From positions 32,727,449 to 32,791,448 of the forward strand of contig NC_079491.1 in assembly GCF_020520425.1 (NCBI RefSeq): 64,000 nucleotides of DNA, read 5' to 3'. The position numbers and the translations under genes are program-made. The notes beneath the pieces were generated by a model. It saw nothing but the letters and a program-made list of their open reading frames with translations, did no database searches and was not told where the DNA came from. Positions 1 through 64,000 of the stretch are shown one piece after another (the first letter of the stretch is position 1; each line of letters starts with the position of its first letter). The stretch is from Spinacia oleracea. Taxonomy: Eukaryota; Streptophyta; Magnoliopsida; Caryophyllales; Amaranthaceae.

Positions 1-430
1 AACCGGTTAAATTTTTGGGTAGTTGGAATGATATAGGGGGTGTTTTTTTTTTTGGTCAAAATGATATAGGGAATGATATGGGTGGTGTTTGGTTATGAGA
101 TATTAGGGGGAAAAAAGATTTTGGAGCAAATTAGAGGTTTGACTTTTTAAAAAAGTTAGTTGAAAGTGTTTGGTTTTGAGAGGTTTAGAAGAGAGTTTGG
201 GGTGAAAAAGATCAACATAGAAATTTGTGCAATTAAAGGTTTGAGAAAGGGAAGGTAAAATGACTACTTTGTCCTAATATTGTCAAAAATTACAACTCTC
301 ACCATCCTTGGCACCCTACATTAATTTCCCTCCTAAAAACATTACTCACTTCTTGCAACACCCTAATAATTCCTTGTTTTTATAAAACTATTTTCTTGAA
401 TATATAAAAGAAATTACTAGAATATTACCG
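1..430. other. Non-genic stretch, unassigned
   Basis: I see no coding potential. The text around 82-200 has the GTGTTTGGTT wording often found at ends of plant MITEs (twice, near 88 and 166), but I could not find a matching inverted end, so it is left unassigned. Confidence 0.4.
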
Positions 431-1830
431 CCACCGTGATAACGGTTAAAGCTAGTTTGTACCAGGATAACGCAGCGGAACTAATAACTAACTTTTAAAA
501 CTCAACATAAATAATTAATGGCCTCGTTACAATTCGGAACCATTAAAGGCCCTAATCAAAATCCAACTTTAAATCCAAACCAAATTAAAACCATTAATTA
601 TTCAAAACATTGTCTAGACATTATTAAAACAGAGTTAAAAAACCATGAAAATAAAAAATACTCTCAACATTCTCAATACCGAAATGCTGACATTACTCAC
701 CTGCAAGTTACTCCTAAAAGTCCTGTTTAGAAAATGCTCACCAACAAAGCAAGTGTAATAATGGATCGTCGCAAGGACATTAAAGACTAAAGCATGTAAT
801 CAGCAAAGTTGAGTACATACAAGCCATAAAACAACCTCAAACTAAACATGCTTCACTTTAGAATAAATAATAAAGATCAGATGCAAAAGTCACATCCATA
901 ATATCAATTCAACATGAATAGAATAAATAAATGATAAGACTTGACTCTTGACACCAATCATAACTCTACTAATTCAATTTAACTTGAATAATTAGATTAA
1001 GGATCGAACAGGTTTCTTGCCTACTTATATCCAAATTGGACTAGCATTCGGGAGCTACTCAAATAATAATTAGAAATACTAACCTTGTGTCATAAAATGT
1101 GACAGAATTCCAGCGTATAATAAATAATACCACGTCTTGTATTACAGTAGAAATCACGAGCTACAACTGCGTACTCCCCCATATGTTCATATTCGAGGTG
1201 AACTGACTACGTACAAACATGGTGAACTTAACTTTGACGTACATATATGTAATTAAAGTATGCAACATGATTAACTAACATGCTTGTGATTAAGAGTACA
1301 AACACAATTAAATGACATGCTTGTTATTAAGAGTCCAAAAATGATTAAAAGGCTTGACATGATTTTAGTTAAAAGCACAACATGTATTCACTTGCTAGCA
1401 TGTATGTAATTAAAGCTATGTACACAAATATAAAATAACTTGACTAACCATCCTTGCTATTTAATTCAACAACCTTAATCAACTAATCAAGTAAACATGA
1501 ATCACTTAATCAATCCACATTCAACATGTTCATAATACATATATTAAAATCGTCCTAGAAATGTATATACCTTGAATATGTAATAAAAGGGTCGATACTT
1601 GCAATCCAAATATTAATTAGAAGTCTCCTCCTAGATTAATTAATAGACAATAATTAATCACATACGAAGTATTTATTAAATTTCCAGCAACATTATTTGT
1701 TAAACTTCATACCATCATAATTAATTTGAAATTATTTAACTAATTAACAGAATTATTCCTTTAAATTCCTAGCATGAAAATCAATTTAAAACATGCATTA
1801 AAACCCTAAAAATTGAGTGATAAATTGAGT
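431..1830 (-). repeat. Degenerate Ty3/gypsy-like LTR relic
   Basis: The order of short motifs follows the LTR of gypsy element F (14241-17025): a GCAGCGGAA..ATAA..ACTAACTTTTA block near 470-500, then a TGTAATCAGCAAAGTTGAGTAC block near 795, then AT-rich sequence with many CATG words. F has GCAGCGGAAAACATAA and CGTAATCAGCAAAGCTGAG in the same order. No second LTR, TSD or coding part is visible. I infer a diverged solo or truncated LTR of a related family; the boundaries and the strand (taken from the similarity to F) are approximate. The 70-codon ORF at 518-730 lies inside it and looks spurious. Confidence 0.4.
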
Positions 1831-1949
1831 GGATACGACCCGATCGGATCACAACCCGAGACCCTAAATAATACGACCCAGACTTCACTCGAGTAACAAT
1901 TTTGACATATTCAATTGTCGTTTTTCCGTCTCCAAATACATACTACCAG

Positions 1950-2645
1950 TCTTGATACGATCGACTAGGGGATAGGTATGTCAGTGGGGCGGGTTTTATG
2001 GTAAACTGGCCACACATCCGCCCCAAGTAGGAGGGAACTAGGGTAAGTTTGGCAGGTGATGGGGCGGGGATGGGTATAAAAAGTGTACCCGCCATGGATA
2101 ATGGGGCGGTTGTGGATTTTGTGTTGGACCCGCCCCATCCTCGCCCGCTCCGCCCCGCCCCGCTTCATAACCGCCAACTCGACTCAAGTATTCTTTCCTA
2201 CGTGAATTAAAACTTTTAAGGAAGATCTAAATTGAATTATATTTGAATGTGTTTGAATTTTTTCCATTATACTTATATATGTTATTTGTAATTGTAAGGT
2301 GTTTTTTAAAGTTACTTTTTCATTATACATGTTGTCACGTGTTTGCTAAATAAGAAAAATTAGGCGAGTATTGACGCGGATATGGGTAGGAATGTGACGA
2401 GGATAGATACTCAGGTAGGTGGTGGGGCGGGAATGAATTTTAGTTCATACTCGTTGGGACGGGGATGGGGATGGAAATGGCCTGGGATGAATTTTGTACC
2501 CACTCTAAATAATGGGACGGAGATGATCGAGACTGAAAATGTTGGGTGGAAATGGGATGAAGAGACTTATATCCACATCCGACTCAGCCCGACCCGCCCC
2601 GCCCCGCCCAATCGAAATCCTAATGGGGGAGTCAATGATAGTGAA
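1950..2645. repeat. GGGCGGG-rich repeat, two blocks
   Basis: Two GC-rich blocks (about 1966-2170 and 2382-2620) interrupt AT-rich DNA. Both are built of GGGGCGGG, GGGATGGG, TACCCGCC and CCCGCCCC words, G-rich at the left side and C-rich at the right side of each block, so each can fold on itself. ORFs across them are by-products of the low-complexity sequence. This looks like a short non-autonomous repeat family, present twice; no clear TSD was found. Confidence 0.45.
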
Positions 2646-2839
2646 TACTCCATACTGAATAGAGATGCAATGTATAGCGAAAATTGGGAGCATTAATTAA
2701 TTTTGAAGCGCCTGGGTTATGAACTTATGACATGTAAAGAAATTTGCATACGCACGTTGCAGAGCTGCCATCAGCAACTTTATGTTTAATTAGGGAGTAT
2801 GTAAACTTTTTATATAACGTGGTCTTATATAAAACATTA

Positions 2840-3580
2840 ATTTAATGTCATTTAAGTTAAGTGATGGAATCAATTAATGAAGTATTGGAATTAATTAGTT
2901 AAGCACTAGAATCAATTATCTAAGCAATGAAACTAATTAGTTAAGCACGTGAACCAGACCTATTAAACGGGTCGAGTCGGGTTGAAAAAAATTATTTTCG
3001 GGTTCAGGTTAATTAGGGTTGGTCATTTTCGGGTCCGGGTTTACAAATGCTGGTACAAGCGCGTATTATATTTTCGTTAATTTAGGTAATAAATATATAC
3101 AAAATATGGGCACAAATTAACAAATTTTCCTACACAAGTTTATATGTAGTCATATTCAACCATAAGATTGTGTGTAATTCAAATTAAAATCACTTTACGC
3201 CCAACAATAGTAACAATAACTTGTTTACTATGTTTAAAATTACTCATAAGCTCATTTATTACTATAAATACAATGATTTTCAATCGGTCGGGTCAATAAC
3301 GTGTTCGGTCGGGTTTCGACCCATTACTTTTGGGTTGCTCGGATTCGGATAAAATCATGTTACAGGTCACAAAATCTTGTTCAAGACCCAATATTTTCGG
3401 GTCAGGTTCGGTCGGCTTTCGGGTCAGGTCGGTATTTGACAGGTCTAATTGGAATCAATTAGTTAGGCACAATAAAACCAATTAGTTAAGCCAATGAATT
3501 AATTAATTAAATAATAAAACCAATTACTTAAAAATAAAACCAATTAATTAAGCAATCAAAATGGGTTTTTCGATTAGGTG
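2840..3580. repeat. AATTAGTTAAGCA minisatellite, interrupted
   Basis: Imperfect tandem copies of a roughly 22-26 bp unit (AATCAATTAGTTAAGCA plus a few variable bases) run from about 2850 to 2950 and resume from about 3450 to 3565. The array is split by the CGGGT-rich element at 2955-3445, which therefore inserted into a pre-existing array. Confidence 0.6.
2955..3445. mobile_element. CGGGT-rich TIR element, small copy
   Basis: It begins AGACCTATTAAACGGGTCG and ends TATTTGACAGGTCT; the ends are short imperfect inverted repeats (AGACCT.. / ..AGGTCT). Both flanks inside the element are dense in CGGGT/TCGGGT on the plus strand, and the middle is AT-rich. The same architecture recurs at 53962-55263. 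It has no coding capacity. Class is inferred as a non-autonomous, possibly hAT-like element; no clean TSD is visible for this copy. Confidence 0.5.
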
Positions 3581-4657
3581 TTCTTTAAAAAAAATTGTGG
3601 TATAGAAAAACAAATTGTCTCATTGTTCCCATTTAATTTATGCGAGTGAAGTACTCGGAGTCTTGGAGTATATTTCTAGTCAATATTCGAGTTTATTGTT
3701 AATTACTGCTTAATTTATCAACTACTCTGGAGGTTAATGCTCTTATGCAATCCAACTTGTTATTATCCTATGATTTAAATTAATGTTGAAAATTACTACA
3801 AGTTGATGATTTGCTATATCTTCATGTTGGAACGTACAACAGGTACAAAAAAGGTCAATGCTTTTTTAAATTTTAAAACAATGCAACAAACAGCTGTAAC
3901 TAGCGATTCAGATTTGTGAGCATAATTACTCCAAATTTGTATGCTAAAATCCGGGTATTAATTGTATTATTATCTCGATCCTTCTTATTTCTTTGACATA
4001 AAATGATTCAATGATCACTATTATTTACATAAAATGATTAGTCCCATGAGCCTATATCAGACAATCGCTTATTGATTAGATTGTTGTTAGTTGTCATGGG
4101 AGCATTAATATTCTTGTTAGTTTTAATATATTTGCAAGGACTACTCTGTGGGAACAATGACTAGTAAAGAACGAATAAATTTATCCCAACCAAGTCGTGG
4201 CGTATATGAACATTGCACATAAGTTGAATTTGCCCCGTTACGTACACACAACCTCTTGACAATCAACCTTCAGGGTTACACGACATTTATCTCCTTGGTG
4301 TAGCCGTGTATAGTACAAAAAGATAGACTGAAAACGAGATTGAACGTTGCCCAAAAACGAACCAGAGAATTTTGTTTGAGAGGAAAATCCGGAGCGCAAT
4401 TATTTTTCCGGAGTTAAGGAAACAAAAGGGGTCTAAGTTATTAGTTTTTTCACTATTTTGGGTCTATATTTTATTTTTTCACCGATTGGGATCTATATTC
4501 AATTTCAAGGCAAACTAACTCATATGTAACTCACACTTAACCATACATGAATTAAAAAAAGAAAAAAGAAATTATGTACACTAGGGGAGAAGAATTAAAT
4601 GTTAGTTTATCAAAAAACCGTTGAGAATTGTACTTCATTATTATTTATTATTTATTA
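3580..4657. other. Non-genic AT-rich stretch
   Basis: No ORF with recognisable content, no repeats with clear ends and no RNA gene were seen. It includes a short phrase repeated with variation near 4425-4500 (GGGTCTATATTTTATTTTTTCACCGATTGG and similar), otherwise nothing. Confidence 0.4.
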
Positions 4658-4666
4658 TAATAAGAA

Positions 4667-4777
4667 CGGATTTTTCATGAGATACCCCCAAGGTTTGACT
4701 TTATTCACCAAATACCCTCATAGTTTCAGGTATTCACCAAAAATCCATGAGGTTTTATTTTCTTGCATGAAATATCC
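4667..4777 (+). repeat. Left TIR of the MULE-like element
   Basis: This is the inverted counterpart of 42653-42762. The text contains three spaced ACCAAATACCC-like phrases. The 9-bp TSD copy TAATAAGAA lies directly to its left. Confidence 0.6.
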
Positions 4778-5181
4778 TTAACGAACCTTAATGACTTACG
4801 GCGTTAAGTTTTTGTTAGTGTGTCTTTACTATTCTACCCCTACTTCTGGCGAAGAGTCGCACATTTAGCCCCAACCTTTCTTCTTCCTTCTTCCCATGTT
4901 CTTCCCTCAAAAAAACCTTTCGAGTTTCTTCCATTTTCTCTCTTTCTCAAGAATCGCCATTTGTTATTCCAATCATTTTTCATTATTATTACGTCAACTC
5001 AAAATCAAACAATTGAACAATTGTATGAAGATTCTACAAATTAATTGCAATTATTCTATAATTCAACTCATAATTAAACAGTTTTGTTACACAATTTAAC
5101 ACATATCGTTGTACAATCTACTCTTTTCTCTCACCTGTATTCCAAAAAAGTACCAAAAAAACAAAGTTTGTTTGATTAGGA

Positions 5182-6578
5182 TGTTAGGTTATGATACATA
5201 TGAACAACATGAATCATGCGGAAAAACCTTAATGCCATGATACATATTAATTACACATAATCATATAATTAGTATAGGATGCATACACTTTGTAGCGTGC
5301 CCTCCCTAGTTGCGCCCGAACCGAACAAGAACAAGTCTTTAGGACTCCAAGTGTCGTCCCTCCGTAGAAAGTCCACAGCACGTCCGGATCCGCCTTAAGA
5401 TTGACCAACTAGAATCGCCCTTAAGGTACTACTTATTTTCGGCTAAATAGGGCAAGTGTTATGGCTGATTTTTCTACTTAAAAATCCTAGCTTTGAATAC
5501 TTGAAAACTCGTGTATAAATTTGTGAACCGCACATATTAATAGAGTCATGGAAAAGGATTTAGAATCCTATTAGAATACCAATTAGTTTAATTAGAATCC
5601 CTTTAGAACTCTATTAAATAAATTCTATCTACTAGGATTAGGATTTAATCATAGAACGAATTCCAATAGCTTTAGGATTCGTATCGCACACAACCGCACA
5701 CGAGCACGAGCACCGCACAGCCCGCGCAAGCCTCGCGGCCCACGCGAGCTGCACAGCTCGCAGCCTATGAGCTTTGCTCGCATCCCACGATGCGCGCGCG
5801 CCATGTTGGGCCTGGCCTTGTGCTGGGCCTGGCGTGGCCTTGCTGCGTTGTGTTGATGCGCATGGCTTGCTGGACGCAGGCCTGGCTTCGTGATGGGCCT
5901 TCGTCTAGCAAGTCTCGTCCGATGCTAATTCGTATGATGCGCTTCCGAATAAATTCCCGATTCTGGAATTCATTTCCGATACGAACAATATTTAACATTT
6001 CCGATTCCGGAATTAATTTCCGTTTCGAACAAATATTTAATATTTCCGTTTCCGGAATTATTTTTCCGATTCCGATAATATTTCCGATTCTGACAATATT
6101 TCCGTTTCCGGCAATATTTCCGATTCCGGCAATATTTCCATTTCCGATAATATTTTCCGATACGTACCATGTTTCCGTTTCCGGAAACATCTACGACTTG
6201 GATAATATTTATATTTCCGATAAGATCCATATTTTCGTTTCCGGCAATATCATCGTTTCCGGAGTATTCATTTACTTGCCTTTGACGATCTTAGCTCCCA
6301 CTAAAACCAAGGTCCGTCGATTCTGAATATCCATAGATGGAGTATTTAATGCCATTAAATACTTGATCCGTTTACGTACTATTTGTGTGACCCTACGGGT
6401 TCAGTCAAGAGTAAGTTGTGGATTAATATCATTAATTCCACTTGAACTGAAGCGGCCTCTAGCTAGGCATTCAGCTCACTTGATGTCACTGAATTATTAA
6501 CTTGTTAATTAATACTGAACAGCATTTATTAGACTTAACATTAAATGCATACTTGGACCAAGGGAATTATTTCCTTCA
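5182..6578 (-). repeat. 3' LTR of copia A
   Basis: It is 1,397 bp and starts TG and ends CA. It contains a GC-rich block (about 5695-5900) followed by a minisatellite of TTTCCGATTCCGG-type units (about 5945-6245). Related LTRs of copia D (30819-32171 and 39606-40958) have the same layout but are 44 bp shorter. The long ORFs over the minisatellite translate to Gly-Asn-Ile repeats and are artefacts. Confidence 0.8.
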
Positions 6579-6606
6579 GTCTCCCACTTGTCCTTAGGGA
6601 CAAGTG
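6579..6606 (-). other. Polypurine tract with adjoining hairpin (copia A)
   Basis: Directly next to the LTR, the minus strand reads GGGAGAC against the LTR end, a typical PPT. It is preceded by a perfect 9-bp stem (CACTTGTCC / GGACAAGTG) with a 4-nt loop at 6585-6606. The same hairpin sits at 32178-32199 in copia D. Confidence 0.65.
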
Positions 6607-7319
6607 TGCATTTCATAATTCCTTTGTCGCTCGATGCTTGCTCTTGAACATAAGGTAAGAGTTGTCATCCTTATTATGTCCAGAGGTGTTTCTCGGTTTC
6701 AGAGTTCAACTGATCAAATAAACAGATAATCATAGCCTATGAGTTATCTGAGCACAGCCATGCATTTTACAGTTTCTAGCTCTCCGAGTGGCCTTGTACA
6801 ACTTCAGCATCTCATCCCGATTTATGGGAGGACAATCCCAATCTTGCGATCTTGAGATTAGACTTCGTTTGATAGGTGATTACCTGTGCGTTGCCTTTAT
6901 AGCCTCCTTTTACGGTGCGACGGTTGACAACGTCAAAGTAAGCAGTTCTCAAACAAGTAATCTCAAATCACTCAGGTATTGAGGATTAGTGTCTAATAAT
7001 TTTAATGAAATTTACTTATGACAGATTTTCATCTCTTACAGTAAAGTTTTATAGGTCTGTCCGATACTAGTCTTCCCAAAGTAAGTATCTATGCAAATGA
7101 TTACGACATTGCCATGTCCACATAGTTCAAGAAACAGAACTACTAGTCATCTTGCATTCTAGTCGTCTAACGTTTTCTATGCGTCCATCTTTATAGAAAA
7201 CTCCGACCAGGGACCATTTTCAACTTTTGACATTCAAGTTCACTTGATAGACATTTCTTAGTCAAAGGACTGGTCCTGACAGTCTATCTTGAATATATCT
7301 TTAAATTGAAGGGACTCAT

Positions 7320-7812
7320 TGTTTTGGACAAATTCTACCTACGGTCGAATCCGTCGGAGGGAAGGGGTGCTAACAATCCGAATAAGCAAGATAATATAAA
7401 GATGATAAGAACAAGGATATGAAACTCTTACAGAAAAAGGGGGAGATGAGTAGTTTATTAGATGAAGTGTGAATGTGTATGAATCCGTCTCTACAATGAA
7501 CAAATAACATGCTATTTATACATGAGTAATTCAATTGCAATCATAAAAACCATCATTAAACCAAGGAGTTATTGCATGTAACCCCCTAGCCTTAATGATT
7601 GTAACATCCCCTTGATTTCAGCCTTGCATTAAATAACTGTAACCGCCCATTGATTTAACCATTGCTTCCAATGTTTGTAACCGCTAATTTACTTTAGCCG
7701 TTTTCCTTGATCAATGCCCATAGCTTTTATTACTGTCTTGATGGTTGTCACATGACCCTTTGAATGGGTCTCCCTTGCCACGTCACGGGGACGTTATTTT
7801 ACCACCCAAACA
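7320..7812 (-). repeat. 3' LTR of element B
   Basis: It starts TGTTTTGGACAAATTC and ends CACCCAAACA. It is 493 bp against 473 bp in the other LTR, mainly because of one roughly 20-bp indel near 7635-7660. Just inside, the minus strand reads TTTGGGGACAAT, the polypurine tract. Confidence 0.8.
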
Positions 7813-8100
7813 ATTGTCCCCAAACCCATTTTCGAATTCTTCCGAGAAGCTCAAAGGAGAGAATGGGTTTAATCTTCAAAAAAGGAAGGAAAATAACTTC
7901 CCGACTCCTTGCCAACCGGTAAGATGTAATGATGACAATAAGAATGCCAACTGATCCTGAGAAAATGACAACATTAAAAGGTAAACGATTAGCGTTAGTA
8001 TAAAAATAAATAAGTAGAAGATATGGGGTGACGAGACTGAGTCGTCTATGGTTGGAGTTTTTGTAGGGGCCGGCAGGTCGTCCCGTTAGAGATTGGCGAG

Positions 8101-8914
8101 ATGAAGTCGTCGGTTGATGTTGCAACTCTGACTGACGACATGGAGGCGTTGCCTGCTGAAAATGCCGAGTTGAAGGCGTCGCTGGACAAGATTTAAGAAG
8201 AAAAATTGGGAGTGTCTCTCGACCTAAGCTCGTCACTCTGGTTTCACCTCGGAGGCCGCCAAAGGCTTCCACCGATTCTACGGTGACTGGGGAGACTGGA
8301 TCATCTCTGCCTGCCGAATTCAAGTTGTCGCCTCCAACTCGGAAGAGGAAGCTCACAGTGGAGTTCCCTGACGACTTCGGGTCGGTAGGTGCTCCACAAC
8401 ATTAGCTTTGGCTAGAAGTTGACCGCCTGTGGATGCTGGTCAGCCGAGAGCGTCAAGAGACCCTGTCCCCAGTTGTTGCAACTGTTGAGAGCGTCTCGGA
8501 TGCTTGGAAGGTATGTTTTACTTTAGTGCCTCAGCTTTTATTAATGTATGTCGTCTTTATGTCGTCGTATGGTGACTGATATGCCTTCTTCTTTCTTCTT
8601 CTCTCTTTTTGTTGTCAACATAGGCCCTGCAATCTGCTTTGGCTACTCGCCATCATGTCATAACAATAGAAGATCAGTTAGTGAAAATGAAGAGTGACAT
8701 GAAAAAAAAGCTAAGCAGGAGGTCGATCGACTTGGTGGCGTGGCCAAGGAGGCGACGACCAACGCCGAGACGCTGGAGGCGGAGTAGGCAAAGGGTGCTG
8801 CTGAGATTGCTGCGTTGAACGCCGAGAAGGAGGCGCTGGCTGCTGAGGTTGACGAGCTGAAGACGTCTCTTACCAAAGTCAAGGCGAGGATTTTCGAGTG
8901 TGCTGGTTACTACA
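8101..8914 (+). pseudogene. Antisense ORF of Tat element, 5' part (spliced, coiled coil), interrupted
   Basis: The plus strand, opposite to pol, holds a gene-like segment between the integrase remnant and the 3' LTR of B. Readable pieces are acidic and Ala/Glu/Lys rich (AENAELKASLDK, then KEALAAEVDELKTSLTKVKA), typical of a coiled coil. A GT-AG intron is visible: the exon ends GCTTGGAAG before GTATGT at 8511 and resumes after ACATAG at 8623 with GCCCTGCAATC. In-frame stops (for example at the TAA ending 8101-8196, and a TAG near 8786) show decay. Element C interrupts it at 8910-8914, and the reading frame continues at 27206. The family resembles the plant gypsy-type transposon ORF (Transposase_28-like) known as an antisense ORF in Tat-type elements; that assignment is from memory. 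Confidence 0.55.
8511..8623 (+). other. Probable intron in the antisense ORF
   Basis: A 113-bp segment has a GTATGT donor and a pyrimidine-rich tract ending CAACATAG. Flanking sequence reads through as coiled-coil-like protein on both sides (..SVSDAWK and ALQSALATRHH..). Confidence 0.55.
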
Positions 8915-10371
8915 TGTGAGGGGGTCGAAAAAGCACGAGGCTAATGCGTGACCTCGTCCCTCGTGGGTGTGACGATTCTTTTTATTCAATCAAGTGTAAT
9001 TGGATTTCCTGTGAGTTTACACCCAATTGACTAGTAATATAGGAGTCGCCATTCAGTTTTTAACAACAATGAGAAAAACTGATAAAACCCGGTTATCGTG
9101 ACATAAAGGGAGTGCAATTATGTTTGACCACGACGGCCGTAGGTTCCCTTGTGATCCCTGGTGTGGGGATCTCTCAACAAACACCCGCAAGGTAGAGATT
9201 GAGGGTTCGGGGGACTGTAACTACCGAGAGGAGCACTTCGCTCGTCGATAACTCCAGAGGCAGGATATCCTTACAAGCTCAGCATAAATAATTGAAGGGA
9301 CATGCGTTAACTATTAAACTAATCTGAGTTGATTTTAGCAATATACAACATATAATACTAGATCGATCGCGATTATCTGATTTAGATAGCATTAAGGGAC
9401 CTAGCATGATAATCCAATTTCCCAAAAATATTATATTTCTTAGGCGTGGTAGAACAATCAGATTTAGTTAGTTTAACAGTTCATAAAAAGGGCGAGGAAA
9501 GCGATTAAATCATCAAAAAGGGACACATTACGACGCACCCATGAGAGGTGTGTCACGGTTCTCAGAAAACTAACCACTTTGACTTTTCTATTTCTCCTTT
9601 TTATTTAACGAATCTCAATTATGGGACAGGATACGTTCTGTTCGATTTATGGATCGATTGCGACAGAACGCGTGAACAGTTTCGCAGCGTGAGGCTTAGG
9701 CTAAGGGTTGGAGTCAATACTCGGAATATAATTGTGTGTTGGGTCCTTTTCACGTCGAATTTGGGGCTGTATTTATAGGGGAGAGTTCGTGGAAAGATAG
9801 AATTGCAGAGTTCTAATCCACAAAGAATTAGGAAAAAACACGTACCCAGGTATTTTCAGCGCCCAGGCCTGGGCGCCGAAGATTTCGGCGCCCAGAGCCA
9901 GGCGTTGAAAATAGGGTCTGGGCTGTTTTCTTAGTCAAATTCGGATTCCTGAAATCCGTAGTGTTTGAGACTTAATCGAGTCTTTTAGTGCGTATCAATT
10001 TCATGACGGAATGCGTCTGGGCCCGTTACGAACTCTAGGCTCGTTAGGATTTTAATTAATACGTAACTCTTATTTCCGAATCATATTAGGAATAGGATTC
10101 TCGCAGTTTTCTATCTCATTTAGGATTTATGTTGGAGTGCAACACCTAATTCTGACAGGTTTCTATCTTTTATGACTTGCCACTTTTAGAAGCTACCCTT
10201 TACGGCAGTTACTATTTTTAGTAGGTTTCCCTAAATAGCAGGTTTCGGGTGAAATGAAAAGGGGAATTGAGATTCGTTTATTTTATAGGAGATGCGTTGT
10301 CAAGTGGAGATTTATGTTTTCATCATCGAACCTTTCCCTTTCGGGAATGGGGACAAAAGTAGGTGTCTACA
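8915..10371 (-). repeat. 3' LTR of element C
   Basis: It is 1,457 bp. It preserves the uninterrupted sequence AGAACGCGTGAACAG near 9666-9680, the site where CACTA-like element E entered the other LTR. It carries two overlapping palindromes at 9859-9893. Confidence 0.9.
9859..9893. promoter_or_regulatory. Overlapping perfect palindromes in LTR C
   Basis: GCGCCCAGGCCTGGGCGC (9859-9876) is a perfect 18-nt palindrome. GGGCGCCGAA-GAT-TTCGGCGCCC (9871-9893) is a perfect 10-bp stem with a 3-nt loop. They share 9871-9876, so only one hairpin can form at a time. The arrangement is identical at 26693-26727 in the other LTR, and degraded relatives occur in the internal region (about 12040-12090 and 13170-13195). 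Role unknown; possibly termination, packaging or RNA structure. Confidence 0.6.
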
Positions 10372-10895
10372 GTTAGCCCCCACTTTGACTGAGTCTCGGA
10401 GTAAGACGATGGTCAAAGTACTAGACGGAGTGCGTCACACAAGCCATGGTGTATGTGACCTGTTTTGCGAGGGTCTCACGAGCCCCCGAGTGATAACATT
10501 TGACTTAAGGGTCATCACTTGAAATGTCGACATATCCCTCACGTGTCATTGGGATTTGTCAACGGATAGTATAGAATACTCCCTCACTTTGTCATTGGAA
10601 GTATCTAAAGAGGCGTAGAAACTCCCTCACTTTGTCATTGGGAGTAGCTACAGATGTTTTCGAAATCAAAGCTATAAAGTGTAATTGGGCCTGGCCAAGC
10701 CCAATCACGAGGTAAAAATGTTTTTAAAGATTCTCATTTTCAGGGCTAGCTAAACGAGAAAACTCCCTTGTTTTTATGGGACGTAAAACGAAGGAAAATC
10801 CAGCACATCGCTCTTTTTTTGGAAAAAACGGAAAACCAATCCTTTTTAATTGTTTGGAAAAGGGAAAACCAGAAAAAGTTATCGCTGCAGCGACT

Positions 10896-11400
10896 AAGGA
10901 CCTGCGCGGTTAGTGGCGTAGACCCCGCCGGCTAAAGATGGCGAGCCTGTCCGCTAAGGGTGGACACCCCGTCTGATAGAAGTGGACGAATCTGTTTTGA
11001 AGTTCGTTTGCTTTTTTTTGAAAATAAGGACCTACGCGGCTTGTGATGTAGACCCCGCCGGCTAAAGATGGCGAACCTGTCCGCTAAGGGTGGACACCCC
11101 GTCCGATAGAAGTGAACGAATCTATTTTGAAATTTGTTCTTGTGTTTATTTTTGAAAATAAGGACCTACGTGGTTTGCGTCGTAGACCCCGCCGGCTGAA
11201 GATGGCGAGCCTATTTCTTTTTTTTTTTCTTTTTTTTTTTTTTTTAAAGATTCTATTTTTCGAAATCTGAGGACCTGCGCGGCTAGTGACGCAGACCCCG
11301 CCCGCTGAAGGTGGGCGAGCCCTATCCGCTAAGGGTGGACGTCCCGCTCGCTGGAGGTGAGCGAACCTGAATTCGTCTTTTTGATTTGGGATTCGCGTGC
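10896..11400. repeat. Tandem repeat of ~110-134 bp units in element C
   Basis: Four units start with AAGGACCTGCGCGG-like text, with CCT at about 10901, 11031, 11165 and 11274. Each unit carries GCAGACCCCGCCGGCT, GATGGCGA and, in most, CCGCTAAGGGTGGAC. Spacing is 130, 134 and 109 bp; the last gap is shortened around a T-rich stretch. A partial fifth unit may follow. Confidence 0.75.
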
Positions 11401-13204
11401 CGCGGTCTTGCCTGATTGAGGTGGACAAGTCCCTATTTCATTTTTTTCTTGTGATTTCTCTTGAGAATTTCTTTTCATTCATTCTTGCAGGAGCGAATTC
11501 TTTCGAGGGATGCTCGGATTTAGTTGCAACCTGAATGTGGGTTGACAACGTGCTTAGACGGACCATTGTCTTGTGGTCATCTTCTTTCATGGTTTTGAGC
11601 TATTCTTTATGGCTCAATTTTGCCATTACCTGGGTCCTTGATATATGTATAAGTATCAACGGCGACCTTTGTCTTGAGGTCGTAATCCGATTTTATCTTT
11701 TTTTTTAAGATTATCCAAACATGGGACTTCGTACAGCGTAGTCTGGGAAATCGTTTTAACCTTGCATACTCCTTTTTTTTGAGATATATTTTTTCTTTCG
11801 AGCCACCAAGTACTCGTGCTTGGCGGTCAGTTCTTGTCAAAGAGGTTCTTTGGGGATACGCATTTTGTAATGTCCTTGATTGTGTTTGGGATCGTGCTCG
11901 TAAGTGCGAGCGATCTTCGTAGTGGTGTGTTACTCTTGACAAAGTCGTGAGGTGCAACTTTCAGTAAGGAAATTGGCAAAAATGGATGCGGCAGGGCCCA
12001 ATAGAAATTAGGGCCTTTTTTGAGCCTGGGTTCATTTTCGGCGCTCTGGCCTGGGCGTCGAAATAATTCACGCCCAGGTGGGGCGTTGAAAGTGTTGTTT
12101 GGGCTGGTATTTTGATGACACAGTCGGCCTCTTGTTCATTCGTTTATTTCACTTGGAAGTTCTATGTATTCTCTTCTCTTTTGTTTTTTCTTTATTTTTA
12201 GAACGTGATGATTTTCTTGAGAAGCCGTAGCCGATTGATGGACTACGGTGCTTGTCGCTTTGGGGCGATTATTTTAAGGAACTGTTGCTCTTAAGGCGTA
12301 CAGTCATTGCGATAGTTGGGCGAGTCTATATGGCCCGAGGAACATACCTTGAGGCGTGAGACTTTGACCGCTCTTGTTGTTGTATATTTTTCCTTTTAAA
12401 CGCGTTCGTGAATGTTCGATACTTAGAATGATGATATGTACATGCGAACGAGCGTTCATAGAATGGCCGTTGTGTGCGGTTCCATTAATCACTTTGCTTG
12501 AATCATTTTTTTTTTTGAGCAATGACTGATTTCGAATTGTTTTCTTAGAAGCTTAGTAGGGTTCAGGCCTATTCACGAGGTGGGCTCAAGCATCGTGCCC
12601 TTTCGATCGTTCAAACATTTCCCTCGATATTTTTAATTTTGCTATGGTCATTTCGTAGCTTGGAGCCCCCAAGTATGCACATTGGGATGCTTCCTTTTGG
12701 CGTACGATTTTTGTAGGTTCTTTTGAAAAAGATGCCTTGGGGTTCCGCTCGTGTAGGTGCGAGCCATCCCTTCCGTGGTAGGTAATGTTTTGCTACCTTT
12801 AATCCTTAATGTAGAAGTTGTGTGGCTTGCATTTTGAATTTGGGCGATAAGTAGTCTTTGCCTCTTTTACACATGCTCTTTAGTGCAACATGCCTTACTC
12901 TCTTTTCTAGACTTGTACCGTGGGATGGTTGAACTTATGGTGCGACGTAGGCTTGTGTGGCCTAACAGCGTGTCTTAGAACATTCCTCCAGGTGTTGGGA
13001 TATCATTATTATTTTTTGCATTGGAGTACTTTATCACGCTTTGTTCAGGTGCTCGAACAAGTGTAGCACCTTCCGCGTGGGTGTGCACGGGTTATTACTT
13101 CGTTCGATGCGAGGATTCATAGGTATTTCTTTCTTATTTTTATATCTGGGCAAAACTTGGCTAGCAGAAAGATTCAGCGCCCAGGCTGGGGCGTTAAAGA
13201 TTCA

Positions 13205-13232
13205 CCACTGTGAGGGGGTCGAAAAAGCACGA
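13205..13232 (-). repeat. Stray copy of LTR C edge
   Basis: CCAC plus TGTGAGGGGGTCGAAAAAGC (and the next few bases) is repeated at 13431-13458, where it is the real LTR edge. The segment in between is about 226 bp. It looks like a template-switch or recombination scar inside the element's leader. Confidence 0.6.
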
Positions 13233-13434
13233 CATTTACAAGAGAAGTAGCAGGTCACTACTCGAACGTACCTCGCACTAAACGAGTCTGGTTCAAACTA
13301 TTCATGATCCATGTCACCATGAATGCATAAAGACGTATGCAAAGGATTATAGCACCAGGCCAACCCCGTAGCTACAATTGGGGGCTTGAGAAAAACACTC
13401 TAAAAATGCTCGAGATGATGATTTTTTTAACCAC

Positions 13435-14192
13435 TGTGAGGGGGTCGAAAAAGCACGAGGCTAATGCGTGACCTCGTCCCTCGTGGGTGTGACGATTCTT
13501 TTTATTCAATCAAGTGTAATTGGATTTCCTGTGAGTTTACACCCAATTGACTAGTAATATAGGAGTCACCATTCAATTTTTAACAACAATGAGAAAAACT
13601 GACAAAACCCGGTTATCGTGACATAAAGGGAGTGCAATTATGTTTGACCACGACGGCCGTAGGTTCCCTTGTGATCCCTGGTGTGGGGATCTCTCAACAT
13701 ACACCCGCAAGGTAGAGATTGAGGGTTCGGGGGACTGTAACTACCGAGAGGAGTACTTCGCTCGTCGATAACTCCAGAGGCAGGATATCCTTACTAGCTC
13801 AACATAAATAATTGAAGGGACATGCGTTAACTATTAAACTAATCTGAGTTGATTTTAGCAATATGCAACATATAATACTAGATCGATCACGATTATCTTA
13901 TTTAGATAGCATTAAGGGACCTAGCATGATAATCCAATTTCCCAAAAATATTATATTTCTTAGGCGTGGTAGAACAATCAGATTTAGTTAGTTTAACAGT
14001 TCATAAAAAGGGCGAGGAAAGCGATTAAATCATCGAAAAGGGACACATTACGACGCACCCTTGAGAGGTGCGTCACGGTTCTCAGAAAACTAACCACTTT
14101 GACTTTGCTATTTCTCCTTTTTATTTAACGAATCTCAATTATGGGATAGGATACGTTCTGTTCGATTTATGGATCGATTGCGACAGAACGCG
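13435..14192 (-). repeat. 5' LTR of element C, left piece
   Basis: This is the first 758 bp of the right-hand LTR, up to the GCG (14190-14192) that was duplicated when element E inserted. The rest of this LTR resumes at 26507. Confidence 0.85.
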
Positions 14193-14240
14193 CACTAGTG
14201 GAAAAAAACCCTGTTGAGGCGGGCTTTTGGGCCTTGTTGA

Positions 14241-17025
14241 TGTAACACCCCGACAATTCCCTTTTTCTAAAACAACCCTTTTATAAATATAACTATAGAG
14301 AATTATCAAGGCATTATCGCCCGTGTGAAAACGTACGGCTTATTCAGAATTTTGCAGCGGAAAACATAAAACTAACTTTTAGGTTCATAAATAATCGATT
14401 ACATACTAAGTCCAAAACCAATTAACGGAAATAAGGAAATACGAATAGTACGACAACTTTCAAATATAAGTTAACAACCCAAATCACTTAATAAAACAAA
14501 TATAACTACAAGCTCTCTAATCCCGATCCCAATGATGCATCATCTTCAAACCTGTAGATGGGCAACGCTTATTGATCCTTAGAGACTGCTCACCAAAGTT
14601 GGGTCATCACAGGATCAATAAGGCATAGCCATGATCAACACACACAAACAAAGCACGTAATCAGCAAAGCTGAGTACTACATACTAAAACAATAATAATC
14701 CTAACATGATACTATTAAACATAATTAAGGGCAGACAAAGCATGATAATCTAACGACCATACTTAACTAGACTAGGCTAGACTGGACTAGACTTTTATAA
14801 CAATAATATTATTTTAATTGAAATAGGCAATGGACCGAGTTTTCTAGCTAAGCGAGGTACGGGCGCGACTCCGTAACCTCAGTGACCTGCGATATCGAGG
14901 AACGTTTGACTGAAAATAGGACGCGGTGATCAATCCGGTCCGAATGAAAGGCCATGGGCTACCACCATGAACCCCAACTCCTGTTTGTCCGTCACTTTAG
15001 ACGTGCACAGTCTAAAGCTATTGCTACTCAGTTTCACTTTACATGATTTACAAATTGACACCCTGTTATGACTCAACAATCACATAAGGCATGCAACTCA
15101 CATTTATTTATAACTGTTTTTATCTTGGAATTGAGTAAGTGACCACAAAGGCATCAAACAAGACTCATTCCAATTAACTCCAATCTTTTCTTTAATACTG
15201 ATCAACCCCTGAATATGGGTATAAGGTTTCAACTTACTAAATAAGGTCCTCCGCCCTCATAAAGTAGTGAAAAGCTAAAAAGGGAACAACAATTAACTGA
15301 TCTGAATTATATACTAAATAATCTAGTGTTCCCAATCAAACATGTTTGCATCAATCTTCCATACTAACATGTTATAATCCTCAAAATGCAATAAAGGTTT
15401 AATATGTTCATCCAACAGTATCAAACATGCAATTTCAACCTGACTAAGTTCATCAACAACATCAACATAACCAAGTTCATCAATAATTCAACATGGTTTC
15501 AACAATTAGCACACATTCCAAGCACACAGGTATGTACGTACCTTGTGTAAACAAACTGCAAGACCACTTTAATAATTCAAAAGTCGCCTAAGGAGAATTC
15601 TCCGCCTAAAACAACCAACAAGGATTCACAATCAACTTCTAAACATTCACAACAATAACAAAGCATTCTAAATACATCCTAAACATATTTAGAACTTTCC
15701 CCAATATCAAAACTTGAGTATTTGATTTCTTAGCATCATAATTATTGAATTAGTGATTGAAATTCGTTGAAAATTCTTTGCAAACATCGTACTTTAAATT
15801 TCAAGCATATAAATTTGTTTAAAAACTTCCCCAACACCAAATTACCACGCTTAGAATATAAAAATAATAGTTTTAATCATTCCAAATCATTCTACCATGA
15901 TCCAACATCATTAAAAACTTAGAATTCCCGCTTTAACTAATTTAAATTCTCGTTTCAATCAATGTATGAAATCTGAAAATTAATAATTTAATCATAAAAT
16001 ATTAAAATCTGAAATAAGTAAATAAATCTTAAAAATCATAATTTTAATTCACTCCAACAATATTTAAATTAATACATATGATATAAAAAGATTAGCTTTG
16101 GGTTTTAAGAGTTAACCGACGAGAGAGGACGACGGTGGCAGGCGGTGAGGCGCGGCCGGAGGCGGCATCACTGCTCGGCGACAGCAAGGAGAGGGTGGCG
16201 CGACTCGGTTGCTGCTGCGCAAAAACCAAAACGAGCGAGGAGAGCAAGAGCGAAAAAGATCGTGAGAAGGGTAGCGAAGCTGCAAGAAACGAACGAAAGA
16301 GAAAGGAAGAAGAACGAAGGAGAAGAAGAAGGTTACCGTGCAGCTGGCGGTCGCGGCGGCGGTAGGTGGTCGGCGGCTGGGGCTGTGCGAGGTTCAAGCA
16401 TAATCACGTGAGGAGGGGTGAAAACGAAGAAAGAAGAACGAAAAGAAAAGGGGAACGAAAGAGAAAAGGAAGGACGACGGAGAAGAGCTTACCGGCTGTG
16501 ACGAGGACGGTGGAGGTCCGGCGGGTGTATGGTGGCTGGCGGCTGGGCAGAGAGTACCAAGGTTTGAGGGTTTGCTAGTTTACGTGAGTTTGAATGAGAG
16601 ATAGGTTTTGCTTCTTTTTTTTTTTTCTCTTTTGCGTTTTCATGTGAAGTTCAAATGGGGTTTTGGCTTTGTTTATTTTTTTATTTTTGTTTTACGTGAA
16701 TTAGAGTAAAGGGAGGGTTTGAGTTTTGGGTTTTAATATTGGGCTTTCCCAAGTGGGCTAGAATTAGGATTTAGCTTTTATGATTCGAATCCAAAACTGA
16801 ATAGGATCGTTTTCTAAATTCAATCAATTTTCGTAATTCAAATTCTTTTCTACTTAAAATTCTAAAATCATTTTCGATTTCGTAAATCGTTGAAAATATT
16901 AATATGTAATAAATAAATATATGTTAATTATATATTTATTTCCAAAATTCATAAATTCTTATTTAAATATATTAAATATACGGTAAAATATATAAATGAA
17001 ATGTATAAAATTACGGGGGATTACA
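14241..17025 (-). repeat. 3' LTR of gypsy F
   Basis: It starts TGTAACACCCCGAC and ends GGGGGATTACA. It contains a GC-rich, purine-biased block at about 16110-16570 that gives overlapping ORFs on both strands. Differences from the other LTR are scattered single bases. Confidence 0.9.
16092..16578. other. GC-rich ORF block inside LTR F
   Basis: In the element's sense (minus) there is a 101-codon frame (16092-16397) with a Leu/Ser-rich hydrophobic stretch. On plus there are overlapping frames up to 88 codons, rich in Arg/Glu/Lys. The block is duplicated at 23807-24293 in the other LTR. Composition differs sharply from the AT-rich rest of the LTR. Possibly the LTR promoter/leader or a captured gene fragment; I do not recognise a protein. 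Confidence 0.35.
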
Positions 17026-17040
17026 ATCTACCCCTCTTAA
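17026..17040 (-). other. Polypurine tract of gypsy F
   Basis: The minus strand reads TTAAGAGGGGTAGA immediately before the LTR edge at 17025. It fixes the element's direction as leftward, in agreement with gag on the minus strand. Confidence 0.75.
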
Positions 17041-17414
17041 AAGAAGTTTCGCCCCGAAACTTGACACGAAAATTCACGTATTTTTCCAAACTTTTCAACT
17101 TATTCTTATTGTAGAAGTACTTTGTGCCACTCTTGTGCATTATTTTGCCAACTAAGAGTTACTTGTAATACTCAAAAACACATTTTCTTATGCGGAGAAT
17201 CTATTTACTTGCATCAACATGTATAAGTTGCTAAAAATAAGCATAAAATGCATAAAAATACTATAAAAATAGGTAAAAAGCGCGAATTTCTATCGCATTC
17301 TACCCCTCTTAAAGAAAACGAGTTACGCCCTCGTAACTCATCTCAGGGAATAACTTTGGGTATTTCTTCCTCAACGAATTATGTCCTCAATACAATATTC
17401 TCACTAATCTCATT

Positions 17415-17642
17415 CTAATAAGTAAGACTTCTACAATTCTTTCCATACAGTGCCTCAACATGTGACATCGTAATGCTTGCATGGTAACTATTGATGCACG
17501 AAAATTCAATCGAACCTAGGTGATTTTTCCAATTACCCTTAAAGTCAATAACACAAGCTTTCAACATATATTCCGTTAGTAATCTCAGTTGTCCATCAAT
17601 CGCAGGGTGGAAAGTAGTACTCATTTTCAATGTCATCCCCAA
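17415..17642 (-). pseudogene. Integrase C-terminal remnant (gypsy F)
   Basis: The 75-codon frame reads TTFHPAIDGQ..., ...YMLKACVIDFKGNW..., ...HASITMSHVEALYGKNCRS. These are the late core and post-core motifs of Ty3/gypsy integrase (usual form FHPQTDGQ and EALYGRRCRS). No upstream zinc-binding HHCC part is intact in the same frame. It is a decayed fragment of pol, about 0.9 kb downstream of the RT remnant in element orientation. Confidence 0.7.
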
Positions 17643-18379
17643 GATTCACTAGACCTTTTTGCCAATGTTTCAGACTTTTATGGTCGGTAAGAATCTCAAA
17701 TGTTTTCCCATAAAGATAATGTCTTTAAATCTTCAAAACAAACGCACTAGCAGCTAGCTTTAGGTCATGGGTAGGGTAATTGGTTTCATAAAGTTTCAAT
17801 TGACGCGACAACAGGTGCGGAGGTCAAACGCTCTTTTAAAATCTAGAAAGCTTTCTCACATTTCTCACTCCACTCGAATTTCGATTCCTCTTTCAACAAG
17901 TTGGTCAATGGTTTTGTTCTCTTCGAAAAGTCTTTCACAACCTCCTATAATGGTCATCTAGGCTTAGAAAACTTCAAGTATCAGACACGTTCTTTGGAGT
18001 AGGTCACTCACTCACAGCTTGAATCTTAGCATTATCTATATAAACTCCTTCTGTTCAACTTTTCGTTGTTACCGAACCTCATTACACTTTTCATGGGTGT
18101 ATAACTTTTGGGCTTAACTCTTAGCTCTTGCACCAATTCATATATTTCTTTTCATCTTTTCCAGACAACAATGATTCTAACGATCCTGGACCACTCAAAT
18201 CTTCTCTTAAATTTAATCCCTTACGTAACATAGTTCTCAATTAATTTAGTCCTTAACTTTTCCGTCGGTGTCACTATACACATACGACTTCAAGATTTGT
18301 ATACTTCATTTAATAAAACTAGATTCTTCCTAGGCGTCTCCAAGTAATTCTCAAGTGTTTGTCATGCTCTTTCTCATTC

Positions 18380-19068
18380 TATGCATAAATAGGGATATCA
18401 TCAATAACATCATAACGAACTAAATTCGGAATTCGTAGAAAATCTCATTCATCAAATCCATAATTAATGCAGGTGCATTGGTTAACCCAAAAGACGTTAC
18501 TCTAAACCCATAATGACAATGACGAATCCTAATGAGGTCTTAGGCCCTTATCAGCTATTCTCAATTGGTGGTACTTTAAACGCAAATCAGTCTTCGAGAA
18601 CACACTCGTCCAATTCAATTGATCCAATATGTCATCTATCCTAGGAAAAGGATGCTTGGTCTTGATGGTTGCATTGCTTAGCTCCCTAAAATCGATACCC
18701 AATCTCACACTCTCATCTTTCTTCTTAATAAACAACACCAGGGCTCTTCGTGGTGATGCATTAGGCCTAATATACCCCTCATCGAACAATTCTTGAAACT
18801 ATGTCTTCAATTCACTCATTCCAGGAGGTGTCATTCTATCAAGTGCTCTGGGTATAGGTGTCGGTCCGGGATTCAACTCTATTGTGAACTCAAGGGCTCT
18901 AGCTGGTGACGTACTCGCAATTTCACTCGGAAACACACCAACGAATTCATTCACCATGGGAACATCCTCGATCTTCACTCCAACTTCTTTACTCACATCT
19001 AGCACAATACAGAAAAATAGTTCACACTCTCTATTCATCAATTTCCTCACTTGCATTATAGAAATCAC
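18380..19068 (-). pseudogene. Reverse transcriptase remnant (gypsy F)
   Basis: Pieces in order on the minus strand: VVNEFVGVFP-like PMVNEFVGVFPSE, RMTPPGMSELKT followed by a stop, FDEGYIRPNASP, VRLGIDFRELSNATIK, FPRIDDILDQL, VFSKTDLRLKYHQLRI, then FGLTNAPA and a degraded catalytic box VIDDIPIY (normally FIDDILVY). Stops and frame changes separate the pieces (for example between 18799 and 18789). The enzyme cannot be made from this copy. Confidence 0.8.
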
Positions 19069-19159
19069 TTAAAGGTCCTTGGACTTCTCAAAACATTCAC
19101 ATGAGGTCAACCTTCCCATAGGGTTCCTTAAACTTACTTTCGGAATTTCACAATCTACC

Positions 19160-20536
19160 TTAGCCTTGTAAAAACTTGGCCAATCCATTCCCAGAATTAC
19201 ATCTAGGTTTCCCATTAAACTCTATCAAGTCAGAAACGCAATCTTTTATCTTCAAAGGAAAGTTCTTAAATAACTTGGTACACCTTAAGGTTACACCAGT
19301 AGGTATACTAACAGGTAAATCAATCATTTCAAAATCTACTAACTTCAGACTCTTAATAACATATGACAAAACGAAAGAATAGGTTGCTCCCGAATCAAAT
19401 AATGTTTTAACTAGCACGGAGTTAATAGAAAAAGTACCATGAACTACGTCTGCAGAATGTTCAGCTTCATTTCTAGTCATCATGAACGGTTTTCCTGGAG
19501 CCTTATTCTGGTTGTTGTTATCATTTGCAGGTTTATTATAGTTCTCTTGATTGTTTTGTGCCCCTCCAGGCTTTGAATTTTGACCTCCAGACTGGTTAAA
19601 TCTCACTTGGTTCCCATCTCCATTACTATTTTGTTCCTTTTTGTGCTTAGTGAAGCACTCATACTCCCTATACCCCCTTTTCTGACAATAGTTGCAGGTC
19701 ACTAATTCTCCTTTGCAATTCTTACCAGGGTGATTATTGTTGCACCTCTTGCAGTGATACATTCTCACGGATTGACTCCTATTGTTGTGCCCCTGACTGT
19801 TTCCTCCTCGATAATTTCCATTTCCATTCCCATTCCTATTCTCATTCATATTCTTTTTGAAATTCCCTTGGTTTTCCCGGACATTAAACACTTTTCTTTT
19901 CTTTCCAACAACATTTTTCTTGTCCCTTATGGACTGAAAACCATAAATATGAGCGGTTCTCTCATACACATTATCTAAAGGTGTAAGGGTTTCTCCACCT
20001 AATCCTAACTGGATCTCATCGGTCAACCCTTGCTCAAACCTCTGAGCCTTTATCTCTTCTGTGGCTACAACCTCAGGTGCAAACTCCGACAGCGCTATAA
20101 ATTTGCTATAATATTCAGCGATGGTCATACTCCCCATCCCCAGGTTTATGAATTCCTGCGCTTTTCGTTTTGTTATGAAAGGAGGATAAAACTTTTCCCT
20201 CAACGCAACGACAAATGAGTCCCAATTAAATCCTTCAACAACACTTAGCCTAGTTCCATTCTCTTTCCACCATAGATCGGCCTCATCTTTTAGGTAAAGG
20301 ACAGCTTGGCCTACTTTCATATTTTCAGGACAATTTACCGCCCAAAATAGTTTTTCAAACTCCCTAATCCAGTTTTCTAGGAAGGTCGGGTCTGCTTGCC
20401 CCTTGAAGTATGGTGGCTTAACTTTCGCAAACCTTTCAAACATGTCCCCTGCAGAATTGGGGCGCTCAGTTCTTTCCTGAGCTAGTTTTTCCGCCAAGAG
20501 GCGAATAGCAGCAGCTAGGTCATTATTGTTGGCCAT
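19160..20536 (-). CDS. Gag-protease polyprotein of gypsy F
   Basis: A 458-codon open frame. Residues about 35-215 match a plant gypsy Gag: FERFAKVKPPYFKG, DPTFLENWIREFEKLF, DEADLWWKEN and FYPPFITKRKAQEF. A basic, Asn/Gly-rich linker follows, then two zinc knuckles (CKRCNNNHPGKNC and CNYCQKRGYREYEC). Next is an aspartic protease start with the catalytic DSGATYSFV. The frame breaks near 19215: the sequence one frame over continues GNLDVILGMDWPSFYKAKV, the expected protease end, so a single frameshift truncates the product. Gag would assemble virus-like particles in the cytoplasm. Protein from this copy could supply Gag but not pol functions. Confidence 0.85.
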   Translation of the reverse strand: MANNNDLAAAIRLLAEKLAQERTERPNSAGDMFERFAKVKPPYFKGQADPTFLENWIREFEKLFWAVNCPENMKVGQAVLYLKDEADLWWKENGTRLSVVEGFNWDSFVVALREKFYPPFITKRKAQEFINLGMGSMTIAEYYSKFIALSEFAPEVVATEEIKAQRFEQGLTDEIQLGLGGETLTPLDNVYERTAHIYGFQSIRDKKNVVGKKRKVFNVRENQGNFKKNMNENRNGNGNGNYRGGNSQGHNNRSQSVRMYHCKRCNNNHPGKNCKGELVTCNYCQKRGYREYECFTKHKKEQNSNGDGNQVRFNQSGGQNSKPGGAQNNQENYNKPANDNNNQNKAPGKPFMMTRNEAEHSADVVHGTFSINSVLVKTLFDSGATYSFVLSYVIKSLKLVDFEMIDLPVSIPTGVTLRCTKLFKNFPLKIKDCVSDLIEFNGKPRCNSGNGLAKFLQG

Positions 20537-21955
20537 CCTAAAGCGCGACCTGTACGTAATATATTCTATTTTACGTTCGAAAACTTCACTTAAAATTATC
20601 CTAGCAATGTAATATCACACCAGCATCCAGAATTCACATACATAAACAATCATTTATGAATGATATTCGCATACATGACATTCAACTGAGAAACAAGGAA
20701 CAAATTCAATCATCACGAATAATAAGGCAGAATAAAAGAAGAAAACATTCTCTTTGCGTGCCCAAAATAAACTCTTGATCCTTTGGATAATCAATGATCT
20801 AACTCTATTCCTCAAAAGAATGTTAATAACAATCCTAAATATCCACAACACACATGTCCTCAAAATAAAATTAAAAGTTCTATGGCATAAACATAAACTA
20901 TTGTTGGCGAATTATGGAATTTTCACATTGGAAACGAATGCCTTAACTTTTATTGCTAATTCTATAAAGGTTTAATACATCCTTGAAAAGAATAAAGAAT
21001 AACTCAAACTCTTATTGCTTTAACTTTAAACTGTTGTAGCTTTGCTACTTATTCTCCAAAACATTTAAGAACAAACTAACTATTACAACTTCAAATGTTT
21101 AAGGCATCTTGTCTATCTGTTCTTTCTTTGGAAATTTGTGAAGTGAAATCTAGATCCTCGGTATTCGTCGATCTTCCCAAAGGATCCTATGTTGGTGTAC
21201 TTGGAAAGAAGCGTTTTATTCATGAAACAAACAACTTAAGATCTTACTAACGATTTCCCAACCAAAGCATAATCAGAATTCAATAAAACAATAAGTTTGG
21301 TGTAATCAAACAATTTTTATGCACATTTACATGCAACACTTAAACATTTAACATATGCACATAGCAATTAACTTCTTATGCTAGCAATTAACTACTAATG
21401 CACATATAATTCTATCCTATATGCCCTTTCCTATATTACCCATCTCTCATAATAAATCATAATAGGTCAAACATTGAAGAATTTAAAGAATAAAACAAGA
21501 ACGATTAGTAAGAAAAAGTTTATTAAACGAATTAATAATAAACGAATAAATAAAATAAAGAAATTTTATTATTATTTTTATTTTCAAACGAATAATTAAT
21601 AAGAATTTTTTTTTTTATTAAACGAATAAATATTAAACGAATAAATATACTTAAGGGATAAGATTTTTTTTTTTTTTTTCCGAATATATTTAATTTAATT
21701 TCGAAAATAACGAAAAACGTACTTAATTCACATAAACGAAAAGTTTCGAATAAATAAGTTAATTCTGAACTTAAATAAGAAATATTATATACTTTCAAAC
21801 AAGATAAAAGGAAATCGGCCCCCGAAAAAAAAAGTACCAATTTTTGAACACTATAATACGTAGAAGCTCGATTTTTAAGAAGTTTATTTTAAATAACTAG
21901 ATAGTTAGGCGCCTAAAAAATTGTTAAGTAAAACCTTAGCTTCTAGATACCACTT
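20537..21955 (-). other. 5' leader of gypsy F with primer binding site
   Basis: About 1.4 kb of AT-rich non-coding sequence lies between the 5' LTR (21956) and the Gag start. Adjacent to the LTR the minus strand reads AAGTGGTATCTAGAAGC, close to the initiator-methionine tRNA primer site TGGTATCAGAGC. Poly-T and poly-A tracts are common (for example 21606-21620 and 21667-21680). Confidence 0.65.
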
Positions 21956-24739
21956 TGTAACACCCCGACAATTCCCTTTTTCTAAAACAACCCTTTTATA
22001 AATATAACTATAGAGAATTATCAAGGCATTATCGCCCGTGTGAAAACGTACGGCTTATTCAGAATTTTGCAGCGGAAAACATAAAACTAACTTTTAGGTT
22101 CATAAATAATCGATTACATACTAAGTCCAAAACCAATTAACGGAAATAAGGAAATACGAATAGTACGACAACTTTCAAATATAAGTTAACAACCCAAATC
22201 ACTTAATAAAACAAATATAACTACAAGCTCTCTAATCCCGATCCCAATGATGCATCATCTTCAAACCTGTAGATGGGCAACGCTTATTGATCCTTAGAGA
22301 CTGCTCACCAAAGTTGGGTCATCACAGGATCAATAAGGCATAGCCATGATCAACACACACAAACAAAGCACGTAATCAGCAAAGCTGAGTACTACATACT
22401 AAAACAATAATAATCCTAACATGATACTATTAAACATAATTAAGGGCAGACAAAGCATGATAATCTGACGACCATACTTAACTAGACTAGGCTAGACTGG
22501 ACTAGACTTTTATAACAATTATATTATTTTAATTGAAATAGGCAATGGACCGAGTTTTCTAGCTAAGCGAGGTACGGGCGCGACTCCGTAACCTCAGTGA
22601 CCTGCGATATCGAGGAACGTTTGACTGAAAATAGGACGCGGTGATCAATCCGGTCCGAATGAAAGGCCATGGGCTACCACCATGAACCCCAACTCCTGTT
22701 TGTCCGTCACTTTAGACGTGCACAGTCTAAAGCTATTGCTACTCAGTTTCACTTTACATGATTTACAAATTGACACCCTGTTATGACTCAACAATCACAT
22801 AAGGCATGCAACTCACATTTATTTATAACTGTTTTTATCTTGGAATTGAGTAAGTGACCACAAAGGCATCAAACAAGACTCATTCCAATTAACTCCAATC
22901 TTTTCTTTAATACTGATCAACCCCTGAATATGGGTATAAGGTTTCAACTTACTAAATAAGGTCCTCCGCCCTCATAAAGTAGTGAAAAGCTAAAAAGGGA
23001 ACAACAATTAACTGATCTGAATTATATACTAAATAATCTAGTGTTCCCAATCAAACATGTTTGCATCAATCTTCCATACTAACATGTTATAATCCTCAAA
23101 ATGCAATAAAGGTTTAATATGTTCATCCAACAGTATCAAACATGCAATTTCAACCTGACTAAGTTCATCAACAACATCAACATAACCAAGTTCATCAATA
23201 ATTCAACATGGTTTCAACAATTAGCACACATTCCAAGCACACAGGTATGTACGTACCTTGTGTAAACAAACTGCAAGACCACTTTAATAATTCAAAAGTC
23301 GCCTAAGGAGAATTCTCCGCCTAAAACAACCAACAAGGATTCACAATCAACTTCTAAACATTCACAACAATAACAAAGCATTCTAAATACATCCTAAACA
23401 TATTTAGAACTTTCCCCAATATCAAAACTTGAGTATTTGATTTCTTAGCATCATAATTATTGAATTAGTGATTGAAATTCGTTGAAAATTCTTTGCAAAC
23501 ATCGTACTTTAAATTTCAAGCATATAAATTTGTTTAAAAACTTCCCCAACACCAAATTACCACGCTTAGAATATAAAAATAATAGTTTTAATCATTCCAA
23601 ATCATTCTACCATGATCCAAAATCATTAAAAACTTAGAATTCCCGCTTTAACTAATTTAAATTCTCGTTTCAATCAATGTATGAAATCTGAAAATTAATA
23701 ATTTAATCATAAAATATTAAAATCTGAAATAAGTAAATAAATCTTAAAAATCATAATTTTAATTCACTCCAACAATATTTAAATTAATAAATATGATATA
23801 AAAAGATTAGCTTTGGGTTTTAAGAGTTAACCGACGAGAGAGGACGACGGTGGCAGGCGGTGAGGCGCGGCCGGAGGCGGCAGCACTGCTCGGCGACAGC
23901 AAGGAGAGGGTGGCGCGACTCGGTTGCTGCTGCGCAAAAACCAAAACGAGCGAGGAGAGCAAGAGCGAAAAAGATCGTGAGAAGGGTAGCGAAGCTGCAA
24001 GAAACGAACGAAAGAGAAAGGAAGAAGAACGAAGGAGAAGAAGAAGGTTACCGTGCAGCTGGCGGTCGCGGCGGCGGTAGGTGGTCGGCGGCTGGGGCTG
24101 TGCGAGGTTCAAGCATAATCACGTGAGGAGGGGTGAAAACGAAGAAAGAAGAACGAAAAGAAAAGGGGAACGAAAGAGAAAAGGAAGGACGACGGAGAAG
24201 AGCTTACCGGCTGTGACGAGGACGGTGGAGGTCCGGCGGGTGTATGGTGGCTGGCGGCTGGGCAGAGAGTACCAAGGTTTGAGGGTTTGCTAGTTTACGT
24301 GAGTTTGAATGAGAGATAGGTTTTGCTTCTTTTTTTTTTTCTCTTTTGCGTTTTCATGTGAAGTTCAAATGGGGTTTTGGCTTTGTTTATTTTTTTATTT
24401 TTGTTTTACGTGAATTAGAGTAAAGGGAGGGTTTGAGTTTTGGGTTTTAATATTGGGCTTTCCCAAGTGGGCTAGAATTAGGATTTAGCTTTTATGATTC
24501 GAATCCAAAACTGAATAGGATCGTTTTCTAAATTCAATCAATTTTCGTAATTCAAATTCTTTTCTACTTAAAATTCTAAAATCATTTTCGATTTCGTAAA
24601 TCGTTGAAAATATTAATATGTAATAAATAAATATATGTTAATTATATATTTATTTCCAAAATTCATAAATTCTTATTTAAATATATTAAATATACGGTAA
24701 AATATATAAATGAAATGTATAAAATTACGGGGGATTACA
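21956..24739 (-). repeat. 5' LTR of gypsy F
   Basis: Near-identical copy of 14241-17025. Differences I could see: 1 bp in the T-run near 24340 and single-base changes near 22467, 22520, 23630, 23791 and 23882. Confidence 0.9.
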
Positions 24740-24744
24740 GTTGA

Positions 24745-26503
24745 GGCGTGCATTGTTCGCTTCAACAGAGGGGGCTTCAACAGGTCCATAACTATTGAGG
24801 CGGGCATTGTTCGCCTCAATAGGTGACTTGTTGAGGGGGGTTAGCTAATGTTCGCCTCTACAAACCCATTATTATGCATAATAATTGGGCCCTGTTGAGT
24901 CAGTATCATACATTTTGCCCGCCTCAACAGATTGAGGGAAAGTTGCATTTTTGTATAATTACTTTATATTTCTTATTGTTTGGGTGTTAATAAGTGCGCA
25001 CATAATACAAAGTATTAAAGTTTTGGAGACAAAATTCTTGAAATATTGAAAATATAATTATTATTAATCAAATAAGGAGTACAAGAATTATAGATCTGAG
25101 TTTCTATACTATTACATTATACACAGTATTATTTACAAAGTTGAATAAATCTAAGTAATGTAAGCAAATCTGCACTAAACAAATTGACATTGTATGTTTT
25201 CCGTCTTCTAACTAATGAATGAATCTCTCATCCATGACACACCTGCAAAAGAAAAAAAAACAACACATCATCTAATGAACAATAACAGTAAAACGAAATT
25301 GAAGATCCTTACAATAAGAAATATATACACCATGCGATGATAAGAAAAATAAATTATAAAACAATTTTCATGAACAATTATAAACCAGAAACAAAATACA
25401 GAGTAATTTTATTTTATTTTTCCAAGAATTATCTGAAAATGAACCAACCCAACAATTTAGATATAAGTTAAACTCTAGATCAGAAAATTAATTTTTTAAA
25501 AATATTCAGATTCTAAACTTTTATTAACATTAAAATGACTTTTTGTTGGAAGAAAATAAGACAATACAATGAAACTTTCTCATTTAGATCTAAGAATATC
25601 AGATGGTAACCTAACGCCGTTGTCCTTTTGTTACCGCTCACGTCAGAGACGAACATCATTGAGTGAAGATCGAATTAAGCTGAAGATCCAATTAAATCAA
25701 GAAGCAGAACAACCAATTTTCACCAAAAAATCGAATTAAATGAACAAGCAGCATAATGTCAACATTAGCGAAGAAATCGAAGCATGGCTGATTTTCTTCA
25801 TATTTCAATCAAAAATTAGTGAAGAAATCGACATTAGCAAAGAAATCATGAACAAATTAAGAAAAAACAGGGCAAAAAACAAATTACAATAAAAAATTAA
25901 TGCGAAAAGGAGATTGGTACCTTGTTAGTATTAAGATCTCGATATAATAGAGATGACGATTCGAAGCTTACATTTCTCCATATTTTTTGAATCGCAAATA
26001 TCGAATTGGAGAAGATAACGGGAGGGTGGAGGAAGTATAATCCATGGTTGATTTTCTTCAAGAGAGAATAGAATCGCAAGAAAATGAAGGAGACAAGATA
26101 AGAAAAGATCTTGAAAATGAGGAGATAATGTTAAAAAACGGCTAAGGGAATAATGGGTAAAGAGGAATTTAGGATATAAAGAAACCCTAAACTTTGTCAT
26201 TCGTTGAGGTGGATTGAGTATTTCTGGGCTGGAGAATTCGTTAAGGCGGGCATAGCCCACGTATGTTCACTTCAGCATAGTCTCTTGAAGCGAACAATAC
26301 AATGCCCCATTCAACTGCCTTAATCTGTTGGGGCGTACAACACCACGGCCCGCCCCAACATAGTCTCTTGAAGCGAACGTTTTAGAAACCCGCCCCAACA
26401 TCTCATTAAGTCTTTGACCCGCGTTGACTTAGTGGTTGTTGAGGCACGGTTTAAAATGCCCCCCTCAACAAGGGGGCTGCAATAGGGGTTTTTTCCACTA
26501 GTG
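24745..26503. other. Main body of CACTA-like element E
   Basis: This is 1.76 kb right of element F. Both ends hold TTGAGGCGGGC-type subterminal repeats (24740-24960 and 26215-26480). The AT-rich centre (25000-26100) has no transposase similarity. Confidence 0.65.
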
Positions 26504-26506
26504 GCG

Positions 26507-27205
26507 TGAACAGTTTCGCAACGTGAGGCTTAGGCTAAGGGTTGGAGTCAATACTCAAAATATAATTGTGTGTTGTGTCCTTTTCACGTCGAATTTGGGG
26601 CTGTATTTATAGGGGAGAGTTCGTGGAAAGATAGAATTGCAGAGTTCTAATCCACAAAGAATTAGGAAAAAACACGTACCCAGGTATTTTCAGCGCCCAG
26701 GCCTGGGCGCCGAAGATTTCGGCGCCCAGAGCCAGGCGTTGAAAATAGGGTCTGGGCTGTTTTCTTAGTCAAATTCGGATTCCTGAAATCCGTAGTGTTT
26801 GAGACTTAATCGAGTCTTTTAGTGCGTATCAATTTCATGACGGAATGCGTCTGGGCCCGTTACGAACTCTAGGCTCGTTAGGATTTTAATTAATACGTAA
26901 CTCTTATTTCCGAATCATATTAGGAATAGGATTCTCGCAGATTTCTATCTCATTTAGGATTTATGTTGGAGTGCAACACCTAATTCTGACAGGTTTCTAT
27001 CTTTTATGACTTGCCACTTTTAGAAGCTACCCTTTACGGCAGTTACTATTTTTAGCAGGTTTCCCTAAATAGCAGGTTTCGGGTGAAATGAAAAGGGGAA
27101 TTGAGATTCGTTTATTTTATAGGAGATGCGTTGTCAAGTGGAGATCTATGTTTTTATCATCGAACCTTTCCCTTTCGGGAATGGGGACAAAAGTAGGTGT
27201 CTACA
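26507..27205 (-). repeat. 5' LTR of element C, right piece
   Basis: It continues the LTR from 14192 after the 12.3-kb insertion of E (with F inside). It includes the paired palindromes at 26693-26727 and ends GGTGTCTACA at 27205, followed by TSD CTACA. Confidence 0.85.
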
Positions 27206-27458
27206 CTACACTTGGAAAATGAAGGCTGAGATAATGGAAGACTTTAAGGCGGGCAGACATGTGAACTGGACTCCAGAGGAAGATATTGCTCGGTTCAATG
27301 CTGCATTCGCCGAGGAGTATGTCCCCCCTGGTGCCGTTAGCGATGAGGAAGACGTTGAGGAGGGTGCAACAGCAACCAGCCCCAATGCCGAGACGGTGGC
27401 GGCACCAGGCGATGGCGAACAAGGGGAGAATGCAGGTCCAACAGATCCTCAGGAGTAG
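27206..27458 (+). pseudogene. Antisense ORF of Tat element B, 3' part
   Basis: It joins in frame to 8914 across element C: ..FECAGYY | TWKMKAEIMEDFKAGRH.. The remaining part reads VNWTPEEDIARFNAAFAEEY and ends in an acidic, Ala/Glu/Gly-rich tail at a TAG (27456-27458). The junction of two halves 18 kb apart, with the 5-bp duplication, shows that C split a coding exon. The product would be an acidic coiled-coil protein of the type encoded antisense in Tat-lineage elements; function unknown. Confidence 0.6.
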
Positions 27459-28170
27459 CTCTGTCCCCCCTCCTTAAAAATTAAAATTTCAATGGTGTTT
27501 TCTTAAACAATGGTTCGTTTAAACAATGTTTTTGTGTTTGGCCTTTGAAAAGGTCAAAAAAATATTAGGGTTGTGTTTCGTCTTAATGGCGGCAGCTCTT
27601 TGTGTGTTTTGGGCTTGTCCAAGGGGACAAGTCATGGCCTAAATTGTGTTTTGTAATATGTAAAGTCGTAAGATGTAATTTGTTTCCCAGGCATTTTGTA
27701 TTGGCCAACATTTCCCAGGCATTTTGTATGGCCCAATTTGTAAGATGTAAATCGTAAATGTAAGCGTAATTGTAAATGGTTTCCCATGGTTCAACAGGAT
27801 TTTTGTAATGTATGTATACGCCTTGAAGTTGTTCCAAGATGGATCATCAAGATTGTTTGTTCTGCAAGACGAGCTAGAGGCGTCAAAGTTGACCGTTGAG
27901 TGTGCCAACGACCCTCCGATGCTTAAGTCAATAATGGTAATAAAATGGACAAATAAGAAGAGAGAGGATCGAGTTGTTGAGTTACTTAGCTGGTTTGGGA
28001 ATCATGGTTGTTATCCTCTGCATAGGGATTACGACGGGTTCGTGTTGTCCCCCGTCACGGAGTCGTCGGTTTGATTCCAGCAACAGTGACTTGTTCATCT
28101 CTGCAAGTAGGGTGTTTGCAAAAAAGAAAACATACTTGTACACAATGAGTTAGAGACTAGAAATGATACA
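27459..28170. other. Non-coding spacer in element B
   Basis: The spacer between the antisense ORF stop and the integrase remnant. TTTCCCAGGCATTTTGTATTGG-like phrases repeat near 27683 and 27710 (TTCCCAGGCATTTTGTATGG). A plus-strand frame at 27808-28074 is probably fortuitous. Confidence 0.4.
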
Positions 28171-28173
28171 ACT

Positions 28174-28510
28174 TTAAGTGTGTCGCGTTCCAGCTTCTCG
28201 GTATTGGTTTTCCATCTCTTTCTGCCAGTTTGTATGCACCATGACTCGTACATTCTTGTTGTAACTTCTTGCAATATTTCGTTGGTATGACGCAATTTTA
28301 TCCTTGACAGCGTGATGTTGGAATCTCGACTTCAGGTGGGATCGCGGCTTCACATCCGAACAGTAATGAAAATGGAGTGTGGTTGGTTGCTGTTTTGGGT
28401 GTCGTCCTGTTGGACCATAGTACCATGTGTTGGTTGGTGTTTGAGCCAATGGATATATGGGTCTCTCTATGATGTGGGAGTTGGTAATTGACTTGTGGAA
28501 GGTTGTTCAT
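28174..28510 (-). pseudogene. Integrase remnant of Tat-type element B
   Basis: Two overlapping minus frames together hold the end of an integrase. NHTPFSLLFGCEAAIPPEVEIPT corresponds to the common gypsy form TPF.L.YG.EAV.P.E. The sequence then shifts frame into a basic region, RNIARSYNKNVR. Core catalytic residues lie in missing or scrambled sequence. It neighbours RNase H pieces at 28572-29432 in the correct pol order for a minus-strand element. Confidence 0.65.
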
Positions 28511-28571
28511 TGACTGAGAAGGTCTCTTTTGTGATGGTTGGATGCATGAGGTGTAAAATAGAAAAAATGGG

Positions 28572-29432
28572 TTAGTTTGGTCGAGTTGATGTTAGTTTTG
28601 CTAGTGCGTCGGCTTGGGTGTTTTGGTCTCTTGGGATTTGCTGGAGGTTGTACAAATCAAATTTTTTGACAAGTGCCTTGGCTGTCTCGAGGTAGGCTTG
28701 CATCTTGGAATCTTTTGCTACATAAGAACCGTTAATTTGACTAATAATCAATAATGAATCACAGCGTACCTCAAGTCGTCGAATGTGAATGTCGCGAGCT
28801 AGCGTCAATCCTAAGATCAGGGTTTTGTACTCCGCTTCGTTGTTGGTAGCTTTAAACTCGCAGCAGAAAGATAGTACTATCATGTCCCCTTGTGGCAAAT
28901 TTAACACGAGTCTTAGCCCTGTCCTCCGTATGTTGGAGGATACGTCAGTGAATAGTGTCCATGTTGGTGGGATAGTGTCGTCTTACAGCATGTTGACGTC
29001 ATGCTCGACTTCGTGTTGCATATTTAGGATGATGTCGTAACACCCTAACTGTACGCCCCATTTAGACATCCTGCCAGGTAACTCAAGTTTCCTCATGATC
29101 GACTTCATGGGATAGTTAGTTCTCACAATTATAGGATGACATTCAAAATGATGGCGTAATTTAGTAGATGTTACAAGTAATGCAAGTACAAGTTTTTCAA
29201 GATGTGAGTACCTTGGTTCGGCGCTAAGTAACGACTTACTGAAGTAGAAGACTAGTAGTTTCTTACCGTCATCATCTCGTGCAAGGACTATGCGGATTGT
29301 CGACCTATGACTGCGAGATATAACTGCAGCTCCTCCTTGTCCCGTTCTTCCTGAGTATGTCGTAGAATAGTTTGCATTTGTCGGGTATGTTGTCGATCCA
29401 TGTTGACCACATGAAGTCGTCAATCTGTTCAC
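28572..29432 (-). pseudogene. RT-RNase H and second RNase H remnants of element B
   Basis: The upstream piece (28983-29432, 149 codons) has GQGGAAVISR, the DGKKLLVFYFSKSL and AEPRYSHLEKLVLALL motifs of gypsy RNase H, and HHFECHPIIVRTNYPMKSI. The second piece (28572-28907, 111 codons) has CEFKATNNEAEYKTLILGL, LEVRCDSLLIISQINGSY and RDQNTQADALAKL, a plant-type archaeal-like RNase H (RVT_3). A dual RNase H is a known mark of Tat/Ogre-type gypsy elements. The frame changes between the pieces at about 28908-28983, so the polyprotein is broken. Confidence 0.75.
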
Positions 29433-30818
29433 CTTTGTGTGTTATCGCGTTTAAGATGTTAGGCTATTGCCTATGTGGTTACATCTTTTAACGTTCTCCT
29501 TATTTCCACGTTAGTGTTGTATATACAAATAAAAAATAAAATTGTAACATGGGAGCAATGACTTGTGTGATGAAAAAGAGTGTAAGATATACAGTTTTGC
29601 GTATGTCGCGTGTTCCACTTTCTTGGAAAGAGTTTTCCGTCTCTGTCTGCTATGCTTTTGTTGATCTCGACAAGCTTCTTGATGTATTCCAAGCTAGTGT
29701 TGTCGTCATTGACAGTGTCGTCAATCATCATCGACAATGTCGTCGGACGTCATCGGCAGTGTCGGCGGACGTCATCAATTTTATACCTGCAATCAAAGTC
29801 TTGTGTGCGATATTATCACGAAAAATAAATCATATAATTGCATTGTTAGTTGTAGCATTATGATCAACATTTAAGATCATGAATATGAGTAAAGTATACT
29901 ATCTCGTCCCCCTGTGGCAACTTCAAGAAAGTATTTGAGTTGGAGTTAGCCACAAATAAGATGTCGCGTGCCAATATCTGATGCCGGATATTTGTAACGC
30001 CGTGATGAATTATCCCTATGTTCTTGACATTCTGGTTGTGTCATCCTCATGTCGTTGACGTCATCTTGTCGTTGTCAGTCAATCACATCGTCATGATCCT
30101 CTTTCCAAACTTTCTTTTGCAGAGACGTCACTAGCTAGTTGATGTTGAGCCAGCACTGCCTCGACATGGAGTTGGCATCAAGAGACGACTTATGGGTGTC
30201 GCAACATTAACCCTTCTGACGACATCATTGGTTTGGGATCTGTGACGAAAAACAATGACAACATGGTCTTTTGTATATCTCGTTTGCTTAGTCATTTGAA
30301 AAGGCGAACCTGTTCACAACAACACTAAGGAGAGTTGTTAAAATAACATGAATATGAGTTGAGGCTTATCTCTATTATCCGTCGAGGAGCATTGTTTTCT
30401 GTTAAGAATCTCCAAGCGTCAATGTCTCGTGACTTGAAGTGGTGTTTTCCAAGTTGTCCCTCATTTCCGGTATGTCGCTCACTTGGTGGATGATGATGTC
30501 ATGACTGCCACCTGCCACAAATTCAATGGAACCAAGCGAAACAATGAGTTAAATCTGATAGTAAGGGAATCCAATACCCATTTTTTGTCTCTTCAAGGAT
30601 TGACGTCTTCATGAAGGCAATCTAGTCAGCTTGCATATATATGACACCACTTCACGAACTTGTCACGTCTGGGATGTTTGACGTCACTCCACACTCTAAT
30701 GTCGAACTGTACTTTGACGACGACACAATCTCGACACATCTCTATCGATGCGCGCTCCAACATCGTCTCGTACTTTGATGACGGCATTGTCTCGTCACAT
30801 CTTCCTTCGACGTACACA
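29433..30818. other. Scrambled leader/gag-side region of element B
   Basis: No gag, protease or RT signal remains. It is rich in GTCGTCA/TGACGTCAT words (for example 29700-29780 and 30055-30200). It ends in an array of CTCGTACTTTGATGACGAC-like units that continues at 40964 beyond copia D. Confidence 0.5.
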
Positions 30819-32171
30819 TGTTAGGTTATGATTCATATGACAAAACATAAATCATGCGGAAAAACCATAAAGCCAGGAAAGCATATTATTTACACATAAT
30901 CATTTAGCATAGTTTAGATGCATACACTTTGTTGCGTGCCCTCCCTAGCTGCGCCCGAACCGAACAAGAACAAGTCTTTAGGACTCCAAGTGTCGTCCCT
31001 CCGTAGATAGTCCACAGCACGTCCGGATCCGCCTTAAGCTTGACCAACTAGAATCGCCCTTAAGGTTGCTTAGGAATTTCGGCTATTTTAGGTGCAAGTG
31101 TATGGCTGATTTTTTCTTCAAAATCTTACCTTTAGAATACTTCAATTGTGTCTATAAATTATGACCCTAGGCTCCTATTTATAGAGGTATGGAAAAGGAA
31201 TTATAATCCTACTAGGATTTGGATTTATTAATTAGAATCCAATTTGAACTCTAAATAATAAACTTAATCTATTAGGATTAGGATTTAATCATATATCGAA
31301 TCCTGATAGCTTTAGGATTCGTATAGCACGCACACGAGCATCGCACGAGCACCGCAAACTCGCGCAGGCCTTGCGGCCCACGCTGAGCGCACAGCGCTCG
31401 GCCCATGCTAGCTGCCTGTGTCCGCGCGCGCGCCCAAGGCCTTGGCTGGGCCTGGCCTTACGCTGGGCCTGGTCGAGGCTTGGCGTGTGATGGTGATGCG
31501 TGTGGCTTGCTGGGCGATGGCCTGGCTTCGTGCTGGGCCTTCGTCTAGCGAGCCTCGTCCGATGCTAATTCGTAGGATACGCTTCCGATTAAATTCCCGA
31601 TTCCGGAATTCATTTCCGATACAAACAATATTTAATATTTCCGATTCCGGAATAAATTTCCGATTCCGATAACATTTCCGATTCTGACAATATTTCCGTT
31701 TCCGGCAATATTTCTGATTCCGGTAATATTTCCATTTCCGATAATATTTTCCGACACGTACCATGTTTCCGTTTCCGGCAACATCTACGACTTGGATAAT
31801 ATTTATATTTCCGATACGATCCATATTTCCGTTTCCGGCAATATCATCGTTTCCGGAGTATTCATTTCTTGCTTGTGACGATCTTAGCTCCCACTGAAAC
31901 CAAGATCCGTCGATTCCGAATATCCATAGATGGAGTATTTAATGCCATTAAATACTTGATCCGTTTACGTACTATTTGTGTGACCCTACGGGTTCAGTCA
32001 AGAGTAAGCTGTAGATTAATATCATTAATTCCACTTGAACTGAAGCGGCCTCTAGCTAGGCATTCAGCTCACTTGATCTCACTGAATTATTAACTTGTTA
32101 ATTAATACTGAACCGCATTTATTAGACTTAATATTATATGCATACTTGGACCAAGGGCATTATTTCCTTCA
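30819..32171 (-). repeat. 3' LTR of copia D
   Basis: It starts TGTTAGGTTATG and ends TTTCCTTCA. A GC-rich block at 31330-31560 is followed by the TTTCCGATTCCGG minisatellite (about 31590-31860). Confidence 0.9.
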
Positions 32172-32199
32172 GTCTCCCACTTGTCCTTAGGGACAAGTG
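32172..32199 (-). other. Polypurine tract and hairpin (copia D)
   Basis: It has the same arrangement as in copia A: a GGGAGAC tract at the LTR edge and the perfect CACTTGTCC / GGACAAGTG stem at 32178-32199. Confidence 0.65.
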
Positions 32200-34340
32200 T
32201 GCATTACTTAATTCCTTTGTCGCTCGATGCTTGCTCTTGAACATAAGGTAAGAGTTGTCATCCTTATTATGTCCAGAGGTGTTTCTCGGTTTCAGAGTTC
32301 AACTGATCAAATAAACAGGTAATCATAGCCTATGATTCATCCGAGCACGGCCATGCATTTTACAGTTTCTAGCTCTCCGAGTGGCCTTGTACAACTTTTA
32401 AGCATCTCATCCCGATTTATGGGAGGACAATCCCAATCTTGCGATCTTGAGATTAGACTTCGTTTGATAGGTGACTACCTGAGCGTTGCCTTTATAGCCT
32501 CCTTATACGGTGCGACGGTTGGTCAACGTCAAAGCAACCAGTTCTCAAACAAGTAATCTCAAATCACTCAAGTAATCTCAAATCACTCAAGTAATCTCAA
32601 CGTCTAATAATTTTAATGAAATTTACTTATGACAGATTTTCATCTCTTACAGTAAAGTTTTATAGGTCTGTCCGATACTACTCTTCCCAAAGTAAGTATC
32701 TATGCAAACGATTACGACATTGCCATGTCCACATAGTTCAAGAAACAGAACTACTAGTCATCTTGCATTCTAGTCGTCTAACGTTTTCTATGCGTCCATC
32801 TTTATAGAAAACTCCGACCAGGGACCATTTTCAACCTTTGACATTCAAGTTCACTTGATAGACATTTCTTAGTCACAGGACTGGTCCTGACAGTCTATCT
32901 TGAATATATCGTCAAATTTGAAGGGACTCATCATTTAATACTAAACCAAGATTAAATGGAATATGAAAATTTATTTCATATATGATAAATGTTCAACCCC
33001 AATGTTTTACAACCATGGGCCTCGAACCCATCTTTAAAACAATTCATGGAATTCAAAGCTATGCTTGATTTCCAATGCTACAATGTGAGTGTTGCTTCTC
33101 ACTTGTTGCATAGGTTTAGTTATCATGCTTTGCCAATCTTGATATCCTTTTCTCGAATGTTCTTCGAGATATGATGATAAGATCTTCTGAGTATGTTTGT
33201 GATCTAGTCTGTCCAGCGACAAGAGTGGTTCTACGCATTTTTCAATGAAGAATCATCAAGTCAGCAGACATGTGATCTACCTAAGTTCCATGAAGAACTC
33301 ATTAATACAAACAACTCTATTTTATTGCTTCTTAAGCAATAAGTACTTCTACTTCAACTGTTTAGGTTGCTAGTGATTCTTTGGTTGGATTTACTTATCC
33401 AAGCAGTTCACAGATATGTGGAAGACTTTCCAGCTGTATCTTAGAACATAGAAATTAATATTTAATTTCCCACGCAACAACTCATGGTCTCCAATCCATG
33501 TTGCCATTTCAAAACACGATGCTCTATAGCTCGTCCTTGCCAATGGTTAACTCCAAAGGGATCTTGATTGATCCTTTACCAGTGTTTATGCGTGTAGCAT
33601 CAATATTTAGCATATCTTTATTTCCTTGAATCAAGAACTAATCCTATGTACCTTTTCAAGTACCATAAGTTTTTCTTGATTTCATTCTAGTTGATTTTCA
33701 CTTAGATCAATAGAGATTGGTATATGTTCGTCATGCCTAAAGTCATACGATACGTTTTTGGCGATCCTCATATTATATCATACATGATAACTTCTTTTGC
33801 AGAATAATTCCCAATTGAATTCTATTCATGTAACTTTAGCTCATCTAGTTTCAGTAGATACTAAATCCAGCTAAATTCTTTGACATATAATATAGGTTAA
33901 GAATCTATTCAGATCCTTTGATGTTTAGCTTAGTAAATGCTTATACATAGTTCAAACATTCTTTACTTAGATTTATTCACATGGGTCGAATATCTCCAAT
34001 GGAGTCTTTCGTGTTTGATTTAGTAAATGCCATTACTTAATCCAAAACAATATCATAAGATCTTTGTAAATAGATCTTAATACCCAGTATGTACTAAGTT
34101 TTGCCTTGGTCCATCATTGATGAATAATTTCAAACCTAAGTCATTAGCATTTGAATGTTATTTCACAATAGAGAGATATGTGTGTGATACACATAGGACC
34201 AATTAAGTTTTTATGTACTCCCACTAAACTTCTTATATATCTATAAGAATCATGTACATTTTATGAAACTAAAATACTTATTAGCTTCACTAAAATACAA
34301 TTCCAATTCCCAATTGCTTGCTTAAATCTGTACTTAGATT

Positions 34341-34667
34341 TCATAAGCTAGCTTTCATTTTCAAGCATTTATTTGGATCCACAAATCCTATGACATACCA
34401 TGTACATAGTTTCTTCCAACATTTGATTGAGGAATACGTTTTGTCATCCAATTGCCATATGTACCAATATGCAATCATTGCTTGAATTATAGACTTAAGC
34501 ATTACGATTTTGCATGAGGTTTCAACACAATCCGCACCGTGAATTTGCTTGTAACCTTTAGCAACTAATCTAGCTTTGTGTGTGAACACAATTTCATGTT
34601 TGATGGTTTTTATTCTTAAAACAAACTTGCAACCAATCGGTGTGAAACTATTCTTGCAAATCAACAA
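34341..34667 (-). pseudogene. Copia reverse transcriptase remnant (element D)
   Basis: The 108-codon frame contains PIGCKFVLRIKTIKHE, YKARLVAKGYKQIHG in the slightly altered form HKARLVAKGYKQIHG, and WQLDDKTYSS (usual form WQMDVKTAFL), followed by a shifted GFVDPNKCLKMK. The order matches the N-terminal part of a Ty1/copia RT. The catalytic YVDD region is not in frame. Surrounding sequence has many stops. Confidence 0.75.
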
Positions 34668-35919
34668 AATTTCAATTTTGTCATCAAAACATTGAGTATG
34701 TTTTATGGCCTCTAACCATTTAAAACATTGAGTCTATATATGGCCTCTAACCATTTTAGGGAATCTAGGTTTCGTCATAGCTTTCTTACAAGTCACAAAC
34801 TTATTAATCTACATGATAATAGTTTGACTGCAAGTTGTAGGTTTCTTCACTATCTAATAGAAGAATCTCATAGTTTCATTGACCCGAACTCTATGTTTCT
34901 TCACTATCCAATAGAAGAATACCATAGTTCCAGTGACTTGAACTCTATGCCTACTTGAGTATAGAACATTAACAAATAGAATATCAATAGCCACTTGAAA
35001 GTCCTTTGAGTATTCTGTTCTCCTTGAAGCACTTGTAAAGTCTTCTAAGAGATGTCTATTCTTTAAAGCCACTTCTAAAGTCCTTAAAGAATAAGCTCGG
35101 ATTTTCTGAAGCACTTCGAAAAGCCTCCGGAATGTCCGTTTATGTTTGTTGTTCGCCTCGAAGACTTTCGAGGTCTATTTTCTCCCACTTGTCATTTTGG
35201 AAACGAATCTCCAAAAGGACATTATTTCGAGCAAACAAACATTATGTTCTCAAAAAATCGTGGTAGAAACAATACCCTTGTGTCTCATTTGAATAAATCA
35301 CAATGAAACATATATCTATACTTGGGCCCTAGTTTGTTGAATAACAAACACTAAGCTCCCACTGAGTTTAGGAACTCTTTAAATATATTATGAAAAGATA
35401 TTCTGAAATTACTTTTCAATAGCTTTGACGAATTTGGTTTAGTTTGGTGGTAGTTGAGCATTTTGTTTTAGAAATTATAGGAAAATTCTTTATGATTCAT
35501 CATTGATCGAATCAAGTACTAATTGACTTCGATCATTCCAACTTAGATATGCCATATCTTATGGAGCTAGATCGTGAAATTACATTACACAATCATTGAT
35601 GATCATATTTGGTCTCAAGTAATCATTAACATGATCTAACCTAGATCTTTATGATTTCTTGCCAAGTGGGACTTATACTTCTGAATCTTTGAACTAGCCA
35701 AACAGATTCAAACTTATATCACATTGAGTAAATAAACCTATATTCACTCAAACCTGTGTGAAATAATAAAGTCATAAAACCTTTCTTTAGCTTTGAACTC
35801 TATCGTCTAGGCGTTCTAACAATAGTTTATATCTTTTGTTACTTTCAACAAGTAAGACTAGCTTGTCTTGAATTGATCTAGAAATCAATGAACTTTCAAA
35901 AGTCCATCAAAATAGAGCT

Positions 35920-35990
35920 TTTGAATGTTAACTTGTTGATATGGTCTAAGCAACAATGCCAAAGATTAGTGGAAATCAAATCAAGGGGTT
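35920..35990 (-). pseudogene. Copia pre-integrase motif remnant (element D)
   Basis: The minus strand translates to ISTNLWHCCLDHINK, close to the pre-integrase LWH.RLGH motif upstream of copia integrase. It lies at the expected distance upstream of the RT remnant. Confidence 0.5.
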
Positions 35991-38389
35991 GATTTGAACC
36001 TAGTAAAGTTTTTATTGTTAAAGAGTTGTTTGTTTTAATCAAGCATATTGACTCAACCCGTAATTGACCATTTCATTCAAATAAACAAACAAACAAACAT
36101 TGTTTTTGTTTTTCTTGAATGTGAGTCTTTCTGTGTTTGAAAACAGAAATTTAGGTATGCTGATTATGGAACAAAATAGCCATTAAGTTCCAGCCTTTGA
36201 AAGGACTTAAAACAAACTAGATGACCCTACAACTAATGTAGCATTTCCATGCTTCATTTCCCACTTGTAGGCCATTAGTGTAGCCTAGCTTCCATTGTTT
36301 GAGTTATTATCGAAGTAAGAACCTCAAGCGGTATATGATACCAAGGAAGTTTGATTGCTAGGTCACTTTTCTTTAAACATAAACTTATAGGTATAAACGG
36401 AATCGTAAATTCCTTTCATTTGTTCCTTGTTTTCCTATTTCTTGTACCCTTTCTTATAGTCTTAAGAATTGAATTCTTTAGTGTTGACTTTTATACTTTG
36501 TTAGACATGTCCAATGTCACTCCAACAAGGCTCTTACCATTTAATTTATGTTGAATATTTTGTTTCAACTAGATGATCTTACCAGAAGCTTCTAAAGTTC
36601 TCTAAGCATCAATTTATTCGAATGTCTAGGGACTAGACTCATTCGAGAATTATATGGAAAAAGATTTTAGGTTGTTAACCATTGGTAAAGCTGAGCGTTT
36701 AAACTCAATGCTTTATGATCTCAAAACTACATTGTATTTTGAATTCACAAGCACCAATTGGTTTGTCATTCGATTTTGATACTCGAAAACAACCATAAAA
36801 GTCGCTATAAGAAACGTACATTTTAAATTGCTCACTTTCTCTCTTTTCCGTGAATCGTTCTTGGATTCACTGCCAATTGAGGAAATTTACTGTTACCTTT
36901 CTAAAAGGATTTACTGCAGTGCAAGATATTTAATTATAAACAATAATTAAAACATACATTGAAGCAGGCAAAGTCTAAACATTTATCATGAGAAATAACT
37001 TGAAAATTAAAGCAATCATGCAATTTAAACAAGTTATTGGAATTTTATTCGAATTTATTGTTCCTGCAGGTGTGAATAAAATGATTCCAAGACCCTAAAA
37101 TCCATTGAAGAATTAAGAACATTATGTATTTAGACTCAATTCTAAAATCTATTAGGTAAGAAAAAGCCTTTTGCTAATAGTCTAGAAACTACTCTTGGTT
37201 GATAGGTACGTCTAAGAACTTATTAGGTAAACCTGTCGATTTTGCCACGACATAAAAGGACTCCTTACTTATATCGTTGAGTTTCACCAAAACTAACATG
37301 TACTCACAATTATTTGTGTACCTTACCCCTTTAGGACCAATAAGTAACACCTCGCTGAGCGAAAACTATTACTAGATTGATGTAAAGGATATCCAAGCAA
37401 GTGTTTATTTTGGCATGGCACCTTTTAACTCAATTTTTAAGTTTGGAACTTAAGGCTCTTACTATGTTGGTTAGATTTTAAGTGAACTAAAATCCTTAAT
37501 CATGCAACATAATCAAGCCACAATCTCATGCATAATTAAGACATATTTAAAGCAATAAATAACTTAAAGCATGCATAAGATAAATGTGATCTAGTATGGC
37601 CTGACTTCATCTTGAAGCTTCAACTTCAAAGTCTATCTCGAAAATGGTAACTTCGTCTTGAATTTCACCGTGGGAGGCGCCATTTTCTTCAAATAGGATA
37701 AGCTATAATTAAACTAATTACAACTATTTGATGGTACGCAGACCATATTTGAATTGAAAAACAAATTTGGTGCTTTAGACCAATTACATTCAAATTAATG
37801 GTACGCAGACCATATTTTCTATCCTATTTGGGCCATACTAGTCACTCCATAACCTGCAAAACAGTACATATACAATATATACCATTCACCCATTCATTAT
37901 CATGAATGGCCCACATAGCTGGTTAGTAAAACACGTTATGCATCATATAAATATTTGCAGCAATTAATTAAGGGCACCAATAATCTACCAATTATTCAGT
38001 CCTTATTAATTCTAATCAAGTTTTTTAACCTTAAAGGATTTGTAGACCTAATCAAGAGTTTATGACTAAAAATGCTCCCACTTAAACCAATAAATTCATA
38101 TGCTTTACTAATTTTAAACATAAAAATGTATTTCTAGTCTAACCGGAAACATACAAATTTAATTAAAATTTAAAGCTCATATAAATTTATAATCGAATCC
38201 ATTAATTTAATTTATTTCAGTTGAATTAAACGAATTTAAATTAATTCAAGATTTAATTTTAGTAACATAATTAGTATAAATAAAATTTATAATAATTATA
38301 ATATTCAAAATTAAAATCCAAGAAAACAATTTAAATTACGAATTTTAAAATTAATTAAAATCGTTTCCGAACTGAAAATTAAAAATTAA

Positions 38390-38830
38390 ATTCAAAACGC
38401 ATCAATCGGGTCAAGACGAGGCCATGGGCTTGCGCCCATGCCTCGTCGAGTCCACGAGGCAGCATCGCCCCTCACGAGTGATCGCACAGCAAGGCACGAG
38501 CAGCTGCCACGCGCAAACGCAGCAAGCCGAGCCACGCTTGCGCGCAGCATCGCTCGCTGCTTCGTAGCGCAGCAGTTGCTTGGCGAGGTTGGGCGAGGCA
38601 GCGCTCGTTGCTGCGAGGCACCCCTCGCTACCCGCGCGCGCGCGCCTGCCTTACTCGCTCGCTTTGCTTCTTCGCCCATCCACCCATGCATCATCGCAGC
38701 ACTCGACGCAAGGCAGGGCTGCTGCCTTGCGCTCGCGTGCTACTCGCCTTGCTCGCTGCATTCGTATCGCATGGGCGACGAGCTCCCTTGCTCGTCGTCG
38801 CATGCCCGCACTATACAACACCCCTTAAGG
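38390..38830. other. GC-rich island in the leader of copia D
   Basis: About 440 bp of GCTCGC/GCACGAG-rich sequence in otherwise very AT-rich DNA, between the primer site and the pol remnants. It gives overlapping ORFs up to 151 codons on both strands without recognisable motifs. Similar GC-rich text occurs in the LTRs of A and D (5700-5900, 31330-31560, 40110-40330). Confidence 0.5.
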
Positions 38831-39605
38831 GTAACATGTAGCATACATTGCTTTGTGCGTGCAAGTTTTATGAGCGAATTGCATAAAAATTAAAACTTTT
38901 ATTTCCAAAATTAATGACAAATTAATAAATCATATTAATTTCATAATTTTAGGGCGAAAAATCGAAAATTTATTAATTAATTAATTTCCGATTAACATGG
39001 ATTCAAATCTAGGTCATAAAATTAAAATTTTAACATAAATTAACAATTTTTATGGTGGATTTTAATCATGGATACCTAATTAAATTATTAATTAATCATG
39101 AAAATCAAATCAATTCTAAATTATTCGAATTTCAACAAATTAATCATAATTACAAATTAGGTTGTATAATTAACAAGTCTAAGCATTCATAATTGTTAAA
39201 CATATACAGTAGGTCAATCAAAAACTCAAGATTTATCAACAAGAATCGCAAATACTTAATTTAACATCTTAAATTTACAAACTTTTGCGTACGAAAAACT
39301 AAAACCTCCGAAAAGTCATAGTTAGGCTTCGAATTTGGGAATTCTGGCTTCGGCCGAAAATTACTAGTTTTGTCAAAATTTTAGAATGCCTTTTACATGC
39401 GGAATTGACACAAAAATCACTCGATTTGGATGAGTAACGAAGAAACTGCCGAAAAACTGCGTACATATAATTAAATAAACGCAATTTGCAATTAATTAAC
39501 AATTACGAAAATTAATCACCCCTTTTAATTCCTTGCAAATTTGTAAAATTTAACCATGTTTATGCAATTTAGATTATGAAAATAATAAGAGGCTCGTGAT
39601 ACCAC

Positions 39606-40958
39606 TGTTAGGTTATGATTCATATGACAAAACATAAATCATGCGGAAAAACCATAAAGCCAGGAAAGCATATTATTTACACATAATCATTTAGCATAGT
39701 TTAGATGCATACACTTTGTTGCGTGCCCTCCCTAGCTGCGCCCGAACCGAACAAGAACAAGTCTTTAGGACTCCAAGTGCCGTCCCTCCGTAGATAGTCC
39801 ACAGCACGTCCGGATCCGCCTTAAGCTTGACCAACTAGAATCGCCCTTAAGGTTGCTTAGGTATTTCGGCCATTTTAGGTGCAAGTGTATGACTGATTTT
39901 TTCTTCAAAATCTTACCTTTAGAATACTTCAATTGTGTCTATAAATTATGACCCTAGGCTCCTATTTATAGAGGTATGGAAAAGGAATTATAATCCTACT
40001 AGGATTTGGATTTATTAATTAGAATCCAATTTGAACTCTAAATAATAAACTTAATCTATTAGGATTAAGATTTAATCATATATCGAATCCTGATAGCTTT
40101 AGGATTCGTATAGCACGCACACGAGCATCGCACGAGCACCGCACACTCGCGCAGGCCTTGCGGCCCACGCTGAGCGCACAGCGCTCGGCCCATGCTCGCT
40201 GCCTGTGTCCGCGCGCGCGCCCAAGGCCTTGGTTGGGCCTGGCCTTGCGCTGGGCCTGGTCGAGGCTTGGCGTGTGATGGTGATGCGTGTGGCTTGCTGG
40301 GCGATGGCCTGGCTTCGTGCTGGGCCTTCGTCTATCGAGCCTCGTCCGATGCTAATTCGTACGATACGCTTCCGATTAAATTGCCGATTCCGGAATTCAT
40401 TTCCGATACGAACAATATTTAATATTTCCGATTCCGGAATTAATTTCCGATTCCGATAACATTTCCGATTCTGACAATATTTCCGTTTCCGGCAATATTT
40501 CCGATTCCGGTAATATTTCCATTTCCGATAATATTTTCCGACACGTACCATGTTTCCGTTTCCGGCAACATCTACGACTTGGATAATATTTATATTTCCG
40601 ATACGATCCATATTTCCGTTTCCGGCAATATCATCGTTTCCGGAGTATTCATTTCTTGCTTGTGACGATCTTAGCTCCCACTGAAACCAAGATCCGTCGA
40701 TTCCGAATATCCATAGATGGAGTATTTAATGCCATTAAATACTTGATCCGTTTACGTACTATTTGTGTGACCCTACGGGTTTAGTCAAGAGTAAGCTGTG
40801 GATTAATATCATTAATTCCACTTGAACTGAAGCGGCCTCTAGCTAGGCATTCAGCTCACTTGATCTCACTGAATTATTAACTTGTTAATTAATACTGAAC
40901 CGCATTTATTAGACTTAATATTATATGCATACTTGGACCAAGGGCATTATTTCCTTCA
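39606..40958 (-). repeat. 5' LTR of copia D
   Basis: Same length as the left LTR, with scattered mismatches. To its left, GATACCAC on the plus strand is the complement of the initiator-Met-type primer site. Confidence 0.9.
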
Positions 40959-40963
40959 ACACA

Positions 40964-41150
40964 TGCTGCCACTGACTCGTACTTTGGTGACGACATCGTC
41001 TCGTCACATCTTCCTTCGACGTACACATGCTGCCACTGACTCGTACTTTGGTGATGACACGGTCTCGGCACATCTTTGATGACGACACGGTCTCGACACA
41101 TCTTTTGATGACAACACAGTCTCGACACATCTTTTGATGACGAGGTGGGT
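40964..41150. repeat. Tandem repeats in the leader of element B
   Basis: A roughly 64-bp unit (CATGCTGCCACTGACTCGTA...CTTCCTTCGACGTACA) occurs twice at 40964-41050. Three shorter copies of a roughly 30-bp unit (TTTGATGACGACACGGTCTC..) follow at 41069-41145. Related units at 30680-30818 lie on the other side of copia D. Confidence 0.65.
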
Positions 41151-41363
41151 TTGTACTCATATTGGGGAGTGGTGGCGATGGAGGTTGCGGATCCGATCTG
41201 CGATTGTAGGGCTTCATACTCCTTTGGAGGAGGCTAATGTGTTGCTCCATGGCCTTAGGACGACGAGTAACATCATTGGATCAGATTGGGAATGCGGACA
41301 TGGTGGAGAAGTGGGTTATTTTTAATGAACGGATGAGATTATCAGGCTATTCTTGATTGTCAT

Positions 41364-41856
41364 CCCCACGGTGGGCGCCAAATTGTTTTTGACAAATTCT
41401 ACCTACGTTCGAATCCGTCGGAGGGAGGGGGTGCTAACAATCCGAATAAGCAAGATAATATAAAGATGATAAGAACAAGGATATGAAACTCTTACAGAAA
41501 AAGGGGGAGATGAGTAGTTTATTATATGAAGTGTGAATGTATATGAATCCGTCTCTACAATGAACAAATAACATGCTATTTATACATGAGTAATTCAATT
41601 GCAATCATAAAAACCATCATTAAACCAAGGAGTTATTGCATGTAACCCCCTAGCCTTAATGATTGTAACATCCCCTTGATTTCAGCCTTGCATTAAATTT
41701 CACCATTGCTTCCAATGTTTGTAACCGCTAATTTACTTTAGCCGTTTTCCTTGATCAATGCCCATAGCTTTTATTACTGTCTTGATGGTTGTCATATGAC
41801 CCTTTGAATGGGTCTCCCTTGCCACGTCACGGGGACGTTATTTTACCGCCCAAACA
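41364..41856 (-). repeat. 5' LTR of element B with adjacent primer binding site
   Basis: The LTR is 41384-41856 (473 bp). The primer site TGGCGCCCACCGTGGGG on the minus strand covers 41364-41380, 3 nt from the LTR, as in Tat-type elements. Confidence 0.8.
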
Positions 41857-42325
41857 CTCATCATTTAATACTAAACCAAGATTAAATGGAATATGAAAAT
41901 ACATTTCATATATGATAAATGTTCAACCCGAATGTTTTACAACCATGGGCCTCAAACCCATCTTTAAAACAGTTCATGGAATTCAAAGCTATGCTTGATT
42001 TCCAGTGCTACAATGTGAGTGTTGCTTCTCACTTGTTGCATAGGTTTAGTTATCATGCTTTGCCAATCTTAATATCCTTTTCATCATCGAATGTTCTTCG
42101 AGATATGATGATAAGATCTTTTGAGTTTGTTTATTATGTGATCTAGTCTTTCTTACTTCGATAGTGGTTCTACGCATTTTGCAATGAAGAACCATCAAGT
42201 CAACAGACATGTGATCTACCCAAGTTCAGTGAAGAACTCTTTAACATAAACAACCCTGTTTTATTACTTCTTAGGCAATAAGTACTTTTACTTCAACTGT
42301 ATAGGTTGCTAGTGATGATTTGGTT

Positions 42326-42652
42326 GTGATTTTTTATTCGAATTGGAATCAATTGTTAGATTTTTCATAAGCTTGCTTCATTTAAGCATGGATTTTAATT
42401 GTATTTTGATCTAGTTGCATTGACATTTGATCGCATTGTTGCTAGGGGTTCCTAAATCTGGTTGTTTATTGTAAAAAATTGGACAAATTTTGTATTGAAC
42501 TTTTGTTGTCAAGTTAAATTGTGTGAAATATTGTATACCATAGGGGCATATGGTGAAAACATCAGAAACCACAGGGGTATCTGGTGAAATAAAGTTTATG
42601 AAATACATGGGTATCTGGTGAAATAAAGTTTATAACGGCTATTTAACGGCAG
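42326..42652. other. Remaining interior of the MULE-like element
   Basis: No gene. It includes two direct copies of GTATCTGGTGAAATAAAGTT (about 42577-42600 and 42611-42634) next to the right TIR. Confidence 0.4.
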
Positions 42653-42762
42653 GGATAAGTCATGCAAGAAAATGAAACCTCGGGGATATTTGGTGAACAC
42701 TTGAAACTATGAGGGTATTTGGTGAATAAGTCAAACATCGAGGGTATCTTATGGAAAATCCG
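42653..42762 (-). repeat. Right TIR of the MULE-like element
   Basis: Inverted match to 4667-4777, ending ATCCG before the TSD copy TAATAAAAA at 42763-42771. Confidence 0.6.
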
Positions 42763-42779
42763 TAATAAAAAAACTCCAG

Positions 42780-42900
42780 AACAGACCAGATAATACCAGA
42801 CCAGATCATAACAAACTAGATCAGACCAGACCAGACCAACATGAATCAAACCTGACCAGACCAGCAAATTGAAAAATCAGACTAGATTAGACGAAGAGAA
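42780..42900. repeat. AGACCAG-type short tandem repeat
   Basis: Irregular repetition of CAGACCAGA/ACCAGACCAG words over about 110 bp, upstream of the peroxidase gene. The roughly 225 bp that follow up to the start codon should contain its promoter; I could not fix a TATA box. Confidence 0.5.
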
Positions 42901-43126
42901 CAGAGCCTAGATCTTTAACAATTCCCGGTGGGACTGTGGAGTAAATTAATAAACCAAAACTAGCTGTATAGCCTGTACTCTGTAGAACTAGGAGTCGTGG
43001 CTCGTGAACTCGTCGTGATGGTCGTCACTCGTCACATAAGTCTTATTCAGTGCGCCTTTTGCTTTCCCTCCTAAAACCAGTATTTTCTTCATTTGAACTG
43101 ATTCCAAGCTTTCAAAACACTCAACA

Positions 43127-45859
<2,733 letters not shown>

Positions 45860-47080
45860 TGATTGCAGGTTCACCAATATCTCAGTAATTTCATAAGATG
45901 CGTCCTCGATTTCCTCCTGCTCAGTAAACTTCTGAACTAGTTCTTATGCTTATTACTACTCTTAGTATGTGCTTGAAGAGGTAACTTGTAGATCATATAG
46001 AGCCTCTTCTGGGAAAAGTTCATATTTCCGGCTAGTTCTGACTGACAGGTCTAGATTTATATACGGTTTTCCACACTGTAACCGATACAACTATTACGTA
46101 CAAATCCTTGATGTACTGTTTCTCATCAGTCATTGTAGAGGTGCGTTTCTGTGTAGATTATACAAACTCAGGTATACATTGTGGTTAAGATTCACTTGGT
46201 TGATAAGTGCATATGATACGTCTTTGTATTTGTTTGATTTTCGTGTGGTTTGAAACAGGGTTAAAACTAGTCAGTCTCCCGGTATTTATTGGTATGATTG
46301 ATCGTGATCTGATACAGTTGAATCATCACTGCTACTAGCTGATATGATCATATGAGCATCTATTACCTAGCATAAATGTTATTTTCTGTTCAGTCTGAAA
46401 TTCACTTGGCAAATATGTGATGTGAAGAGGTATTAATTAATATCATATCATACCCATATTAATATTACGAGTATGATCTTCCATGAAATTATTGATCCAA
46501 TCTGGGCTATAGGCTAGAACAGCCCAAACTGTGATACTGGGTTTGGGTTTATGTGCCCACCTACCTTTTATTACAAAATAATAAATGTTGCTTAAAAAAT
46601 CAAAAGATCCCTAAACACAGATTTTGTACGCAACCCCTAATTCAATTCCCCAGAAATTCACTAAATTAGTAAGCTGGCACATTCCAGAATCCAGACGCTT
46701 CATCCACCCCTTTAAATCTTAATTAACCAAATATTCCAGTGCTTTGATTTTTATGTACGGAGTATATAGTAAATGACTAAATATAGTTAGGATAAACTTG
46801 AACATTTATTCATACTAAAAGTAAAGAAGAGAGTACAACAAAGGGAGAAAAGTGGTAAAATAGAAAATGACACAGGGTGAAAACACACCAACAATGAATT
46901 AACTCTTCCCCACCAAAATGAAAATAAGATGTATATACAAGTTTGGGATACCTCAACTCAACACCTCTCTAATCTCTTGATGCATATTGGAAGAGTTAAC
47001 ACACACCAAATAATCCTCGTGGTAGCCAAAAACCATGCTTTTGATGAGGAATATCGGAGATGAGAATGTTGGACGTACGA
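45860..47080. other. Intergenic region between convergent genes
   Basis: It holds the 3' UTRs of the peroxidase (+) and the aquaporin (-). No further gene. TACGGAGTATATAG near 46757 is a common Caryophyllales MITE-like word, but no full element was found. Confidence 0.5.
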
Positions 47081-48929
47081 TTACATATTTGATGAGCTCC
47101 TGAATGATCCAAGAGCCTTAACAAAGCCGGCTCTCAAGATGTACTGGTGGTAGATGGCAGCAATGGCGGCCCCAATCATTGGTCCGACCCAGAAAATCCA
47201 CTACACATTATGATAACAAGTTAGTTAAGGAAGCAAAATGATAACAAGTATAATATATACTTCGTATGTAAGAGCAATATATATATACCTGATCAGCCCA
47301 GGCTTGTTTGCTGTTAAAGATAACAGCGGCTCCAAAACTTCTAGCAGGGTTGATACCGGTGCCAGTAACTGGGATAGTAGCCAAGTGAACCATGAACACG
47401 GCAAATCCAATTGGAAGTGGTGCCAACACCTATAATAATATAATATTAATTAATTTGTTACAAAATCATCAACCATTTTGTATAAAAAATGAATAGAGAA
47501 GAGAAGACTAAGAAACATACAGGAACGTGAGAGTCCCTAGCACTGCGTTTAGGGTCAGTGGCAGAGAAGACGGTGTAGACAAGAACAAATGTGCCAATGA
47601 TTTCAGCAGCCAAACCAGTTCCCTTGCTGTAACCTTGAGATAGAGTGTTGGCACCACCTCCATACTCGTGGTAGTATGCGCTTTGGAAGGCTTTAACCAG
47701 CCCAACACCACAAATGGCTCCTAAGCATTGAGCCACCATGTAAAGAATGGCCCTTACTAGACTTAGTTTTCTCGCCAACAACAACCCAAATGTTACCGCT
47801 GGGTTAATGTGCCCACCTGTTCATTGTTCAATACAACAACCCCATTTGTCATTTTGTCAATTCAACATTGAAACCAGTTCAGTGCTATTATCCCTACTTA
47901 TTCCGCAATTTGGATTATACACTCGGGTGCACAGTGCTCATGGTGCACCATGGAGAACATTTATTGAGTATCTAAACAACATGAAGAATGATTTCAATGT
48001 ACATATACAAATGAAATATTTGCAATATATGTACTATGGATTTGAACTATATGTTCATTTAGTATATGTTCTATGAATATGAATGATATGTTCTTTGCAT
48101 TTGAACTATATGTTCTTTTAAAAATGTGAGCATTGTGCACCCGGGTGTATAAACCATATTTCATTATTTTGGGTTCTAAACTTGATCTTTACCACTATGA
48201 CAAGACGCCATTCAGACATTATTCTGTATGTTCTAAAGTTGGTTATTTATTGAAAATAATGTTCGTGTCACATTATTCAAACCAAGCTTTGACAAATACT
48301 ACTACTCTCAGTACTCTGTATAACATTATTATTCTGATATAGAAATAACTTTTCAGAACAATCAACATCTATCCTATGCATTTACTGAGAATAATGTGTG
48401 GTTTTGGTTAAACCATTTAATTTTTGTATACCAAAAGTCCAAAAGTAAGAGTAATCATCATTACCATACCATATTATCAAATCTTTTCTATCGTGCCAAT
48501 TTATAATAATCAAACTCTGTAATTCTTAATAAACTAATTTGTTCAAGTTACACTATCAACGTGACAACTAATATGAAACACGTAGAGGTTAAAGGATCTG
48601 GAAAGTGATAAAAGGGGAAATTAAGACATACCAGAAATACCAGCAGTACAATAAACAAGGACAAAGATCATGCCACCAAAAGCCCAAGCAATACCAAGAA
48701 TACCAACACCACCACATTGATCAGTAGCATTCTGGCTCTTATGACCAATCACAGTCAATACTGTGATGTACAAAAACAACATTGTTGCAATAAACTCAGC
48801 TATTAAAGCTCTGTAAAATGACCATTTCCCCAACTCTTCTCCATCAAACAAAGGTGATGGTGGAGGGTCTTGATAGTCTTTTGCTAACTCTCTTCTGTGA
48901 TCTCCTCCTACTTCTATGTCCTTTCCCAT
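47081..48929 (-). CDS. Plasma-membrane aquaporin, PIP2 type, four exons
   Basis: Exons (minus): 48929-48632, 47816-47521, 47429-47289, 47200-47081; 284 residues, normal for PIP2. It forms tetrameric water channels in the plasma membrane. Seen: two NPA boxes ([11 protein letters not shown] at about 101-110 and [12 protein letters not shown]), selectivity-filter His in MVHLATI and Arg in NPAR, PIP signature [14 protein letters not shown], and loop [11 protein letters not shown] with the pH-sensing His196. Regulatory serines match spinach SoPIP2;1: Ser118 in RKLS (loop B) and Ser277 in the C-terminal SFRS. The N-terminus carries a diacidic DIE (residues 4-6), an ER-export motif known for PIP2s. 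The short N-terminus and long C-terminal tail favour PIP2 over PIP1. Intron 1 carries a MITE. No defect seen. Confidence 0.95.
47918..48149. mobile_element. MITE in intron 1 of the aquaporin gene
   Basis: A 232-bp element. The left end TACACTCGGGTGCACAGTG and right end (inverted) TACACCCGGGTGCACAATG form about 23-bp TIRs, flanked by TA on both sides (47916-47917, 48150-48151). Inside the left end a second palindrome pairs GGTGCAC with GTGCACC. The interior is rich in GAACATAT/ATATGTTC. The TA TSD fits a Tc1/mariner-type MITE (PIF/Harbinger cannot be excluded, as TTA/TAA also flank). It does not touch splice sites. Confidence 0.75.
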
Positions 48930-49056
48930 TTTCTAAACTTTTAGAAAGAGAAACCACAAATGTTTTAGAGAGAGAAAGAGAAAGAGAAAATCAGGGTAGC
49001 TAGTGAACTCTTAGAACTTAGAAGTGATGGTTTGTCATATGATGGAGGAGGAAGCC

Positions 49057-49064
49057 TATTTATT
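49057..49064 (-). promoter_or_regulatory. Candidate TATA box of the aquaporin gene
   Basis: The minus strand reads CAATAAATAGGC, about 130 bp upstream of the ATG. A CT-rich leader tract (minus TCTCTCTTTCTC, about 48968-48990) lies between, a common feature of plant 5' UTRs. Confidence 0.5.
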
Positions 49065-49395
49065 GTTGGAGTTTGAAAATAGGTTTAATTCCTTTTTTTT
49101 TTAGTTAATTAAAAAGTTTACTAATTTTTGCCGCCCCATTTTAGTTTCTTTTTATATTTTAATTTTCTTTTGAAAAGTTATCTTCTCTTGAATTTGTTGG
49201 TGGTTTACTTAAAATTTATAGTGGGACCCACCTCTTTCTACCCCTTTCTTGATCATTCACCATACAATAATACTTCTATTTCTTAATTACAAAATCCCAT
49301 CAGAAGAAAAATAAAAATCAAACAAAAAAAAAAAAAATTTAAAAATAAATTATAGCTTCTTCCAAAGTTAGTAGCGCACTCAAAGTGGGCAGTGT

Positions 49396-49579
49396 AGTAC
49401 CAATTTCCTGTTGGTTCAGTGGTGAATGGTGATTGGGGCTGAACTTGCTAGGGATAACTCGTATTCGATCCCCCGCAATAACAATTGGGAGGGAATTGGA
49501 ATCTATCCACTCAAAACTCGTCCCGAATCCGGATTAGCCCTAAGGGTGAACCGGGTGTTAACACCAAAAAAAAAAAAAA
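49396..49579 (+). mobile_element. tRNA-derived SINE
   Basis: A 184-bp element ending in a 13-A run (49566-49579, after ACACC). It has a box-A-like TGGTTCAGTGG (about 49412-49422) and a box-B-like TATTCGATCCCC (about 49460-49472), the RNA polymerase III promoter pair. A direct repeat CAAAGTGGGCAGTGT (49381-49395) / CAAAGTGGGTAGTGT (49580-49594) flanks it, a 15-bp TSD with one mismatch. It sits about 330 bp upstream of the aquaporin TATA box, pointing away from the gene. Confidence 0.85.
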
Positions 49580-49594
49580 CAAAGTGGGTAGTGT

Positions 49595-50663
49595 CGTCAT
49601 TTTTGCCTTGTATTTGTGGTTTATTAATTCATCCCTATCTTTTTCTATATATTTTCTTGTGGTCTATGTTACATACTCTGTATTTTGGGATCTCCTAGCT
49701 ACAGAATTATATTTTGTTGGAATCTCAATCGAAATAATATCATTATTCCTTGCATGTGATATTAGCCCACTTTGGTCATTTTCATTGAATAGAATCACTT
49801 GATTTTCAAGTGATTGGAAAATTTATTACACATCCATTTTTCTTATTCGTCGTTTTTAGATTATGGATGTAATTTTTTTTGATAGTTTAAGTTATCCAAC
49901 TAAATATTAGTCATTTTAATGAAATAATAGAATAAGAAATATAAAATATGCTCATGATTCGAATCTATTACCAATTGTATGCATGTCCCCAACTTTAATC
50001 AGTAGGCAAAAGTCGAGGAAGTATAAATCAATATTTGATATGTCTTTCAAGATACATGTTATTGGAAGATGTACCCCAAAGCTTGGATTATTCTTGATTT
50101 ACTCAAATGTGGTACTGTTTTTAGAAGAACGGTCAAATGTTGGATTATTTTTTACAAATTGTCCTAAAAAGAGTTATTATATGATATAAAAGAGTAAATA
50201 TTTCTATATGATAGAACTATTTACCATATGATACAAAACAATCAATATTTTTGTGTATATATACATAATTAAATAATTGGATTCTTATAAAAAAAATGGC
50301 ATCAAAAAGTTTTTGTATGACCATTAAAGTATTTGTATTACATATAAGTACAACTATATCAACTTAAGAGTTACTATATGATAATTGTAGTAAGTAGTAA
50401 CTATGTCACATATATTAATAATTATATTGTTAAAATTTACTTTATGACTAGTAGAATAACTATATTACATATAACTACAATTATATCAACGTAAGAGTTA
50501 CTAAATGGGCCGCGCATTTTTTTTAAATCACGTGAACATTACTGGTCCATGTCATCTTTAAATGGTGTAAAATAACTAAAATACTCCGGTCCACACTAAT
50601 AATAGCATGGACCTGGTCCATGCAAGTGAGATTGCTAAACTAAATTCCTAATAAAAAGATAAG
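49595..50663. other. Non-genic AT-rich stretch
   Basis: No gene, RNA gene or bounded repeat seen. The words CATATAAGTACAACTATATCAAC and CATATAACTACAATTATATCAAC (about 50341 and 50466) mark an old, imperfect direct duplication of roughly 125 bp spacing. Confidence 0.45.
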
Positions 50664-50665
50664 TA

Positions 50666-51003
50666 CTCCATTCGTTCTTGTTTATTAGTCATTTATGGAA
50701 TATTGAACAATCCATTGAAAATACACATTGCATGTGAATCTCTAAAGAATCTCACCCTGTGGGTAGGAGAGAGAAAAAAATTAAGAAAATATGGGTAGGT
50801 GGAGTGTTTAGTGTTGTTAAATTAGAAAATAAAGAGACCACTTGAATATTTATTTGGGATAAAAAGGGAATTACAATTGTAATACTTCGTATAAGGTTAA
50901 AAGGGGAATAATTGTTGAACAAATAAATAATTATTCTAAAAGGGACTAATAAAAGAAAATATCACAATACAAAAAGAGGACTTATAAACAAAAACGGAGG
51001 GGA
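50666..51003. mobile_element. Stowaway-like MITE
   Basis: About 338 bp, flanked by TA on both sides (50664-50665, 51004-51005). The left end CTCCATTCGTTCTTGTTTAT and the inverted right end TCCCCTCCGTTTTTGTTTAT match the Stowaway CTCCCTCCGT pattern with several changes. No coding capacity. Confidence 0.75.
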
Positions 51004-51005
51004 TA

Positions 51006-53087
51006 GGATAATGTGGCGAAGTAGCTTGATTTAATTTGGTTGGAGAAAAAAGTGGAGTATGAGATGAGTCTTGAATGAGTCTTGGATTTCAAAATTGTAG
51101 GAAATAATACCGTAAAATCCGAAAATGATAATAAAATGTGGGCCGAATATTTGATGTATGTAAAGCTACGACGTGTTATAAAACACTGTCTTAGAAGCAA
51201 AATTCGCCCCTACTATGGTGCAATCGGAAACGGCGATGCCCCCAAGATTTTACACAGCGTTCCTCCGAAATGTGCACTCAACTAAGGAGGAATTTGAACT
51301 CATAATAATGCTCACAATGTAGGTGAAGAGAAGAGAAGAGAAGAGAGAGTTAGAATTTTCGGTGTAAAGAAACTGATTATAAAGCAACCATTATTTTGAA
51401 ACCAAAAATCAGATTTTAATGAGGCAATCAAAACGTTTGAAAACCGAAAATCAGAATTCAATTGGGTAATCAAAACATAGGCAAGAAGCAAGGAACCGTT
51501 ATGCATAAATCAAGCGGCAATTACGATTTTGTCATTAAGATTGTGGAGTGAGCTATGTAACTGAGGCACCACCACACTGCGCACGTGCTACAAATCGGCC
51601 GGATGGTAATAGCGGCACGCTTGGGGATGCCCCTTCTAGTCCAAATCACTAAAGGGACATACGGACTACATCCAATTTAGTACAATACACAATCCAGATG
51701 AACTTGATAGATACTAGAGGACTATGGTTGGCGGAATAGTGTTTGTTTGGAGCATCAATAAATTAAAGAGGATGTCCTAATCACATGAAGTTTGTGAATT
51801 GTGAGGCACCGCCCCAATCACATAGCTGATAGCACCACAACAACACCGCCCATTCCCAAAGCCAATTTAGCCTAGCTTTCTCCTTTTTATTCTTTCTAAC
51901 CACTCTTTTTCAGCCACGTTTCTTGTGGGCTCTCACCATTCCTCACTTCTAATCATTTTGTCCTAAACATAAATTTGTATGGGATAATTAGACTTTAAAC
52001 GATATGTCTAACTACTCTATAGTGGAAAGAGTAAACAACATATTACATTCAATGACATGGGATGGAATGGAATTGTGTACGGAGTTGCGTTGTCTTACCC
52101 ATTACAAGTCTCTATTTATAATCAGCCTTTTTACTGGAAATTAAATTAGTTGAACTAATCAGAGTCTGATTCTAAGTTAGTTTATAATATTGAATCATCG
52201 AGAATCTTTACTATACAACCGTTATTAGAACCGTTTTTCAATTTCTCAATGTTCAAACACCTTCACTTTGAAACAACTTTTGTTGTGCCAGAGACGAGGT
52301 ATGTTAGAATTGGTTATTAATAGAAAATAATATCGTCATCTAGCTTAGAGTCCCGTTCGAATATTAATCTAGTAATTTGAGTAGAAATTAAATGATACTG
52401 TTGATCTAATATTGAATACTCCTAAGTATATTAAAATTGTGAATAATCTAATTCGGGTAACTTGAAGGGATAAGTTAAACAAATCTGTAATATGATTAAG
52501 CATATGATTAGTGAAATCCACATCATGATTACAGCTCTAGTTGCTATTTGTTAAGTGGTTACAATTACGCCACGTAATGATAAAGTGATGATAATTGGAA
52601 GAGAATATTAATTTGTTTTTATTGGACGGCAATGGCAAGCCTAGAAGTTTATGGTAGCCCTCGTTTATTTTGTGTTGCAACTACAATAGATGCCAATCAC
52701 AAGCAAAATTGATTCACTGTGTATTAGATTGCCAAGATCCCGGGAGAAGGGGGTTGTTCTTGGGAGTGTACGTTCGATTTTCACGTGTTTGAGTTGGAAG
52801 ATTCACATATCTAATGAATGATCTAGAATTTGATCTCAATTCGACTCATTTTTTTTGGCGCGTTTAGAACATCTTTAACGGTAAACTATAAGGTTATAAA
52901 TGTAATGATACGACTTATCCTAATACGGGTAACCGAGACATATATAATACTCCGTAATTAATATTGTACAATATGTAGTACAATTACGTATATCATAACT
53001 TTATTAATCTTTTGAAAACTTGCAAAATCATTTGTACTTCGTATTACTTTTTATTTTTTAACAATCTTTTGTTACTCAAAATATTTT
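51006..53087. other. Non-genic stretch
   Basis: No gene recognised. A GAAGA microsatellite lies at about 51325-51350. Two short phrases repeat near 51404-51470 (AAATCAGATTTTAATGAGGCAATCAAAACG and AAATCAGAATTCAATTGGGTAATCAAAAC). Confidence 0.45.
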
Positions 53088-53935
53088 ACAAAAGATGGTA
53101 AAGCAGGTTGGTTGAAGTGGAAAAGTGTCACAAGGTTCCTATGTGATCCAGGCTTGCCCCAAAGATTGAAGGAAAAATTTTACCGCACGACAATTCGACC
53201 GACGTTGTTATACGGCACGGAATGTTGGGCAGTGAAACATTGTCATGTGCATAAGATGAATGTGGCGGGGATGCGCATGTTACGTTGGATGTGTGGGCAT
53301 ACAAGAAAGGATCGTTTGAGTAATGAGATTGTTAGGAAGAAAGTATGGGTTGCACCGATTGAGTTTAAGATGATGGAAAATCGTTTAAGATGGTTTAGGC
53401 ATGTAAGCATAAGATCAAGTGATGTCCCGGTTAGGAGGCTAGAAGGTGGCAAAGTTATAGGATTGCAAGGGGTAGGGGAATACCTAAGAAAACTTGGAGG
53501 AATGTGAGTGAACACGATATTAGCTTTCTTGAGATTGAGGAAAATATGGCGTTGGATAGGACAGAGTGGAGGGAGAGTATATATTGATGACTTCATTTAA
53601 CTTATACAACTTCCATTTTGACTCTTCTTACTTTTACTTTTACTTATTTGTTTATGTTTACGTATCGATATATATTTTCTAAATATTAATTTTTTTTAAT
53701 TTTTACTTGCACACGATTTGAAATGCAAAGTAATGATTAGAGGAGTAAAAGTCAACCATGATGCGATATTCCCGGAACGGAGAAAGTATATATAATACAT
53801 ATAACTTCCCGGTCCTTTCTGGTTTGATTGGTGATAATGACGATCTTTTACGACGATTCATGTTAGCCGACCCTAAAACATTTTGGACTAAGGCTTTGTT
53901 GTTGTTGTTATTGTTATTGTTGTTATTGTATAGTA
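53088..53935 (+). mobile_element. 3' end of an RTE-type LINE
   Basis: A 131-codon frame (53112-53507) is the C-terminal part of a LINE reverse transcriptase: FYRTTIRPTLLYGTECWAVK, MRMLRWMCGHTRKDRLSNE and ENRLRWFRHV. After a frameshift near 53490 it continues KTWRNVSEHD.. to a stop at about 53585. Downstream, GTTAGCCGACCCTAAAACA, GGACTAAGGCTTTG and a TTG/TTA microsatellite (53897-53932) match the 3' terminus typical of plant RTE LINEs. The 5' part is absent. A 150-bp AT-rich segment interrupts the 3' UTR. Confidence 0.75.
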
Positions 53936-53961
53936 AAATAATTTATTTTAATACCCGTGCT

Positions 53962-55263
53962 TAGACCCGGCAAACGGCAAACGAGTCGTTTGGATCGGAT
54001 ACGGGTCGGGTCTATACGGGTCGAGTCATTTCGGGTTATTTTTTCCGGGTCGGTTTCGGGTATGGAGTTTGGGTTTCGGGTCACTTCGGTTTTTTATAAT
54101 CGGGTCGGGTCTGGTTCGGGTCAAAATTTCGGGTCAATATCGAATCGGGTCAATATCGGATCGGGTCGTATCAGATCGGTTCATATCGGATCGGGTTTTT
54201 CGGGTTATATCGGGTTATATCGGGTTTTTCGTGTTGGAACAGATTTTCTGGGTTTCGAGTTTTGATCATGTTATTTCTCTTTAGTTTTGGTGGTCAAATA
54301 TTATTACTTCGTATTATTATTTATAATGTTATTATTATTACAAAAAAAACCCTTAAGAGTATACAGTTCGAAGTTTAATAGTTTATGGTATGAGGGTTAT
54401 AGTAACATACTCCGAACACGAGACTAGTTTTGCTATTAATTTATGATCGAGAAAACTAGACTTGAGACATGTACAAATATTATACTCCCTAATTACTCTA
54501 GTATAACTTTTGGACATAATATTTTGATTTAAGCTAGTCAGAATAGAACATTGCCTATGACTTTGGCCATTTGCTTAGTTACTTATCAATTTTTATCTGA
54601 TAAGTTATATTCCATGTCAAAATGAAAGTCTTGAATTTTTGAAAATATGATTTTTAAATCTATTTTACTATGTGCTAATGTTGGTTTCATTTCCATTATT
54701 TTCTTATCATTTGTTAAATAATCTTATTTATATGAGCCAAAAAGAAGATAAGAATTACGAAACTAACATATCATTATTCTATGTTTTTTCACATTGACAC
54801 TATATTAATATTGAAACATTTTCCCTATAACACAAAAGAGTACTACGTATAAATTAATAAAAGGAAAATTAAATAATTATAATAAATTAAATAATTATGA
54901 TATGAAAAGCTAAAAAGAACTTATATTTAAACTAATTGGTAAATTTTAGTTGTTTTCGGTTCGGGTCAGTTTTAGATTTTCGGTTCGGATCGGTTCGGAT
55001 CGGTTCGGGTTGATTTAAAATTTACAGTTATTTTAGGTTCGGGTTAATTCGGTTTCGGGTGAAGATCGGTTCGGGTACTTCGGTTCGGGTCGTTCGGGTA
55101 TCGGGTCATTTCAGGTCAAATCTCTTTCGGGTCGGTTTCGGTTTCGGATCGGGTCTATTCGGTTTTTGGGTTAATTTCGGGTCGTTGCTTCGGATCAATT
55201 TCGGGTCACAAATCGGGTTAATCGGGTCGGTTTTTCGATTCCGAGTCAGTTTTGCCAGGTCTA
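53962..55263. mobile_element. hAT-like CGGGT-rich element, large copy
   Basis: The ends are TAGACCCGGCAAACGG and (inverted) TAGACCTGGCAAAACTG, flanked by CCCGTGCT and CCCTTGCT, an 8-bp TSD with one mismatch as expected for hAT. Two CGGGT/TCGGGT-dense blocks (53964-54260 and 54955-55255) are both G-rich on the plus strand, with an AT-rich core between. No transposase. Same type as 2955-3445. Confidence 0.6.
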
Positions 55264-55351
55264 CCCTTGCTACACGGGATCTAATCTAATTTGGGTATAT
55301 AATGATCATGAGTAAATCAGTAATCGTTGTTACAAAGCGCAAATTTTTGGC

Positions 55352-56994
55352 TATACCCGGGTACAGCCAAAGCTGGCTATACCCCATCCAAAATGATGTC
55401 GTTTTGTGTTGTTTAAAATGAACATTAATATACTGGTACAAAAATGAACATTTACTATTTCGGAAATGAACATTTATTTATTTATTTGAAATGAACATTT
55501 ACTATTTTGGAAATGAACATTTATTTATTTATTTGGAAATAAACTACAAAAATGAACATTTACTATTTCGGAAATGAACATTTATTTATTTATTTAGAAT
55601 GAACATTTACTATTTTGGAAATGAACATTTATTTATTTATTTGGAAATAAACAATATAGGCGATTGTAAAAACATAAAAGACCAATGAAGTGAACAATTT
55701 CATTATAAAACATTAACCATATATTTATTGTGAACAAACAAATAAACAAGAAAGAACAAATAATTCAACAAAAAAGAACATAAAATATAAAAAAGAACAT
55801 AAAATTCCAGAAAAAAGAACAAACAATACAACAATTATGAACAATTGTATGATGAAATTTAAAGCCAACATGAAAGAACAAACAATAAAACAAGAAAGAA
55901 CAAATACTGATACAAAAATGAACATTTACTATTTCAGAAATGAACATTTATTTATTTATTTGGAATGAACATTTACTATTTTGGAAATGAACATTTATTT
56001 ATTTATTTGGAAATAAACTACAAAAATGAACATTTACTATTTCGGAAATATAATGAACATTTATTTATTTATTTGGAATGAACATTTACTATTTTTGGAA
56101 ATGAACATTTATTTATTTATTTGGAAATAAACAATATAGGAGCTTGTAAAAACATAAAAGACCAATGAAGTGAACAATTTCATTATGAACATCAACCATA
56201 TATTTATTGTGAACAAACAAATAAACAAAAAAGAACAAATAATTCAACAAAAAAGAACAAACAATATAAAAAAGAACATAAATTTCCAGAAAAAAGAACA
56301 AACAATACAACAATTATGAACAATTTTATGATGAATTTTAAAGCCAACATGAAAGAACAAACAATACAACAAGAAAGAACAAACAATAAAGCAGATAATT
56401 ATTATGAACAAACAAATAAACAAGAAAGAACAAATAATTCAACAAAAAAAAACAAACAATATAAAAAAGAACATAAAATTCCAGAAAAAAGAACAAACAA
56501 TACAACAATTATGAACAATTTTATGATGAATTTTAAAGCCAACATGAAAGAACAAACAATACAACAATAAGTTTGATGAACGAATTTAAAAAACAACAAG
56601 AAAGAACAAACAGTACAACAAGAAAGAACAAACAATACAAAAAGAAAGAATAAAAGATTAATGAAGAGTTTAATTATGAACATTAACCATATGATTATTA
56701 TAAACAAACAAATAAACAAGAAAGAACAAACAATATAAAAAAGAACATAAAATTCCAGAAGAAAGAACAAAAAATACAACAACTATGAAAATTTGATGAT
56801 GAATTTAAAAAATAACATGAAAGAACAAACAGTACAACAAGAAAGAACAAACAGTACAACAAGAAAGAACAAACAGTACAATAAGAATGAACAAACAGTA
56901 CAATAAAAAAGAACAAACAGTCGACAAGAATGAACAAACAATATGAGCGCGTCGTTTTTGGGGTACAGCCAGAGCTGGCTGTACCCGGGTACAA
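55352..56994. mobile_element. GAACA-rich element with compound palindromic ends
   Basis: Left end TATACCCGGGTACAGCC followed by AAAGCTGGCTATACCCC; right end (inverted) TGTACCCGGGTACAGCC followed by AGCTCTGGCTGTACCCC. Each end therefore holds a CCCGGG palindrome plus a second hairpin, and the two ends are inverted repeats of about 34 bp. The interior is simple: units AAATGAACATTTATTTATTTATTTGG and AACAAGAAAGAACAAACAGT in higher-order copies (spacing about 480 bp between 55729 and 56207). No TSD found. Long frames on the minus strand are low-complexity Phe/Leu/Cys translations. Confidence 0.6.
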
Positions 56995-57559
56995 CAGTTA
57001 GCGATATATTACAAAGTGTTCGCATCATCCAACAATTGGCGTTTAGTTGGGGTTTGGGCTTAATGGAATTTGGGCCACCATTAAACCCAACAGATGGACC
57101 CAGAAAAAAATGGATGTTGTTAATCAATTGGAAAAGAGTGATTGGTCTAATAATTTCCAAACAATTTTTGAAAGAATAGGTCTAACAAATTTAGGAATCT
57201 TAACTCGGCTAAGGCTTTGTTCTCTCCGCTTCTTATTGGTTATTCGATCATATAAAAAAAAACATCAATTACAGAAAATAATTAAGACCAAAACTAGAAA
57301 AATCAAATCAGACTAGGTGAAAAGAACAAAGTCTTAATATGATTCTACAATTTAACTCATCATATTCAAATATATGGACAAAGAAATAGCCTTGGTTTTA
57401 CTATGATAATAGTACAACGGATTGTACCTCGAAAATTACACGGTGCTGTTAAACCTGAAATATTTTTGCATTATATTATGTATATCTTGGATATTGGCAA
57501 ACCGGCTATTACGAAAGCGTGGACTCCTAGCTTTAACTTTCATGATCGAGAATATTTAA
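56995..57559. other. Non-genic stretch
   Basis: No gene seen. It adjoins the CACTA fragment at 57560. Confidence 0.4.
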
Positions 57560-57790
57560 CACTACAAGAAATTGTACCATTAACGACGGGAAATCCCGTC
57601 GCTAAAGGCCAACAATCGTTGATTAGTGATGGGATTTCTTGTCGTGAGCCCGTTATAAAAGGGGGCGGTCATTAATGGAAAATCGTGTCGTTAATCCGTC
57701 GTAAAAGACATTTACGACGGTTGTTCCCGTCTTTGTTTGGTTGTTAGCCCGTCGAAAAAGATTTTTACGACGGGATTTTTGACCAGTCTA
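57560..57790 (+). mobile_element. CACTA transposon end fragment
   Basis: It begins CACTACAAGAAATTGTACC, the standard plant CACTA terminus. Subterminal repeats of CGACGGG/CCCGTCG follow (57580-57780), including the hairpin GACGGGAAATCCCGTC. The opposite terminus TTCTTGTAGTG is not found nearby, so this is one end only. Confidence 0.75.
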
Positions 57791-57857
57791 TTAAGTTGTC
57801 ATTAAAGATACAAATTATTGTAGAGGAAGGTAATTTCTCTATATGTTTATTTTTATA

Positions 57858-59386
57858 GGGGGGTTGTTATTTGACGCCCTACCAATACACAAAAACGCCC
57901 TATTTTACACATCTCTTCCCTGTTTTACCCTTACCCATTTACCATGTTTTTTTACATTTTTTTTCTTATCTCTTCTATATTCTTTTACCATATCTCTAAC
58001 CCTTCCATACAACCCACCACTACTTCACCGGAGCACCACCATGGTTCATGGAGTCCAGTTGTAGTCCGACGAAGTTATGTGCCTTTCACATATATTTTTC
58101 ACCCTCCTTCATCCGGTAAACCGTTTTTCACTCATCTACAACCCCATTACAGTAAGTTATCCCTTTCTCTCTCTTCCCCTGTACAACCCCATTTGGTTCT
58201 TCATAATTTCAATTTAAACTTCTTCAAACTCATCATCTACAATCTCTACATCATCCACAATCTCTACCATGTATAGGAGAACAACCACAATGCCAACCCC
58301 TTTTAAACACTTACTCGTCGGATATAAGCAGTTGACTTACAAGATGAAGATGAAGGTCGTACAACATAAATTGCGCCGAAGTAATGTTCAATTGTGAAAT
58401 TTTGTATGTTCCCGAAAAATAGGGCGAGACTACATCTAAGTGAGTGTAGCCCGTGGGGTAAACTGAATCTGTCTTAGTCTTCCCCACAAGCTAGGCTGAA
58501 TTTGACTTAGTGCATATCACGGGAAGGAGTGAAGGACTCACATAGAATGAGTGCAATCCATAGGTAGGACTGGATTTCGCTTATGGCATATCAGGGGCAT
58601 CTTGAATCCAACCAAAAACAAGCTAGTGCCTAGGGAAAGACTAAGGTTAGTTGAGTATGAACCATTGACTAGACTACATCTAACAGAGTCTTGCCTTAGG
58701 GCAAGACTCGATCATCTCTAGTCTCGTTCTAACACACTCACTCGAACACAGTTCTTCACCATTGCTAATATTCTGGCTTTGACAACCACAATATTCCGGG
58801 GCTAGAACCATACCTACGGGATTTGACAACCACAATATTCCGGTGCCTTCTCCGAAGATTTGATTCCTCTCCAACAACCACGAAAGAACCCTTCTAAATA
58901 TCCAATTTCAAAATTTCAGGATCTTTATTGAATTGAAATACAAAAAACCAAAACAAAAACAAAATTAAACTTTTTAAGAGGAGGGGACGGGACGTCGACG
59001 ACTGATGGGTAGCGTTGGGCTGGAGCGGTGGTCGACGGTGGTGAAAACAACCGGATTATTCCTTAATCGACGGGAAATTGCTTCAATGAAATATATGACA
59101 ATGTTTTTGAGATCTTATTTTGAAGAGGAGAGAACATGAGTAATGAACTGGGAGCTTCAAAGGGCAGCGAAGATGGTAGGCGGCAGGCAAAACGGTGGTG
59201 CCGGAGTATGATTAAGGTGAGGAGGGAGAGTGAAGAGAGGAAAAAAAACTCAAGGTGGAGAGAGAGAGAGTCACTAAAAAGATGAAGGGGAGGTAATTGA
59301 GAAATAGTTTAGTAAGGATACAATGGGAATTTTAATATAAATTAGGGCGTTTTTGATTAATTTTAGGGCGTTAAATAACAATTCAC
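57858..59386. mobile_element. 1.5-kb TIR element, non-autonomous
   Basis: Left GGGGGGTTGTTATTTGACGCC and inverted right GTGAATTGTTATTTAACGCC end blocks are each followed by an AAAAACGCCCTA phrase. An 8-bp repeat TTTTTATA lies outside both ends (57850-57857, 59387-59394). The interior has a CACCAT-rich plus-strand part (57940-58275) and a repeated TTTGACAACCACAATATTCC (58778 and 58820), but no transposase. An 8-bp TSD would suit hAT; the TIR type is also compatible with MULE. Confidence 0.6.
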
Positions 59387-59394
59387 TTTTTATA

Positions 59395-60007
59395 ACTTAC
59401 CACCAAGCCGTCGGAGTGGGAATCGGACATTCTTCGCAGAATCAGTGAGCATAATCGGTGTGCCATTTATTGATTAATGCACTACGTATTACGTAGTACT
59501 ACATAGTTTGTTTAATAAAAGGATACGGCAATAATGTAATATTACTCTTATATTAAAGAAAATCAATCAATTCAATGCCTTAGCATAATGGCATTGTACA
59601 AGGCTGAGTAACAACTATACATCACAAAAAATTAAACCTTCAACATCGTAGCTAGTTGACCAACAAGTAGGTTAACATGCATCTGCTTTCATTACTAATT
59701 TACAATCTACCATATTGAAGAAACGGGGAGCCGAAATTAAAAACATGAAGAAACACGTGTGTGGATATTGGATGCCAACTAAATTTAAGTTTTGTCAGTA
59801 ATACTCAAGACCTCGGACCAAGTTTCTTTTACGTCTCTCAATAAACTAGAAAAAGAGGGTGGAAAATGTACCTTAACCCAAGTCATTGTACGTTGTTGCT
59901 TATTAAGAGTTAAGAAATGGACCAGCAACTAAGCTAAAAAATATGACGATCACCAAGAAGAAGAATTCCATAGGTGTATTAATTGATGGACGGAATGACA
60001 AATAATG
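59395..60007. other. Non-genic stretch
   Basis: Nothing coding seen. It ends where the LINE tail begins. Confidence 0.4.
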
Positions 60008-63000
60008 TTTTTTTTTTAACTCAAGCCGTCGAAATTATATTAATATTTTACAATAATGTACAAAGGAAAAAGCCTCGCTGAGCGAGGGAAATATTAGCTA
60101 GAATCCAAGACGAAAGTAAACATATCCGAATACCCCAATCAAACCCAAAAACTTGCCAAAAAGGGGTGAAAGGTAGAAATAAACACCGTTTTTTAAAAAC
60201 CTTAAGGAAGAAAACTAAATAGTTAGAACTAAATAAACTCCAAGCAAAGGAAGCGTAAACACCCATCACGATCTCTTATTTTTCCTGCAAAAATGCTTGT
60301 GAGAAAATAAACTATAGAGCTCTTCAATTGTTGGTAATCTCTCCATCTTCAACTTCAACAATTTCAATTGCCGTCTCCATTGTTGAACCACCAACAACAA
60401 AAGGTATGAATGATTTTTCTTTGCCTTTGCTTTGATTGTGCTGCTCCATCTTTTTTAAGTTATCCACTGCTCCTTTAATATCCGTGACAATAGAACCAAA
60501 AACCAACTGAGAAGCTGAACTCGAAGAAGCAGCCTGATCCAAAGTATCTGTGTTGTCATGAGCCCTCTTAGCTCCAACAATGGACATAGCTTGCTCTCTT
60601 GCATTCCTTGCCATTGTCTCCACATATTCTGGATTAGCATTTTCAAAATCAGCTTCATAATCCGCCTTAGCACACGATGGAATGATATAATGCATTTTAC
60701 TTCCAACTGCCATAATCAGAGAATGTGCAGCAAGGGAATGAGCTACTTTGTTGCAGAACTTGGGGACATGAGTCAAATTTACCACCCAGGGCTGGCTGAG
60801 AAGATGAGCAACTTCCCTCAGAACTGGACCAAGTTCATGGTGATCCTGATTTTTAATTTTACCCAGCAGCACTTTAAGGTTTATAGCATCTGTTTCAATT
60901 TCCAGCTTATCAAATTTGAAGTCTTTTGCAATTACCAAACCTTCCCTTAGAGCATACAGTTCTGCAGCTAGGGGGGTATGAACTGTGAATTTGCTGGAGA
61001 AACCCACAAACCACGAACCTGTTGATCTTCTAAAAACTCCTCCACCACCTGCAACAGCATTTGATTTCCAAGCTCCATCCACGTTCAATTTCATCACTCC
61101 TTCCTTCGGAGGAAACCAAGATTTTTTGCTTATAACCGGAATTTGATTGCCACTTAAATCCTTTCCCTGTGAGCAGTTGTTAGCAAAGCTCCAATCCACA
61201 TAAAAGGCATTGTAAAGGGAAAAGGCAGATTTCATTTTAAGATCAAAAACCACTTTGTTCCTAGAGATCCAAATGTGCCAAAGAGCAGTAACAAAAATAC
61301 TTTTCCACTTACTAGAGTTGTTTAAATTGAAACTAATCCATTCAGGCCAATCAGAATTATAAAAAGAGTTAAAATCAAAGCTTGACCTAGACCAAATACG
61401 CTGGAAAATATAGGACCATAAAATACTTGATTGAGGGCAATCCCTAAATAAATGGGTATGGTTTTCTGCTTGAGAATGACATCTAGAGCAAATAGGGGAA
61501 AGATGAGGGATGACACGATTTAACTTGACTGAAACTGGTAAAATTTGATGAGCACAGTTCCACAACAACATCTTGTATTTATAGGGACTCACAATTTTCC
61601 AAATTTTTTTCCAGGTGATATGGTTGGAAGCAGACATAGGATTGTTATTGAGTTGTAAATAATAAGCTGATTTAATATTGAAGCAACCATTTTTGGAATA
61701 AATCCATCTGATAAAGTCTTGTTCTTTACAATTGTTTGAAAGAGGATGGGAAAGGATTTTTGATTTAATATGTGGAGGAATGAGATGCTCAATATCATTT
61801 AAATACCAAGAACCATTACGAATAATGTGACACACAAACCAGTGAGCCTTAGATTCTGGAATTCTAACTCCCTCAGTTTTATACAAGGGTTGATCACCCA
61901 CCCAATGATGATACCATAAAGAAGTTGAATTTCCATTTCCAATTCCTATCATGATTCCTTGCTCAAGAATGGAACGACCTTTGAGAATATCCCTCCATAA
62001 AGGGGAATGAGAACTATTAGCAAAACTGTTTAAGAAATTGGAGTGCTTAAGATATTTTTCTTTTAAAATTTTGACCCATAATTTATCTGAATTAGTTAAG
62101 ATCGTCCAACCCAATTTGGCCATGAAAGCCAAGTTCCATTCTTTTAATCTTCTAATTCCCAGACCTCCCATATTGATAGGTCTGGTAACTTTATCCCAAG
62201 AAAGCCTAGCCATATATCTATTTCTATCTACCTTGTTCCATAAAAATTTCCTACAACATTTATCCAGAGCAGAGGTAATGGAAGTAGGTAAAATGTTAGT
62301 TTGCATGGCATAAAGAGGATACGAGTTTAACACTGACTTAATAAGGGTACATCTACCTGCCATATTTAGTAATTTTGCTTGCCAACCTCTCACTCTTTCC
62401 ATAGATTTATCCAAGAGAGTTAGATAGTTTGAAAATTTCAACTTGTTAGGCCTAATGTCCACCCCTAAGTATTTCCCAAACGAAGAAGAAATTTTAAAAC
62501 CATAATCTCCTGCAATGTCCTCTCTAATAGAGTGGTGAAGATTAGTAGGAAAAATAAGAGTGGACTTACTCATACTAATTTTTAATCCAGAAATTTGACC
62601 AAAATCATTCAATGTATTCATAATCTGATCTAAATAGTCCTTAGTAGCAATGCTAAAAAGGAATACATCATCAGCATAAAAAACATGAGAGATCTTGATA
62701 GTTTTAGTGATAGCAATAGGTTTCCAGTTGTTAGAATGAACCGCATTCTCGATGAGAGTAGATAATCTATCAAGACATAATACAAAGATGTAAGAAGAGA
62801 GAGGATCTCCCTGACGAATTCCCCTGGAAGGCTTAAAATTATTACAGATTTCCCCATTCCAAAGAATTGAAATCGAAGGGGAAGTAATACAAGACATAAT
62901 AAGATTAATCATGTTTGAAGGGAACTGAAAATATAAAAGCGTTTCCCTAATAAAGTCCCACTCTAAGCTATCATAAGCTTTAGTGATATCCAATTTCAAA

Positions 63001-64000
63001 GCCATTATTTTATTTCTTTTCTTTACCTTATGGAAATGATGAGCCATTTCTTTCACGAGGATCACATTATCTTCTATACCACGACCATGAATAAAACTAG
63101 ATTGGAACGGACTGATAATACGACCTAGAATAGTTTTTAATCTCGAAGATATAATCTTGGTGATAAGTTTATAAATAGTATTGCATAAACCAATGGGTCT
63201 AAATTCAGCAATAGTAGAAGGGCAAGCATTTTTAGGAATAAGGGCAATATAAGAACGATTAATATCTTCGGGGATTTTTCCATTGCAAAAGCAAGAATTG
63301 CAAAAATCATAGATAATGTGACCTAATTGGGCCCAATGTTTCTGAAAGAAAATGGGTTGAATTCCATCTGGACCCAGACTTTTAATCGGGTCCATAGCAA
63401 AAAGATTGCTATGAACCTCATCCATAGTAATTATAGAACCTAAAGCATTGTTTTCCTCATGATTAATTGAAAAATTGCTATGAGTATGACAAAATAAATT
63501 ACCACTCAATTTAGTAGTAGTAAAAAGATTTTGAAAATAATCAGTAGCCATAGTCTTAAGTTGATCTTGGTCTGTAATCCACACATCCTCATTATTTTTT
63601 AAGGTTAGAATTTTCCCTCTTGATTTCTTAATATTAGCAATCATCTGAAAGTATTTGGTATTATAGTCACCATATTTTCTCCAATTCATGCCTGACTTTT
63701 GAGCTCAAATCAATCGTTCTTTATTTAAGATATCATTAAGCCTCTGAAGTAAAATCTTTTCTAAATTTACCAAATAATCAGAATACTTTTTACCTAAAGC
63801 GATTTGAATTCCATCTATTCTAGCTAACAATTCCTTCTTTTGTTTTTTTAAGTTGCCAAAAACATTATGATTCCAAACAGAAATAGACCTTAGAAATGCT
63901 TCTCTTCCCTGTAAAAAGGAATTATTTGGAGGGAACCAATTGCTAACAAAAAAATTAGAAAACTCAGGATGAGATAACCAGACTTCTTTGCATCTAAAAG
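60008..64000 (-). mobile_element. L1-type LINE with RNase H, 3' part
   Basis: The plus-strand T10 run at 60008-60017 is the poly(A) tail of a minus-strand LINE. About 300 bp of 3' UTR is followed by the long ORF2 (60324 upward). The element continues beyond the window. A TSD candidate would be within GGACGGAATGACAAATAATG left of the tail; its partner is off-window. Confidence 0.85.
60324..64000 (-). pseudogene. LINE ORF2: reverse transcriptase - zf-RVT - RNase H (partial, one nonsense codon)
   Basis: An open frame of 1,121 codons runs from 63689 to the stop at 60324. The same frame continues upstream to the window edge with one stop, TGA at 63705-63707, in a place where relatives have Trp (..NKERLI*AQKSGMNW). 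Domains counted from the ATG at 63689: RT about 140-420 with ALKLDITKAYDSLEW, GIRQGDPLS and the catalytic YADD at 337-340; a zinc-binding zf-RVT segment with CSRCHSQAENHTHLFRDC; RNase H from about 866 (KLNVDGAW, AAELYALREGL, ETDA) to about 995; then a 125-residue tail ending in an acidic stretch. It performs target-primed reverse transcription in the nucleus. The endonuclease domain lies off-window. Internal integrity suggests a recent copy. Confidence 0.85.

Follow-up and report, generated by a model that had tools for sequence, protein, structure and literature searches.

The locus described here, part of a 64,000-nucleotide stretch of Spinacia oleracea DNA (the window), is very likely a nest of successive transposon insertions, most layers of which were probably moved in trans. 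The order of the layers, their target duplications and uninterrupted paralogous sites are shown directly. Between 4667 and 42762 each base is assigned exactly once (38,096/38,096) to one of seven elements or to their target duplications, which together fill the interval; the nesting is MULE > copia A > Tat-type gypsy B > {non-coding LTR element C > CACTA E > gypsy F; copia D}, where D is a sibling of C (both at level 4 within B), E lies at level 5 and F at level 6. Junctions, target duplications and uninterrupted paralogous sites thus bear out the six-deep stack with readable order proposed in an initial annotation of the sequence, although the extent given there (4658–42771) takes in the MULE target duplication, the elements proper occupying 4667–42762.

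Layers and junctions

Self-comparison of the window, with matches of at least 80 bases kept, recovers the LTR pairs and, in the outermost layer, an inverted repeat of 112 bp (87.5%). This MULE-like element survives as a 951-bp remnant, with a left part (4667–5181) consisting of a terminal inverted repeat (~4667–4777) and interior, and a right part (42327–42762) containing the partner repeat (42653–42763) and ~30-bp subrepeats; no frame of more than 78 codons lies wholly inside it. The flanking sequences TAATAAGAA (4658–4666) and TAATAAAAA (42763–42771) match at 8/9 positions, as the 9-bp target duplication expected of a MULE; the two 99-base flanks offer 8,281 9-mer pairs, of which three, counting the real pair, match this closely. 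Among dispersed relatives sharing these ends, the 9-bp duplication is perfect in all five distinct elements for which the fetched stretch takes in both termini; the four informative ones involve no shift of the ends, and the fifth, A9, is uninformative. Two pairings that involve inner repeats reach 5/9 and 6/9. The relatives confirm the ends of the MULE, and its long inverted repeats and 9-bp target duplication are those of a MULE-like element.

Copia-type A (level 2, minus strand) is a 2.6-kb remnant that retains a single LTR and 1.2 kb of interior sequence: the sole remaining LTR, the 3′ LTR on its own strand, lies at 5182–6578, and interior lies at 6579–7319 and, to the right of B, at 41862–42326. 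Its LTR and 3′ interior are shared with D, of the same family, and its pol region is missing. At the right junction A homology extends to 42326 and MULE homology begins at 42324, the trinucleotide TTG being common to both. This is a deletion with a 3-bp overlap, which took the rest of A and ~0.8 kb of the MULE; the outer MULE was therefore originally about 1.7–1.8 kb long, so that the proposal of ~38 kb of insertions within an element of ~1 kb holds for the insertions but not for the element's size. Since A did not acquire its right boundary by insertion, the probable insertion of A into the MULE, proposed from the start, rests on the left junction and on one relative (L012) that continues as MULE beyond A's left end at 5181. 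Capture of a copia piece by the MULE (Pack-MULE style), which then carried along a fragment that had never inserted, would account for the absence of one LTR and most of the interior and for the lack of a readable target duplication, but it appears unlikely: A begins on the left at the LTR terminus (in one search the start points of 23 of 42 matches, all to A's portion of the query, fall at 619–623, the junction being at 623), L012 runs on as MULE past that boundary, the right junction resembles a deletion and, among the matches listed, no sequence but the window's own joins MULE to A.

Gypsy B (level 3, minus strand) is present in three pieces: 7320–8914, with one LTR (7320–7812) and interior carrying the remains of a plus-strand frame; 27211–30818; and 40964–41856, with the other LTR (41384–41856). 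Its target duplication is CTCAT/CTCAT (7315–7319 and 41857–41861). The middle piece carries two successive RNase-H-like domains in adjacent frames, an RT_RNaseH remnant (28986–29441; Pfam, 7.7e-12) and RVT_3 (28575–28982; 2.9e-21), the only matches to Pfam among eight longer frames in or overlapping B. Such a pair marks the Tat lineage, and B is retained as a Tat gypsy, as first annotated; a further frame (28301–28591) resembles an integrase remnant by eye. The C and D sites lie 3.68–3.98 kb apart in 14 of 21 paired copies of the family and 3.60 kb apart in the window; judged from these copies, B's family is short, and the interior of B is incomplete.

Within B lie C and D. Element C (minus strand, assigned by eye from a purine tract beside the left LTR) comprises 5,977 bp, with its left LTR at 8915–10371, a 3,063-bp interior at 10372–13434 and the start of its right LTR at 13435–14192; the remainder of the right LTR follows E at 26507–27205 (one target copy kept), and the target duplication is CTACA/CTACA (8910–8914 and 27206–27210). 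Three interior frames (117, 117 and 94 codons) have no Pfam match and all others are shorter than 118 codons, in agreement with its description as a LARD-like long LTR element devoid of coding capacity. Because its interior differs beyond window position 13201 from those of the 39 other scored relatives, none of which (0/39) reaches past that point, C could be a single aberrant derivative instead of belonging to a family moved in trans. Copia D (30819–40958, minus strand; ACACA/ACACA, 5 bp) has LTRs at 30819–32171 and 39606–40958 and a decayed pol, in which 34344–34733 resembles RVT_2 (Pfam) at 2.1e-07 and 31.2 bits, just below the cut-off of 31.6.

Element E, inserted in C's right LTR, has its left end (CACTAGTGG...) at 14193–14240 and resumes at 24745–26503, amounting to 1,807 bp without F. 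Its CACT...AGTG ends and 3-bp target duplication (GCG/GCG in the window, CCA in copy L051) uphold the CACTA-like label, which is assigned by the ends only; it has no transposase of its own, the longest listed stop-to-stop frame being 111 codons. Innermost is gypsy F (14241–24739, minus strand; GTTGA/GTTGA, 5 bp), with LTRs at 14241–17025 and 21956–24739. A 484-codon open frame (19163–20614, minus strand) encodes gag (Retrotrans_gag, 3.2e-12) together with the larger part of a protease domain (RVP_2, 1.1e-11, profile positions 6–98 of 136; Pfam). It is accompanied by a wrecked pol (17360–19160, minus strand) that lacks much of the pol of longer relatives; its RT fragment (18532–18798) matches Ty3-G Gag-Pol (PDB 7q5b) at 9.9e-13 and PDB 4ol8 at 2.3e-13. 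Gag, protease and RT are thus all of gypsy type. An integrase-like fragment had no match in the PDB search, and scans of viral_contigs and genome_contigs confirmed no relatives of the gag. An Rfam scan and a tRNA scan (bacterial setting) of the window returned nothing, and none of 10 additional frames from C, B, D and F matched Pfam.

Target duplications are perfect at B, C, D, E and F, and with the 8/9 of the MULE the claim of boundaries and duplications readable for almost every layer stands, except that A's right side is a deletion junction.

Uninterrupted sites and LTR divergence

The proposed removal of layers in silico was carried out for B, C, D and E by joining the flanks of each insertion and searching them in the window's own genome, the best 40 candidates being scored; the sites found are paralogous sites of one genome, not orthologous ones. 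The joined flanks of B in A, C in B and E in C are each uninterrupted at 40/40 of the best places scored, and those of D in B at 39/40, the remaining one being the window itself. Copies of E exist at full length without F (L050, 99.5%; L051, 98.95%). All six inner insertions thus have uninterrupted paralogous sites, A at its left side only. The window supplies controls of its own: B's site is uninterrupted in D, E's site in the left LTR of C, and D's site in a tandem repeat of B.

The high copy number of the retroelement layers and the 2.8-kb, 99.8% identical LTRs of F are what an assembly join between repeats would exploit, yet such a join is very unlikely to have produced part of the stack: the inner elements are bounded by matching target duplications of their own, the bases sum exactly, the window contains no N, and the presumed source assembly was built from 118x PacBio reads and has a contig N50 of ~23.8 Mb (PMC8668906).

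Alignment of the LTR pairs gives K2P values of 0.0018 for F (5/2,784; 0.18%), 0.0127 for D (17/1353; 1.3%), 0.0160 for C (23/1457; 1.6%) and 0.0171 for B (8/473; 1.7%, with gap runs of 20 and 2, or a single 20-base gap when the exact left LTR end is used); this dating does not extend to A, E and the MULE, which lack an LTR pair. At the rate applied to spinach, the divergences correspond to ~0.07 My for F and 0.5–0.7 My for B, C and D. The divergences of B, C and D overlap (Fisher p 0.49–0.83), and F alone stands apart from them (p 2.6e-7 to 1.2e-4). LTR divergence therefore does not contradict the nesting and orders only F against the rest. The earlier by-eye values match, with F youngest, but the order that they were held to support cannot be read among B, C and D.

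History and movement in trans

In the history that we propose, a non-autonomous MULE landed ~360 bp upstream of where a peroxidase-like gene probably starts; A then entered the MULE, and B went into a stretch of A that is still present today. C and D next entered B, E the right LTR of C, and F finally E; the deletion at the 3-bp microhomology, removing A's 5′ half and ~0.8 kb of MULE, has no fixed place in this order. D and F very probably went on multiplying with enzymes that were already broken.

The pile probably owes its growth chiefly to elements moved in trans, and for most layers we infer movement by the enzymes of relatives. The MULE, C and E would have moved in this way because they have no long frame (E's 1,807 bp and 111-codon longest listed frame mark it as probably non-autonomous), and B because its interior is short and incomplete. 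A, half of which is missing, is not counted among the non-autonomous layers.

Movement in trans is strongly indicated for D and F because dispersed copies have the same ruined pol. D, whose 39 other scored relatives are 95–97% identical, shares 25 of 26 RT-frame stops with L081, the one other copy read. The wrecked pol of F is common to three other copies (L069, L070 and L073), which match F at 99.5–99.6% identity across 3.6 kb of their interior and carry different target duplications (CATAT, TGGTT and GGACT). Stops occupy 9 of 362 compared pol codons in F, whereas 0.04 would be expected since insertion; the count leaves out windows past codon 900, which align poorly, and all windows together give 23 stops in 1,086 codons. 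That D and F were intact at insertion and decayed later, as their incomplete pol today might suggest, is barely credible given that D's lesions recur in L081 and F's in dispersed copies with their own target duplications, and for F the stop excess as well refutes it on the copies examined.

Five F-like copies were examined for the gag frame, which is open in F, L070 and L073, has one stop in L069 and is broken in L072. Selection maintaining F's gag after the death of pol was considered and dropped, the dN/dS of gag windows (0.04–0.28, one undefined) being not clearly below that of well-aligned pol windows (0.12–0.35).

Relation to known systems and significance

Nested LTR retrotransposons in maize intergenic regions were reportedly described by SanMiguel et al. 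in 1996 and 1998, and the present stack is of a known kind, ordinary in plants, of which it is a well-resolved example. As in maize and in surveys of nested plant LTR elements (PMC6911290; PMC7251063), elements lie within elements, order is read from nesting, and LTR divergence serves as a check; as a difference, two DNA transposons (MULE and CACTA) also form layers here and the parts sum to the last base. The broken plus-strand frame of B lies opposite RNase H, toward the 3′ LTR, as does the antisense extra frame described for Grande, RIRE2 and Retand (PMC7264820), a likeness of position and strand.

F resembles the non-autonomous TR-GAG retrotransposons (PMC8704663): it too keeps a gag frame with a broken pol, has several transposed copies, and has longer relatives with an open gag-pol frame in the genome. 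It differs in retaining most of the protease domain and pol debris, and in being a gypsy element, whereas the example described there derives from ATCOPIA63. A more far-reaching proposal, which we regard as possible but doubtful, is that F belongs to a lasting gag-keeping, pol-less parasite lineage whose LTRs are renewed by recombination with a gag-pol-bearing partner, and that the locus was built wholly by trans-mobilized elements of several helper systems; such renewal would fit the 96–97% identity of F's first 1,000 LTR bases to the longer relatives and the only 78% identity of the longest aligned interior block.

Nested transposons are standard in large plant genomes, and the stack as such changes nothing; its value is that of a clean reference case, with readable junctions and complete base accounting. 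For B > C/D and C > E > F it gives relative dates that do not depend on LTR divergence, an asset given that LTR divergence is inverted in about a quarter of nested pairs (PMC7251063). F offers a natural gag-keeping parasite alongside longer relatives with open gag-pol frames, and the locus as a whole ties the growth of a gene-flanking region to elements that were probably non-autonomous.

Anatomy and order of the stack

Layer boundaries were drawn from self-comparison and junction reading. The outermost layer, a MULE (4667-42762, inserts included), holds the copia element A (5182 to about 42326, inserts included; minus strand by similarity to D), within which lies B, a Tat-type gypsy (7320-41856, inserts included; minus strand by protein matches). 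B in turn holds a second copia, D (30819-40958; minus strand by protein matches), and the non-coding LTR element C (8915-27205, inserts included; minus strand by eye); C is host to the CACTA element E (14193-26503, insert included), and E to the gypsy F (14241-24739; minus strand by protein matches). Freed of inserts, the remnants of the MULE and A measure 951 and 2,603 bases, and B, C, D, E and F 6,096, 5,977, 10,140, 1,807 and 10,499 bases; with 23 bases of second target copies, these lengths account for 38,096 of 38,096 bases.

Junction reading gives perfect target duplications for B (CTCAT), C (CTACA), D (ACACA), E (GCG) and F (GTTGA). That of the MULE matches at 8 of 9 positions, a level reached or exceeded by 3 of all 8,281 9-mer pairs from its two 99-base flanks, the real pair among them; all five distinct MULE relatives with both ends in the fetched stretch have a perfect 9-bp duplication, in one case A9.

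Empty sites, all of them paralogous, were sought in the window, at C5:32727449-32791448, and in the genome, which has 894,210,420 bases and 242 contigs. For the spinach Monoe-Viroflay assembly, PMC8668906 gives a size of ~894.3 Mb with six chromosomes holding about 98.3%, 118x PacBio CLR and a contig N50 of ~23.8 Mb. Inside the window itself, B's site in A is crossed uninterrupted by D, E's site by the left LTR of C, and D's site by a tandem repeat in B. When host flanks were joined without the insert, the 40 best places scored per query were uninterrupted in every case for B in A, C in B and E in C, and in 39 for D in B, the window itself being the exception. Two full-length E copies, L050 (99.5%) and L051 (98.95%; target duplication CCA), both lack F. 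For A in the MULE the left side alone is covered, by a single relative (L012) that runs on beyond the left end of A. The six-level nest and insertion order claimed by the initial annotation are borne out by target duplications, empty paralogous sites and bookkeeping: the stack is real and its order as claimed.

To the right of the stack lies a peroxidase-like gene (42772-45856), with a Pfam peroxidase match of 3.3e-16 in 45359-45856; the gene's probable start, placed by eye near 43127, is about 356 bp from the MULE target duplication. Further on are a PIP-type aquaporin in pieces (47461-48932, minus strand; Pfam MIP 2.3e-34 and 7.2e-17; best PDB matches 6qim (PIP2-4) and 1z98, the latter a spinach structure), dense tandem repeats (55430-56940; periods including 22, 41, 47, 108, 195 and 479 bp), and a LINE-like uninterrupted frame of 1,126 codons with RVT_1, zf-RVT and RVT_3 (60327-63704, minus strand).

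A deletion in element A and its host

A retains one LTR. On its right side, homology to A extends to 42326 while the match to the MULE already starts from 42324, TTG being common to both; among the matches listed, MULE matches at C6:96107262, C6:111026000 and C3:84997236 start at 42324. In L010, a MULE relative of 1,666 bp end to end, the points matching the window's two MULE arms are separated by an estimated 0.84 kb or so. The single LTR, the shared junction and this spacing therefore indicate that a deletion removed the 5' LTR of A, most of its interior and the adjoining ~0.84-kb part of the MULE. The left junction argues against the MULE having captured a piece of A, rather than A having inserted into it: the junction coincides with the LTR terminus of A, and among the matches listed 23 of 42 start at most 4 bases from it.

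Comparison of A with D (5182-7319 versus 30819-32931) reveals a sharp mosaic boundary within the LTR: the two are 73-90% alike over its first 800 bases and 95-97% alike from about 5982 onward.

LTR divergence

K2P distances (SE) are 0.0171 (0.0061) for B, 0.0160 (0.0033) for C, 0.0127 (0.0031) for D and 0.0018 (0.0008) for F, or about 0.66, 0.61, 0.49 and 0.07 My at the spinach rate applied in PMC6337768, r = 1.3e-8. F differs from each of the others (p at most 1.2e-4), and B, C and D show no difference among themselves (p 0.49-0.83); the two halves of the C LTR taken separately diverge by 2.0 and 1.2%. E differs from its two closest full copies by 0.5 and 1.05%, between the values for C and F. 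LTR divergence is inverted in about a quarter of nested plant pairs, according to PMC7251063. LTR ages, proposed as a check on the nesting, show no inversion in the stack's nested pairs, a comparison of little power in which F alone stands apart statistically.

Coding capacity and probable movement in trans

In F, an open frame of 484 codons covers gag and most of a protease domain; an RT fragment and a wrecked pol are also present. Against an aligned relative, its pol has 9 stops in 362 compared codons, where 0.04 would be expected since insertion, versus none in the 490 compared codons before pol (Fisher p 0.0005, computed with 480 codons). Over 3.6 kb, three further copies (L069, L070 and L073) match F at 99.61, 99.58 and 99.50% identity; their target duplications read CATAT, TGGTT and GGACT. 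L070 and L073 keep the 484-codon frame open, as F does; L069 has a single stop in it, and in L072, which sits in an array spaced at 8.2 kb, the frame is broken. The genome also contains longer relatives whose open frames are long; their LTR starts are 96-97% like those of F, and their interiors resemble F's at 78% over the longest aligned block and at 78-92% over shorter blocks. At C5:45235466-45261061, C5:13018024-13035427 and C2:69862603-69878125, three or four F-type LTR copies follow one another at a regular spacing of 7.26 or 8.2 kb, which suggests tandem arrays of LTR elements.

Each minus-strand frame in the interior of D contains 177-204 stops; the 39 other relatives scored are 95-97% like D, and of the 26 stops in D's RT frame 25 recur in a copy, L081. 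Among 21 B copies with C and D sites both found within 70 kb, the interval between these sites is 3.68-3.98 kb in 14, versus 3.60 kb in the window, and longer (6.5 to 58 kb) in the other 7. Pfam found no match in three interior frames of C, E is 1.8 kb long, as are five more distant full-length relatives (1.79-1.83 kb, from coordinates), and MULE relatives with both ends span 0.5-1.7 kb. There are thus indications that the pile arose mainly from elements incapable of moving alone.

Further features of individual layers were observed. B carries a broken plus-strand frame opposite its RNase H (8041-8913 and 27207-27455), interrupted by C; the location of this frame is consistent with that of the antisense extra frame in Grande, RIRE2 and Retand. 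In C (13205-13434), a stretch of ~197 bases (13229-13425) has the opposite orientation to its counterpart in the two C relatives read (95.0 and 93.4%) and adjoins an additional copy of the LTR's first 24 bases, possibly through a template switch during reverse transcription; none of 39 other scored relatives extends beyond 13201, where 31 of them end exactly. Another E copy (99%) lies in two complementary pieces about 13.7 kb apart (C4:49316846-49318255 and C4:49331998-49332355), as if also split by an insertion.

Deep nests of this kind are already known in plants; what is worth keeping here is the exact bookkeeping, the deletion accounting for A, and the indication that the pile arose mainly from elements unable to move alone.
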